A model generated the notes under the pieces. That model saw only the letters and a program-made list of their open reading frames with translations, was not told the DNA's origin and searched no databases. Both the position numbers and the translations under genes were made by a program. A stretch of DNA of 64,000 nucleotides. Source: Chaetoderma sp. LZ-2023a (taxonomy: Eukaryota > Mollusca > Caudofoveata > Chaetodermatida > Chaetodermatidae). The stretch lies in contig CM067374.1 in NCBI GenBank assembly GCA_034401795.1, positions 93,526,398-93,590,397 of the forward strand. The letters run 5' to 3'. Positions 1 through 64,000 of the stretch are shown one piece after another. Numbering within the stretch: the stretch's first letter is position 1; each line of letters starts with the position of its first letter.

Positions 1-2320
1 ATATTGTTAAGCTGTTTCCTTTTTTCGACTGTTCTGTTGATTAAAGTCTCAACAGCTTGGGCATATGTCAGGATGCTGGCATATGTGCCCTTACTTATCG
101 AAGTTGTACTTGCTCTGCTTGGTTCTTGAGAAATGTCTTTCCTCTTGGGAGCATGGACCTTTCGAAGGCTTGGTGTATGCAGCAATATTTGCAGGCGCTG
201 TACTTGCCCTGTCTAATTCCTTGTCTCTCCGCCGAGCCTGTGCACGTTTCTGTATTTGGTTTCGCTTTTATTAGTTGGTTCCTCTGTAATTATCCACCAT
301 GGTACATTCCAGATTGTTCCTTTTCTTCTCCCCCGTGCCTTTTATAACTTCTCGGTCTTGATGCGCATCATCATAAAACGAGTCCATTGTTGTACGTATA
401 TATTTGTTGCTTTTGTTCATTATCCATCTGTGTGTATCTACTGTAAGACAGACGGTTCTTGCTGTTTTGTCTGTGTACCGTAAATTTGCTTCTTCCAGAT
501 GTCATAGAGGCAGTGCTGGTCTGATCATTTGTGACTTTTACTTCTCAATATTATCTGCAGGCATTGCCAAGTACAGGCACTTTCACATTTAGCTTTGATA
601 TCGTGGAATATATATGTAGTTTACTGACCTTGTTCACCTAAACTTAAAATGAAACACCTGTTGGTCACATGGCTGTGAAAGACGCTAGGGTGTATTTCAT
701 TGTTCAGCAATATTGAACGCATATAGTTGAACAATAAAATCAGATATTGATGACTAGCTATGAAAATTAAATCAATATATGTAGATATATTCCTAAGTGG
801 AAGTATGCAGGTGAATTAAACACAACAGGCACATCAGTTATTGGGCATTAGAATTGTGAAAATACAGAACTCAAGAACTTTACTAACCAATGTCAAAAAA
901 TGTATCCTTTCCGACACATATGGTAGGTATATTGGTAACTGGTGTAATGCTGTTCTGTTTGTAATAAATAATTCTTGGAATAATAGAATATGTTAGAACG
1001 TTTTGTCAGTCAATTAGTCTTGGGAACACAATTTGAATATTTATTAAATTATATTATCTATAACTCATTGTTATCTTGCAGGTTACAATATTGGTTACCA
1101 AAATCTTAATTGAAATAAATTAATCATTAAAATAATTGACTCCAGCTATTATTTTGAATAGAGGATTCTATTGCAATACTATGAAAACCAAAATCCCATT
1201 GTGCCCCCATTACTTATAGCTTAGCTGTGATAAATCGTGGTGTGTGGGAAAGGACATTTTGACATAGCCGATTCAATTACTTATAAAGCACTAAAACAAT
1301 AAATAATTAACATGACAGAACTTTGGCCAGTTCTACATATAATGAGTGAATCCTACCGCAACAATTCCAGCCCATAATATCTTGGTCTTTATATTTATGT
1401 GTAATTGGCATGGACAAATCTGATGTGTCGGAAATGACATCGATTTGACGGAACTTTACTTCATTATTTTATATGCTATTTCACTTGCTAACCAAAGATT
1501 AAATTTAATTTTCCTTAGTTTATTTATTGTGACAGATACCGTCCAATTGCTGCAGGAATTGTCTTAATTCTAAATCTATCCAATATAATGGATAAAATTG
1601 TGTTGTAGTGTGTGTCGGAAAGGACATTTTGTTTGACGGAAAGGTCATTTTGTGCAGTACTGCTATTGTTTTTAGCAAAAATTCCCAGCACACTATTCTA
1701 TGATTTATATTGTTTACAAAACGCACCAATCTTGCTATAAATAAGTCATTGACTTAGTGTATGACTACAAATATACACATTTACACACATCTAAGTAAAT
1801 CATTTCTCAAATGGGACAACCTTTTGGAGTTATTTAAGAAGTTAAATCGCCATTACCCAGTCAGCGATAAAGATATTTTGATTCTGTTTTTGTTTTTTAT
1901 TAGAGTTAACACACATTGATTTTATGCAATTGCGAATGTCTATTATCGTAAAAGAGTTATCAAGTAAATCATCAGAAAATGATCATATTTCAAATGTTGA
2001 AAAAAGTTGTAAAAACTGCCCATAACATGCACTTGTATTTTGCAGGCGAATAAAGTAGGCCTAACCAATACATGGTTAAACTACAATGTCAACTTTGTAA
2101 CACTGAGCCAGAATCCAGGGTATACCTTCATTTTCTTGCATTCTGCAGCAAAATTCAATAAATCCATGATGAATTGCTACCATTACTCGGCTCTACAATA
2201 TGTCTAGGCAGTGCTCTACAGTTGCGTACACATATCAGGAATCATGGCGATCTAGCACGCTATTCTTTTTCAAAACTCACTTATTACGAAATATTCGTGC
2301 ATTATGATGATGATCAGATG
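1..2320. other. Unannotated leading stretch
   Basis: No gene is supported here. The first 600 bases are less AT-rich than what follows and hold overlapping open frames (for example 57-347 on +). These are rich in Cys, Trp and Leu, match no domain I know, and look like chance frames or UTR. From about 600 to 2320 the DNA is strongly AT-rich with many stops in all frames. No tRNA, rRNA or CRISPR-like pattern was seen. Confidence 0.6.
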
Positions 2321-2323
2321 AAA

Positions 2324-2699
2324 GGCAGATTCCAGTTTATCCATCAATCATATGACGTGTAGGATGACGTCATAATCAATTACGTCATCAATGTCGTAGC
2401 CAAGTTCGTCACGAACGCTTTATTGATGACGGACTAAGTGTTGGTGTACGAATTGTATGTCTTTATTATTTAAACATTATGTTGGAATATTTTGAAACTA
2501 ATTTGACTGGGAGCTGTTGGTGCCATAGGCAGCAGCAACCAGCCAAATTAGTTTCACCATATTTAACAGCTTACCCGTATAGTTTTCTGGAAATTGAGAT
2601 TCAGAGAGTATATGGATACATCGATCACAATACGGGGAAAACGTGGATGGACTTAGCTTCAGATAGGCGGGGCATAGCTAAAACTGGATTACTCCATTA
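2324..2699 (-). mobile_element. Family A foldback element, copy A1
   Basis: A non-autonomous repeat present many times in the window. Forward layout: an 'AATGGAGGAATCCAGTTT'-like end, a GC-rich block with 'GCCCCGCCC', a 'GATCGATCGATC' block, a large central palindrome (arm begins TTGAATATTTTGAAAC), then an arm rich in TGACGTCA motifs, ending 'AAACTGGAAAGGTCCATT'. This copy is reversed: CRE-like side first (TGACGTCA at 2365-2372), hairpin at about 2482-2570, and the 'AGCTAAAACTGGATTACTCCAT' type end at 2699. No coding capacity. Confidence 0.75.
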
Positions 2700-2896
2700 G
2701 ACACTATCCATTACTAAATGGGAAAGTTAATGACCGTTATCTGAATGCAAAAATGATTTTATAATCTATTGATGAATGACTGAAGGGGGTGCAAAGTAAT
2801 CAGTAGATTAAAAGATGAGAATATATATTTCCATGTTAGATTATCGTTTTCATCTAAATATACTTTACGTAGGCTAATTTTATTTTTAATTTTCAG

Positions 2897-3057
2897 TGTG
2901 TCCTCTATCAGAAGATAGACGGCCGCAATTTGCATGCAGGCCACTTAGCTCATTGCTGGCCATACCTTGTGTGGACGAACATCAATTATGCAATGGACGA
3001 ATGGACTGTCCTGGTGGCGAAGATGAGTCGGCCGAAATCTGCTTATTCTATAATGTG
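2897..3057 (+). CDS. LDL-receptor class A domain exon (partial gene)
   Basis: A single internal exon encoding one LDLa repeat, a small disulfide- and calcium-stabilised ligand-binding module found in endocytic receptors, some GPCRs and many secreted proteins. After a good acceptor (tttttaattttcag, ending 2896) the frame shows six cysteines in LDLa order (CPLS, FAC, IPC, QLC, MDC, EIC) and the acidic calcium-binding stretch DCPGGEDESAE. The exon starts with two bases of a split codon. A donor 'gtg|gtgagg' ends it at 3057; an alternative donor 'ag|gtgtat' would end it at 3065. The frame closes with a stop at 3087 if unspliced. No other exon of this gene is recognisable in the window, so the parent protein is unknown. 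That this is an LDLa domain is secure; the exact exon end is less so. Confidence 0.72.
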
Positions 3058-4845
3058 GTGAGGAGGTGTATTCCTGTTAATATGTGAAGTGTGAAGTGTT
3101 TCCAAAATGTACGGTGTTCAATCTAATATGAGCTATGACCATAGTGATTAGGTACAGCCGCCACTATTAACGTAGGCACCAGTATAAACCATGTCATAAA
3201 TTGCTCATACCGATAAGTTGAAGTAAATAATTTTCCGTGCCTGCAGTCAGAGGCAATCACTTTTTACTGAAGGTCAACTAAGTCTTAACACACGGGTTGC
3301 CCGGGAGACGGTGGCGGGTGTGGGGGGGGGGGGGGTTGTGTGTGTGTGGCGGTCAACAAACTAAATATTTTTATTTTCGGGACCTGCATGTACTGATGTA
3401 GTCCATATAACAATACATATTTTCAACAGATTTAGATTTACAGAAATGGGGCAACCTGGACATTTTTGCAGTCTGACAACCTAAATTAAATGCCATACTT
3501 GCACCTGGAGGCGACAATTGCTAATTTTCGAGCCATATTTATATATATAGTTTATTTTCTATGTCCACATCCACCTATCAATATCTGCCTACTTACCTCT
3601 TTGACTGAAAAGGTTAGAATAATTAACGATCGTGTAGAAAGAGATTTCGTCCTCGTTAGCTATGCATGTGACTGTCATGCGGATCAATGACTGTTGTTTG
3701 ATCTTTCAATAATGCACACACACGCATGCACGTACACACGCACGTACGTATGCACACATGTTGTCATGTATTGTATGAGGTATTTAACCACTAATTCTAA
3801 ATCAGTGTTCAGTCTTGACCATAAAATAAACAATCTAAATATTCCGCGAATGCCAATGCATTTAACATGGACCATTTAACAGATCGCGTGTGTGGTGATG
3901 GTTGATTATTGTACGACAGGTGCTATCACTGTCCATTAATAGGCCATGCATGGCCTGCATTTGTATTGCACATATTACTTTTCCGAATTAATATGTAACT
4001 GTATAGAGGAAAATCAACTGGATAAAATCATTCGCTTCCTGTACCCTGCAGGTCACTCATTATTATTTATAGGGGATTATCCTTGAATTTGATTTAGTTG
4101 GTCGGGGTCCTGTGTGCAAAATGATGTGCAGAGATCAGCTGGCCAATACTTAAAATTATTGAGCGTACATACACGCATGGGCGTCCGCGAGGGTTGGAGT
4201 GTGGGGTGGGGTGGGGCCGACCCCACGTGGTTACCTCGGGAAAATGTTCTGCGGATGCCCATGCATGCATGGCATGGTCTTAATCCAAAAAGGAGTTCAA
4301 CTTGTTTTATCTAAATAGCTAAAAATAATACACTAGAGACCTGAGCCAGCGCATATCATGTCATCTGACAATTCTTTTAAAATTCTTAACATTTTAACAT
4401 TTAATTCTCGATTGCCAGACATGGGATGCCGGATGTTAGACACCTGATACCGCATGCAGGGTCGTAGGAAGGGCGGGGAAGGAGTGGGGCGGGGCGTTGG
4501 CCCAGCCGCTCAAAATATGTGAAGTGTACTTTGTATAATACTCATACTCGAAAAGAAAATGTCTAAATGATAAGAAAATAGCTCCATAGCCAGCTAAAGG
4601 TACATATTTTACTCCAGAGATGCATAAGAGGCTCTCTGAGAGTATCTAGACATTCAATACGTGTCGGGCGAGGACCCCCAATACCATTACCTACTCTCCA
4701 TCCCACCCCAGCCCTACTACAATATTGATGATTTTGGACGAACCATGAATGATGGCAATTTTATAAACCTCGCACATTTAGCCTAAGCTGCGTCCACGAA
4801 GTTAGAACTCAATAACTCTAAATATGACAAAGCCTGCTGAAGTAG
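3058..4845. other. Intronic or intergenic DNA with simple repeats
   Basis: No gene seen. Contains a G-run followed by GT repeats near 3322-3350, alternating CA/CG purine-pyrimidine DNA at 3716-3765, and two G-rich blocks (4195-4235 and 4460-4500) with GGGGTGGGG-type runs. Confidence 0.6.
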
Positions 4846-4849
4846 TTGA

Positions 4850-5310
4850 AACATCCTACACCCGCAGATCCTGAAATCAACCCTTCTTCTTATCGCTTGA
4901 CTACCGTATCTTGTCCTAAGCCACAATCATTAGCTTCGAGTGTACCGAGTCCTGCTTATTTTAGGTCACCTCGCAGCAAGCTTAACAATTTATGCAATGA
5001 GGTCCTCTCCAGGCTTTATATTTGCTGGCTCGCAGTAGGGAGAATTCCACGACTCTCTGTGCTGGTGTCTTCTTCCATCCTTAGCACATGGCCAAAAATG
5101 GACCATCTTTGCTAGGAATGGTTCACTAACAGCGGCGATGTATTAAACATGTTGTATAGCGCCTCGTTGGAAATTGGCTATCTGTGTCCAGTGATGGTGC
5201 GGAGGTGGTTGCGGTGGCAGGCATCAAGTTTGTTTAGAGCTGCCTTTGGAGCTGTCCAGCTGTTACAGTTATACAGCATCAAGGATAGGCAGGTTGCGTT
5301 GTATACACGT
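4850..5310 (-). pseudogene. LINE reverse-transcriptase ORF, 3' relic (copy 1 of 2)
   Basis: On the - strand, 5306-5178 encodes a segment with YNATCLSLMLYNCNSW, APKAALNKLDACHR and HLRTI, the region after the palm domain of a non-LTR reverse transcriptase. Going down to about 4860, further pieces in shifted frames read NTSPL, then RWSIFGHVLRMEEDT, then SLLRGDL. The same order of motifs recurs at 20.78-21.08 kb (YNATCVTLMLYNCNSW, RWFMFGHVLRKPWDT, SVLRGDF), so both are copies of one LINE family. Several in-frame stops and frame changes make it inactive. A 5'-truncated insertion is the usual origin. I do not assign a clade. Confidence 0.75.
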
Positions 5311-5519
5311 AGTCTAACGTATAAACAAAGCCTATCGTCGACGTAATATCGTACCTTCTCGGGCCTCATGCTTGAGAAAGTCTTCAAGTGGTATAACTCA
5401 AGTCTTTTCCGTCGAATATATACCGAGGCAGGCACGCTATGGGTTTTTTTAGGATTGGTTAAACAGTAAATCATAACAGCCATTATAGCCTGTAGAATTG
5501 CACCAACATTTAGCTGCAA

Positions 5520-6028
5520 AATCCTGAATATCTTTCTTTAGCGACATGATACAAAGCTTAAAATTACATGCATAGTTTATGAGTGGCATATTAGATCACC
5601 TGAATAGCTATCGAGGTTAGTTATCCTTTAATCTAATCTGAGGCCTTTTCCTATTCATATATTTCTAATTTATCTATAACTGTATTTTTTAATCTACAGC
5701 TAAAGTCCAAAATGCAGCTGTTAGTTGACCATGTGCGGTTTAGCTTACACCGGATAGCAAGAGAATCAGGCAGGTGAATACATTCAGTGCAGAATCCTAG
5801 TCTAACTTCAACCAGATCAACATTTGTGTCGTGTTTGTAGATCACTTTAATATTGCACGGTGACTAAATATTACATTATGATCTATATGTGCCTCGTTGT
5901 CGTGACGTAATACAGATAAGATATGTTACTAATAAGAAATAAGCATAACTACTAACTAGGACGCCACAACGTGATATAAGACCATGGCCAACTGGAAATA
6001 ATCCCGTTCACTTTTGATGTCCAATCCA
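5520..6028. other. AT-rich spacer
   Basis: No feature recognised. Confidence 0.5.
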
Positions 6029-6440
6029 ACCAGTGGTCCTTTTCAGTTTTAGCTATGACCCGCCTATCTCTAGCTAAGCTCCGCCCACACCTCGCTGGTG
6101 TTGGGATCGATCGATCTCTGAACTCTCTGACTAACAATTTCCAGAAAACTATGCAGGTAAGCTATTGAATATTTTGGAACTAATTTGACTTGGCGCTGTT
6201 GCTGCATATGGCAGCAACAGCGTCCAGTAAAATTAGTTTCAAAATACTCAACAGCATGTTTATTAAATAGTAGAGGCATACAATCCGTACAATGTGTCGG
6301 ACTATTAAGAGTTAAAGAATTGCCAAATAGAGTAATTTGTGACGTAATGATTATGAAGCTATCATACATGTCACTTGGCTGATTATGACGTCATATGAAG
6401 TCAGATTGATAGAGATACTCTGGAAAGGTGAATTGGAACA
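6029..6440 (+). mobile_element. Family A foldback element, copy A2
   Basis: Forward copy. It starts 'CAGTTTTAGCTATGACCCGCC', has GATCGATCGATC near 6105-6116, a hairpin at about 6165-6252 whose arms meet at a GCTGTTGCTGC/GCAGCAACAGC centre, TGACGTCA at 6386-6393, and ends near 'ACTCTGGAAAGGTGAATTGG'. Confidence 0.72.
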
Positions 6441-7247
6441 TAGCTTGACAGCTTCTTAGAACTCTGATAAGTAGATTAAAAAGATTGGAGGTGGCACCTT
6501 TTTAGACTAACTTTATATTTACTTTGACAAGCTTTCGCGCATGCATACATGCGCTTCATCTGATGAAACACATTTATGGCCGATAGCTTGTCAAAATAAA
6601 TAAATGTAGTCTGCAAATGACTATAAAGTATATGTGTACCACCTCTAATCTTTTTTTATCTTATCAATACGAACACAGTTCCTTTCTCCAATTTGATAAG
6701 TAGATGTTATCATGCGGAAAATAAAAATCAGCTTTATATTACAGTGACAAACTGACTCCAAAGTGATTACGCATTCAAAAGATGTCATTGAATCTGTTAT
6801 CTGTAGATCATGAGGACAGAAAACTAACATTATTCGGATGTTGTGCGCGTGTGATAAAATGCTATTTGCATTAGCGTAACATGTCATAGGCTGTGCAGAT
6901 CCTGGTCCTGTACATGTGCGGGTCACCGGACATACCCAAATCTTAGCCTGTAGAACTTAAGTGAACAAGACACAATTGTTGTTTGTGATAAATGGCTAAG
7001 ATATCACTTCTATTTACTGTAAGGTTACAAATACCAAAATTTAATAACGCCTTCTGCTGTCGTTTTCAACTTTTCAACTGGATATCATGCATTCTTTTAT
7101 TACAGGGCCAGTATAAAATTTATCCTCTAGTTTAACTACCTGAGATATTTCAGACACAATCATGTACGCTCTCCAAACCAACAACTTATTGTCAACTTGT
7201 GCACGCTCAACTTTACAAACCGTATTCTCGTCTATGCATGCACTTAA
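6441..7247. other. Spacer without recognised genes
   Basis: A pair of imperfect inverted segments around 'gacaagctttcgcgcatgc' and 'gatagcttgtcaaaataaa' (6525-6600) is the only structure noticed. Confidence 0.45.
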
Positions 7248-7672
7248 ATTGAGGAATGCAGTTTTAGCTATGCCCCGCCCATCCCTAGCGACACTCCACC
7301 CACGCTTTGGCCTTGTTGGGGGTGGGGGTGGGGTGGGTGGGGGGGTGGTCGATCGATCTCTGCACTCCCTGAATCTCAAATTCAAGAAAACTCTACAGGT
7401 AAGCTGTTGAATATTTTGAAGCCAATTTGACTGGGTGCTGCTATAGGCACCAACAGCGCCCAGTCAAATTAGTTTCAAAATATTCAAAAGCATGTTTATT
7501 AAATAATAAAGACATACAATTCGCACAACAACGCTTAGTCCGTCACCAATCAAGCGACCATGACGAACTTATCCACGTCATTCATGACGTAAATGATTAT
7601 GGCGCCATCCTACACGCCACGTAGTTGATTATGACGTCCCATGATTAATGAATAATCTGGAAAGGTCCATTG
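7248..7672 (+). mobile_element. Family A foldback element, copy A3
   Basis: Forward copy with GAGGAATGCAGTTTTAGCTATG at the left, GATCGATC near 7350, hairpin about 7405-7490, CRE-like TGACGT motifs, and end 'CTGGAAAGGTCCATTG'. An expanded G-rich tract (7316-7348: runs of 5, 5, 4, 3 and 7 G separated by single T) replaces part of the usual left arm and fits a G-quadruplex pattern. Confidence 0.75.
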
Positions 7673-8462
7673 GTACAGACCTGTTCTAATGAGGAACACA
7701 CATATAAAACAGACTGTAACGTGAACCAGTAAAAACATGCAATGCGAAGTGTCACACATTGTTATACACGTTACGATCAGAGCACAGACTCCTCATGCGA
7801 ACACAAATGCCCACACACAAATGGCATCCAATTTTAAATCGACATCCTACTTTTTTAATTGTCGGTACTAATCAGAGCAGTATTCAGATTTAAAAGCAGT
7901 TATCTGCCTCATAATTCATCAATATTATAATTCCAGATCAACTCGTTCACAAATAAAAGCCATTTTCTATGTTTTAAGATATTCATTCATGAAAGTGGTT
8001 AAAATATTTTAGCCGCAATCTGACCCTCTGCCAGCAATGGCTTTCAGACGTCATGCAATTCTAGTGTCAGCAATGAATGATATAAATCAACCTGTCTACA
8101 ACGAACAGTTGCACATTCTTAGTTGTGTGATAAATATGGATAAGATAACTAAACATGCAAGTTGATTCTAGACAGGGCTTCTCATTTTGAGGGCATATGT
8201 ACCCTCATATTCTCAAATGTAAGGGCAGTGTGTCTCACGGGCCCCCGGAAAATCTTGTTTGATTTCTAAATATTCAATAGTTTTATAGATTTTTGGACCA
8301 AACATTCTGAGAAAGTCTAGAATGGAACCCTCATGTTTCAAAATTATGAGTCTATGGTGCCCTCCAATTTTAGCATGGATAAGAAAAAGCCTCCCAGATT
8401 TCAGTTTGGGACACCGAGATTTAAGCTTAAGCCCCCACCCACCCCCTAATTGCATAGCGTAC
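7673..8462. other. Spacer without recognised genes
   Basis: Nothing firm. Bases 8195-8450 read like an old interspersed repeat (CCCCCGG and CCCACCCACCCCC blocks), but no second copy good enough to prove it was found. Confidence 0.4.
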
Positions 8463-8834
8463 GATGGATGAATTCAGTTCATATGCCGTCAAAATCAACA
8501 ACGTCGCGGGTAGGCTGACGTCATAATCAGATACGTCATGAATGGCTTAATTAATCCCGTCATAAAAGCTTAATAGTTCGCCAAGTTGTACAAATTGTAT
8601 GTCTTTACTATTTAATAAACATTATGTTGGATATTTTGAAACTAATTTGACTGGGAGATCTTGCTGCCATAGGCTTCAACAGCACACAGTTAAAATTTGT
8701 TTCAAAATATTCAACAGCATACCTCTATAGTTTTCTGATAATTGAGATTCAGGTAGTGCAAGAATCGATCAATCCAAACACAGGCAAACGCGAGAAATAT
8801 GCGGGGCATAGCTAAATCGGGACTCCTCCATTTA
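8463..8834 (-). mobile_element. Family A foldback element, copy A4
   Basis: Reversed copy. GATGGATGAATTCAG end at left, TGACGTCATAATCA block near 8517, hairpin about 8630-8720, TCGATCAATCC block, and 'GGGGCATAGCTAAATCGGG' with 'ACTCCTCCATT' at the right. Confidence 0.7.
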
Positions 8835-8879
8835 GATGCAATGTGAAACACTGACTATTTTATTTTCCTGGTTTTTTCG

Positions 8880-9215
8880 GATTTTCCGGATATTCTTTAT
8901 TACGCCTAAAGTTGTGGAATCCTAATGTTTTGTCCAGCCCTTTCGTGTTTTCAAATCTGGGCAAAATCGGGCCAGAAGTTTCCAAGATATATCTGGATAT
9001 GGGTTTTTTTTCCAAATTATGACCAACGTCTGGAATTCCTCTTGCAAGTTACGTTCAAAGTAGACCAGCAGTTTTTTAGATACAGCTCCGGACAGACAGA
9101 CAGACGGACATGCGGGCGGGCGGGCAAGCGGGCAGGCAGACCGACCAACAAAGGGACTGACCCGATCACAACACCCTCATCCCCTTACGTGGCAAGGGTA
9201 ACAATTCTCTTATTC
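8880..9215. repeat. Interspersed repeat ending in a GGACAGACAGACGG tract (copy 1)
   Basis: Contains 'AACGTCTGGAATTCCTCTT' and 'CAGCTCCGGACAGACAGACGG'. A diverged partner lies at 61725-61985 with 'AACGTCTGGAAACCCTCTT' and 'CACAGCTCCGGACATGCACA'. The shared order of blocks (TTTTCC, ATATCTGGATAT, AACGTCTGGAA, AGCTCCGGACA) shows common descent. SINE-like in size. The open frame across it is incidental. Confidence 0.55.
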
Positions 9216-9229
9216 TAGATCACAATAAA

Positions 9230-10430
9230 TGCACTATATCTCACACCGGTACTCCTTCTATCACATAAAAAGTGGGAAAACTAAAAATATCACTTTGTGT
9301 GTCTCCTCAGAACGAACCAAGGCCGGGTAAAATCCATTGAGAAAGAGAATGCACATGTACATTCACACACAAACGAACGTATGCACCATATTGAAACCAC
9401 ATCTGATTGACAACAACATAATGTGTGTGTCAAATATACAACTGTCCACCTCATGAGAGACGTCAATACTGATCTTATGAAGAAGAGTTGCTGTCAAACA
9501 AAAGATTTAACAAGTACACATATTGATGCAAGGCAGCAATGGTAAATAGCGTGCCCGGAGGTTATTATAATTCTGAGAATAAACTCAACTGTTTCATGAA
9601 AAAATGAAGTTATATAAAGGCATACAATAAACACAAAAGAAGGAATATTTCTTGCGAAAAGATATGGGCAGTATTAGCTATGGGCTAGGAAAAGCAGCTT
9701 ATATTTTTGGTCAGTCCAACAATTTTTCCATCCATCCTTTTTCTCCAGGCCAAACTCCTTAACAGAGAGAGGAACAGACACAATTAAGAGCAGCCAGTGA
9801 TGAGAAAATTGCACTACTACATCAACAGAGTGTAACAGATCAAATTTGGGTCATTAGGTCTCAACAACTTGTAAAGATAAAGAAATCAACAGAGCTGGCA
9901 ACCCAGTCAGTAGAAAATCAGCGCAAGACGCAGTACAGACCCTGACACCCATTCAAACATATTAAAGAAATACTGTAAAGAATATTTTAAACCTAAATCC
10001 TGATACCTTCTTAAACAGACGTGAAGAGCTTATTACCCGGAAATATATTGGTGAAATATACACTGCAATGCTAGTGAAATGCGCAAAGCAAGTATATTTT
10101 TGATGCAATACAGGACCCCGATCTGTACCGACAGATAACCTTTTCAACAAAGTTAAGTGGCCAGGATAGAACCAATACCGTGAACCTAGTTTTCTCCAAA
10201 GAAAATGATATAGCAGAAAACATTCTGACTGAGGACCCAGTGGGAAACATCGTGATCTGTTTCATTTAGCTATCATATCGATGTCACCTATTAAACGATA
10301 TCTTTACTGGAAACAGTGACAAACTATTAAATCAAATATTTTTGCTAGACAAAAAGGCCAAAATTGGCCTCAACCGTTGTAATGATGATGATCTTGTTGA
10401 CCATATGTGCAGCTGTTAGGGTATTAGCCT
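9230..10430. other. Spacer; one possible exon-like patch
   Basis: A good polypyrimidine tract and AG (ctttttctccag, ending 9748) precede about 190 bases. Within these a frame from about 9764 encodes a 60-residue, Glu/Gln/Lys-rich, coiled-coil-like segment (ALLHQQSVTDQIW, QQLVKIKKSTEL). A stop lies between the acceptor and that frame, so it is not called as an exon. The rest shows nothing. Confidence 0.4.
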
Positions 10431-11722
10431 GATAAGTCAGGTTCTACCAGTATACGCGGCTAATAATATGGGATATATAGAAATATTTTCACATTACTAT
10501 AATAAATATTTGGTGGTAGAATTATTACAATATTTCGCACGGCACAAGAACATAGTGAGTTCTACATGACCTTATGTTCGAAAACTGGCTGCAAGGCATG
10601 TAGAGAATATAGTACATTATTGGAATTTGACAATGGTGTGCCACTACTAAATTGCATATGACGAAATTACTGTATAGTAAACATTTTTTAAAACCTTTGA
10701 TACTTTATTAGCGTATTCATATACGTATCTAACCATATGGGTGACCTTCTGGGGTCGAACCTATTGCAAACAGTGTGGTACAGAAAATCGTTGATCTGAC
10801 ACAATTTGCGCCAATTTTCGGTATTGAATTGTGTACTATGAAATTACGTTCCTGTAGAATCTTTTTAAATTCGGAATACAACTAGCATATTTCCTATGAG
10901 TATTTGTTGGTGAAATTCTGGGGGTGAACGTATTGCAATGAAAACCATGAATTATCCTAAGTTTGAGCTTATTTACGTTACGAAATTTTTAAATCTCACT
11001 ACGTCGTAAGCTTATGCCTATACGTATCTAAACATATGGGTGATATTCTGGGCCGAACCCATTATGAGCGATATGTCAGGACATATCGACACCTATCTGA
11101 ATGTGGTGAATGTGAACTAACCATTTTACAATGGGGGCAATATGGCGAATATGTAACAACATATTACCAAATTACTTGATGGTAGGATCGTGCAAAAGTA
11201 CAGCTATATGTAAAAAAATTGATTACAAACTGAGATTCTAATACTGAATATAGTAAATTGTTGGCATTTGACAACTGCCCGTGACTACTAAATTGAATAT
11301 TACGAAATTACTACGTGGTAGAAATCTCAAGATTCATTAGCGTATTCATATCCCTATCTAACCATATGGGTGGAATTATGTAGCCACACATATTGCAGAC
11401 GGTAGGGTATTGAAAACCACAGATCTGCCAACATTGGAACAAATGTATGCGATGAACTTGCATACTACGAAAATACTTCACGTTCGAATTCTTTTAAATT
11501 CCCAGTGTAACTAGCATATTCAAACTCCTATACGTCTATGTGAGCGAAGTAGGGCACCGAAAACCATGAATACACCATCATTTAAGCTAAATTTTGCGTG
11601 TTAAAATTATTTCATCTAGAATTTGTTAGATTCGGAATATAACTAGCTTATTAAAGCTCAAGTCTATGTGGGGTAAATTATGGGGCTGAACATACTACAG
11701 ACAATAGGGCACTCAAATCTGT
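10430..11722. repeat. Decayed tandem array, unit about 170 bases
   Basis: A recurring block reads roughly: gcatattca, tatacgtatctaa, catatgggtgaaattctggggncgaac, tattgcanac, gaaaaccatgaat, tactacgaaattac, then aaattcggaatacaactagc. Copies of the first part start near 10707, 10885, 11010, 11342, 11514 and 11648. Spacings of about 125-175, and of 336, fit a ~170-base unit with one copy worn away. The unit pair at 10632 and 11275 is 643 bases apart. Divergence between units is high, so the array is old. Confidence 0.65.
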
Positions 11723-11740
11723 GGTGGTTTATTAATACAG

Positions 11741-12123
11741 TGAACCTTTCCAGTTTAGCCCATCTCTAGCTAAACGCCACCCATACCACTCTCGAGTTGT
11801 GATCGATGGATTTCTGAACTACTAGACGATAAATTTCAAGAAAACTATACAGGTGAGCCGTGGAATATTTTGACACTAAATTGACTGGGTCCATAGGCAG
11901 CAACAGCGGCCAGTCAAATTATTTTCGAAATATTCAACAGCATTTTTATTAAAATAACAAAAACATACAATTCGTACAACGTGTCAGATTATTAAGCATT
12001 TAAGATGAACTAAATCGAGTCAGTCATGACGTCATTATTACGACGTTATCCTATGCGTCACTTAATTAATTATGACGTCATATGACGTAATATGATGGAT
12101 AAACAACCTGAAAAGGCCCATTA
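11741..12123 (+). mobile_element. Family A foldback element, copy A5
   Basis: Forward copy beginning 'TGAACCTTTCCAGTTTAGCC'. It has a hairpin at about 11860-11942 and two perfect TGACGTCA palindromes (12027-12034, 12073-12080), and ends 'AACCTGAAAAGGCCCATT'. It abuts the LINE that follows. Confidence 0.72.
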
Positions 12124-12312
12124 GCAAGTGGTATTAATTGCCCTCGCTCCGTCAGAGGATGAGTGTATTGTATTCGGGTCTATATGCGTTCGGGATGGCA
12201 AGGGTCTACAATCTATGATTGGCCTTGTTAAAATGTGACCTATAAATACGGGTAATACTCTTAATACAAGTGGTCCATATTGTGTGGACCACGCATTAAC
12301 AAGTGGTATTAG

Positions 12313-15300
12313 CCATGTAATGAGAGCGACAACTCACTCCTCCGGGTAGACAAGAAAACTTTCAACACGCTCTGTACATACGGAATTAATTCAAAACCTG
12401 TGACAAAGCGTGGCTCTAGAGCAGGACGTCTAGTGAGGCATAAATTGACTAGGTCGCAATGCACAGGTCCTCGATTGACAAGGAACTCAATTAGCACATC
12501 CGGTAATACACGTCGATTAAAACGGAACTCACCCAAACCACAGTATATATCCTATCGGAACAATGCCTTACAGAGCAATCAGTCAGAATCCTCGCCAATG
12601 TTAAAAGTATGTATGTGGAACGCTCAATCCTGTCGAAATAAATGCATTGCCATTAACGATATGATTACCGACGAAAACATTGATATTCTAATTATGACTG
12701 AGTCTTGGCTACAAGAGAGTGGTGATGAATCCAAGATAGCGTGTATCACCCCGGATGGCTATGGACTGAAACATAATCCTAGACAATCTTCGCGTGGTGG
12801 AGGCATAGCTATAATCTATAGACAATATCTACAAATTAAGATTCGTGATATCACTCTTCCTAACTTTCAGTCAGTCGAAACTCTTGATTATTCTTTAACT
12901 CATGGTCAATTATCTCTGCGGTTCATATGTCTATATTGACCACCCCCGTCTAAACGGAATAAACTGACAAGCACAATGTTCCATGATGATATTTCGAGCT
13001 TAATGGACCACATCGGTGTCAGTAATAATAAACTAATCATTCTTGGCGATATAAACGTACACTATGACGAGCAGGACCATTACGAGACAAAAAAGATGAT
13101 GAATCTTCTGGACATGCACAGTTGTCACCAACACGTCAGCACACCGACGCATAAGAACGGCCATATTATTGATTGGGTGATCAGCCGTGAATCGGATAAT
13201 ACCGTTACGAATGCCTTTGTCAAAGATCTACAAATGGCTGATCATTACCTGATAACACTAAGTGTTAACTTAACCAAACCAGCTCCACCCCGGGTGTCAG
13301 TAACATGTAGGAACATTAAGAAAATTGACCCGAGTACTTTTCGCCACGATATCCAACAATCCAATCTAATGCAGTGCCCACCACAAGACTGTGAGGAATT
13401 AGCTGATCTCTATAACACCGAGCTATCTGAACTTTTGGATAAGCATGCCCCGGTCAAACAGAAGATAATCTCACAGAGGCCAGAGTCTCAGTGGCTCTTC
13501 ACACCAGAGATCTGTCGAGCTAAAGCCGAGAGGCGACAATCTGAACGAAGGTGGCGAAAATCACGTCTGGAAGTGCACCGTCAAATTTTCGTTACCACGA
13601 GGAACGCCGTCACTAAAGCCATTTCCAAGGCAAAGCAGACGTTCTACAATAATAAGATAACAGAAAGTGCATCAAATCCCAAAGTCTTTTACAACATAAT
13701 GTCTAAACTGATGGGTAAGAGCAATGCTTCCACACTCCCAAATATTGACGATCCATTACAAATCGCATAGTCTTTCTCGGAATTTTTTCATGTCAAGATT
13801 GAAGTGATTCGTAACCAGTTAAATACCTCATTAGACTCATCCAACTTGTCTCGTGATACTGCAGCATGTTCTCACTGCCTCGAGCAATTCCAACCATTCT
13901 CAGAAAATGATGTCAGGTTGCTTCTAAAGGAACTAAAACCAACATACTGTGCACTCGATCCCCTTCCCACAAAGAGGATTTATGAGCATATAGACATCTT
14001 CTCACCGATTATCACTATGATCGTGAACTCGAGCTTAGAATCAGGCATTATGCCAACAGCCTTTAAGTGCGCACTAGTCAATCCGCTACTCAAAAAGCCT
14101 AGTCTTGACGGGGATGATTTGAAAAATTATAGGCCGGTGTCTAATTTGTCATTCATTTCTAAAGTAGTTGAAAAAGCTGTCAATAAGCGACTGGCATATC
14201 ACATTGCAACGAATAATCTGTATGAACCACTTCAGTCAGCTTACCGGCAGGGGCATAGCACTGAAACAGCATTACTTCGAGTTATAAACGATCTCCGCTA
14301 TGGTGTCGACGATGGTAATGTGTCTTTTTTGCTTCTGCTGGATCTAAGCGCCGCATTTGACACAATCGATCATGTTAAACTTCTATCGAGATTGAGAGAT
14401 GACTTTGGTGTGAATGGTGTCGCATGGACATGGTTCCAGTCTTATTTGTCACAGAGATACCAATCTGTATATATAGATGGTATACGTTCTAGCCAAATGG
14501 AACTCACATGCGGAGTCCCACAAGGTGCAATCTTGGGGCATGTGCTTTTCACTCTCTATACTAAGCAACTAGGATCGATTATTGATAATCACAGTTTACA
14601 GCATCATTTTTACGCTGATGACACGCAGCTCATGACAAGCTTCCCACCAACAGCCCACGACACAGCAACAGCTACAAAACAAATCACTGACTGCTGTGCT
14701 GATGTAAAGTCATGGATGTCGACAAACATGCCTAAATTAAATGATGAGAAAACTGAAGCCATGTTAATAGGACCATCACTTAGACGAGACAAAGCTGAGC
14801 TAACCAGTCTTGCTGTAGGAGATAGCTCAATTCCAATCTCTAATAAAGTAAAAAATCTTGGTGTAATTTTGGACAGCGACTTAAGCATGAAAGATCACGT
14901 TAACTACCTGTGTAAAGTATGTTTTATGCAATTACGCAACATCGCCTACATTAGAAAATATCTGAGAAGAGAAGCTACCGCTACACTTGTTCTAATGACA
15001 GTTATGTCACGTGTCGACTATTGCAATAGCCTTCTCGTCGGTGCGCCAAAAAATCTCATCAATCGTTTGCAAGCAATACAAAACACAGCCTACCTCGCCG
15101 AACTCTTAGTACTTTACAGTCCCCGCCGTTCACTCAGATCAGAAAGCAAAAAACAACTTAACATTCCTAAATTCCGAATGAATACATATGGCCAAAAAAC
15201 ATTCTCTTACTCAGCTCCCATCCTATGGAATAAATTGCCTTTGGACATCAAAACATCCCCAAACCTGAGCACATTTAAATCTAGACTCAAGACATGTTAC

Positions 15301-15327
15301 TTTCAAAAATGTTATCCAACACCTTGA
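12313..15327 (+). pseudogene. CR1/L2-type LINE ORF2 (endonuclease-reverse transcriptase), nearly intact
   Basis: A non-LTR retrotransposon polyprotein that would nick DNA and reverse-transcribe its RNA at the nick. One frame runs from 12313 to the stop at 15327, broken only by TGA at 12937-12939 and TAG at 13768-13770. Apurinic-like endonuclease motifs come first: NAQSCRNK (12625), ESWL (12700), GGGIAIIY (12800), GDINVHYD (13045), DHY (13240). The reverse transcriptase follows: NYRPVSNLSFISK, QSAYRQGHSTETAL, DLSAAFDTIDH, CGVPQGAILGH and the YADD catalytic box (14611-14622). 'LGP' after PQG is 'LGH' here. The C-terminal domain jumps from RLQAIQNTA to YLAELLVLYSPRRSLRS near 15090. Relatives have about 50 more residues with an HWLP-like motif there, so an in-frame deletion is inferred. 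The TGA replaces the Arg of a usual LYRPP motif (CGA to TGA, a CpG decay). The likely first Met is unclear; ATG at 12598 is the first in-frame one. Clade assignment CR1/L2 is by motif resemblance. Confidence 0.9.
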
Positions 15328-15428
15328 TCTGTATTTTTTCTAGAATATTCTAGATAAGCTTTCTAAGCGCTTAGAGCATGCTGCGCATGGATTTTGGCGC
15401 GTTACAAATGGACTATTATTATTATTAA
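15328..15428 (+). other. LINE 3' UTR and short tandem 3' end
   Basis: After the ORF stop, about 85 bases lead to 'ttattattattaatg' at 15414-15428. CR1 and L2 elements end in short microsatellite-like repeats rather than long poly(A), so I place the 3' end here. No clear target-site duplication was found. Confidence 0.55.
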
Positions 15429-15459
15429 TGCTCAATTTGCTCATGCCAATTTCAACAGA

Positions 15460-15870
15460 GGGATCCATTTCTAGGTATGCCACGCCTATTTCTAGCTAAG
15501 CTCCACCCCTTTTTTACGTGTTGGAATCGATGTCTATATATACGCTGAATAATGAATTCCCAGACTTCCAATTTCAAGGTAACTATACAGGTAAGCTGAT
15601 GACTATTTTGAAACTAATTTGACTGGGTGCTTTTTAAAGGTTTGCTGCCTCTGACCTCAACGCCAGGTCAAATTAGTTTCAAAATATTCAACACGATGTT
15701 GATTAAACAGTAAAGACATACAATTCGTACACTTGCCGGACTATTCAATGTTCATGACTGAGCTCGATACGCCATTCATTTACACATTTTGGATTGTGAC
15801 GTCAGCCTGTATATGAAGTAATTGATTATGACGTCATATCCTTCAGTTACAGATCGAACCCAGTCATTAT
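15460..15870 (+). mobile_element. Family A foldback element, subfamily 2, copy A6
   Basis: A related type: left end 'GGGATCCATTTCTAGGTATGCC', a CAAGGTAACTATACAGGTAAGC block, hairpin about 15600-15690, and TGACGTCA at 15797-15804 and 15829-15836. The same left half and right half occur at 25.3 kb (A9). Confidence 0.65.
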
Positions 15871-15889
15871 CATAGAAAATGACTGTTGA

Positions 15890-16125
15890 ATAAATAGCAA
15901 AGACATACAATTCGAACAGCGTCTAGTTAAATTAGTTTCAAAATATTCAGCAGCATGTTGATTACATAGTAAAGACGTGCAATTCACATACTTGACTGGC
16001 TATTCAATGTTCCTGGTGGAGCTAGATACGTCATTCATTACACATTTTGATTGTGACGTCCAGCTACATCTGACCTAAATAATTACGACGTCATATACAG
16101 AAAAATCCATTATCATAGAAAATGT
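15890..16125 (+). mobile_element. Family A right-half duplicate, copy A6b
   Basis: Repeats the right half of A6 in the same orientation ('AAAGACATACAATTCG', 'GTCAAATTAGTTTC', 'TCATTCATTACACATTTTG', 'CGACGTCATAT', 'CATTATCATAGAAAATG'). The pair lies about 240 bases apart, so a local tandem duplication is likely. Confidence 0.6.
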
Positions 16126-16149
16126 CCTATGTCTAATTGCCGTCTAAGA

Positions 16150-16345
16150 GACCATTGTGGTTTTTCTTTTGCAATTTACTACTGGAATTATAGGATCGGT
16201 TATCCAACCAGTCATTCCAGTGGTAAACCTTCAAAATAAGTTCTCCGGTGAGTAGCTAATGTAAATGGACATTTCTCACGATCACCGCAAGAAGCCATTT
16301 GTGGTCAGTTTGATAGAGGGCTAAAGTGGACATATAAGTTCCGTT
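16150..16345. mobile_element. Family B foldback remnant
   Basis: Contains 'ACTGGAATTATAGGATCGGTTATCC' and 'CCAGTCATTCCAGTGGTAAAC', the centre of the family B hairpin, with degraded flanks. Confidence 0.5.
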
Positions 16346-16369
16346 GGCTGTTTATTAAAATAATTAAGC

Positions 16370-16640
16370 GGTCATCGCCGCGCAAACTCTATTACAGTCG
16401 GACCAGAACAAATAAGAGAACTCGCCATGAATCACGTGCATGAAGATGATAATTATGAGATATCCACCAATCTAAAAATAGAGCCGTGTCTTCGCGCCGA
16501 GAATTATTAGATCTCGTATCGATGGAGATCTCGCGAGACACAGCCCCACAATCCCCTGCGCGAAATGTCCGCGCCTATAGGCAATTCTAGCCAGCAATAA
16601 ATAGAAGCGTGCCCGCTGGAGCGGGCACGCAGTAAATTTA
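16370..16640. promoter_or_regulatory. CpG-rich patch with TCTCGCGAGA motif
   Basis: In AT-rich surroundings this stretch has many CG steps. It contains the perfect palindrome TCTCGCGAGA (16529-16538), a motif known from bidirectional animal promoters, and a 24-base hairpin GCGTGCCCGCT/AGCGGGCACGC (16607-16630). No gene start can be tied to it. It could instead be part of a LINE 5' region or another repeat. Confidence 0.3.
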
Positions 16641-16754
16641 TTACGTACTTACTATTTGCTACCAATTATAAGCAAACCAACCAGAATAACTGAATCCTTT
16701 ACAACAATAACATACAATATTTTCTGTAACAAATGTACCCTTGAAAAAGCATCA

Positions 16755-17125
16755 GTAGAGATATTTATAGCAGATATCTCAGAAAACCCAAATTAAAATT
16801 TTTCCAAAAGGTAAATGAACAACACTATCATAAACAATTTGAGGATGCAAAAAATGTTATAAATAAAATATGGAAAAGTATTAAGTCACTACTAAATAAA
16901 TCCTATCCACATAGAAAATTCACATTTTCTATATAGTAATACAGTCATCACAGACAATTATGAAATTGCAAATAAATTGTCTTGATTATTTAGTAGATAT
17001 TGGACCTACGCTTGCAGAAAACATACAAGCAAATCTTGAAAGTAACTTTCAAGATTATGTAACTGGATGTTTTCAGTCCTTCTTTCTGCCAACCTTACTA
17101 TCTCCGAAGAAGCATAAACTATACT
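16755..17125 (+). pseudogene. LINE fragment, endonuclease-RT linker region
   Basis: Reads, with frame changes, VNEQHYHKQFEDAKNVINK, IWKSIKSLLNKSY, ITDNYEIANKL, then LDYLVDIGPTLAENIQ, NFQDYVTG. The pattern 'trp-x-x-I-x-x-L(I)-N-K ... I-T-(D)-x-x-E-I-A-x-x-(L/F)-x-x-Y-x-x-x-I-G-P' is the stretch just before the reverse transcriptase in many jockey/CR1-type LINEs. Stops and shifts make it a dead fragment. The rest of the element is absent. Confidence 0.65.
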
Positions 17126-17323
17126 AATCAATCTCAATCTGACAACTAGCACGAGAATCGATAACGTGAAATGGTGATTACTTTAAAAGCACTGCACAAC
17201 AGAAGCACTGGGTCTACTAAATAAGATTTGTAATCTATTTGCACAAGGCATTTTTCATCAAAAAAGTTGCAGAAGTTACACCACTCTATAAAACAAGATT
17301 CCTCCAACTTTAAGCAATAAACG

Positions 17324-17757
17324 AATCCAGTTTTAGCTATGGCCCGCCCAGCTCTAACAAAGGCCCGCCCAGCTCTAACTAAGGCCCGCACATCTCTAAC
17401 TAAGGCCCGCCCAGCTCTAACTAAGCCCCGCCCACGCTTTTCCCGTGTTAGAATCAATCGATCCATGCACTCTCTCTGAATCTCAATTTCCAGAAAATTA
17501 TAGTTTACCTGTTGAATATTTTGAAACTAATTTGGCAACAGCGCCCAGCCAAGTTAGTTTCAAAATATTAGACAGAATGTTTATTAAATAGTAAAGGCAT
17601 ACAATTCGTACAACGTGTCGACTATTAAGCGTTTACGACGGACGTGTAAGACGGACGAAATTGAGTCATTCTTGCTGTTTTTTATTATGAAGTTATCCCA
17701 CATCACGTAGTTTATTATAACGTCATATGATGGATGGATAAAATGGACAGGTCCACT
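17324..17757 (+). mobile_element. Family A foldback element, copy A7
   Basis: Forward copy. The GC-rich block is expanded into four tandem ~21-base units 'GGCCCGCCCAGCTCTAACTAA' between 17340 and 17430. The hairpin (17512-17575) has lost most of its loop side. It ends 'ATAAAATGGACAGGTCCACTT'. Confidence 0.72.
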
Positions 17758-17901
17758 TCAAGGCATGTTTCAATACTTCCACATTTTTCCAAACGACTTG
17801 AGTGACTTATGCATAACCAACTAATAAATTACCTAAACAAAAATCAATTCTTCATGCATCACAATATGGATCTAGAGGAAAAACATCCGACTTTACACTA
17901 A

Positions 17902-18271
17902 AGGATGAATCCAATCTGCCGCTCAAGTAAATGATATCATGATGAATACGTAGGCTGACATCACAATCAAAATGCGCAATGAATGACGTAGCTAAATCCA
18001 TCGCGAACGTTTAAAAGCATATCAGAACTCTACATTTATACAAGTAAGCTAAATATTCTGAAAGTAATTTGACTGGGCACTGTGGCCGCAAGCATTAACA
18101 ATACCCAGTCAAATTAGTTTCGAAATATTCAACAGCTTACTTGTATACATGTAGAGTTCTGAAATCGAGATTTAGGGAGTTCAGGGTTCGATCGATCCCA
18201 ATGCACATAAAGTGTGGCTGGCATTAGCACGAGATGAACGTGACATGGCTAAAGGTGGATTCACCCATTGG
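17902..18271 (-). mobile_element. Family A foldback element, copy A8
   Basis: Reversed copy: 'AAGGATGAATCCAATCTG' at left, hairpin about 18045-18135, GATCGATCCC block, 'ATGGCTAAAGGTGGATTCACCCATT' style end at right. Confidence 0.68.
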
Positions 18272-19005
18272 CGTGATAAAGCAAATTATAAATTCTATAA
18301 ACAAGATCCATTTCTCTACATTTCAACAGCATCCGACACAATCAGACATACTTTTAAATACGATGTCATATTATGGAGTTAGATTGCACACGCCTTCAGA
18401 TGAACGATCTCTACCTAACATATAAACACCCATCGTACTAACATACGGCCACTCACATAGCTACGCTGTTCGAGGCCGTACTTGCAGACCTGTGATTTCT
18501 CGCTATGTGAAGTAACATTAGTGGGTTGGAGGTAGCCAATCAGATTTCTGCCGACTTCACGCGATAGGTGAGAGTTCGTCTGGTGACCTAATTTACAATC
18601 ACAAAAACAACGGCGATCACGACGCTTTTGATCTGGAAAGAGACATTTGCATACGTTTGCAATAGTTTTGCTCTAAACAAGTTATCTGAGGAACAGAAAA
18701 TGTGTAGATTGGTTTTCGGTAATAATTAAAAACCGCTAGTTTGGTTTACGCACATGTGTAAATTTGTCCACTTCCTGATTTCTTATCGAACAATCTCATT
18801 GGCGCAAGTTTACTGACCCCAGTTCATTAATATGTATGAAGCTTCGTGAACTTAGCGCACACATCAAAGGCGTGTAAGCGCGGTATTCGATTCGGGAACG
18901 TAGTGGGAGGACGAGGATCGTGCAATAGGACGATGATAAACACCATACCAGGTAAGAGGGTAGAGTCACCTACAACCCACCCAAGCTCATCAGCGACACT
19001 GACAC
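18272..19005. other. Spacer, possibly LINE 5' region
   Basis: No ORF of interest. Contains an AGCCAATCAG (CCAAT-box-like) site near 18533. The last 150 bases before 19010 are CpG-rich compared with their neighbours and may be the 5' part of the LINE that follows. Confidence 0.4.
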
Positions 19006-19009
19006 TCAA

Positions 19010-21133
19010 ATGTCATACAAAAAGGCCCTCGTGGAGCAAATAGCTAACATCGACGTCAGCTCCAATCCAAACGAAGCCCTAACCAAAATACTGAAATCTA
19101 TAGAATCATCAGGTACCAGCACCATAGGTGTTCTTAGTAACAACCGAACTAGGTATACCGACTACCCTCTAATAGTAAAACTGTCAGCAGAGCAGAAAGT
19201 GTTACGGCTGCGCATCTATCAAAGTGGCCAAAGTGAAGACCGCACCAAACTACGCAGGGAGCGCAATAACATTCTGTGCCACATTAGCGAATGCTTAAAA
19301 GATCTTGCTATTCAACAAGCAGACTCCCTAGCAGATGAAATCACCGCCACGGATGACTGTCACAAAATGTTTCGGGTAGCTTTAGCCCTGAACTTTACTG
19401 ACTATACACCACCACTCACTGTACACAGCTCTGAGGGACACTGTATATGGGACTGACCAAGGTAAAGCCGAGGCGATTCGGGGATGGTTCAAGGAACAGT
19501 TCACTGGCAACGATGATGAGCCCTTACACCCATTCTCAGGAGACCCAAGGCCATTACTAACACCAATTAAAACAGCAGAAGTTGAGAAGGCACTTAAAGC
19601 CCTGAAAATGGACGTGCATCTAGACCTGATGGCATGAACAATGAACTATTCAAATATACAAGTGACATTATCTCAAAACGATCACGCACCTAATTAATTC
19701 AGCTTTTATGCACCACCTTCCGATCGACGCTGTAGGCCAATGCACCCGTATTGCACTACCCAAGCCCAAGAAGCCACCTGCCCCCACCACTACCCCGCCT
19801 CACCCAGCCAATCTGTGTCCCATTGTGCTCCTCAACAGCATACGGAAAATCCTATCCAATGTTACTTTATGCCGCATCCGAGACAAGATCGATGACTTCA
19901 CCGGATCATGTCAAAAATGGCTTCAAACGTGGATGCAGCTGCGCAGACATTGTATGGGCTCAACGCATGCTTGTGTCGGTAGTCATGACCAAACACTGGG
20001 ATTTCCACAAAATGGGCATTGAAATTTGTAGAAAGTCCAAGGCCATGAAAATTTAGTATTTTGTAAGTCTACCACCAAAGGGTCATTTGAGCCAAGTTTG
20101 ATTGAACTCGGCCAAATTGTTAATGATGATTATTTAAAGCAAAAGTTTACTTTTCAGAAAAAACAAGATAATTTTTGTGTAGGCTAATGATTGATGGTAA
20201 AACGCGGCAAATTACTTAATTTAGCAGGGTTTGTATGAGCACTGAGATTTCCACAAAATTGGCATTGACATGTCACGATCCTTCGAAACAATAAAATTCT
20301 CAAAGATCACAAATATACTACGCCAGGCCAATTGCAATGAAGCTGAGCTTCGACTGGTGAGACTAGTACTTGCAGATACCAAACTAAGAGTACAAGTCAA
20401 GTCAGTGAAATAGGCAGACTCTGTGACATCAATCGGATCCCCACAGGGAAATGGTTCATTCCTTGTGCATTTCACCTGAAACCCCCCTTGACGAACTTCT
20501 CCCAATAACTGCAAGCAAACTAAAAATTGAGAATCTCTTTATGAATGAATCCAAATCAGAGTTCACCACGTATACCTATCTACAAAACAAAATTAAAAAT
20601 TGAAATTAAAGAAAATGACGATCCACTTCGTGGCGGCGAACCATCGAGGAAAAGTACAATCCTGGGCTCATTGCATTGTAGCACTGGCTTCACGCTGCGT
20701 CATGGGGAGCATAGCTTTTCAGTCCTTCTGGAAACTATGTATTCGTAGATCAAAGATGCCAGTGACAAAAATACTACGTTTATACAATGCAACCTGCGTA
20801 ACATTGATGCTGTATAACTGTAACAGCTGGGCAGCTCCAAAGGTAGCTCTACACAAACGTGATGCCTGCCACCGAAAACACCTGTGTAATACATCGCCGC
20901 TGTCCATAAAAGTTGCCAAGAAAAGATGGTTCATGTTTGGCCATGTGCTAAGGAAGCCATGGGATACACTCGCACAGAGAGCCTTGGAATTCGCCCTACT
21001 GAGAGGCAGCAAACACAAACCAGGAGAGGACATCATTGCATACATCTGTGATCTGTTAAGCGTGCTGCGGGGCGACTTCAAGAAAGTAGGTGTATATCCT
21101 CTCGAAAAATCTGAATACAGGCAAAGCAGCTGA
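19010..21133 (+). pseudogene. LINE reverse-transcriptase ORF, broken (copy 2 of 2)
   Basis: Segments in several frames follow the order of a non-LTR retrotransposon ORF. 19010-19456 is a basic linker (KLRRERNNILCHISECLKD). 19460-19640 reads AIRGWFKEQF and EVEKALKALKM. 19708-20056 reads RIALPKPKKP, CPIVLLNSIRKILSNV, RIRDKIDDF, then in the next frame NGFKRGCSCADIVWAQRMLVS and MTKHWDFHKMGI. 20237-20480 reads DMSRSFETIKFSKI, ELRLVRLVLADTKLRVQV, then IGSPQGN. 20600-21081 is the C-terminal part shared with the - strand relic at 5 kb. No YADD box is found because the region between about 20490 and 20600 is missing. It is interrupted at 20040-20237 by an insertion flanked by copies of its own sequence. 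Many stops: inactive. Clade not assigned. Confidence 0.78.
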
Positions 21134-21570
21134 CACTAATAACATACACCACAGAGTAATGAAGGAACTTTTCAATCAGATTGCAGATCCACTATGTCAC
21201 ATCTTCAGGATAATTTTGGATGGGATATTTTTAAAGGATCAGAAAAATATGCTAACCAACTACTACCCTATCAGCTTGAGTTGTACATCGTCAAATTTCA
21301 CGGAACACACCATTTGTGGCAGCCTAATGAAACATGCCAGTCACCATAACATGTTATACGACCTCCGAGAAGAGATAATTTGAAACGCAGCTCCTTGAAT
21401 TTGTACATGACATCACAAACAACAATTGATACACAGCTTCTACATCAGCAGAACTCAATTTCGAAGATGGAGCTTCCTAAAATTGTGTCTGTCATATTTG
21501 GTATCCATCAAGACAGTGAACTAGGAATGTGCCTATTCTTATACTACATAAACAACACAACGTAACTAGA
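21115..21570 (+). pseudogene. Second LINE family, reverse-transcriptase fragment
   Basis: Directly abuts the previous LINE. Pieces read NTGKAADTNNIHHRVMKEL, PLCHIFRIILDGIF, NYYPISLSCTSSNF, HNMLYDLRE, then in another frame FETQLLEFVHDITNN and VIFGIHQDSELGMCLFLYYINN. This is the fingers-palm order of jockey/CR1-type reverse transcriptases (KAAGPDxIHPRVLKEL, NYRPISL, GVPQGSVLGPxLFxxYIN in relatives). The PQGS motif has become HQDSE. Heavily decayed. Confidence 0.7.
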
Positions 21571-22328
21571 TGTCAGATCACGGTGCAGAAGGAAGCCCGA
21601 CGGCGCAAGCGTGGCGCATACACCGTGTGACACACCACCAAGATATTAAAATCATTGGCTTACAATTAGCAACAGCGTAATATGGCAAAGCCTCTGTGTG
21701 GTGGAGAGGCCGGGCCGAAGCAAGTATTAACTCTTTCTTGACAAAATAAGTCCTAGATTTTGGTTACTTCACTACAAGAGTATATGTGCCATCACGAAGA
21801 CTCTTTGATATACCCAGAATTTTAAAGTGAATTCGGAGGGCGGGAGGCGTGGTCATTAGACCAGGTGTTTCTCTTAAAGAGTCCTTTTGTTTTTGTAGGC
21901 ACAACACATCTGGATTTGCTTAAAATAGCAACCACCAAGTAAATACGCGATCAGCTATTTCAGCCGATACAGAGAGATAACCGCTTCGCAAAATGCGCTC
22001 CGCTCCCCCTTTTTAATAGAATGGAGTGAAAGAATGCACGAATTAACTACATGTTCTCTGTATAATTGAAATTGGTCCAATGGTTCTTGAGATGTTGTTT
22101 AATGGAAAAGTTGATGGATGGATGGACAGATGCAAAGCAAGAGGTTTATTCGTGTCGTGTAAGCAATGATCGGTAAGATTCAACTCAGTGCCATTGAGCC
22201 ACCATCATAATGTCTGCCGCAGATGCTCCATAGAATAAAGCCATGGAAGACACTCCACCGCGGACACTGAGCCTTGGCCAAATCTACTTGCTTACCGGTT
22301 GCAGATTTATGGCAAAATTGAATACATT
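21571..22328. other. Spacer with short interspersed repeat
   Basis: 22065-22150 ('GGTCCAATGGTTCTTGAGATG', 'TAATGGAAAAGTTGATGGATGG') matches part of 51640-51800, a repeat that there ends 'CCAGGTGAGCTAATAATGA'. Nothing else identified. Confidence 0.45.
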
Positions 22329-24930
22329 CTAGGATCGACTTTGAAGGTTTTGGACATTAAAAACCTGCATCATTCTCAAGTAGACGAGTGCCAGGGCATA
22401 GCGACTGTTGCACACAAGCTGAATTACAAAGATGAGTATCCCTTTGTCTGTTTGAACAGATGGTCCGCCACACATTGATTCAGTTGCCATTCCGTCAGTA
22501 GAATGCTCATCCTTCAACTCAGAGTCTAAAATGAGGTTTAGTCTTCCCGGAATTTGAGCTGCTTTCAGGGTGATCCCCTGATCTAGGCACCAACAAAGCA
22601 GTTTCAATGTCGTCATACATAGACCGCATGACTTCGTTCCGCTCTGGTGGTTGATGTAAGCCGCTACTGTTGAGTTGTCTGATCGAACTAGTATGATCTT
22701 GCCGTGGACTTCCCTGAGGAAATGTTCCAGTGCTAAGATTACTGCTCTCATTTCTGGCAGAATGGAAATCTCTTGAGACTGATCCAGATTCCAAAGCCCT
22801 GATATCTTCCGAGTCTTACAGACAAGCTCTCCATCACTCCATTGATGCATCGGTGTAGACCGTGCTCTGAGAGGTAGATTTTGGAAGAGACATCAATCAC
22901 CCCACAAAGGGATTTTCTCTTTTCATTCACCATTGAAGGTGGTGAATAAGGGGATCCAACACTGACACCTTTGAGCACAGTACGCCGAGACTCTGGGACC
23001 ACTGTCTCATGAGAAATAGATGAATAGACCGCCTGCGGAAGGCTGCCTGTGGGATTACTGGATCCAGAGAACTCATCAACCGCAGCATTCTCAAGTAGAC
23101 CCACGCCAGGACATAACGACGGTTGCACACAAGCTGAATTACTAAATGAGTGATTCCACTTTTTGCTGAGATGGATAAACATATCATATCGCTAGATAGA
23201 ACATGCCCATGCAAACAAACTTCTGAGATGGAACCAGATCTGATTTCTGGTAATTTATTATCCAGCCTAGATCTGTCAATGTTTTGAGAACCATCTCCAG
23301 AATTGCTGATAAACCCCGTTTTGTGTGTGCTTTTAACAGCCAGCCATCTATGTACTTGTCGACTGCTATGTTTCACCTCCAGACGAATATTGTGATAGCA
23401 AGGACCACTCTGGTGAAGAGCTGAGAAGTCATCGAAATTCTGAATGGGAGAGTATTGAATTCCCATTCGCAGTCCTGGAATGTAATTCTCAGGTACCATC
23501 AGAAACTCTTTGCTGTAGGAATGTGAAAATATGCATCCTTTAGCTCTATGGATCTAAACCTTCCAACACCGTTTGAACTATTTACATTTTGAAACTCGGT
23601 GCGTGAATTAATTTGTTGAGTGGCTTTAGAATGAGAATTGGTCTACAACCACCGGTGCTCTGTCACCAGGTTTGTTTGAATAGAAGCCCAGACAATGTCT
23701 GCACAGGTTGAATTACCTCTTAAGATGGATTTTATTTCCTCTTCTACACATAATTTCTGATTTAGATCTCCTGGATTTGGAACCCAGATAGGAACTGGAG
23801 ACAGCAGCAGTGGAGGCTGATTACCAATCAAATCGAAAGCCACAGCAAGACTAACCGGTCCTGTGTAAGCCGCTTTCACTCTTGGATGTGGGAGGCCAGA
23901 CGGCCTCATACAGGCCAATCTAGGGGCTGAGATTGAACCAAGCAATCCAAGAGTGGTACTGTCTCCGGAGCTATCCCTTGCTGCACCAGGGTCCTTGTGG
24001 GAGCCATGACCAGAACCATGCCCACCTCTGGCGGAGTCACGCTCACTTCTGGGCACAGGCTGCCTGGGGTCATGGAGTCTGCTTCCCCACCCCACTGCTG
24101 GCCTACATTGGTATGGTCTTGGCCTACGCTGAGTGGGAAGTTGCCACACACACCCCACCCCACACACCCGCCACCTCTTCTTGGCTGCTGCACTCGAGAA
24201 ACAGGGTGGTGCTACGCGAATGCATTCATGGTGCAACACTTCAAATTGCTCTCGTAGTTCCCTCTATTTACTCACCAGAGTTACTGTCTCCAGGAGGTGC
24301 TTGCAACCATCACCTCTGAAGAGCCCAGGACTCACCATGGGCGCCCTAACGAGTGTATTGAATAGTTCCTGGGATGGGCACAGATTGTCAATGGCATATG
24401 TCGCCTCGCCTGGAAACTCTTGATGACCCTTAGTGTCAAACAGTCTAGTCAGACTGATGTCACCTGGACTGAAATTGGTGATTGCTGGAGGGAAGCGGAG
24501 GTTGATAACACCCTTTGTAACAGATGAGAGACATGTGAGAGGGACTAAATGGTCACTCTTACACTCTCCTCCGAGTCAGGCAGCACAGTATTTAGTGAAT
24601 GCATGGTCTTGCATCCTCGCCCAATGCTATGCAATCAGGGCACAGTATTGCAACGAGGCTATAGCCTGAAGCATGTCAGAATCAATATGACACCACCGCA
24701 CCACATCGCACAATGTGTTTTATGGATTCCTCTGCCTGCTGAATCATGTTTAAAACATGCCCAGCATGAGAAGGAAGACATGGCAGTCGTCGTTGGCTTG
24801 CCCTGAAGCCACAGGTGTTGGACCCATAAGGCAGCCGCCGGGTCTACCAGGAGTTCTGGCTTGACGCCCACCCGCCATTGGCGAAAGTCAAACCAATCTT
24901 CCTCAGTAGCCACTTGGAGCATCACTGGAA
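22329..24930 (-). mobile_element. DIRS-like retroelement, decayed copy 1 (gag, RT, RNase H)
   Basis: Read on the - strand from 24930 down. A gag-like region (24925-24659) has EEDWFDFRQWRVGVKPELLVD and is matched by EDWSDACAWLLTVRPELSVDE in the copy at 57.6 kb. A second gag block near 24330 has RAPMVSPGLFRGDGCKHLLETV. The reverse transcriptase N-part (23643-24239) has VPIWVPNPGDLNQKLCVEEEIKSIL. The palm region (23560-23200) shows LKDAYFH, LPFRIS and KYIDGWLLK (YLDD-type box degraded), then LGWIINYQKS and SQKFVCMGMF. The RNase H part (22850-22519) has YTDAS, PEMRAVILALEHF, VRSDNSTVAAYINHQSG and IPGRLNLILD. This order and these motifs are of the DIRS/Ngaro type. Frames shift often. No tyrosine recombinase and no terminal repeats were found, so the copy is truncated. 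Confidence 0.78.
22368..22450 (-). repeat. Internal duplication inside DIRS copy 1 (unit 1)
   Basis: About 80 bases ('CATTCTCAAGTAGAC', 'GTTGCACACAAGCTGAATTAC') recur at 23087-23165. On the - strand both encode an IQLVCNxRYxLAxVYLRM segment that occurs once in the DIRS copy at 55.9 kb, so this is a duplication or chimera within copy 1. Confidence 0.7.
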
Positions 24931-24983
24931 TGACTGTGGGCCAGACTCGCAGTAATGGAGCCAGTTGGATATAGTAGCATATA

Positions 24984-25178
24984 TTAACCCTTTGCGCACT
25001 GGTGTCAATTTTCTAACTTTTACTGTGCCAATAGCAAAGAAAATGGTGTACATGTTTCAACAATTTTGGTGGATGCGAGTTTCCAGAAAGCCATCTACAA
25101 AATTTGTTGAAAAATAAACACCAGTTCATCTTTTAATTGAATTTAAATTTTTTTAATCTGACAGAGTGATAAGGGTTA
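24984..25178. mobile_element. Family D foldback element, copy D1
   Basis: Starts TTAA then CCCTTTGCGCACTGGTGTC and ends CAGAGTGATAAGGGTTAG. The long inverted arms contain 'TTTCAACAATTTTGGTGG' and 'CAAAATTTGTTGAAAAAT'. Ends of type TTAA-CCCTT are like those of piggyBac-derived non-autonomous elements. Second copy at 50653-50861. Confidence 0.7.
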
Positions 25179-25299
25179 GAGTCTTTGTGACAGTAAGTAT
25201 ACTCTTTAAGTGAAACAAGCAGGACACTAATATTAATACGTATGTTTAATGGATGGATCAACAATTGTTTTGAATGAAGATGGAAGCATAGAGCTGTAA

Positions 25300-25690
25300 T
25301 AGTGATTTATTTCTAACTATTCCACACCCATTTCTAGCTACGCACCGCCCATGCTTCGCGCATGTTGTGATCGATTTACATACATGTACTTTGAATCCAG
25401 AATTCCAAGACTCCCGATTTTCAAGGTAACTATACAGGTAACCTATTGAATATTTTAAACCTAATTTGACTGTGTGCTGTTGTTGCGTATGGCAGCAACA
25501 GCAGCACAGTCAAATTAGTTTCAAAGTTCTGAATCGAATGGGTATTAGTAAATACATCAAAGGAATACAATTCGTACACTTGACGAGCTTCATTAGAGTA
25601 TTTCTGTAAATTATGATCAGGACGTCAGCCTATATGCGACGTAATTGATTATGACATCATATACCTGAGTGACAGATCAGATTCATCTAT
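25300..25690 (+). mobile_element. Family A foldback element, subfamily 2, copy A9
   Basis: Same layout as A6: 'CACCCATTTCTAGCTACGC', TTTCAAGGTAACTATACAGG, hairpin about 25445-25535 with GCTGTTGTTGC/GCAGCAACAGC centre, then 'AGGACGTCAGCC' and 'GATTATGACATCATATACC'. Confidence 0.68.
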
Positions 25691-25727
25691 TACATGTACC
25701 ATATAATTACCTGTACTATGTTACTTA

Positions 25728-25817
25728 GGCCGTGTTCTCACTAGAGACCTAATCAGGAGTAACGCCATACTGAGATATGGCGTTATTCTTGATTAACTCT
25801 CTAGTGAGAACACGGCC
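25728..25817. mobile_element. 90-bp PIF/Harbinger-like palindromic MITE
   Basis: Nearly the whole element is one hairpin. The ends are GGCCGTGTTCTCACTAGAGA and its inverse, and the arms continue through 'TAACGCCATA/TATGGCGTTA' to a centre of a few bases. It is bounded on both sides by TTA (25725-25727 and 25818-25820), the 3-base target duplication type (TWA) of PIF/Harbinger elements. Confidence 0.8.
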
Positions 25818-25820
25818 TTA

Positions 25821-26295
25821 GATTACGAATATAGACAAGGGATTTAACTTGAGCACTTTGGTTACAACCATAATGTATGAAATAATAATTTCAGTGTCCT
25901 GCTAATCCACCATTATGCCACTTCTTGAAACATGTTCATTTCACATAGAATATGAATATAAACTGAACTCAACTTCTTTACTAACAGGTTAGTGTGCATT
26001 CAACACATGCAACATCAGATGAAACAGATCGTTTATCAGTGTCCGTTAATTTATAACACTGTATATAAACCAATCATCTTGTTTCAATTCAATAAGAGGG
26101 ATGGGTAGAATGCAAAACAAAAACAAGAAAATAAGGAAGTTAAAAGATTTATTTTCAAACTATAAAACAAAATACTTGAATGTAAAAGCGAGAGATAAGA
26201 GATGAGAATGATGAAATCATGTTCCTATGGTAACATCAACCAATCACCAGACCAATACTAGAAACCACTGGATTTAGCTTGAATGTTGGGGTATT
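25821..26295. other. Spacer
   Basis: Nothing recognised. Confidence 0.5.
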
Positions 26296-26300
26296 ATTGG

Positions 26301-26302
26301 TA

Positions 26303-26353
<51 letters not shown>

Positions 26354-26356
26354 TAC
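26301..26356. repeat. (ATT)n microsatellite
   Basis: About 17 ATT units. Confidence 0.95.
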
Positions 26357-26403
26357 TACTCGCAAGACCCACAAAATATTAAGCAAGTAAATAACAAATA
26401 AAT

Positions 26404-26508
26404 GTACTACTGCTACTACTACTACTGCTACTACTACTGCTGCTACTGCTGCTACTTCAACTGCTACTACCACTACCACCACCACCACCACCACTACTAC
26501 TCACACTT
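26404..26508. repeat. Compound (CTA/CTG/CCA)n trinucleotide repeat
   Basis: Mixed ACT, GCT, ACC trinucleotides. The translated poly-Val/Ala frame on the - strand is an artefact. Confidence 0.9.
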
Positions 26509-26959
26509 GTTATTACACAAAGATGGCATGAAAACTAACGAAAATTATCAACTAAGAAGCTGAAAGCGAAATACTAACTTCGTACAAAACAAGTATAAAC
26601 TAGGAGTAAAACTGATAATTATTAGGGCATTAATTTAAACAAAACATAACTAAGTAAGACAAACTGAAGGTGTAATCTTTATACCTGATTGTAAAAATGA
26701 CCTAAGGACTGGATCCAAGGAAACAAGTAGGACCTAACTAGGAAAAGGACTACGATAATGAATCACACTAAGATTAGTTACGATGTAACAATATTTTTGT
26801 CAAAATTTTGAAAATTATTTTTTGCCTAGAAGCCATTGCTAAAATATGGAACCTGCTCATGAAATTTTACCCAGCTGAGCTCCATCAAAGAGTACAAAGA
26901 TTAGAATCCGTCTCTACCAGACAACACAACATCAACTGTTCTTATAACGGAAGGACACT

Positions 26960-27300
26960 TTTCTACACCTACACCCGGCCATTTCTAGCTAAGCTCTGCC
27001 AACTTTTATTTACAGCCACTGCAATCAATTTAAAACTTTGAAACCTGAATCCCCAGAATCAAAATTACAAGGTAACTATACTGGAAAGCTGATGAACAGC
27101 TCCCAGTCAAATCAGTTTCTAAATATTCAGCAAAATGTTTATTATACTGTAAATTCATCAAAGACATACAATTTGTACACATTACTGAGAGCTTTTTATT
27201 TTGCAGATGGAGATTTGTCATTTTGATTGTGGCATCAGCTAACTAGTGACGTCTTCGATTATGATTACAGATACTTAAGTGACAGAGACAGATGTCTCCA
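26960..27300 (+). mobile_element. Family A foldback element, subfamily 2, degraded copy A10
   Basis: 'CATTTCTAGCTAAGCTC', 'TTACAAGGTAACTATACTGG', half of the hairpin only ('AGCTCCCAGTCAAATCAGTTTC'), and an ATACAATTTGTACAC block. The left arm of the palindrome is lost. Confidence 0.55.
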
Positions 27301-27932
27301 TTGTCAAAATATATCGAATACCTTCCTGTATGGTGTCAAATAATAGTATTTCAGAGATTAATATATATACAATATCGTGGCTCTATGAATCGTATGTTAA
27401 TTACTATGGAGACTTTTAAAACTTTAAACCATTTATGAGAAAACATATGTTATAAAAACTAGACTATTGAAAATTCAGATTCCTAAAACATATTCGATTT
27501 AATATGATTAATGGTATTCAGTTTGGAAACAATGTTGTTGTTAGTCATTGCTGTCTATGATGGTAACATATTTCCGTGACATGGTTCAAAAGCTGCACAC
27601 CAACCTTTCTTCTACTGACACTGTAATAACTAAACTCCTGAGCCCGTATGCATAAAGGAAGTGTAACTTTACACTAGTTTAAGCAAAACTTAGTTTAGTT
27701 AACCCACTGTTTGTGGTTTAACAAAATCGGTATGCGCGAGGGGCTGTTTAAGTAAACTCGGGGTAGCTAAACCAAGGTTAAGCATAACGTTAGTTTATCA
27801 GTAAACCATTGTTTAGTGTCAAAAATTTGTCAATTTCGCGGCAAGCTGTTAGTCGACGACGGTCATAAAAGCATGCAATGACTCGCGACATGCATTTAGG
27901 TCTACACGTTTTCAGTTGACATTATACCCAAT

Positions 27933-29087
27933 ATGAAGCAAACAGAGAAAGGTAGGCCTGCGTGTGCCGAGCTAAATGATACTGCAACGTTACGCAAACG
28001 ATCCAAAAATTGGGACAATGCCGAAATGGAATTTTTAGTTAACTCAATCCGTGATTGTCTAAATGTTCTTGAAGATAAGAAAACTGATGCCGGGATCAAT
28101 CGAAAGAAGGCAACTACTTGGTCCAATGTCTTCACAACACATTGCGAAATTTGGTGAAACAAGAACTGTAAAGAAGCTGTTCCCCCCCCCCCCCCACACA
28201 CCCCCCCCCCCCACCCCCATGAAAACCTTTTTTTGGGGGACACCATATATGATGGCCCCCAAAATAAGTGATTGTGCCTGAAATTTGCTTGAAATCACTA
28301 TTTAGAGGTGTCAAACAATTTTTGTGGGAAGACCCCGGACCCCCTGTTAATGGTAGGTCAACACCCCTCCCCAGGTTCGGTTGGGGTCCGTCCACCCAAT
28401 CTCAAAATCGTTCCGCCGCCCTTACCCAGTGGTTCTTGATAGGATAATTACGCATTTCACATCTGAGCCGACCGAAAACGGCACGTGCAGGGCTCTTATG
28501 AAATGCCCATTAAAGACCAAAAGAGGACTTTTATTAAATATCATCACTGGAATGACTGGCCCAATAAATGAGCCAGTCATTCCAGTGTTAAAATATAAAA
28601 ATTAGTCTTCTCTTGACCTGCAAATGGTCATCTCCTTGGAGAAAATTGAAATTTTATGTACAAAATTTCGCCATCTATTTTCAGCGTGCCTAGCAACGAA
28701 GGAGACGATGGTGATGATACCTTAGAGCTTGTAGAAGAGACATCCCAGCAATCAGAAATGAGTAAATCGACATCAGATGAGTCACAGCCTGGCACATCCA
28801 CCGGTATTGCTACGTCACAGCTGTTAGGTACACGGATTATAACCGCGAACAAGCGAAAGAGCAATCTGCCTCTTTCACAAGTAATCTCCGCCGAAGATCA
28901 GCTGATAATATTTGCCAAATATGAACACGAGCTAACGATGAAACAATTACGAGAAAAACATCAAGTCAAAATGGACATTCTAGAACTTAAGCGAAAGACA
29001 GCATCTCTGAAATGGGAATATGCACAACGTCAGCACCCGAACATCTCAGTTGCTGACCAAGGAAGTGATGCCGCAAGCCGAACCTAG
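27933..29087 (+). CDS. Harbinger Myb/SANT-like DNA-binding protein (two exons)
   Basis: The accessory protein that PIF/Harbinger transposons need, thought to bring the nuclease to transposon ends and the nucleus. Exon 1 (27933-28153) starts MKQTEKGRPACAEL and shows a trihelix/Myb-like core: SKNWDNAEMEFLVNSI, then RKKATTWSNVF. A donor TTG|GTGAAA ends it at 28153. Exon 2 (28685-29087) follows the acceptor atctattttcag. The split codon joins two bases from exon 1 with one from exon 2 and the frame stays open, which supports this intron of 531 bases. Exon 2 gives an acidic, Ser/Thr-rich stretch, then a KRKSNLPLSQ region and a C-terminal coiled coil (YEHELTMKQLREKHQVKMD, ELKRKTASLKWEY), ending at 29087. 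About 208 residues, no internal stop: possibly intact. Confidence 0.72.
28160..28684. other. Intron of the Harbinger gene with nested repeats
   Basis: Holds C-runs (28183-28220), a 'TTTTTTTGGGGGACACC/GGCCCCCAAAA' repeat fragment, and a family B hairpin fragment around 28500-28625 (AATGACTGGCCCA/GAGCCAGTCATTCCAGT). These were inserted after or during the life of the transposon family. Confidence 0.6.
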
Positions 29088-29348
29088 GATACCTATCACG
29101 TCACATTTTCTTTCACGTCATTCACAAACGTGTTATGTTCTATTGGTGAACATTCCTATTGATTTCCATTAATCAGTTATCTTATACGCCTATTATTATT
29201 GAAATGTCGTTGACAATATATTGGAACAAAATCCGTTATATTTTAGACGTGTAGATATATCGTTTATGGTTGAGAATCCGTATTATATGATTTGATTGTT
29301 CAACTTTAATAGTTCGTTACATTAGAGATTATTTCCTGAATCACCCAC

Positions 29349-30413
29349 ATGTTTAAGATCATGGCACGCCAGTTAGATGCGTTACATAATGTGCGGCGTC
29401 TTCATCGTATTGATGCATTACGTCATTTCAGAAGAGTGTGTCAATTCAGAGACAGACAAAATCCTTTTGAATATTACAATGACGACGAATTTCGTCAGAG
29501 ATTTCGTTTCACAAAAGAAAACACAATCTTCATTATCGATTTAATAGCAGACAGGATTAGCCATAACACACATCGCAATTATTCATTGCCTCCGTACCGC
29601 CATGTACTGATAACTCTCAGATTCTATGGTAATGGTGCATTTCAGATTACAACTGCAGATCACATTCAAGTCCATCAAGCTACTGTGAGCAGAACTGTTA
29701 GACGCGTTACCGTGGCGTTGGCACAAATGAGAGCAGCCTTTGTTACCATGCCCCGAACTCGGAATGCAACCCGTGACACACACCGAGCATTCCATGATAT
29801 GCATGGTTTTCCAAATGTGGTGGGACTTATCGATTGTACACATGTTAGAATATCTAACCCCGGTGGTGAAGAGGCTGCGCGTTTCCTCAATAGAAGGGTT
29901 ATCATTCCATTAATGTGCAGGTCATATGTTATGCAGACCCTTTGATTACAAACATAGTTTGCACGATGGCCAGGAAGTACACATGATTCGCGAATTTTTT
30001 ATGAGTCGCAAATAAAAAACGAGTTTGAGGATGGCAGAATTTCAGGTTATTTGCTCGGTGATGCGGGATACCCATGTTTGCCATATTTAATGACGCCTCT
30101 TCGCAATCCCTTGACACAAGGTGAGCGCAACTATAATAGGAGCCAAAGAAGTACGCGATCTCTAATTGAAAGAATGTTCGGCATTTGGAAACGAAGATTT
30201 GCTTGTCTGCACTACAACTTGAGGGTAAAATTTGAAACGAGTATGCTAGTTATAGTTGCTACTGCAGTTTTGCATAACATAGCGGTACTTCGGCGAGATC
30301 CGACAGACTTTGAAGGGGAGTTGGATGACGATCCACCAGTAGATGTGGTAATTCAAGAGCCAAGGCAGGGAGTACGTGTGCGTACAAGGTTAATCGAAGA
30401 TCATTTTGAGTAA
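29349..30413 (+). pseudogene. HARBI1-type DDE nuclease (transposase), two compensating frameshifts
   Basis: The catalytic DDE nuclease of Harbinger transposons. The start is ATG 29349 or 29361. It has a helical N-terminal DNA-binding part (YYNDDEFRQRFRFTKENTIFIIDL, VSRTVRRVTVAL), then the first catalytic Asp in VVGLIDCTHVRI (29816-29850). The second Asp is in WPGSTHDSRIFYES (about 29970-30010), GDAGYPC follows at 30058-30078, and the catalytic Glu is in RSLIERMFGIWKRRF (30157-30200). The frame is lost by one base at about 29895 (after FLNRR, before GYHSINVQ) and restored by one extra base at about 29963 (before ARWPGS), giving a short wrong-frame stretch that ends in TGA at 29943-29945. All three acidic residues survive. 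The C-terminal acidic tail ends at 30413. Apart from the two indels it looks young. Confidence 0.88.
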
Positions 30414-30874
30414 ATATGACGATGTTCATTTCATTAGACTTACAAAATCAGTAATGTAGTGTTGATGAAATGATATTTCCGTTACACAGTCGGATATACG
30501 GGCAATCTTTCATCGGTATCAATATTGTAAACCCAGTTAAGTTATCAATTTTGTAAAAGTAATTTGTGTTTACAACACAAAGCATTAATGATTAATATAC
30601 TGTATTAATATATCTATGTCGATTTATTTTGGAATGTCATTATTATTATCATCATCATTTTCCCCCACCTACTCGTTTATCCTACTCCTCTTGAGCCTCC
30701 GTATTACACGCTTCATCTTTCTTCTCGCCGATGTGTCTGCCTCGTCACCTAGCCACCGCCACCCACCCCCTCTGTCCCATCACCTCGTCATCACCCTCCT
30801 CTTCCCCATCTCCATTTTCCATGCTAATCTCCATTTTGTTAGTACCCATATTCCATTCCACGCGAACGAATCAT

Positions 30875-30980
30875 CACCATCACCATCTTCATCATCATCA
30901 TCGTCGTCTACATCATCATCATCATCACCATCATCATCATTACCATCGTCGTCATCACCATCATCGTCATCATCAGTAAT
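30875..30980. repeat. (CAT/ATC)n microsatellite
   Basis: Imperfect CAT trinucleotides inside the Harbinger 3' part. The overlapping poly-Ser, poly-His and poly-Asp frames are artefacts. Confidence 0.9.
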
Positions 30981-31374
30981 CATATCACTTCATGAATGAA
31001 ATTAGAACGAGTAATATCGGATCATTTTGGAAGTAACACCACGCTTAAACCTACCCCCGAGTAGGTTTAGTAAAACTGGGATATTTTGAGGTATTTGCAC
31101 CTTTGTTTAAACTAAACCAGTTTTATCCATATCGTCTATTAAACTGAGTTTAATAATAACCCACTGTTTATCTTAAGCCACCTTTATGCATATGAACAGT
31201 GGTGTAAATCAATGGGTTTAATTATTAACCCACGGTTTACCTTAACCCATCTTTATGCATACGAACAGTGGTGTAAATGCAGTTACACAGGGTTTACGCT
31301 AAAATCTCCCTAAACCACCTTTATGCATACGGGCCCTGGGATATAGTGGCAAGAGTTATAATCAAGCCATGTAA

Positions 31375-31412
31375 TAATAATAATAATAATAAATAATAAT
31401 AATAATAATAAT
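31375..31412. repeat. (TAA)n microsatellite
   Basis: Short ATA/TAA array just outside the Harbinger right end. Confidence 0.9.
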
Positions 31413-31930
31413 GTTAGGATCCTTTTCTAACTATATCCTAGCCCCTTCAAGTTAAGCTCCACACACTTTTTACCGTGTTGTAATTGATTTATACTTTGAA
31501 TCATCCTGAATTCCTAGAATGCCAATTTCTAGCTAATGGTACCGGTGAACTATTGAATATTTTGAACCTAATTTGACAGCGGGGCTGTTGCTGCCTACGC
31601 AGCACCCGCTCTCAGTCAAATTAGTTTCAAACTATCCAACAGAATGTTTATTTTGAACCTAATTTGGCTGAGGGCTGTTGCTTCCTACGCAGCAACAGCT
31701 CCCAGTCAAATTAGTTTCAAACTATCCAACAGAATGTTTATTTTGAACCTAATTTGGCTGAGGGCTGTTGCTTCCTACACAACAACAGCTCCAACTCAAA
31801 TTAGTTTCAAACTATCCAACAGAATGTTTATTTTGAACCTAATTTGGCTGAGGGCTGTTGCTTCCTACACAGCAACAGCTCCAACTCAAATTAGTTTCAA
31901 ACTATCCAACAGAATGTTTATTAAACAGTA
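31413..31930 (+). mobile_element. Family A foldback element, subfamily 2, with tandem hairpins (A11)
   Basis: Left part as in A9 (TTCTAACTATATCCTAGCCCC, AATTTCTAGCTAATGG). It is followed by one family A hairpin and three more head-to-tail copies of a 90-base unit (ends of the block at 31650, 31740, 31830, 31920), each containing a complete hairpin: TTTTGAACCTAATTTGGCTG arm, GCTGTTGC centre, inverse arm. Since 90 is divisible by three the array stays open in one frame, so the 95-residue repetitive ORF there is not a gene. Confidence 0.75.
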
Positions 31931-32078
31931 AATTCACCATAACAAATATACAACAGCTTATCTGTAGTTTTCTGGAAATTGATAGTCACAGAGTTCAGGG
32001 ATTGATCGATCCCAAAACAAGCGAAGTGTGGGTGAAGCTTATCTAGAGATGAATGGGGTAAAGCTAAAGCTGGATTCC
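31931..32078 (-). mobile_element. Family A right end in inverse orientation, fused to A11
   Basis: 'TTTTCTGGAAATTGATAGTCAC', 'GATCGATCCC' and 'GGGTAAAGCTAAAGCTGGATTCC' are the left half of a family A element read backwards, so A11 is a head-to-head chimera. Confidence 0.6.
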
Positions 32079-32865
32079 TTAATTGATTATGATGCCAGAT
32101 ACCTGAAGGGCAAACAGGATCCTTTCATTATAGTAATTCCCAACATTCAAGTGCAGCATTCTACAAAAAAACAAACATCCAGTAAATATCACGAACACAT
32201 AACATTCATGAAGCACTCCGACATGGTATGAATCAGAAAATTCACGTTCAATGCAAAATTCTACAAATATACAATTGCCACACCGCAAACCAAAACCACT
32301 TTGGAACATTCTTCGTACGATATATATATTTATAACATAATTTTTTATTGAAATATATTACTATATATTATTTAATCCACTAGATAAAGTAATGCTTTAC
32401 CAGCTATCTGGCTATGTTTCTATGCTAGTCTTCAGTAAGCTTAACAAGGGATTAAGTAAGTATTGTGGTAATCAGAGATTGATCATTAATACCTGGACTG
32501 AGGATGTGGAACAAACTGAGTCTATCATTAAAGGTTCTAGTACAGATTTGCCACTTTCTTTTAACCTGTAAACTGAAATTTCAAATTTCTAAAGCTTCAA
32601 TTTGCTTTGAAATTAGTACTTATTTTGGAAACAGAGTGGATGAGAGCGATTGATGTCTAAGACACCAACCATTTTCATCAATGTTGTTACCAAAATATTC
32701 ACCTACTTTTCTTCTACTGACTAAGCCTATGACATAACAGCTGTTCTGTTGTACTGAAAAGAAGTAGTGTTTAAAACCTACCAATAACATAGTGCTATCA
32801 ATAAACTTTCGTTTTCGGTAACTGTTATGTGTCCAGGCATTGTTACTTTCAGTCTGTAATGACCA
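32079..32865. other. AT-rich spacer
   Basis: Nothing recognised. It includes a tract of TA-rich DNA at 32330-32375. Confidence 0.5.
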
Positions 32866-33132
32866 CATTTGGTCAAGAAACTAAAAATATTTTCGCATTG
32901 AATGTCCATTTGCAGACCAAGAAGACATTTTTGAAAATTTACCACTGGAATGTTATCGGTTACCGAGCCAATCATCATTCAAGTGGCAAATTTTCAAAAA
33001 TAGTCTTCTCATGGCGTGCAAATTGACATTGCTTAAGACAACTGAAGAGGCCAGTTTTGGCCGACTTCATCATGAAAGGTTTATCAAAACAACTGCAGAA
33101 GCCGTTTTTGGCTGATATAAGTGTCAAAGGCG
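32866..33132. mobile_element. Family B foldback element, copy B1
   Basis: Family B consensus layout: TTAA, CCCTTTAATGGTCAA, GTCCATTTGCAGGCCAAGAG, a hairpin (GACTATTTTTGAAAATTTACC, ACTGGAATGACTGGCTCGG and inverse), TTGGCCTGCAAATGGACATT, then TTAAAGGGTTAA. Here the hairpin is clear ('ATTTACCACTGGAATG' and 'CAAGTGGCAAATTTTC') but the TTAA ends are worn. Confidence 0.7.
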
Positions 33133-34016
33133 ATCCCAAACGACAATTAGATTTCAATACAAACTGCTAAAAATAAGTTTTTATCACATTTTATAAATTA
33201 AAACTCAATTACTGTTACAATTTCGGTCAAAGGCATAAATTCTGATACCACATAAAATTCACGGAATGACATCATCGCCTGACTAGTCAACCACATGGAT
33301 TCAGATTTATGCCACACATGTTTTCAGACTACATGCAACTGGCATCTAATAAGGTTACGAAGGGAAATCAGATCAGCTTCAAGCTCTAGTTTACCACGCA
33401 GTAGTGCTTCTCTTGCATCTCATTAACATGGTGTCTGAATGAGCTGTTGTGAGCTGTCCATCATCAACAACAAGGTACTAGTCATGCCATGATGTCACAC
33501 CACATCAATCATACATGCGATGACATCACTCCACCAATTCTTATGGGAAATTTAAGAAAATGTCATTCTTTATCGGAATTTACTACTTAGGTTCCAAAAA
33601 ATATGCAAATAATTTATCTTATTTTATTTAAATAATACAAAGGTGCTTTGACCCTGTTCTGTTTGTGTTCCCCGTTAATGAATCAATGCCTAGACTCATA
33701 ATAGTTACCGAAAATGGAAATTTATTGACAGCGTTATGTTATTGGGAGGTATTAAGAATTGGTTACTTTAACATGACTGTTCAGCTTTAATTAAGCTTTA
33801 ACTCTTGACACCAGTGTGAAGAATTCCAGGAATATTGATGCAAATTTAAATCTCAATAATCATTATTTAGTATTCATTGATGTCAATCTACAGTCAAACT
33901 CGTCTTGAAAAATTACCTTAGAGATCACCGAAATGTGGTCACTAAAGACTGGTGACCTCTTAACATAAGCCAGAATTCAGTGCCTGGAAGCCAGGCCCTG
34001 ATAGACCTGTAACATT
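33133..34016. other. Spacer
   Basis: Nothing firm. 33890-33975 (AAACTCGTCTTGAAAAATTACC, GGTCACTAAAGACTGGTGACC) resembles the 36.2-kb repeat in style only. Confidence 0.45.
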
Positions 34017-34256
34017 TTAACCCTTTAATGGTCAATTTTAGTCAAGAAAATTTTAATATCTTCCTATTGAATGTCCATTTACAGGCCAAGAGAATGCAAT
34101 TTTTGAAAATTTATCACTGGAATGACTGGTTCGGTTACTGAGCAAGTCAATCAAGTGATAAATTTTCAAAAATTGTATTCTCTTGGCCTGTAAATGGACA
34201 TTCCACAAGACCATAACAGAAACGAGTTTTGGCCAGCTTGACCATTAAAGGGTTAA
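34017..34256. mobile_element. Family B foldback element, full-length copy B2
   Basis: Bounded by TTAA on both sides (34017-34020, 34253-34256), ends CCCTTTAATGGTCAA and TTGACCATTAAAGGG. The hairpin arms differ from the family consensus in matching positions (AATGCAATTTTTG with CAAAAATTGTATT; TATCACT with AGTGATA). Target TTAA and CCC ends fit a piggyBac-derived MITE. Confidence 0.82.
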
Positions 34257-34295
34257 TGGCCAATCTGGCCAAATCCAGCCTCAGCACTGGGCTTG

Positions 34296-34440
34296 AGAAA
34301 TGTCCATTTGCAGGTCAAACAAATATTTGTGAACATATACAACTGGAATGTGTGGATTGCTAAACGATCCAGTCATTCCAGTATTAATTTTCAAAGTTTT
34401 CTCTCAAACTCCAAATGGAGATTCAATAATTAAATAATTA
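34296..34440. mobile_element. Family B hairpin, partial copy B3
   Basis: 'GTCCATTTGCAGGTCAAAC' and 'CAACTGGAATGTGTGGATTG' with inverse 'CAGTCATTCCAGTATTAATTTTC'. No TTAA ends. Confidence 0.6.
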
Positions 34441-34680
34441 GATTTTCTTGACCAAAGTTGAACCATGAATTGCTAAGACAGGTGTTTTTTCTAAAGCTCT
34501 CTCGCTTCAGCAGATTCGACTGTAGACTTACATAGGATATATATAAATTTATCTATTTACTCAACCGAAATGGTACTGATCGTTATAAAAACCAAGACTG
34601 AAAGCAATAATTTTCAGTCATATTCTTTTCAAAATATTCAGCATGTTTCATATTCAGTTTCCGTGATGAAGCTGTCCAGA

Positions 34681-35072
34681 CAATGGAGGAAGCCAGTTTT
34701 AGCTATGCCCCGCCAATCTTTAGCTAAGCTCCACCCATGCTTTTCCCGTGTTAGAATCAATCGATCCCTGCACTCCTCTGAATCTGAATTTCCAAGAAAC
34801 TATACAGGCAAGATGCTTCATATCTTGAAACTAATTTGACTAGGTGCTGTTGACAGCGCCCAGTCAATTTAGTTTCAAAATATTCAAAAGCATGTTTATT
34901 AAATACTAAAGATAGATAATTCGTACAGCAATGCTTAGTCCGTCATCAATTACACACTTGTAACAAACTTAACTATGTTATTAATAACAGAATTGATTAT
35001 GACATCAGCCTCCATGTCATGTAGTTAATTATGACATCATATGATTGATGGATAAACTGGAATCCTCCATTA
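34681..35072 (+). mobile_element. Family A foldback element, copy A12
   Basis: Ends are CAATGGAGGAAGCCAGTTTT and AAACTGGAATCCTCCATTA, a good inverted pair. GATCC block near 34765, shortened hairpin 34812-34885, AATTATGACATCATATG arm. Confidence 0.78.
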
Positions 35073-35127
35073 ACCATTTAACCCTTACAAACCAGAAACA
35101 ACACAATTTAGTAGATGTAATGAATAT

Positions 35128-35195
35128 TATGTTGAATATTTGAAACTAATTTTACTGTGCGCTTCCAGTCGAATTAGTTTCAATATATTCAATGG
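35128..35195. repeat. Family A core hairpin only
   Basis: 'TTGAATATTTGAAACTAATTTTACTG' and inverse 'CAGTCGAATTAGTTTCAATATATTCAA' without the flanks of the full element. Confidence 0.7.
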
Positions 35196-36212
35196 TGATC
35201 ATGTCAACACTGACCTTCCAATGGTTAAAAAGTTAACCAAAATATTTGATTAATGTGGAAATACATAAAAATGGTATCATGGTGTTCCATATTCTCGCAG
35301 TACTTACAACAATTGATATCACAATAAAAATAATTAATCTTCCATGATTGGAATGTTGTTGGGTCTTAGATGTCCGTCCTATTTGCCCAATTGTTCACAA
35401 AATAGTATCCAATTTTGTGCAGAGGAAAGTTTTTATATCACCTCGGGAAACCACCAGGGTATGTGGTTGTATTTCAGAGACTAACCATATTCTTGCGGTG
35501 GACAAACATAGTCCAAACACAGAGAAAATATCAAGAATGCTTTTCAGATTAATAGTCTTCACCACCATTATTTATTTGAAAATCGGTCAAAATCTTGATT
35601 CTCTAATACTGTATGCAGAAGGTTATGCCATAGTTTGTTTGCAAGACGCGTGATTGGGAAAGCCCTAAAATTATTACATAATAATGTGTTATAATGTAGC
35701 GACTTTCTGAGCTTATTGCAAATGGAGACTCTTTTTCCATACAATTTAAGTTAATCCTCCAAAAGCGAGGTGGAATCACTGATCGCGTAACTTGATGATG
35801 TTGCTGATGTAAATAAATTAGCAGACGATGTGTTTCAGTCAGCTACAAGTTTTATATATTGGATTTTTGTGGGTTAGTGATACATTTTGGAAGTAGGGTG
35901 CATACGCGTATATTATAATGTCGACGGTTTGTTGTACATTGTAGCTGTCTACTTTACCTACTAATAAACTGGATATTTTTGGAAAAAGGTTGTTAGCGAT
36001 CATCTTTGACTTTCTGGTTACAGTGTCGCCATGGGAAATAGCTGGTAGGGGGGGGGGGGGGTCTTAGTTTTTATTTACAGCAAAAAATCATATTGCCACG
36101 AGAATATGGAACCCGCGACAATATGAGACAGGAATATAAGGTACAATAAGATGATAAATTCTTGTGCTTGAGAATCATGTATCATGAATGCGCAGGCCCT
36201 TAAAAAGATGGT
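35196..36212. other. Spacer; unassigned open frame
   Basis: A + strand frame at 35348-35653 (101 codons) has no recognisable domain and no supporting splice context. A G-run is at 36048-36061. Nothing else. Confidence 0.4.
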
Positions 36213-36684
36213 ACAGTAAACCTGTCTATAATGACATCCTGCTGTTGGTGCTGCAAAGAACATTTATGTTCTGGCTCTTTCACCCACCTGACATATTAAA
36301 CTATTTTCTATCACTTTCAAAGACCTGTCCTAATGACCCACCTTGCATAAAGTCACTTATAAACAACCTGTCACAGACAACCAGTCACACAGTACAACTG
36401 TCATACAGAATCACCTGTCATAAAGGACGACTGCCAGAAAGAACTGGTTGTCACAAATATCCAAAGAACAGCCATCATAAAGAACCACCTGTCATAAAGA
36501 ACGACCATCTGTCACATTCAACCACCCATCAAAAAGAACAACTATTTTGAGCTTTCGACAATCCATCACAATGAACCAACATTTTGTGTACATCCAAAGG
36601 CATTTACTTGTACTAAGAGATCACCTACATTTAGGAATGATTTTTGCTACATGACAGCGTGGCCATTACAGACAGGTTTAACTA
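36213..36684. mobile_element. MITE with TIR and internal ~17-base iterations
   Basis: Ends are inverted: ACAGTAAACCTGTCTATAATG at left, and GTTAAACCTGTCTGTAATGG read inward at right. The interior repeats short units of the type 'CACCTGTCATAAAGAACGAC' about every 17-20 bases (36325-36540), as if the terminal motif had been iterated inward. Non-coding. Confidence 0.6.
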
Positions 36685-36689
36685 TGTAT

Positions 36690-37033
36690 AGGAGGTAATT
36701 AATAAAAAATATATTTAACAATTTTTGACATTATAGTAGTATTTAGATCAGTCTGCAAGTGATTCAGTATCTATTAGAAGCATCAGGTTTGAACTAAATC
36801 TAAATATTAACATCCAACAATAGCGAGTATTAATCGCATTATATTTCTTCATCTACTAAACAAACATATAATATAGTTACAATTTAAATAAAATTTTGAG
36901 TAAGAGAACAACACAGCCAATTCTATAAATAGAATGTTTCAGAAAACTTCAGAAAGCTCAGGAGACAGCAGGGAAATATATGTTTATAAAAAGAATTTTG
37001 ACCTCTGGGTTCATAAAGATTTTATATACTGAT
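36690..37033. other. AT-rich spacer
   Basis: Nothing recognised. Confidence 0.5.
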
Positions 37034-37251
37034 TTAACCTTTTATTGGTCAAGTTGGCAAACCTGGTCTTGGGAAATGTCCATTTGCAGGCCAAGAGACT
37101 ATTTTTGAAAATTTACCACTGGACTACCTGGCTCAATAACCGCGGAGGTCATTCCAGTGGTCAATTTTCAGTCTTCTACTGGCTTGAAAATGGACATTGA
37201 ATAAGCAAATATTTGAATTTTCTAGACCAAATTTGACCATTAAAGGGTTAA
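37034..37251. mobile_element. Family B foldback element, full-length copy B4
   Basis: TTAA at 37034-37037 and 37248-37251; ends CCTTTTATTGGTCAAG and TTTGACCATTAAAGGG. The hairpin centre is 'CTACCTGGCTCAATAACCGCGGAGGTCATTCC'. Confidence 0.8.
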
Positions 37252-38686
37252 TGACAATTGATTAACGTTTTAAAATGGCGACAGCAATATTATTTTCAGA
37301 GCTGCTCATGCCAAATGGAAATTAGCCACTGCCGAGATCAAATTGAAAATACAGCAGTTGAAGGGATAATATGATGTGCATCAAATACAAGTTTAAGCTG
37401 ATTTTGACTGACAGCTCGGATTATAGTAACAATAAATGTCATTCCTTATGACGTAGCATAATATAGCGTGGCACGATCTAGATAAGTAATCTGTATGTAT
37501 TTTTAGATCGATGATGTGAATAAGGTCTTGAACAAATCAGATAGACATTCTAGAAATCACACTCTATAATGACACCAAACAGTTCAACTACTCAGATGTT
37601 TGCAAAGAAATTTTGGCAACGCTATAAATGCCTCTCCAAATCCACCAGTCCTTGTGACAAGGTCAACATATTTCCGATTAACTGGATTAGATTTTCCAGA
37701 TGCGAAGTTTTAAAGTTAGTATAATATTAATCTGCCTTATTATCTCCGTACCTACTGGGCATTACCTGCACATAGCACAGTACACAACCACTAAGTCATG
37801 CCTAAAGCTTTAGCGCACTGAAACACATTCTAATATAGATGATCTGAATATGAACAGGCCACAGCCAGAGCATAGATATAGCACGGGATCACAGCGCATG
37901 ATTCACGCATCATTATATACAGAATAAAACACTTACATGAATTGATGATTTAACAAAGATAACAAAAAAGTTCTAGAAACTGTTTTAAACAGAATGTTTG
38001 AAAACAGAAGATAACATGACATGACTGCTCCTGAAATGTGCACATCCTACTCACAGCGCCACTGTTACTTCCGATACTAAAACATAGCGAATTACATGCA
38101 AGAGGACTTCAGTGAAGCATATTCACCCTCTTGTACAGGACATTCACGTACAGCAATTTCAAGATAATTGTACAGGCAACGCAATGAATTTTTTGAAATT
38201 AATTTAGCTTGAAGCAGCAATTGCTCCAGTCAACTGAATTTCAACACCTGCAAATGTATATTTTGTACATTGTTAGCGGTTTTTGGTATATCTGATAAGT
38301 AGGGTTGAAAGTGCTAGATGCCCTAATCTAGTAATTAATGACTCTTCTAACAAAAGAATCTATATAATGAGTCACAATACAGATAAATCATTATGCAAAT
38401 CATAAAACCAGAAAATTTCAATTTATATTTCCGGGTGTTTTCTCAACATATATACATAAAACATGCACTATTAAAGCTTAAATTCTCCACAGGAAATGTA
38501 AAACACATGAAATTAATCAGTCGAAGACATGTTATTGTTACCCTGGTTTTACGTAAACACATAATAACCATCTTTGCTAATTTGCAGAAACTAGCCGATC
38601 TTATTTCAAATTATCCATAAAAACAATAAATTAAGGCTAATCATAAATTGTGCACATGTACTGTGATAAAAACAGGATTGAAAGGT
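37252..38686. other. Spacer with one degenerate family A core
   Basis: A worn family A hairpin lies at about 38185-38255 (AATTTTTTGAAATTAATTTAGC and CAGTCAACTGAATTTC). No gene. The frame at 38393-38620 has no recognisable domain. Confidence 0.45.
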
Positions 38687-38925
38687 TCAACCCTTTAATG
38701 GCAACATTTGTTTAGGAAATAAAAATATTTGCTCAATGAAAGTCCATTTGCAGGCCAAGAGAAGACTATTTTTTTTAATTTACGACTGGCGTGACTGGCT
38801 CGGTTATCGAGTCAGGCATTCCAGTATTAAATTTACAAAAATAGTCTTCTCTTGTCCTGCAAATGGACATTCCTCAAGAGAACTGCAGAGACTGGTCTTG
38901 GCCGGCTTGACCATTAAAGGGCTAA
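38687..38925. mobile_element. Family B foldback element, copy B5
   Basis: CCCTTTAATGGCAAC at left and TTGACCATTAAAGGGCTAAG at right. Clear hairpin with 'GAAGACTATTTTTTTTAATTTACG' and inverse. Confidence 0.75.
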
Positions 38926-39126
38926 GACTAACTGATGGCGCACATTATATGCGAAAGTTCATCAAAATAAACTAAGTTAGTCTTAAAAAATGTCCGTTCA
39001 ATAACCTTTGAATCCTGACTAACACGGCTGCCTAACTTTTCTCACATGACCTGGTAGTGTGATATATACCCAACTTTATTCGGGTAAATCCCGTCTCAGA
39101 ATTACTGTTTAATTTGTGCTACATGT

Positions 39127-39395
39127 ATTAACCATTTATGCCTTGAATTTACTCAAGAAAATTTCAATTTTTTTAAAGAAAATGTCAAAAATGCAGACCA
39201 AGAAAAGACTATTTTTTAATGTTTAGCACTGGAATGAATGGCTCAGTTATTGAGGGGACTATTTTTGGCTATGGAGCCAATCATTCCAGTGGTACATTTT
39301 CAAAAATAGTCCTCTCTTGATCTGCAAATTGACATTTGTCAAGACCACTGTAGAAGGCATTTTTGGCTGATATGAGTGTTAAAGGGTTTTAAGAC
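39127..39395. mobile_element. Family B foldback element, copy B6
   Basis: Starts TTAACCATTTATGCC, ends GTGTTAAAGGGTTTTAAG. The hairpin has a longer centre (39235-39285) than the family norm. Confidence 0.72.
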
Positions 39396-39968
39396 TAATG
39401 TATGTCTTGTAACTATTGTATTTTTACTCTTAGCAAAACTGGCAAAAGTTGAAGAGGAAAATTTTTTCAAAGCAAAGTCAAAATCAGACTTATTCTGCCA
39501 AACTATTGATATCACATTTTCAAACATTGAGTTCAACTACTATTAAAGATGTAATATTGAGCAGGTGATATATGGTAACCTGTCTTGGCTGACATCCTAG
39601 AGATGTACACAGCAGGGGGTGGTGGCTAAGAAACCTTGAAATATCTAGCGAGGCCTTTGTACTAAGTGGCTATGAGGAGCAGGCATCTTTGAGCGGTACA
39701 TGTCATCATACACATTATTTAAGCACAGTAACATAATTTAAGAAAATAATCTCGAATAATTTCATCTTTTATACATGCATTCAGTGGCCTTAACTCATAT
39801 AAGATGCATAATAAAGCAATCAGTTTAATTTGACCGTTAATTAGGAAATGAATGAAAAATTATACACTTCATTCAGAAAAGTCCAGATAAAAGCTACTTA
39901 TATGTAAAATTGTCTATTATAATATGGAATTGATTCCAATAATGAACGATTATTTCAGCATCCTGCTA

Positions 39969-40022
39969 ATCCATAGTCATAATCCATAGTCATAATCCAT
40001 AGTCATAATCCATAGTCATAAT
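39969..40022. repeat. 13-base tandem repeat, four units
   Basis: Unit CATAGTCATAATC repeated four times. Confidence 0.95.
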
Positions 40023-40245
40023 ATACACAAAGCATAAGCATTACAAAGCAAGCAGCTAGAAAAAGCCATTAATAAAATAGGTCAACTAAATCTAATTACA
40101 GTAAAACATGTTCGACAAGCCACCTGTCTTTTAGGACCACACTATAGTGATTCTCTTTCACCCATGCGTAATAAACGAACAGATTATTTTGTGCAACCAA
40201 AAACAGTTGCATAGCAACAAACTGGTATTAAGATCGAAATCTCTC

Positions 40246-40438
40246 TCAACCCTTTAATGGTCAAGGGAGCCAAAATAGGCCTTTGCAGTCGTCTTGATGA
40301 AAGTCCATTTGCAGACCAAGAGAATATTTTTGAAAATTCACCACTGAAATGACTGGCTCGATAACCAGTCATTTCAGTGGTAAATAATTTTCAAAAATAG
40401 TGTTCTTCTGGCCTGCAAATGGACATTCAATGTACAAA
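40246..40438. mobile_element. Family B foldback element, copy B7 (right end lost)
   Basis: CAACCCTTTAATGGTCAAGG at left, hairpin with 'ACTGAAATGACTGGCTCGATAACCAGTCATTTCAGT', ending at GGACATTCAATGT where a family A core follows. Confidence 0.72.
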
Positions 40439-40440
40439 TT

Positions 40441-40514
40441 TTGTTAAATATTTTGAATCTAATTTGACTGGCAGCAACAGGTTCCTGTCAAAGTGGTTTC
40501 AAAATATTCAAATG
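40441..40514. repeat. Family A core hairpin only
   Basis: 'GTTAAATATTTTGAATCTAATTTGACTGG' and inverse 'CCTGTCAAAGTGGTTTCAAAATATTC', joined directly to family B copy B7. Confidence 0.68.
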
Positions 40515-40559
40515 TTTGTCTTACAATTGATATTTCTGGGATTTCAGAGCTCAAAAACT

Positions 40560-40798
40560 TAACGCTTTAACACTCAAATTTGTTCAAGAAAATTTCAATT
40601 TTCTCATAGAAAATGCCCATTTCCAGACCAAGAGAAGACCGTTTTTGAAAATTTACCACTGGAATGACTGGCTCAGTTATCGAGCCAGTGATTCTAGGGG
40701 TAAATTTTCAAAAATAGTCTTCTCTTGGTCTGCAAATGGACATTTCTCAAGACCACTGCAGAAGCCATTTTTGGCTGATATGAATGTTAAAGGGTTAA
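40560..40798. mobile_element. Family B foldback element, copy B8
   Basis: CGCTTTAACACTCAAATTTG at left and GATATGAATGTTAAAGGGTTAA at right. Near-perfect hairpin 40628-40735. Confidence 0.78.
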
Positions 40799-40936
40799 AT
40801 CCGTCACCACTGTCCACAATAAAACTAATTAAAAAAGAAATAATTTGACATAATATAAAAAGCTCACAAATAAAATGAAATCATAAATACATGTCAGGCA
40901 TACTCATGTCAAAAGCCATGGAATGAATTTGGTTTC

Positions 40937-40938
<2 letters not shown>

Positions 40939-40987
<49 letters not shown>
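40939..40987. repeat. (TA)n microsatellite
   Basis: About 24 TA units. Confidence 0.97.
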
Positions 40988-40989
<2 letters not shown>

Positions 40990-41050
40990 CACTACAGTTA
41001 CACTGCTAGAACATGTGTTAAACACAAGCACACACAACATTCTATCTATA

Positions 41051-41400
41051 ATGGAGGAATCCAGTTTCTCAGTCAAATATATGACGTTATAATTAACTAC
41101 ATTACATTTGGCTGACATAATAATCAATTACGTCATGAATGAGGAGAATTCGCCTGTCATAAATGCTTAATTGGCCGTCAGGTTGTACGAAGCGTGTGTC
41201 TTTACTATTTAATAAACATTCTGTTGAATATTTTGAAACTAATTTGACTGGGTTACTGCAACAGCACCCAGCCAAATTAGTTTCAAAATACTTAACAGCT
41301 TACCTATATAGTTTTCTGGCAATTGAGATTTAGAGAGTGCATGGATTGATTTATCATGGGCATAGCATGAGGAGTTTAGCTAAAACTGGATTCCTCCATT
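41051..41400 (-). mobile_element. Family A foldback element, copy A13
   Basis: Best-defined ends: ATGGAGGAATCCAGTTT at left and AAACTGGATTCCTCCATT at right. Hairpin 41222-41310, 'GGGGCATAGC'-like remnant at right. Length 350. Confidence 0.8.
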
Positions 41401-41646
41401 GAGACCGAGAATGTTGACACCACACAGAATTTCAACAAATAGCATTGATAAAACAGTTCTGTATCGAAGACAAAATTAAAAATTAAGATTGTTCATATAT
41501 AGTCGCATAAAATATATATATAGTTTTAAGTCCTGAAGCAAATAGTACCTAGATAAGAAAATTTTTATTTATAATTATTAAAATGCAGCACCTCATAACT
41601 GAGACATTCATATAGTCCAACTTAATCATTATGTTATGCATTATGC
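41401..41646. other. AT-rich spacer
   Basis: Nothing recognised. Confidence 0.5.
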
Positions 41647-42031
41647 CAATTCACCTTTCCAGAGTATCCATCCATCATCTGACCTCGTATGGCGTCATAA
41701 TCAGCGTAGCGTGAGTATGATGACGTCACAATCATTACGTCACAGAGTTCCATATAGGCCGCCATCAAATCTCAAATAGTCGGACACGTTGTATGAATTG
41801 TATGTTGTTGAATATTTTGAAATTAATTTGACTGGGTGCCATTGCTGCCTTAGGCAGCAACAGCATCCAGTCCAAATTAGTTTCAAAACATTCAACAGCT
41901 TACCTGTGTAGTTTTTTGGAAATTGATAGTCAGGGTGTTCAGAGATCGATCGATCCCAATATGAGTGAGGTGTGGGTGGAGCTTAGCTAGAGATGGGGGG
42001 GGGGCATAGCTAAAACTGGAAAGGTCCATTG
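41647..42031 (-). mobile_element. Family A foldback element, copy A14
   Basis: Ends CAATTCACCTTTCCAG and CTGGAAAGGTCCATTG. TGACGTCA at 41721-41728, hairpin 41808-41900, GATCGATCGATCCC block, run of G before GGGGCATAGC. The long - strand frame here is a by-product. Confidence 0.78.
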
Positions 42032-42142
42032 TACAAAGCAATAATCTGTACCACAGACGCAATGCATACCTAGCCAAGCTAAACACTATATTATAGTAAA
42101 AGATAACATAACCACAGAAAATACATTCAATATATGGTTATC

Positions 42143-42328
42143 TTATTGGTAACGTCCAGTTGCAAACCAAGAAGAAAATTTGCGAAAACGTCGCACTGGA
42201 ATGACTTATTCAAAAGGATAGTAATTTTAATGTTTTAAAAAATTCTACTCATAGTTCCAAAGTGGACATTTCCAAGACAACTAGTAGGGCAGAAGCCACT
42301 TTTTTGGCGTACTCCACCATTAAAGGTG
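42143..42328. mobile_element. Family B foldback element, diverged copy B9
   Basis: 'GTCCAGTTGCAAACCAAGAAG', 'TCGCACTGGAATGACTTATTC', 'CAAAGTGGACATTTCC', 'CACCATTAAAGG'. Right hairpin arm degraded. Confidence 0.55.
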
Positions 42329-42501
42329 ATACAGATTGGTCGCGCGAAACAAATAATAGTAACCCATATGAGTAACATAATGCTATCAATATATTTTCAT
42401 CTTAGCTAACTCTATACAGAATCGGGATATATTGATGATTTAACTGTCTCCCTGTTGAATTTCTGTAGACTATATTTTTCACAGGATTTAACTCTGGATA
42501 T

Positions 42502-42590
42502 GCTAAATATTTTGAAAAGAATTTGACTGAAAGTTATTGGTGGATAAGCCACCAACAACTTTCAGTCAAATTCTTTTCAAAATATTCAGC
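42502..42590. repeat. Family A core hairpin, variant with co-varied arms
   Basis: Arms 'TTTTGAAAAGAATTTGACTG' and 'CAGTCAAATTCTTTTCAAAA' pair perfectly although both depart from the consensus (GAAACTAATTT). The tip is 'GTTATTGGTGG/CCACCAACAAC'. Confidence 0.8.
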
Positions 42591-42599
42591 ATGTCTTGA

Positions 42600-43258
42600 C
42601 ATGATCGTTTAACAGACAACATTAGATTCTGATAAACAGCAGAAGAGCTGTTGTCTGTGTTATGTTTACCCAGTGACTAAAATCTCAGCAGCATAACTGA
42701 TAAGTCAAAATATTGAGCGAATTATTTAATACCTTAACAATTACATTGTAAGTTGATATCAGTAGTATGTTGGGCACTGAGGCATTTTTGACACAAGAGA
42801 TGGTAAAGCATCAATAGCCCCATTCCTAATAGATTTACTGAAAATGCAAATTTCTTGGTAACCTTATGTAACTTGTGTGTTAAACTTGTATAATTTAGCA
42901 TGGCATATCAGCTTTAAATAGTAACATGACAACTTCAAAGAGCATGAAAACATGGTTATTCAAGTCATGTGGTATTTTAACATAAATCAGTTGCTCTATT
43001 AAATATAATACAATATCTTTACGAAGGGGGTTTATTTTGTCACCTATCCTAAAAAACACATCCCAAGCCACTGCATTTACTTGGTGTTTTTTAATATATA
43101 ATGCACATTCTTCTTATGTTTCACAATATCTAATCTGTGTACAGTACAAATTGTGTAACCTGTTTTATTTGATTCACAATCAAACATGCTCAAAGGACCG
43201 ATAGACTATTGTAAACAAAAATGTTGTCGGAAATAAGACATATGATTGAAGATAGCCT
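42600..43258. other. AT-rich spacer
   Basis: Nothing recognised. Confidence 0.5.
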
Positions 43259-43485
43259 TAACGCTTCAACACTAAAGATGGCCAAAGATGGCTTGATAGA
43301 TGTCCATTTGCAAGCCAAGAGAAGACTATTTTTGAAAATTTATCACTAGAATGACTGGCTCTGTTATCAAGCCAGTCATTTCAGTGGTAAATTATCAAAA
43401 ATAGTCTTCTGTTGGCCTGTAAATAGACATTAATCAAGATGACTGCATAGGCCAGTTTGGGCCGGCTTGACAATTGTGTTAAACA
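43259..43485. mobile_element. Family B foldback element, copy B10
   Basis: CGCTTCAACACTAAAGATGGCC at left. Hairpin 43317-43412 with 'GACTGGCTCTGTTATCAAGCCAGTC' tip. Right end TTGACAATTGTGTTAAAC. Confidence 0.72.
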
Positions 43486-44599
43486 GTATTACCTCTATAA
43501 GTGCTAGTTCATTTAGTAATGGAAAATCTAAGCTTTAATCTAAAGCACATAATTACTGGTCTACTGTCTTTATAATGAAGTACTTATTGTTAATATAAAT
43601 CTAAATAAATTAATTAAAATTATTGTAATAATTTTGAAGAATGAGTTATTTTAAAATAGTAAATGAATACGTCAGTTTTCTAACTGTACATAATAATTCA
43701 ATTATACATTTATATTGTATCATCATTTATTGCTGTAGTCTTTGCTCCGTAATATATCATGAGCATGTTAAAAATAAATTAACATGAATATCTTGTGTTT
43801 GGGAAAAGCTTCATTATTCCGTCTATAAATAAGTATTAGATGATGGAAATTGTCCAATGCTGAAAACATTTTGTCCTTATTGATTTGAATTTATATTAAA
43901 ATCATTATGATAATGAGAACGGTTCATATAACAAGGCATTTGGCATAGTAAATTAGGGTGTACCATTTTTCAATATTGCGATGCTCGGCTATAAGCATAG
44001 TAAATCATGAACAAGATATGGTGACTTGATGTTGAATATTGTAAAATTACTCTGATTTGAAGTTGCCAGTCAAAGTACTCTTAAAATATTTAGAAGTTTT
44101 ACGTTAACTTTGATTGACACTAATTCCAATGCGTATGTATCCCGATCTCATGACAACTAACCAACCATTCGAGACATCTAACATCGAGATATGTTATATT
44201 GGGCTATTTATGCTTATCTCAATATCCTCTAGAGACATATTTTCACACTTATAGTTATCCTGCAGCTCTGAGCTGGTACTTTAGCTTGATATATTTAGGA
44301 TTCTATTGTTCTTGCAGTCGTGCAAAGCCTAGTGTAAAACGATTCTCGTAACGTGTACTGTTGGCCTCTGACGTAAGCGGATCTACATTAATAGTGCGTA
44401 GTAAGAGTATAGTAGCTAGATTCTAATTATCTTTCCTATGGTAGACATGAACCGTGCTAGCATAGATATTTTTATAACAATTTGACTGATAATTATTTCT
44501 GGCAATAGCAGCAACAACTTTCGTTTAAATTATTTGTGAAATAATCAGCGAAAAATGCAAGTGCTACCAACGCTTTGAAAGCAATTTCACTGAAAGTCC
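43486..44599. other. Spacer with two worn family A cores
   Basis: Degenerate cores at about 44030-44097 and 44455-44550 (TTTATAACAATTTGACTG with CGTTTAAATTATTTGTG). No gene. Confidence 0.45.
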
Positions 44600-44838
44600 T
44601 TGCTCAAGAAAATCTAAATCTGTGATTAGTGAATGCCAATTTCCAGGCCAAAAGAATGTTTTTTGAAAATTTATCATTGAAATAACTGACTCGGTTCTTG
44701 AGTCAGCCATTCTCTGGCTGAAATTTCTCACCGGAACGACTGGCTCGATCGAGTTAGTCATTCCAGTGGTATAGAAATTGACATTTTCTATGAGAAAATT
44801 TAGATTTTCTCGACACAATTTGAAGGTTATAGGGTTAA
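44600..44838. mobile_element. Family B foldback element, copy B11
   Basis: Two hairpin tips in series ('ACTGACTCGGTTCTTGAGTCAGCC', 'ACTGGCTCGATCGAGTTAGTC'), 'GGTTATAGGGTTAA' at right. Confidence 0.68.
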
Positions 44839-45018
44839 TAATAGTTGTCCTGCTATCCACGCGTGATACAGACACATGTACTGTAGATGTCACAATATTG
44901 TTAATACAACTATTCATGACTTATTATAAACCTTAAAAAAGATTTTAAAATAATAAACAATCTTTATTTCCCTGTCATATCCTCTCTCTATTTTTCACCT
45001 TTACCATTTACAGGCTTT

Positions 45019-45257
45019 TGATAACTCTTTCATGACAAAGCCGGCCAGAACCGGCCTCTGTAGTGTTCTTGAGGAATGCCCATTTACAGGCCGAGAAGAC
45101 TACTTTTGGAAATTTACCACTGGAATGGCTGGCTCGATAGCCGAGCCAGTCATTCCAGTGGTAAATTTCCAAAAGTAATCCTCTCTTGGCCTGAAAATGG
45201 ACATTTAATAAGTAAGTATTTTAATCTTTTGAACAAATTTAGTCATTAAAGGGTTAA
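45019..45257. mobile_element. Family B foldback element, copy B12 with co-varied arms
   Basis: Arms 'ACTTTTGGAAATTTACC' and 'GGTAAATTTCCAAAAGT' match each other but not the family consensus (TTTTTGAAAATTT). TTAA right end at 45254-45257. Confidence 0.8.
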
Positions 45258-46062
45258 ACACAAAACCACAGTAAAATTCTTTACATTCTCTGGAATATTA
45301 TATTACATATGTTGAAGTTAGTTTGAATGGAAAGCATTTCTGCCCAAAGCTGCTTTTAGCTGAACACGTTATGCGGGCAGAGGAATGAGAACGGATTCAA
45401 AATAGGGAATGCGCTAAGAATACCGGAACTCATTCTTTCCATGCATCATCACTGATTGGAATGTTTGCGCTTAGACGCAAGATTGAAACCATTTGTGTCG
45501 GGGTTGCAGCACAACAGCCGTCCAACTAAGCTCTCTTGCTCACTGCGTGACTATACACATTCAGGCCTGCGCTGTTATGGTAACCTGTTGAAAACGTTCT
45601 CCATGAGGTTGCCTTAATTTATTTTAAGGGACCTTAAACAGGTTACCGTAATCTGTTGATTTTAGTATGGACATCAATGAGCTTTCTAAGGTCTAGGTTA
45701 CCATATGTCGCCGTAAAAATATATACGGCAACCTATTATGGGTTACTATTGCAAATATTACAGCACAGGCCTGCACATTGTGGTCAAATGCAGTACGTTA
45801 TTCAGATTCGGAATACCAGCTTTCCTATTTACTATATGGTATTATTATGTTATCCTTTTTACATTCTACAGGCTCTATACCACAACAATATTTTTCGGTT
45901 CGGTATGGATCGCTACATGGAATGATCAGCCATTCCGCATCCCACATACCCCATCCAGCATACCCTGTTCATATACATTTATAAGAGAAATAGATCAGCG
46001 TGATCAGACATCTCTACTGTATTCCGCTTTCCGAATTTTGCATCCAGCATACCGAGTCACCT
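45258..46062. other. Spacer
   Basis: Short inverted pieces (TATGGTAACCTGTT at 45574 and CTAGGTTACCATATG at 45692; CAGGTTACCG at 45639) and a local repeat of 'CATCCAGCATACC' (45951, 46041). No gene; overlapping frames at 45656-46064 lack recognisable domains. Confidence 0.45.
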
Positions 46063-46590
46063 AGTGATGGGAATTGGTACTATTTTTGTGATCGATGATC
46101 CATTAATGATTGATCATAACAGGTTTTCATTTTTCACCCATTTTGAATGCCGTAATTATAGCATGTTCAACGATAATTACCCCTTTCAAACAAAGTCACC
46201 CGTATGACAGATTCTTAATAATTTAAGAAATAATCTGTTGACTATTTTGAAACTAATTTGACTGGAAGCTGTTGCTGGCAGCAACAGCTTCCAGTCAAAT
46301 AAGTTTCAAGATATTCAACATGTTATTGGTATGGTTGCTTTGAAATTATCATACTATTTCAGTGCTGAAAGAATTAAGGTCTTAGACTAAAGAGTAATAC
46401 TATATAGTTGTAACAATTAAATTTAAATTATTTTCCAAAAGGTATTCGTTTTCTAGTTTGACCAGTTAAAATATATTAATAAAGTCAATTTAAAAACAAC
46501 CAAAATCGATTTCTGAAATCATGATCGATCGGATGGTTGAACATGCAAACCAATCGATCATCGATCAAATCGATTAATCGGAACAACACT
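46063..46590. mobile_element. hAT-type non-autonomous element with 8-base TSD
   Basis: Flanked by AGTCACCT on both sides (46055-46062, 46591-46598). Ends AGTGATGGGAATTGG and, read inward from the right, AGTGTTGTTCCGATTAATCG. Both halves carry repeated ATCGAT/GATCGATGATC motifs. An 8-base duplication and AGTG ends fit the hAT superfamily. No transposase. It contains a family A core hairpin (46237-46320). Confidence 0.82.
46237..46320. repeat. Family A core hairpin nested in the hAT element
   Basis: 'CTATTTTGAAACTAATTTGACTGG', tip GAAGCTGTTGCTGGCAGCAACAGCTTC, inverse arm ending GATATTCAACA. Confidence 0.78.
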
Positions 46591-46609
46591 AGTCACCTAA
46601 AATCAGCTT

Positions 46610-46989
46610 AATGCAACAACGGTTTCCAATCGAATATATTTCAAAATAGTCAACAGCCTTTCTATAATGCTCATCTGGAAATGTTGAATTGTTTAAGAAT
46701 AATGACACATTTCTAATTGGAAATACAGATGTGAAATGGTCCATTATGAATCGTCTTGATAAAATCTTAGTGGATGATCAGTGGATTTATATAAACAATA
46801 TCAATGTTTAATAAAAATCTCTCTTGTAAATATTCTAATATATAATATAATAATTTCTCAATCACTGTATACAGAACTGCATACAAAAGGAATGTTACAT
46901 GTGATGTCATGAGTTTATGATGTCATGTTTCATACATTGCCAATCAATTCTTATTTAACTACAGCCAACTCAGCTTTAGCTACCATGCT
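46610..46989. other. Spacer with half of a family A core
   Basis: 'GGTTTCCAATCGAATATATTTC...TCAACAGCCTTTCTATA' at 46620-46670 is one arm only. Confidence 0.4.
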
Positions 46990-47203
46990 ATGTGGGCCTA
47001 AAGATGGCCACTAAGTGATATTGTTTATTGAATATCCATGTAGAAGTCAGAAACATATTTTTGGAAATTTAACACTAGAATGACTGACTCGATGACCGAA
47101 CCAGTCATTCAAGTAGAAGATTTTCAAAAAGTCTTCTCTTGGTCTAGAATTGAACATTCACTAATTGAAAATCTTGACAAATCTCAACCGTTAAAGGAAT
47201 AAA
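46990..47203. mobile_element. Family B foldback element, copy B13
   Basis: Hairpin with 'ACTGACTCGATGACCGAACCAGTC' tip, and AACCGTTAAAGGAATAA at right. Confidence 0.65.
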
Positions 47204-47839
47204 GCTTAAAGTTGGATTGTCATGTTAAAGATTCAGTACAGATCAATAAGAATAACATAGTGTTATAATAAATTCTCATTTTTGGTATATTTATTAACAG
47301 TCCAACTATTGAAACTTTAAACAAAACCTGACTGAGTCTTCAGGCGCTAGTTAGAAGGCCGAACATGGCAGGCCTGGGCATCTGTAACTATAATGTGATG
47401 ATACACAAAAACTGTGTTTTCGCAAATGTTATGTTTATCTGTCAAATGTTCAAACCAAGAACGGTCTGCTAACTTCTATGTGGTTACTGAGAAAATCATT
47501 TTCTAACGTACGAGGCATATTAATTAGCCCATTGTTTGCAATAGCAATACCAAGCATGCCAAGCCTCTTAGAAGTTACGGAAAATGGGAATTTATTATTA
47601 ATAATATGTCACTGAATACTAACCAGTATGTGTTAGTATTTAATCTTTTAGTCAAACGATTCATCTTTAATACAGTTCAGTTGACACAGAAAATTTCAAT
47701 TGGTTGGTGATGATGAGTGTTTACATCCGTTATTCATTCACCCCTTTGTCTCATAGAACTGTCATTTCTTGGACCCAAACGGCATGTCATAATGTGAGCC
47801 GGTTTGATTATTTAATATAAATAACAACATTCAATAGCT
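47204..47839. other. Spacer
   Basis: Nothing recognised. Confidence 0.5.
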
Positions 47840-48075
47840 TTAACCCTTTTATGACGAAACAGGCCAAAACCGGCCTCTGTAGTGGTTTTGAGTAATGTTC
47901 ATTTACAGGCCAAGAGAAGACTTTTTGAAAATTTACCACTGAAATGCCTGGCTCGGTAACAGAGCCAGTCATTACAGTGGAAAATTTTCATAAATAGTCT
48001 TCTCTTGGCCTACAAATGGACAAAAATAAGTAAATATTTTAATTTTTTTAATAAATTTAGTCATTAAAGGGTTAA
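47840..48075. mobile_element. Family B foldback element, full-length copy B14
   Basis: TTAA at 47840-47843 and 48072-48075; CCCTTTTATGACGAAAC and TTTAGTCATTAAAGGG ends; strong hairpin. Confidence 0.82.
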
Positions 48076-48257
48076 GACATGCTATAGCTGTAAAGAGAAA
48101 AGGTATCATAAGGTCAGTCTATCAGACACTTTTCTAGCTATTGAGTAAAACTCAATGATGATAATTTATAAAGATGATATGATAAGGTCAGAGTCTAGAG
48201 AAAATCACTTATCCTACTTGCTGTTTCTGTTGGCTGTTAAATATGTACACGCAGTCA

Positions 48258-48448
48258 TGTCTATTATCGATCAAAAATTGGTCTTGGGGAAACATCTAAT
48301 TGCAGACAGGGAATGGTATTAAAAACTTACCACTGAAATGACAGGCTCAGTCATTCCTGCAATAAGTTTTCTAAAATGTATTCTCTTTATCTGCAAATGG
48401 ACATTCCTATACAAAGAAAATAATATTTTCTTGACAATTAGACGGTTA
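48258..48448. mobile_element. Family B foldback element, partial copy B15
   Basis: Hairpin 'TTACCACTGAAATGACAGGC' with 'GCTCAGTCATTCC', right end AGACGGTTAA. Confidence 0.6.
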
Positions 48449-48493
48449 ATTGACCACAAATGTCTTTTGAGGCCAAATATGCAATCTCTAACT

Positions 48494-48724
48494 TTTTAAT
48501 TGACAAGCCAGCCAAAAACAACTTCCAAAGTGATTTTGAGAAATGTCCATTTGCAGACCAAAAAAATTCTCTTTTTGGAAAATTTACAACGAGAATGACT
48601 GGCTCAAAAACAGCAACAATCATTTCATTGGTATATCTAGAAAAAAATCTACTTGTCTGCAAATCTATATTTTCTATCACAAAATTTAGATTTTCTTAAC
48701 CAAATTTGAACAATAAAGGGCTTA
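48494..48724. mobile_element. Family B foldback element, copy B16
   Basis: 'GTCCATTTGCAGACCAAAAAAATTC', 'GAATGACTGGCTC', 'GCAAATCTATATTTTC', ending AATAAAGGGCTTAA. Confidence 0.62.
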
Positions 48725-48965
48725 AATTTTAAACTTTCAATCATCCAATTTATTAAAGAAAATTTAAATTTTCTCATAGAAAATGGCCATTTGCCGGACA
48801 AAAGAAGACTATTTTTGAAATTTCACCACTGGAATGACTGGCTCAGTTATCGAGTTAATCATTCCAGTGGTAAAGTTTCAAACAGTCTTTTTTGTCGAGC
48901 ACATGCCCATTTCTCAAGACAACAGGAGCTGTTTTTTACTAACTTGAGTGATAAAAAGCCTTTTC
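48725..48965. mobile_element. Family B foldback element, copy B17
   Basis: Tandem to B16. Hairpin 'TTTCACCACTGGAATGACTGG' with 'AATCATTCCAGTGGTAAAG'. Confidence 0.65.
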
Positions 48966-49049
48966 GATGACAAATTATCTGTAGAATTTGAAAGCGATTA
49001 CCTGTCTTTAGTGACCACCGGCTGATGATCGATAATCAGGTTGATTCAA

Positions 49050-49400
49050 GTCCCACTTTCACAGGAGAATGCTTAGAAATACACTTGTTAAACGTGTATA
49101 TTTTTAGAGGTTTAAATTGTCTATCTCAATATAATGAAACAAAATAACTCTTAACATATGATAATTTGATTCTATATAAATTATAATTAATTTTTTTAGT
49201 TGTGAAGTTGAATTAGGGATACTACACGTCTCTAATTTTATTTTACAACTTAAATTATTTCAATGTATAAGGAATGAAATCATCATATGTTACGCTTTAT
49301 TTTGTTTCATTGCAGTGAGGTACTTAAGCTAAACCTCAAAAAGTATACTATTTTAACCATTTTACTTTCAAGCATTCTGGTGTGAATGTGCACCTTTAAG
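49050..49400. mobile_element. Family C foldback element, copy C1
   Basis: A third palindromic family. Ordered inverted pairs: TTTTTAGAGGTTTAAATTG with AAGCTAAACCTCAAAAAG, ACATATGATAATTTGATT with AAATCATCATATGT, and a tip CTACACGTCTCTAATT with AATTAGGGATAC. Right end GGTGTGAATGTGCACCTTTAA; left end worn. Same layout at 53777-54130. Confidence 0.72.
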
Positions 49401-49756
49401 ACAGATATGACTATATGACAAAGGTATGTGAATACATGATTGCAAAGCGAGGATTGTAAAATAGACAGAATTTGAAAACATAATTATCCAAAACAAGATC
49501 ACATCCAATTAATAGCTGCCAGTTTAAGTTAGAAATACAGAAATAAATCTTATATGTTTTAGCGGCATGTGTGGATGGTACATTACTTATCATATCATCT
49601 TTATCCTCTTAATGAATGAATGTTAATTCTTCCTGAGATTGAGTTTACATTGCAAATATTTCTGTGAAAACAGTAGATTTAAATCTGATGTTATAAACTA
49701 CCACTGTTTTATTATGATGATGAATGACATTATGATTAATAATTAATCAATATATA

Positions 49757-50323
49757 CTAGCTGCTACTTCCATATTGGTGTTCTACTATATAATATCTAA
49801 CAGCTGTTTCCGTCAAATCCTCATCCTCGTCATCAGCATCAATGTCAGCGTCATTAGAATCTTCTACATGCTTGGATACGGAATTATCAAATTCATCATG
49901 CACGAATGATGCATCTGTGGTCTCGTCACTTTGCATTGCGTGACGATGCTCATGCATGTACGCCGCCTGATCCATGTGGCCATCAGAAACTGGAGATTCA
50001 CTACGACTTGTTCCCTCCGTAAATACACTATCAATGTCTGAGCCTATTCCATCGAGCACAGCGCCCTCAGAAGAGGATTTTGTGACACCATTGTCATGTT
50101 TGGAATGGTATAAGCGGTTCTCAATTTGGATTGTACGTGTTGTGGACACTAAGCTGCAACTACGCCCATTAATACACTGTGAGTAATTAGGTCCTAGAAA
50201 CCAATCGGAACGTTGCCGTAACCTTTCAAGCTGCTTGCGTTTTACAGAATTAAAACGGCTTAAACTTTTTTGCTGCTGGAGCTCTTTTACTTCGTTCAGG
50301 CTGTCTTCTAAAGACTTTGGACG
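49757..50323 (-). CDS. Last coding exon of a multi-exon host gene (exon 4 of 4 seen)
   Basis: Terminal exon, 188 codons plus stop (TAG at 49757-49759). The acceptor tttatctttcttcag lies just upstream (50324-50326) and opens at a codon boundary, matching the phase of the donor at 52485. It encodes a charged, partly coiled-coil start (RPKSLEDSLNEVKELQQQK, SVKRKQLERLRQR), a short aromatic/cysteine stretch (DWFLGPNYSQCINGRSC), a long Ser/Thr/Asp-rich region that looks disordered, and a very acidic tail (DADIDADDEDEDLTE) ending VEHQYGSSS. A polyadenylation signal AATAAA (- strand, plus 49708-49713) follows the stop by about 45 bases. I do not recognise the family. The composition suits a cytoplasmic regulatory tail. 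Confidence 0.72.
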   Translation of the reverse strand, partial: RPKSLEDSLNEVKELQQQKSLSRFNSVKRKQLERLRQRSDWFLGPNYSQCINGRSCSLVSTTRTIQIENRLYHSKHDNGVTKSSSEGAVLDGIGSDIDSVFTEGTSRSESPVSDGHMDQAAYMHEHRHAMQSDETTDASFVHDEFDNSVSKHVEDSNDADIDADDEDEDLTETAVRYYIVEHQYGSSS

Positions 50324-50448
50324 CTGAAGAAAGATAAACATTATTTAATGCTTAATAGAAATATGATAAAACTTACATGTAAATTTTGCTGAACTGTTCT
50401 AATCATTTACATGTATTCATTTCCTTATGATATGATAAACGAGTCATC

Positions 50449-50656
50449 TTAACTCTTTAATTCTTAATTTTGCTAAAGAAATTCTCATAGAAAATGTTCA
50501 TTTGCAGACCAGGACTATTTTTGAAAATTCAATACTAGGATGATTGGCTTGATAACCAAGTCAATCCTTTCAGTGACAAATTTTCAAAAATAATCTCTTG
50601 GTCTGCAAATGGACATTTTTCACTGCAGAGGCTGTTTTGGCCAGCTTGCATGTTAA
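50449..50656. mobile_element. Family B foldback element, copy B18
   Basis: TTAA at 50449-50452 and 50653-50656. Hairpin 'CTAGGATGATTGGCTTGATAACCAAGTCAATCCTTTCAG'. Its right TTAA is also the left TTAA of family D copy D2. Confidence 0.75.
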
Positions 50657-50861
50657 CCCTTATCACTCTGATGTCAATATTCTATCTTTTACTCCGTCAA
50701 TATCAAAGAAACTGGTGTTCATTTTTCAACAATTTTGGTGCAAGATGTTGCTGTCTAAGACACCACCATCTCCCACCAAATTTGTTGAAAAATGAACACC
50801 AGTTAATCTTTTAATTTAATTTGAAAATTAAAAATTTTGACACCAGAGTGGTAAGGGTTAA
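50653..50861. mobile_element. Family D foldback element, copy D2
   Basis: TTAA both ends. CCCTTATCACTCTGATGTC at left, GACACCAGAGTGGTAAGGG at right. Long arms 'AACTGGTGTTCATTTTTC', 'AACAATTTTGGTG' and inverses. Confidence 0.82.
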
Positions 50862-50907
50862 TTAAGGACTAGAATCTTTCTTAAATGCATTTTGAAATAT
50901 TTATTAT

Positions 50908-51065
50908 TTAACCCTTTAATACTCAATCCATCTAAAAATTATCTATGAGAATTTACCATTGGAAGGACTGGCTTGATAACACAGCCAAACAATTCATTGA
51001 AAATTTTTCAAAAATAATTGCTTGGTCTGCAAACAGTTTCCAGTCAAATTAGTTACAAAATATTC
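50908..51065. mobile_element. Family B fragment B19 joined to a family A core arm
   Basis: TTAACCCTTTAATACTCAATCC start, hairpin around 50955-51020, then 'CAGTTTCCAGTCAAATTAG' of family A. Confidence 0.6.
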
Positions 51066-51171
51066 ACCAGAATATCTACCAAATTAAGACTTTTGAACAA
51101 AAACTCGTTTCAGCCCTTGGCTTAGTGGAATTTAACTTAGAGGAACTGTCTTGAGTTTCAAATCAATCTAA

Positions 51172-51539
51172 CTTTCCAGTTTATCCATCAACCTTATGAT
51201 ATCATAATCAACTATGTGACGTGTAGGATGAGGCCATAATCAATAACATCATGAATAATGTACATAAGTTAGTCATGAATGCTTAATTGATGACAGACTA
51301 AGCGTTATTGTATGAATTGTAAGTATTTACTACATAATAAACATGTTGTTGAATATTTTGAAACTAATTTGACTGGACGATGTTGCTGCCTAGTTTCAAA
51401 ACATTCAACAGCTTACCTGTATAGTTTTCTGGAAATTGATATTCAGGGAGTTTAGGGATCGATCAACCCAAACACGGGCAAAGTGTGAGTGGAGCTCAGC
51501 TACAGATGGGCTGGTCATAGCTAAAACTGGATTCCTCAA
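51172..51539 (-). mobile_element. Family A foldback element, copy A15
   Basis: 'CTTTCCAGTTTATCCATCAACC' at left, 'GGTCATAGCTAAAACTGGATTCCTC' at right. The hairpin (51350-51412) lost the inner part of its right arm. Confidence 0.7.
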
Positions 51540-51639
51540 TCAGCCAAGCAGTTTCAGATGGTTAAAGGAGTTTATAAATATAGTGCAACATCCAAGATGT
51601 CCACCGCCAAAATCGACCAATCAGCAACAGTTGAAAAAT

Positions 51640-51805
51640 CTTGGATCTCTATGATGCAATGATGCTTCCCGAGATATTTGTCTGAAAATGGCCGAGTGCT
51701 TCTTTTTCCTTTAATGGAAAAGTTGGTGATGGACAGATGACAGAGAGATGCTGGTCACTATGGCATAAACGCACATGACCTAAGTTCACGCCAGGTGAGC
51801 TAATA
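51640..51805. repeat. Interspersed repeat ending CCAGGTGAGCTAATAATGA
   Basis: 'TAATGGAAAAGTTGGTGATGG', 'CAGATGACAGAGAGATGCTGG', 'TATGGCATAAACGCACATGACC'. Partner fragment at 22065-22150. Confidence 0.5.
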
Positions 51806-52260
51806 ATGACTCACTGTGAGTTATGAATGACTCAATGAGACTTGCTTAAATTTTACACATTTTTACATTAACAGTGTGGATTTTCATATTTTAATGACCT
51901 TTTTTCATAGGTGAATTGTAAAAATAACAACAAATATAATCTAATATGATGTAGAAAACATCTCAATGTAAAATTTGGCTCAGCTAATTTTTCATTCGCA
52001 GGTGCCTTACACAAAGTCAATTTCGAGAACAAATTAAAGGTCAAAAGGTCATCATATGCATACATAACACTAGTCTAATTCTGATTACATATTTGAAATC
52101 TTCATTAAGCTTCCGTTAATGTTCCACCATTGTCATACAAATCAGCCAAATAGTTCAAAGGATATATTCTTAAAACTTGATTTTTCGACCTGCTTTGGCC
52201 TAATTTCCTGATTCTTGGCAAATTTCAATGGGTCATAATCCATTATTGATCAAATTTTCA
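51806..52260. other. Intronic spacer
   Basis: Nothing recognised. Confidence 0.5.
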
Positions 52261-52261
52261 A

Positions 52262-52470
52262 GAAAACCACAATATTTGTATATTTAATGTCCATTTGCGG
52301 GAGAAGAAGACTATTTTTGAAAATTTACCACTGGAATATATTGGCTCGGTTGTCGAGCCGGGCACTCTAGGAGTAAATTGTCAAAAATAGTCTTCCCTTG
52401 GTATGCAAATAGACATTCCTCAAGACTACTGCGGAGGATGGATTTTGGCTGGATTTTATATGGTTAATCT
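52262..52470. mobile_element. Family B foldback element, copy B20
   Basis: Hairpin 'TTACCACTGGAATATATTGGCTCGG' with 'GAGCCGGGCACTCTAGGAGTAAATTG'. It abuts exon 3 of the - strand gene (intron side). Confidence 0.7.
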
Positions 52471-52484
52471 AGTTATATACGGAC

Positions 52485-52696
52485 CTTCTGTACTTCTGGT
52501 GAAGGAGCCATTGACACCTCCGGTGCAGAAACAGTATTCGCCTGTTGAAGCAAATTTGACTCAGTGCTCTGAGATAAAGGAGATAAATGGCCTAGAGTTA
52601 CTTCCCCTAGAGAGTCACGAGCCGGACTTTCACTGGAATCCCTGTAGTGGTGCACTTGGGCAGAGGCAAGCTCCAAAAAATGCTCCTCTGAGATTG
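52485..52696 (-). CDS. Internal exon of the same host gene (exon 3)
   Basis: Acceptor cgtcgtattttcag (52697-52699 is CAG on the - strand) and donor AAG|GTCCGT. It starts with two bases of a split codon and ends on a whole codon, so it fits exon 2 upstream and exon 4 downstream. It encodes ISEEHFLELASAQVHHY, then a polar Ser/Pro/Gln-rich stretch ending SPEVQK. The + strand frame over the same bases (52403-52774) has no splice support and is treated as a shadow. Confidence 0.62.
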
Positions 52697-52836
52697 CTGA
52701 AAATACGACGACGGCAAGATGAGATATGGTATATTGCATTTCATAATGTACAGTGCAGCTCAGAAATAATCTAGGTTCCCCCAAATAAAGTTTTAGTTAG
52801 TCAAATCTTATCTTGTACACGGTGTAAGAAATGTTT

Positions 52837-52908
52837 TGTTGAATATTTTGGCCGTAATTTGATTGGAAGCCATTGCTGCCAATCAAATTACGGCCAAAAT
52901 ATTCAACA
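52837..52908. repeat. Family A core hairpin, strongly co-varied
   Basis: 29-base arms pair without a mismatch. Both share the changes 'TTTGGCCGTAATTTGATTGG' and 'CCAATCAAATTACGGCCAAA' against the consensus TTTGAAACTAATTTGACTGG. Confidence 0.85.
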
Positions 52909-53000
52909 GGACGTTTTATTTTATTTTTGAAACATTCTAAGTCATTTTTAGCTGTACTGTATGGCTGAAATATACATCAAGATCAGCAAAAAGTTATCAC

Positions 53001-53213
53001 TAACCCTTTAATGGTCAAAATTAGTCAATAAAATCACACAATTTCCTCGGTCTGTATTCGTTTGTAAGCCAAGAAAAAGCATTCTTGAGATTTTTACCAC
53101 TGGAATGACTGGCTCGGTTATCAACCAGTCATTCCAGTGGTCAAATTTCAGAAATAGTTTTCTCTTCAAAACTGCTGCAAAGACTGGTTTTCGCCGGATT
53201 TGTCATTGGGGAG
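53001..53213. mobile_element. Family B foldback element, copy B21
   Basis: TAACCCTTTAATGGTCAAAATTAG start, perfect hairpin tip 'CCACTGGAATGACTGG/CCAGTCATTCCAGTGG', right end degraded into a GT-rich tract. Confidence 0.75.
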
Positions 53214-53275
53214 GTGTGTGTGTGTGCGTGGGTTTGTGCGTGCGTGCGTGCGTGAGTGCGTGGGGGGGGGGGGGA
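53213..53275. repeat. GT/GC simple repeat with G-run
   Basis: TGTGTGTGCG and TGCGTGCG units, then 12 G. Confidence 0.9.
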
Positions 53276-53579
53276 TAAGTTACAGTACACTAAATAAAGT
53301 TTATAAAGATAACCTTCCCTTAAAGAGAATATATTAACCTTTAGAAAGAATTCAAAAATGTACAAATTATTAATTCATGTTTAAGCACTTGACTTTGGTA
53401 TGTGACTTCAATTTTTACTGTTCACGACAAAGTTGACATCTAGTATTTATATACAGATGACGTTTGACTGCTTCTCAAATTTTCCCGATAAAACCAAGAC
53501 ACTATTACGTAAAACTTGATTCAATTACTTGTTTGGTTTACCCTACATTGCACCACCTATTCATGTAACGCCATCTGCA

Positions 53580-53758
53580 GTGATCATGAGGAATGTTCCA
53601 TTGCATGATTGCAGGCCAACAGATAATTTTGGAAAATTTATAACTGGAATGCCTGGATAAATAACCAGCAGTCATTACACTGTTAAATTTTCAAAAATAG
53701 TCATTCAATTAGGAAATATTTAGATTTTCTTGGCCAATCCAGACCATTAGATGGTTAA
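53580..53758. mobile_element. Family B foldback element, degraded copy B22
   Basis: 'TTGCAGGCCAACAG', 'TATAACTGGAATGCCTGG', 'CAGTCATTACACTGTTAAATTTTC', right end ACCATTAGATGGTTAA. Confidence 0.6.
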
Positions 53759-53776
53759 TCTGAAACACTCATACAT

Positions 53777-54130
53777 TAAAAGGTGCATATTCACACCAAA
53801 ATGCTTGAAAATAAATTTATTGAAATTATATACTTTTAGAGGTTTAAATTGTGTACCCCAATGTAATGAATCATAATAAATCTTAACATATGATGATTTC
53901 ATTCCATATAAATAAATTTTGTAGGTTTATTTGTGAATTTGAATTAGAGACTCGTGCCTCTAATTCAATTTGATAACTTAAAAAATGATATTAAGTTATA
54001 CATAATGAAATCATCATATGCTAAGATTTATTTCGTTTCATTACATCTAGGCACACAATTTAAGCCTCTAAAAGTATATAATTTTAACAATTTTATTTTG
54101 AACCATTCTGCTGTGAATATGCAACTTTAA
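53777..54130. mobile_element. Family C foldback element, copy C2
   Basis: Near-complete: AAGGTGCATATTCACACC at left and TGTGAATATGCAACTTTAA at right. Nested inverted pairs ACTTTTAGAGGTTTAAATTG with TTTAAGCCTCTAAAAG, CATATGATGATTTCATT with AATGAAATCATCATATG, AATTAGAGACTC with GCCTCTAATT. TTAA-like flanks. Confidence 0.8.
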
Positions 54131-55169
54131 TTAATAAATGACAATAGTGTGCGAGGATGGAAACTAAGAAAATTTATCAAATTTCTTTTTCACGAGTGAG
54201 ATGACATACTTACCTCCCTAACACTCTTGATACACTAGTATATCGGCTCTAACTTCAATAATATTCAGAATTAAAAAAAGTTAGGTGCCCCTACTGGGCA
54301 GGTCGAATGTACAGTCATGCCAGACCCCATCTCTGCGCATGCTGGTACTTCCGTTACTAAATATTGGCTGACATAGAAGCAACTATTCAAAAAATCAGGT
54401 CTCCATGGGGATCCTGTTAGGGAGGTAAGTATGTCATCTCACTCGTGAAAAAGAAATTTGATAAATTTTCTTATTTCACATCATGAGAACATACTTATCT
54501 CCCTAACACTCTTGATAAAAGCCGGAATTTGAAAGTAAATTTGGCGGAAGGGAGACAAGGTCCTAAAACCAGTTCACCCTCGAAGAGACTAGCTCTTTGA
54601 ATTTTCAAGATTTAAAACATCTGAAATTGTGTCTGAAAACACAACCAGGAATAGAATTTTGCATCGGATAATCGACCGATGAAGAGATAGACTGAAAAGC
54701 AAATGCGCTTTCCTCCCACCCCCACCCTCTCTTTCTGAGGAAGGTTATGGAAAAACGCTGCTCTAAATGGCTAGCACGTTCTCTAATACTTGAAAAAAGT
54801 ATTACTAGACATTGGAAAAAGAATTGCTTCATTTTAAAAAAACTCTGAAAGAACCACAATTAAGAGACATTAACCATCACCATATTAAATAATAACATGA
54901 CACAACCAACAAGACAAAAAACAAAATGGTCATATATACTGACCTCTGATGGCTTGAGCACGGAAATCACCTCTTCTCTCTTCCCCCCCTCCCCCAATCC
55001 CCCATGGATGAAGAGAATGTAACCGGAAACAGTAGGGATTCCCTACTAACAAATGTGATATTTGTAAATAGCAGAGGAAAACTAATTACAAACAAGCATT
55101 CTGTAAGTATTGCTTTGCAATACATGTCCCCTACCTGGTGATATAAATCTTTAGAGATAGTCAAAAATT

Positions 55170-55760
55170 TCATTAAAAATTGTCAAAAGCAGCTGAAACT
55201 CGAACTTGATCTGTAACTTCTCATAACATAGCAATAAACCAAGTCTCAGTTATATATGGTGAAGGAGAAGGAAAGTCTTGAAAGCTGATATGTTTGTATT
55301 TCATAAGTCGAAAGGGGACATAATTCAATCAAAAAATGACGCAAACGCCTGAAACTCGAACTTGGTCTGTAATTTCTCATAATAAAGTAATGTCGCAATT
55401 CTCAGTACAATATCTTGAAAGACTGCTAAAGAAAGTGCGGAAAACTAAAAAGTTTGTATTGCATAAGTCGAAAGGGGGCATAACTCCACGAAAAGTTGAC
55501 AAAAATGTCTGAAACGCGAACGTGCTCTGTAACTCCTTATACTAAAGCGATGCACCGATTTTCACCGATCTTGAAGTAGTGCGAAAGTGCGGAAAGCTGA
55601 TATTTTTCGTATTTCTTAAGTCGAAAGGGGGCATAACTCCATCAAAAATTGACGCATACGCCTGAAACTCGAACTTGGTCTGTAACTTCTCATAACAAAG
55701 TAATATACCAATTCTCAGTTGAATACCTTGAAGGACTGCAAAAAAAAGTGCTGAAAACCA
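55170..55760. repeat. Four tandem ~145-base units of a widespread short repeat
   Basis: Each unit runs: CATAAGTCGAAAGGGGGCATAACTCC, ATCAAAAATTGACG, CTGAAACTCGAACTTGGTCTGTAACTTCTCATAA, CAATTCTCAGTT, CTTGAAAGACTGC, AAAGTGCGGAAAACT. Units begin near 55175, 55307, 55462 and 55615. The last unit runs directly into the DIRS reverse transcriptase, so it was inserted or recombined there. Confidence 0.75.
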
Positions 55761-56640
55761 TGTGCGAGTCCAGTGATCCTGAACTCTCGAGTCCACTGAG
55801 TCATGAGAAACAGCTGAATCAGCCACCTGCGCAAGGCCGCCTGAGGAATGACTGGTTCCATTGAAACAATCAGACCTAGCATTCTAAGATAGACTCGTGC
55901 TAGAATATAACGACTGCTGCAAACCAATTGAATGCACGAGAGATTCTCCACTCTCTCTTGGGATAGATAAACATATCCTATCTCCAGTGTTTATCCTATC
56001 TCCAGATCGAAGAACATACCAAGGTAAACAAACTTCTGGGATGGAATTGGCTTTGATTTTTGAAAGTTGATTATCCAGCCTAAATCTGTGAGATTTCGAA
56101 TGGGAGGAAATAAGCATCTTTCAGATCTATTGAAGCTGTCCACATCCCCTTCTCTAACCCCAACAACACCAATTTCATTGTTTCCATTTTGAAACTTGGT
56201 GTGTCTATAAACTTGTTTAGAGGTTTGAGGTTGAGAATTGGTCCCCACCCCATTACGTCCCCCTCCCACCCGCACCCACCCCCCTCCCCGTGTTCTTTGT
56301 CACAAGAAACACGGTTGAATAGAAGCCCGGACAATCTTGCGCCGGTTGAATTGCTTCTTTTAGAATTAGAGATTCTATCTCCTCTTCTATGCACAAACGA
56401 TTGTCTGGATCTCTTGGAATTTGAGTCCAGACCGGTACCAGAGACAGATGCAATGGCGGACCGATTATCCACTCTGGACTGTATCCGCGCAAAAGCCATT
56501 GCAAGACTAGGCAGTCCTGAATTAACCGCTCCCACTCCTGAATATGGAGTCAATCGACCTCCCACTGGTGCACCTAGGATTAGCGGGGTACACATAAATT
56601 TTAGAAGTGGGCGTTTCTCTGGTACGTGTGACAACACCAG
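55740..56640 (-). pseudogene. DIRS reverse transcriptase
   Basis: From 56637 down: SLAMAFARIQSRVDNRSA, then in the next frame IIGPPLHLSLVPVWTQIPRD, EEEIESLILKEAIQPAQDCP and GFYSTVFLVTKN. Then GPILNLKPLNKFIDTPSFKM, MWTASIDLKDAYF (palm Asp), DLGWIINFQKSKPIPSQKFV, YLGMFFDL, and the thumb with LARVYLRMLGLIVSMEPVIP and QAALRRWLIQLFLM. The YLDD box itself falls in a deleted stretch around 56100. Shifts in several places; inactive. Confidence 0.75.
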
Positions 56641-56649
56641 AGTGGTATC

Positions 56650-57680
56650 TGTGGTAACCGAAAATTCTTTAGACCATCAAGCCCGGTTACCACGCGCCGC
56701 TTCCAGCGCCCAGCGCCATGTGCACCCCGGTGCGCAGGCTGCTACCTGGCTGGCTGCGCTTGGAGCGCTGGCTGGCTACAGCAGCACGCTGCTGCTGGCG
56801 TGGCCGGTGAGGTTTCTGAACCTGGCTGGCCTGCTGTCCTCTGACACTGCCAGCACTGCCACGAGCGTACTGCTGTCGAACAGCCAAGGGCTGAACATGC
56901 ACGTGTTCTCTGCGCAACACTTCAAATTGTGCACGCAGCGCCCTCTGGTTGTTGACCAAGTTCACTGTCTCTTGGAGGTGTCGACAACCCTCACCTCCAA
57001 ACAGACCAGGGCCCGCCATCGGTGCTTGCAATAAGCGTGACTTGAGCTCTTGGGACGGGCACAGAATGTCCAGTGCAAATGTGCGCCTCGTCCTCAGTGA
57101 CTTGGTCACCGACCTAGTCACAGCCCAAGGCCAGGTTGATACCATCCAGGATGGCTCATTGGACTGTCACTGGACTAGGCTGCTTGTGAACCGAGGTTGC
57201 TACTAGCCCTGATAGCAGCTGAGGGACATGAGACAGTGCACTGATTGCTGCTCGTGAACTCTCCTCGGTATCACGCAGTGCGGGATTGCTGTGCGCATAG
57301 CACCCGAGCACAGCGCTCCCATGTCAGCACGAGAGCCTGGCCGTGTGTCTTCATCCAAAGCGGCGTACTCGTCCGCGCTCTGTCTGGATGCTAAACCATA
57401 CCGAGTGTACTAACTGGCACTAACTCGACGTCTAGCAACCTCGTGGGAGGGGGGGGGGGGGGGTCGCGAGGCGACCTTTCAGTCTAATTGACTCCTCTGC
57501 CGCAGCGAACATATCTACAATATGCTCTGCATACGGCAGAGATTGAGACGAGGTGGCCAACGGCTTAGCCTGTAACCACGCCCGCGGTTTACTGGCGGCC
57601 GTTTCATCCACGGAGAGCTCTGGTCTGACAGTGAGGAGCCACGCGCATGCATCAGACCAGTCTTCGTCTGTGGCCACCTA
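56650..57680 (-). pseudogene. DIRS gag body
   Basis: 57677-57432 has EDWSDACAWLLTVRPELSVDE. 57145-56687 has SVTKSLRTRRTFALDILCPS, QELKSRLLQAPMAGPGLFGG, EGCRHLQETVNLVNNQRALR and a Gln/Arg-rich tail. Both blocks have counterparts in the DIRS copy at 24 kb, in the same order. GC content is clearly higher than in surrounding DNA. A poly-G run at 57449-57463 breaks the frame. Confidence 0.68.
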
Positions 57681-58393
57681 TGAATTGCCGATGAGCAGCG
57701 GGCCCTCGTCATCTTCAATGGCATTCGCAGGTGGGGCTGTGGAGGAGGCTACAGACGTGCATCGGGCAGGCCGCGCACCAGGGCCGCACTCGTGTGAGGG
57801 TCATAAGCCATACTAGCGCTCTCCGGGTTGTCCGTATAAGATTCCACGGCTAAATGGTATCTTATACAGGCGGCCGTCCGCTCCAAATCGGCCCAAACGT
57901 TGAATCATGAAACCCGCTCCCGAGGGAATGGTACTATAGGTGCGAGCGGCCGCACTCCCCATGAGGGGAGTGTAAACGCTCGCATCCATGACTTCATGTT
58001 CATCCCGTGGACCAAGCAGGTAGGCTTCATCATCATCCTGGTCAGGAAAGTTAGACTCCGGATTAGCAAAGAAAGCTAACCCAGGCTGACCAGGAGAAGG
58101 TTCATAGGCAGATGACGAGGGTACTCCGCGAGTGATCGTGGTCAGACCCGCTGGTCGGGTCCCACCTGATGCTACTCACACCGCTGGATCACCAGGCGAT
58201 GCGAACATCAAGCCTTGGTACAAGTCGGCCAGCCCTGGATCACTGAAACCTTTGTCCGAACTAGGAGGGCATGATCCAGGGATGGGGGCTACCTGCACTG
58301 AGGTCGATGCGCAGGAAGTTGAAACACCTGTACCCGGCAACATGCCGCGAAGCATCAGGTCCTACAAGGTCCTGCGTATCTCACTCACTAACT

Positions 58394-58630
58394 CTACCTT
58401 GAAGGCCTCCAGCTCATTCTTCTCGAAGGCCTTCTTCTTACCCGTCTCCTCACCCTCTTGCCGTGCTCTACCATCATCTTCGCCTGAGAGCAGAAGAATT
58501 CAGAGGCTAGATGGCCCCCCTCTTTACAAATAGCACATTTGTTAGATAGCCTACAATCTGTGCAAGATGGGCAGAGGTGGGGGAAAAATCTAGCCTTAAG
58601 ATGCTTCAGACAAGATAGACATGATGACTT
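58394..58630 (-). pseudogene. DIRS gag, Cys-rich N-terminal part
   Basis: Encodes SSCLSCLKHLKARFFPHLCP, SCTDCRLSNKCAICKEGGHL: a cluster of CxxC pairs that could bind zinc or nucleic acid, followed by a basic Arg-rich run that ends in a stop. The retroelement gag would continue in other frames. Confidence 0.6.
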
Positions 58631-59544
58631 CTGCAAAGGTAGACATACGAAGAGAATGAGTATTTTAGTTTGTTAATTTTGTTACGGTTTAAATATTTTT
58701 TAAAACTGCAGAGAGAAGACAACCACTTTTATTACTGACAACCCCGAAGGGGCCGATGTCTTCATAACAAAATAAGGAATAAAAATCACAGCCAGGGATA
58801 ACATGAGAATGTTAGAAAGAACAGAGAGACTGATCATGACACCCAGTTATCTCTACACATTCATAACATATGATAATGACATCAAGAGATCCTCTTTTTA
58901 AAAAACAAGATTATGACGTCAAGGAAAACTGAAAAAATCTGGCTGATTATGATATCAAACCTCAAAGCAAAAGCCCCTTCAAGGGGAGGAGATATCAGAT
59001 TATGAATGCAAGAAATACCTAGGACTACATACATTCATCACTCAAGAATAATATAATACTATAATTATATATCTGAGCACCCATGCACAACCACAAGAGA
59101 GAATACAGTGCAATAAGGATGGCAGCAAAAATTTATAAAAATTTCAAATAATTAGGTGCCATAACTAATAAACTCCCGTATCCTGAACACAGGTAAACCA
59201 TCCTCTTGTGCAGAAATCATGTCCATACCATCCACCGAGTCTGTAGTCTGATGAAGGGGATGGGACAAAAGGAGGGAGTTATTTTTCATTTTATATCTCT
59301 GACCCGTAGACATATCATATGATAAGTCACAAAAGGGGAAACGTGATCAACCTCTGAGTGAAGACCAAGAGCTCTACCTTCATAAGATGAGCCTGTGGAC
59401 ACAGACACAAGGGATTAGTAGAACTGTGATAATTTAACAAGGATTCCCAGAGCCTAAAAACATGTTAACGCCTGGTCGGCCGCGAATGAAAACCGGTACC
59501 TTATAAATGTTACAAGTCTTAAATAATATATGGAACAATATCAC
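58631..59544 (-). other. Predicted intron of DIRS gag
   Basis: 914 bases, no coding signal, AT-rich in contrast to the GC-richer gag. Confidence 0.4.
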
Positions 59545-59592
59545 CTTAATAGATGATGAGGCAGACTCCTCCGATGCTTTAGATTCAGCCAT
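59545..59592 (-). CDS. Predicted first exon of DIRS gag
   Basis: ATG at 59592-59590 opens MAESKASEESASSSIK, then AAG|GTGATA donor at 59545/59544. The next frame with a good acceptor (ctacctttgcag, CAG at 58633-58631) starts AAG TCA TCA TGT in the same phase. Short, so the call rests on the phase match and on its place just inside the terminal repeat. Confidence 0.45.
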
Positions 59593-59865
59593 AGTGAAAT
59601 GGATGAAAGAAAATGAATGAAAATTCTACAAAATAGAGCTTCAAATTGTTTTCAATGTTGCTTATAAGCCAATATAATAGAAAACGGAAGTGCCAGTATG
59701 CGCATGCGCAGAGGTGGGGGTCTGACATGTGCATCACTGTGTACATTCCACTGCCCAGTAGGGGCACCTAACTTTTTATAATTCTGAATAGTATTGAATT
59801 TAGAGCCGATATACTAGTATATCAAGTGTGTTAGGGAGGTAAGTATGTTCTCATGATGTGGAAAC

Positions 59866-60159
59866 AGCATGGCTGGTATATTTAATTTCAAGATAGCAGC
59901 TAAACCGACATGATATGAAAACTGGATACAGTCAATAATTTATTCCTCAAAGATATAAACTAGTATATAATTGTGTGAAACATTGTATTATTGCATAGGT
60001 GCAAACATTATCATAAAATAGTGTACTGTGAAACATTGTATTATTTTATAGGTGCAAACATAATCGTAAGAGTGTACATTGGGTAAAGGGCGGAACATAT
60101 ACGGTTGTGCGCTAGGAATAAGATAACACCACAAACGTCTAACATCTGAGCACCTTTAC
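59866..60159. other. Intron 2 remainder
   Basis: A short direct repeat 'GTGTGAAACATTGTATTATTNNATAGGTGCAAACAT' occurs twice (59972 and 60028). Confidence 0.6.
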
Positions 60160-60273
60160 CACTTGCATTATTCAATCTCATTTTCCATATTGAAATGGAT
60201 GGATCTGATCTCTCACTTAACTTGCTGGCCAAGTTTTTGCAGATGACATATTCCAAGGTTTGTTTCTCTGGAA
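60160..60273 (-). CDS. Internal exon of the same host gene (exon 2)
   Basis: Acceptor aaatatttagcag (CAG at 60274-60276), donor AGTG|GTAAAG. Phase 1 at both ends. It encodes PEKQTLEYVICKNLASKLSE, RSDPSISIWKMRLNNAS. The acceptor lies at the foot of a family A hairpin (60275-60365), so the sequence just upstream of the exon is repeat-derived. Function not recognised. Confidence 0.6.
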
Positions 60274-60274
60274 C

Positions 60275-60365
60275 TGCTAAATATTTTGAAAACAATTTGA
60301 CTGAAAGTTGTTAGTGGCAAAGGCACCAACAACTTTCAGTCAAATTGTTTTCAAAATATTTGGCA
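60275..60365. repeat. Family A core hairpin at a splice acceptor
   Basis: Perfect arms 'TTTTGAAAACAATTTGACTG' and 'CAGTCAAATTGTTTTCAAAA', tip 'AAAGTTGTTAGTGGC..CACCAACAACTTT'. The foot of the left arm contains the CAG acceptor of exon 2 on the - strand. Confidence 0.82.
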
Positions 60366-60499
60366 TGTTAGGAGTTTTTTCTCATTAATTAATCTAAATA
60401 AATTGTCTGGTGGCTTGTAGCAGTGAGACAGTTGACATTATAATCAAATACATCACTTGTTAGCTGATGTCACACTCAAAATAATGTAGGTGACAGCTG

Positions 60500-60716
60500 A
60501 AAGCGGTAATTGTCCGTTACGAAAGTCTCAGTTAAATAGTTTTAAAATATTCAACAGACTACTTGCATAGTTACCTCGAAATTGGCATTCTTGGAATTCA
60601 GTGTTTAACGTATTAAACTTGATTCAAATGTGTGTACTAAAGGTCAGAGCTTAGTAAGAAATGGGTGGGGCATAGTAAGAAATGGGTGGGGCATAGTAAG
60701 AAATGTTCATTGATGT
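60500..60716 (-). mobile_element. Family A, partial copy A16
   Basis: 'GTCTCAGTTAAATAGTTTTAAAATATTCAACAG', 'TTACCTCGAAATTGGCATTC', then three tandem units of 'GCATAGTAAGAAATGGGTGGG' (60648-60700). Confidence 0.6.
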
Positions 60717-60808
60717 TAATTTTGAAAAGGATGAACTATTGTAAAATTTTGATATACAATGGACACATCTTCCTTGCACAATGTCACACTAGTGAAGTAA
60801 TAACGTCT

Positions 60809-61040
60809 TAACCATTTAGTGGTCAACTTTTGATCATGACAATTAAACTATTTGGTGATCAAATTCGCATTTGCAGGTCAAAAGAAAATTATCTTTGAAA
60901 ATTGACCACTGGAATGACTGGCTCCCTTTCAAACCAATTATTCACGTGTCAAAGGTCTTCTCTTGGCCTGCAAATGGGAATTCGTCCCTACCTCTGTAGA
61001 TGCCATTTTTAGCTGGCTTGGGCAGTATTCAGTGAAGTGC
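60809..61040. mobile_element. Family B foldback element, copy B23
   Basis: TTAACCATTTAGTGGTCAAC start, 'TTGCAGGTCAAAAGAAAATTATC', 'TTGACCACTGGAATGACTGGC', TTGGCCTGCAAATGGGAATTC. Confidence 0.68.
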
Positions 61041-61440
61041 TAAAAATATCATTTGAGAAATGACGTGGGTGTGCCAAATGTAAGGCCTAGTACTAGCTGT
61101 AGGGAATTTTTACTAGCATGGGCCTGCCTAAATAACATTCTCTGTATGATAAAATCCCAAAATGGAATATGTCTGACAGACAGAGTTCTCTCCCTTACCA
61201 TCCTTACACGGGTCAAAACCATGCCTTTCCGCTTCCTCCTGTAGAACCAGTACAAACCATCTCAGTGACTCCTCTCCTATTCATGCAAGAGGCAAAAACA
61301 GTGTGCTATATGGTACAAGGGAAAGTGCACAAATTCACTTTCTATCATGACTGATTGGAAGTATATCTGTGAATGTATTTTCGGAAAATACATGCTAATC
61401 TTTACAGACTAAAAATGACAAGTACTTTTTGATGTAAGGA
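61041..61440. other. Intron 1 spacer
   Basis: Nothing recognised. Confidence 0.5.
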
Positions 61441-61446
61441 ATATTT

Positions 61447-61560
61447 TGTAGAATAGTTGGAAACTAACTTGACTAGGAGCTATTGCTGCCTATGGTGCCA
61501 GCATTCAGTCAAATTATTTTCAAAATATTCAACTGCTTACCTACATAGTTGTCTGGTAAT
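61447..61560. repeat. Family A core hairpin plus right flank
   Basis: 'GTAGAATAGTTGGAAACTAACTTGACTAGGAGC' and 'CATTCAGTCAAATTATTTTC', then 'CTTACCTACATAGTTGTCTGG'. Confidence 0.65.
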
Positions 61561-61679
61561 TAAGACACTGAAACATTAGGGATCAGAGTTAATAAATTTG
61601 AGTCGAAGATACATAGAATTTTAAATCTGACATAAATATGGCTATTACTTCATTGCGATGTTTGACAATCCATAAATGT

Positions 61680-61990
61680 AGAAATTTGTCTAATTTTCTT
61701 GGGTTTTTATTTTCCTGATTTTTGTTTTTAGATCATGCTGAAAGTTAGGCAATCTTCGTGTTCTGTTATGTCCATTCTTGTGTTAACAATTTTGCCAAAT
61801 CGAAACAGCAGTTTATGACATATCTATAGGTCTGGAATTTGATCCTATCTGGATATACTCATTTTTATCCGGATCCCAGCAAACGTCTGGAAACCCTCTT
61901 TCATGATAAGATTCTTTGTTATGTTAAAATTTGAGCCAACTCTGCTCATTAGTATTCGAGCCACAGCTCCGGACATGCACATACGCGCAT
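61680..61990. repeat. Interspersed repeat (copy 2 of the 8.9-kb repeat)
   Basis: Shares block order with 8880-9215. Its tail is a CA/GC-rich ACACGCATGC tract (61975-62020). Confidence 0.5.
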
Positions 61991-62593
61991 GCACGTGCAC
62001 ACACATATGCGCACACATGCATGCAATGCCCTATTCATAAAAATGCACTAATATTAATGCATATGAATTATGAAACAGAAATCATAATCAGTTTGACATC
62101 AAAACTAATGATGAACCACATGTACTCACGTCATATCATATGATCATTCAACTTTTAACAGACGAGCCTAATATTTCAATACCAAAATCAAGAAAATCCA
62201 TTATATACTTGTCTTATCTCAAACATAATTGAAGTATACTGTGTAGTCAGTCATGTTAGAAAGTGTATATCTACCACCATGCCACATAAAAATATAACAT
62301 GTGACACAAACAAAATATCAAAATTAACAACAAATTTAATACAAAATCAACAGGATATAGGTAGAAAACTAAACATAGCACAATAAACTGAATACAGGCA
62401 CACAAAACCAATGCAGAATATACCATGATTTAATGCTAAGGGGAATAACTCCGTCAAATATTAACAAAAAGAGTATGAAACACCGGTATTGCCACTTGAA
62501 CAGAAAGAAACACTGTAATGATCCGTCTATGTTTCAAGATTCATATTGAGTTAAGTTCATGGAAATAGAACTTGGGCTCCATGTTAGAAGGAT
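61991..62593. other. Intron 1 spacer
   Basis: 62430-62560 ('GGGGAATAACTCCGTCAAATATTAAC', 'GAAACACCGG') is a weak relative of the 55.2-kb tandem unit. Nothing else. Confidence 0.4.
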
Positions 62594-62775
62594 TAACCGT
62601 TTAATTGTCAAGAGAAGACTATTTAAAAAAATTTACCACTGGAACGACTGGCTCGATCACTGACCAGTCATTCCAGTGGTAAATTAGAAAAATAGACGTC
62701 TCTTGGCCTTGCAAATGAACATTCAGCTGGTAAAAATTTTAATTTTCTTGACGAATCTTTATTATCACGGGTAAA
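62594..62775. mobile_element. Family B foldback element, copy B24
   Basis: TTAACCGTTTAATTGTCAAG start. Tip 'CCACTGGAACGACTGGCTCGATCACTGACCAGTCATTCCAGTGG'. Confidence 0.72.
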
Positions 62776-62954
62776 TCTATATATTTCTGAATTTGGTACA
62801 AATTCATTCCGTATGTTTGACTTCAAAGAGGTTTCACTAACATGACTAATGGAACATACTTTGTAGTATCCATGGGGAATAGCATTATATTGTCAGGAAA
62901 TTAATCATTTAACCCTTACATTCCAAAAACTTTCCTTATTGAATGTAAAGAATA

Positions 62955-63118
62955 GTCTGTTGAATATTTTGAAACTAATTTGACTGGCACCTGTTGAAGA
63001 CAGCTATACAGGAAAGTTGTTGAATATTTTGAAACTAATTTGGCTGGAATTTGTTGCTGTCATATGCATAGGCAGGAACCGCTCCCAGTTAAATTAGTTT
63101 CAGAATTTTCAACAAAAT
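62955..63118. repeat. Two family A core arms in tandem, one complete hairpin
   Basis: 'GTCTGTTGAATATTTTGAAAC' at 62957 and again 'GTTGTTGAATATTTTGAAAC' at 63016. Only one right arm (63087-63114) follows. Confidence 0.72.
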
Positions 63119-63225
63119 ATTCACACTACATTACGATTAATTTATTGGTCCTAGTAAGCGAAGGTTAACCTCTTCACCGCCAAACCCCTGAAAACCTACA
63201 TTCTTTAAGATATAAAAACTTTTTC

Positions 63226-63315
63226 TGTTCACTATTTTGAAATTAATTTGACTGGAAGTCATTGCTGCCTTAGGCAGCAATGCCTTCCAGTCAAATTAAT
63301 TTCAAAATATTCAAC
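63226..63315. repeat. Family A core hairpin, co-varied arms
   Basis: Arms 'TTTTGAAATTAATTTGACTGG' and 'CCAGTCAAATTAATTTCAAAA' share the same change from consensus. Tip 'CATTGCTGCC TTA GGCAGCAATG'. Confidence 0.85.
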
Positions 63316-63744
63316 AGTTTTCCTGTATGGTTACCTAGAAAATGAGATATGGTGAGAGTTAAATGGTTAATATGTTACCTGCAACGCTACACTCAATATC
63401 AAAGTAACAAAACATGCCACTTAGTCGCTAACAGAAACAAGACTGAGTGTCTTATGGGTTCTTAACAACAATAATTTTCAACAGCAGCATTAACAAATGT
63501 ATTTACAATTTATCATGCTACTGGGATCTTTCTGCAAAGTTGAGAATTTACTGAGATTTGTCTTGATAAATTATGGAAATTACAAACATCATAAACCATA
63601 GACAAGCAGAAAAGACAAAACAAATAACTGGTGCTAGTGTTACAGGTAGGGTACTGAAAAGCAATCTAACATTTGTGGATGTATGGATGAGCAACACCGT
63701 GCACAGGTTAATGAGTACAACACACAATGGTGAACACAACATAC

Positions 63745-63913
63745 GTGGTACAATTTCTTCTGGTGGGTAGTGATACTGATAACGGAATGCTTCAGTAGTA
63801 TGAACGCCAGTGTCAGTAGTTTCAGCAAAGAACTCAATGTTACTATCGCCAAACATACCAGACATTCCAAAATTGTCAATGAGCAATTGTAAGATCCGTG
63901 AAGCTTTCTCTAC
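63745..63913 (-). CDS. Internal exon of the same host gene (exon 1 seen; 5' exons lie outside)
   Basis: Acceptor ttgttaatattacag and donor CCAC|GTATGT. It starts on a codon boundary and ends in phase 1, compatible with exon 2. It encodes VEKASRILQLLIDNFGMSGM, FGDSNIEFFAETTDTGVHTT and EAFRYQYHYPPEE. The frame contains no stop, and the residue pattern (well-mixed hydrophobic and charged) looks like folded protein. I do not recognise the family. The hydrophobic stretch seen if translation runs past the donor (MLCSPLCVVLINLC...) is intron. Confidence 0.65.
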
Positions 63914-63941
63914 CTGTAATATTAACAACAATAACAAATAT

Positions 63942-64000
63942 TATTATTATTATTATTATTATTATTAGTATTAGTAGTATTATTATTATTATTATTATTA
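63942..64000. repeat. (TTA)n microsatellite, cut by window end
   Basis: About 18 ATT/TTA units with GTA interruptions. Confidence 0.95.

What the first reader, a model, noticed from the sequence alone, without database searches (positions are those of the whole stretch)
42502..63315. Family A hairpins whose arms co-vary
At least four core hairpins (42502-42590, 52837-52908, 60275-60365, 63226-63315) differ from the family consensus at the same paired positions in both arms, keeping near-perfect pairing. At 52837-52908 the arm reads TTTGGCCGTAATTTGATTGG instead of TTTGAAACTAATTTGACTGG and the other arm carries the exact complement. Independent point mutation should break pairing. Either the arms are copied from each other (cruciform or foldback repair, or a transposition route through a hairpin intermediate) or the structure is selected (for example a transcribed hairpin feeding small RNAs).
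Basis: seen in the sequence. Interest (0 to 1): 0.8.

Follow-up and report, generated by a model that had tools for sequence, protein, structure and literature searches.

The report
Hairpin subfamilies born symmetric, not copied
Four small mobile-DNA hairpins whose two arms seemed to change in step turn out to belong to three separate, numerous subfamilies that each started out symmetric; within a subfamily the arms then decay almost independently, so this is mostly ordinary transposon history.

Summary
In detail: all four hairpins lie where stated, their arms are 91-97% alike over 34 positions, and they differ from the window's Family A consensus at the same positions in both arms. Arm copying or structural selection in these copies is not needed to explain it. 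Searches of the window's own 2.44 Gb genome place them in three high-copy subfamilies: A2 (42501, 60275), A5 (52837), A6 (63226). In each, the majority arm sequence is the same on both sides (36 of 36 positions) but differs between subfamilies. Against its own subfamily each hairpin keeps at most one symmetric change. Within subfamilies, arm identity is close to that expected from independent decay: A2 .948 vs .943, A5 .858 vs .857 (four copies set aside), A6 .943 vs .937, A1 .906 vs .906. A residue remains, significant in A2 and A6: rare changes in both arms number 6 against about 2 expected in 157 copies. Why founders are symmetric is open; template switching between arms in source copies is my favoured, unproven reason. 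One A1 lineage amplified with unequal arms, so symmetry is not strictly required.

The parts
42501..42591 (+). Flagged hairpin 1, subfamily A2. The element's left end is TTAACTGTCTC with TTAA at 42440-42443; by eye its right flank departs from the subfamily.
   Evidence: private symmetric change 19C>G against A2
60275..60365 (+). Flagged hairpin 2, subfamily A2 (60275-type flanks). By eye the element runs from about 60217 (TTAA) to about 60435 (TTGA where TTAA is usual).
   Evidence: only symmetric difference from A2 is position 5 G>A, variable in both arms of the subfamily
52837..52908 (+). Flagged hairpin 3, subfamily A5 (arm ...TTTTGGACKTAATTTGATTGG...), short-loop form
   Evidence: private symmetric change 16A>C only
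63226..63316 (+). Flagged hairpin 4, subfamily A6 (arm ...GAAATTAATTTGACTGGAAGNCR...)
   Evidence: no symmetric private difference from A6
41806..41897 (+). Ordinary Family A (A1) hairpin inside a ~400-bp element at about 41632-42031; carries T18 and CA35-36 in the left arm only
46236..46320 (+). Further well-paired Family A hairpin (arm identity .91), no symmetric changes from consensus
44463..44549 (+). Decayed relative of A2 (shares 18A, 30A, 34T in both arms; 13 asymmetric differences)
34603..34643 (-). Single A2-like arm without a detected partner
34095..34177 (+). Family B hairpin with three symmetric changes, inside a TTAACCCTTTAATG-ended element
45098..45180 (+). Family B hairpin with two symmetric changes

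Best explanation
Shown: the four hairpins are the centres of short repeated elements from three high-copy subfamilies (A2, A5, A6) that differ from the window's common Family A (A1). In each subfamily the majority sequence of the left arm equals that of the right arm, so a new insertion starts as a near-perfect palindrome carrying the subfamily's own letters in both arms. In the sampled copies the two arms have then diverged almost independently. The apparent co-variation comes from measuring members of several symmetric subfamilies against one consensus. Inferred: each founder became symmetric by arm-to-arm copying in the source copy, most simply polymerase template switching inside the hairpin during replication, followed by amplification. 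This fits the A2 pattern, where the ~44 bp on each side of the dyad are symmetric while the outer flanks match only 42-49 of 68, and it fits both-sided transversions between subfamilies, which cannot pass through a G.U pair.
For: Genome hits cover each flagged hairpin with some or all of the flank asked for: 42501 (2329 first-look candidates, 40 scored, 92-98% besides the window's own copy), 60275 (2238, 40 scored, 88-99%), 52837 (1516, 40 scored, 79-89% in the better orientation), 63226 (3559, 40 scored, 88-92%). Majority arm sequence is the same left and right at 36 of 36 positions in A1, A2, A5 and A6, and at all 44 in A2; the arm sequences used for the four differ pairwise at 4-12 of 44 positions. 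Observed versus independent-decay arm identity: A2 .9478/.9433 (54 copies), A5 .8581/.8569 (34; four copies with another arm type set aside.8617/.8515 with them), A6 .9432/.9370 (38), A1 .9064/.9062 (31). A5 position 18 varies independently in the arms: T/T 8, T/G 5, G/T 6, G/G 6 of 39 including the window copy, the rest other letters. A2 position 5: both arms A in 10 of 54, where I reckon about 8.9 from the column counts. A2 outer flanks: 49 of 68 and 42 of 68 alike, about 7 bp beyond TTAA included.
Against: Residual within-subfamily symmetry is not zero. A2.9478 vs .9432, p=.008, symmetric cells 14 vs 9.9, p=.048 (54 copies); p=.024 and .13 with 57 copies. A5 with all 38 genome copies: p=.013 and .037. 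A6: positions 1-33 .9433 vs .9369, p=.0007, 4 symmetric cells vs 0.78, p=.006; positions 34-36 .667 vs .502, p=.0001. Rare both-arm variants pooled: 6 vs 1.97, Poisson p=.016. 42501 (19C>G) and 52837 (16A>C) each keep a both-arm change that, apart from the duplicate L002 of 42501, no other sampled copy has in both arms. Copies were the best hits to window sequences, not a random sample. The founder mechanism was not observed, and A1 has a lineage amplified with unequal arms (24G in the right arm of 12 of 34 copies, 9 of 31 without near-copies on C17, and in the left arm of none), so symmetry is not obligatory.
Confidence: 0.88

Rival explanations
1. Ongoing arm-to-arm copying in inserted copies: template switching or cruciform/foldback repair in situ homogenises the arms of individual hairpins.
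For: Six rare both-arm variants (3 in A2, 3 in A6, none in A5 or A1) against 1.97 expected, with 296 single-arm ones. A6 copies L126, L101, L134 and L102 carry symmetric changes in positions 1-33 and have 0, 1, 1 and 2 asymmetric differences against a mean of 3.2, as a single copying event would leave. Small but significant identity excess in A2 (p=.008) and A6 (p=.0007). Arm homogenisation of short inverted repeats by template switching is an established process (PMC8604942 abstract and introduction; PMC8794818 abstract and one results section).
Against: Arm identity exceeds expectation by .006 or less except in A5 with its second arm type included (.010). A1 shows no excess, nor does A5 without that type. 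One-armed states persist in A1. The copies with private symmetric changes could be young members of unsampled symmetric sub-subfamilies, such as the one seen in A5 (L089, L093).
Confidence: 0.25
2. The hairpin structure is selected, for example as a transcribed precursor of small RNAs, so compensatory changes are kept.
For: Very stable predicted folds, z -12.7 to -15.2 for the four flagged hairpins; any near-perfect palindrome gives this.
Against: No Rfam match at gathering thresholds. Mismatches in 13 oriented Family A copies are 23 G.U, 18 A.C and 34 other (no test run). Within-subfamily pairs vary nearly independently. Founder differences include transversions on both sides (18C>A, 40C>G, 43C>G between A1 and A2; 17A>C between A1 and A5), which have no G.U intermediate.
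Confidence: 0.05
3. Amplification favours palindromes: copies that happen to be symmetric are mobilised or amplified better, so founders are symmetric without arm copying.
For: All four subfamily arm sequences are symmetric in the core although 20 unflagged close Family A copies in the window have arms only about 81% alike.
Against: A1 copies with 24G in the right arm only number 12 of 34 sampled (9 of 31 without near-copies). A founder with several matched changes in both arms still has to arise first, which double mutation makes very unlikely without copying.
Confidence: 0.3

Closest known systems
[quoted passage not shown] superfamily names recalled)
   Same: Short, repetitive, high copy number, TTAA at the ends, inverted ends (A2: TTAACYGTCTSNCTGCTG on both sides), source subfamilies with diagnostic changes.
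   Different: Nearly the whole A2 element is an imperfect palindrome with a symmetric centre. No autonomous partner or transposase was linked to it here.
Template-switch homogenisation of short inverted repeats (PMC8794818; PMC8604942)
   Same: Both arms acquire the same letters; symmetry is highest next to the dyad; both-sided changes need no intermediate pair.
   Different: Here the symmetric changes are mostly inherited from subfamily founders, not made in each copy; no parent-daughter comparison was possible.
Foldback and palindromic transposons (for example Tetris, PMC4079207, seen only in a search listing)
   Same: Elements made largely of inverted arms (recalled); tandem hairpin units occur here too (31558-31922).
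   Different: Short (~210 bp for A2); relation not tested.

Membership tests
MITE (non-autonomous DNA transposon) | Many dispersed copies with defined boundaries | tested here: met
   1383-3559 first-look candidates per query, 40 scored in each of five searches, on many contigs; boundaries read by eye for A2 and ordinary A
MITE (non-autonomous DNA transposon) | Terminal inverted repeats | tested here: met
   A2: the four flank consensuses begin TTAACYGTCTSNCTGCTG; ordinary A: CAATGGAGGAATCCAG-type ends, read by eye
MITE (non-autonomous DNA transposon) | Target-site duplication | tested here: inconclusive
   TTAA near both outer ends in 20 of 54 A2 copies and near at least one in 46 of 54; no empty sites examined
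piggyBac-like or Kolobok-like TTAA superfamily | Ends shared with an autonomous copy that encodes the matching transposase | not tested
   No autonomous partner was sought; among 9 window frames scanned against Pfam the only transposase match was DDE_Tnp_4 / Plant_tran in one frame
Arm homogenisation acting in inserted copies | Within-copy arm identity above between-copy identity inside one subfamily | tested here: inconclusive
   No excess in A1 (p=.39) or A5 without one arm type (p=.36); small excess in A2 (.005, p=.008) and A6 (.006, p=.0007)
Structured non-coding RNA or miRNA precursor | Match to a known family, or compensatory changes with tolerated G.U pairs | tested here: not met
   0 Rfam matches at gathering thresholds; 23 G.U vs 18 A.C mismatches, no test run
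Structured non-coding RNA or miRNA precursor | Phased small RNAs from the arms | not testable with these tools
   No small-RNA reads available

The most novel reading that the evidence does not exclude
In the lineages that stay active, the palindromic core is repeatedly made symmetric again by arm-to-arm copying before each burst of amplification. Thousands of dispersed hairpin elements then form a genome-scale record of template switching: new letters enter one arm, are copied into the other near the dyad, and are broadcast as a new symmetric subfamily.
Probability: 0.3. Interest if true: 0.5.

Novelty: new member of a known kind. Interest (0 to 1): 0.3.

Why it matters
It shows how co-variation, the usual sign of selected structure, can arise when members of several symmetric repeat subfamilies are read against one consensus. 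The remaining question is concrete: several subfamilies of one hairpin core differ at 4-12 positions yet are each symmetric, while the outer flanks of A2 elements are not. That makes these families a usable test bed for how often replication copies one hairpin arm onto the other in an animal-size genome.

Tried and rejected
Rejected: (1) co-variation as a property of close Family A copies: gone once the four flagged copies are removed (20 copies, p=.38), though it stays when four distant relatives are kept (24 hairpins, p=.0004). (2) The four-letter block AAAC>GCCG at 52837 as one event: relatives show GACK is the subfamily's own state and only 16A>C is private. (3) 63226 as the arm-copied version of 41806, whose left arm alone has T18 and CA: it belongs to another subfamily, A6, and one-armed CA is an inherited A1 state (left arm 9, right arm 4 which are near-copies on C17, both arms 0, of 34). 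(4) A hairpin-only mobile unit for 42501 and 60275, my first reading: the genome copies share outer flanks up to TTAA ends. (5) Selection as RNA: see rivals. (6) An exact search for the arm in viral contigs: 0 matches.

Limits: all genome copies are best hits to window sequences. Used, besides the window's own copy and its duplicate: 42501, 26 of 39 listed places (a 40-bp fragment not counted); 60275, 28 of 38; 52837, 39 stretches covering 40 places (of two neighbours in L076 one was used; L073 dropped as the same element as L072, leaving 38); 63226, 39 of 39 (L122 dropped as a near-copy of L112, leaving 38); 41806, 34 of 38 (four C17 places left out as likely local copies; L146, L162, L163 then dropped from the tests, leaving 31). 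Family B was not split into subfamilies, so its signal (.815 vs .792, 59 hairpins, p=.0001; 40 outside the window .813 vs .795, p=.0007) may have the same origin. The mixed set of non-A2 A hairpins also shows a signal (.818 vs .800, 52 hairpins, p=.00025; 31 outside the window .815 vs .797, p=.005) for the same possible reason.
Full report
What was checked. The four hairpins are at the stated coordinates and read as described. Thirty related hairpins were aligned arm by arm in the window; two tandem duplicates were dropped. Over the remaining 28, within-copy arm identity is .815 against .750 between copies (permutation p=.00005), with 43 symmetric non-consensus cells against 14.7 in shuffles. 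Among 24 close copies it is .836 against .793; without the four flagged copies it is .812 against .810, p=.38. Leaving out the four flagged copies but keeping four distant relatives (24 hairpins), it is .792 against .753, p=.0004 (all). So the signal is real, and among close copies it is carried by the flagged ones.

What the elements are. Ordinary Family A copies are repeats of roughly 340-440 bp with inverted ends (read by eye) and the ~91-bp hairpin in the middle. Family B hairpins sit in TTAACCCTTTAATG-ended elements. Nothing in the window matches Rfam at gathering thresholds, and ARAGORN finds no tRNA.

The genome. The window lies in a 2.44 Gb assembly of 2753 contigs. DNA searches with each flagged hairpin and its flanks found high-copy relatives: 42501 (2329 first-look candidates), 60275 (2238), 52837 (1516), 63226 (3559), and the ordinary copy 41806 (1383). 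Forty were scored in each case; the candidate numbers are rough.

A2 (42501 and 60275). In 54 genome copies outside the window and its duplicate, the majority letter is the same in both arms at all 44 positions: TGCTGAATATTTTGAAAACAATTTGACTGAAAGTTGTTGGTGGC. Their outer flanks run to TTAA-bounded inverted ends: TTAA near both outer ends in 20 of 54 and near at least one in 46 of 54; the two outer flanks match only 49 of 68 (42501-type) or 42 of 68 (60275-type), about 7 bp beyond TTAA included. Against this sequence 60275 has one symmetric difference, at a position variable in both arms, and 42501 has one, 19C>G; 19G is seen in the right arm only in L035 and L048 and in the off-target copy L034:405. 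Within is .9478 and between .9432, p=.008, symmetric cells 14 vs 9.9, p=.048 (54 copies); with off-target copies included, 57 copies.943 and .940, p=.024, 14 vs 10.9, p=.13.

A5 (52837). Thirty-nine stretches were fetched. The arm reads TGTTGAATATTTTGGACKTAATTTGATTGG, so three of the four letters of the block at 15-18, and 27T, are subfamily features; only 16A>C is in both arms of the window copy and of no other sampled copy (one arm in 5 of 39). Position 18 is T or G in each arm independently (T/T 8, T/G 5, G/T 6, G/G 6 of 39 with the window copy). Setting aside four copies with a GAACATAATTGG-like arm (L089 and L093 symmetric, L095 left arm only in the alignment, L091 partly), within is .858 and between .856, p=.36, symmetric cells 10 vs 10.9; with them .861 and .851, p=.013, 18 vs 12.1, p=.037.

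A6 (63226). Thirty-nine relatives at 88-92% over the 155-bp query include its flanks. The window copy has no symmetric private difference. Here a residue appears: in positions 1-33 .9433 against .9369, p=.0007, and four symmetric cells against 0.78, p=.006 (L101, L126, L134, L102); in the variable triplet 34-36 within .667 against between .502, p=.0001.

A1 (41806 relatives). Thirty-four copies show lineages with one-armed states: 24G in the right arm of 12 (9 of 31 without near-copies on C17) and the left arm of none; CA at 35-36 in the left arm of 9, the right arm of 4 (near-copies on C17) and both arms of none. Within is .9065 and between .9063 in positions 1-30, p=.39. Such lineages amplified without being made symmetric.

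Pooled. Observed against independent-decay arm identity is .9478/.9433 (A2).8581/.8569 (A5 without the four copies.8617/.8515 with them).9432/.9370 (A6) and .9064/.9062 (A1). Rare variants present in both arms of a copy number 6 (3 in A2, 3 in A6) against 1.97 expected, with 296 in one arm only, over 157 copies (54, 34, 38 and 31), p=.016.

Reading. The co-variation is between subfamilies, each symmetric from its founder, and hardly within them. The founders' symmetry still needs a cause. Subfamily arms differ at 4-12 positions, some by transversions on both sides, which have no G.U intermediate, and full symmetry stops about 45 bp from the dyad in A2. This favours copying of one arm onto the other in source copies. 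Template switching between short inverted repeats does this in yeast genes and leaves matching patterns in RNA genes (PMC8604942, abstract and introduction read; PMC8794818, abstract and one results section read; a word search of the latter's main text for transpos, MITE and repeat element found none). I did not observe such an event, and preferred amplification of symmetric copies remains possible.

Family B and the mixed set of non-A2 hairpins show pooled signals. They were not separated into subfamilies, so they neither add to nor subtract from the conclusion.

Prior work. Six paper searches (25 of 64, 15 of 66, 5 of 5, 12 of 16, 1 of 1 and 1 of 1 papers listed) showed no paper whose title or abstract start describes symmetric subfamilies of a MITE hairpin. 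I read none of those papers beyond the two above, so this is no claim of absence.

Noticed in passing
window 31558-31922: Four head-to-tail 90-bp units, each a Family A hairpin, fused through the GAATGTTTATT flank: a small hairpin satellite in the making.
   Followed up: partly
window 41780-41925, 42480-42610 and 60255-60385 versus G000:C16:93205052-93224033: These stretches have 97-99% copies about 363 kb away on the same contig, so the region may be partly duplicated; no such copy was among those scored for 52837 or 63226.
   Followed up: no
L059-L097 (A5 copies), loop region: Many A5 hairpins have a shortened inner stem; some keep the left-type loop (as at 52837), L094 has its exact inverse and L068 a near-inverse, which looks like loop inversion or alternative deletion at GG/CC.
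   Followed up: no
L011:288 and window 62617-62698: Family B hairpin L011:288 has five symmetric changes, including AAA at 9-11; the window copy at 62617 has AAA in its left arm only.
   Followed up: no
window 12313-15327: LINE-like frames in one register separated by single stop codons: an endonuclease match below the Pfam cut-off and a reverse transcriptase match (RVT_1).
   Followed up: partly
window 29340-30413: DDE_Tnp_4 match (Harbinger-like, name recalled) in the frame 29958-30410; the frame before it, 29340-29942, had no Pfam match.
   Followed up: partly
window 50711-50803: A further hairpin type with TTAACCCTTATCACTCTG-like sequence on both sides, arms distantly like Family A and eight symmetric differences.
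   Followed up: no
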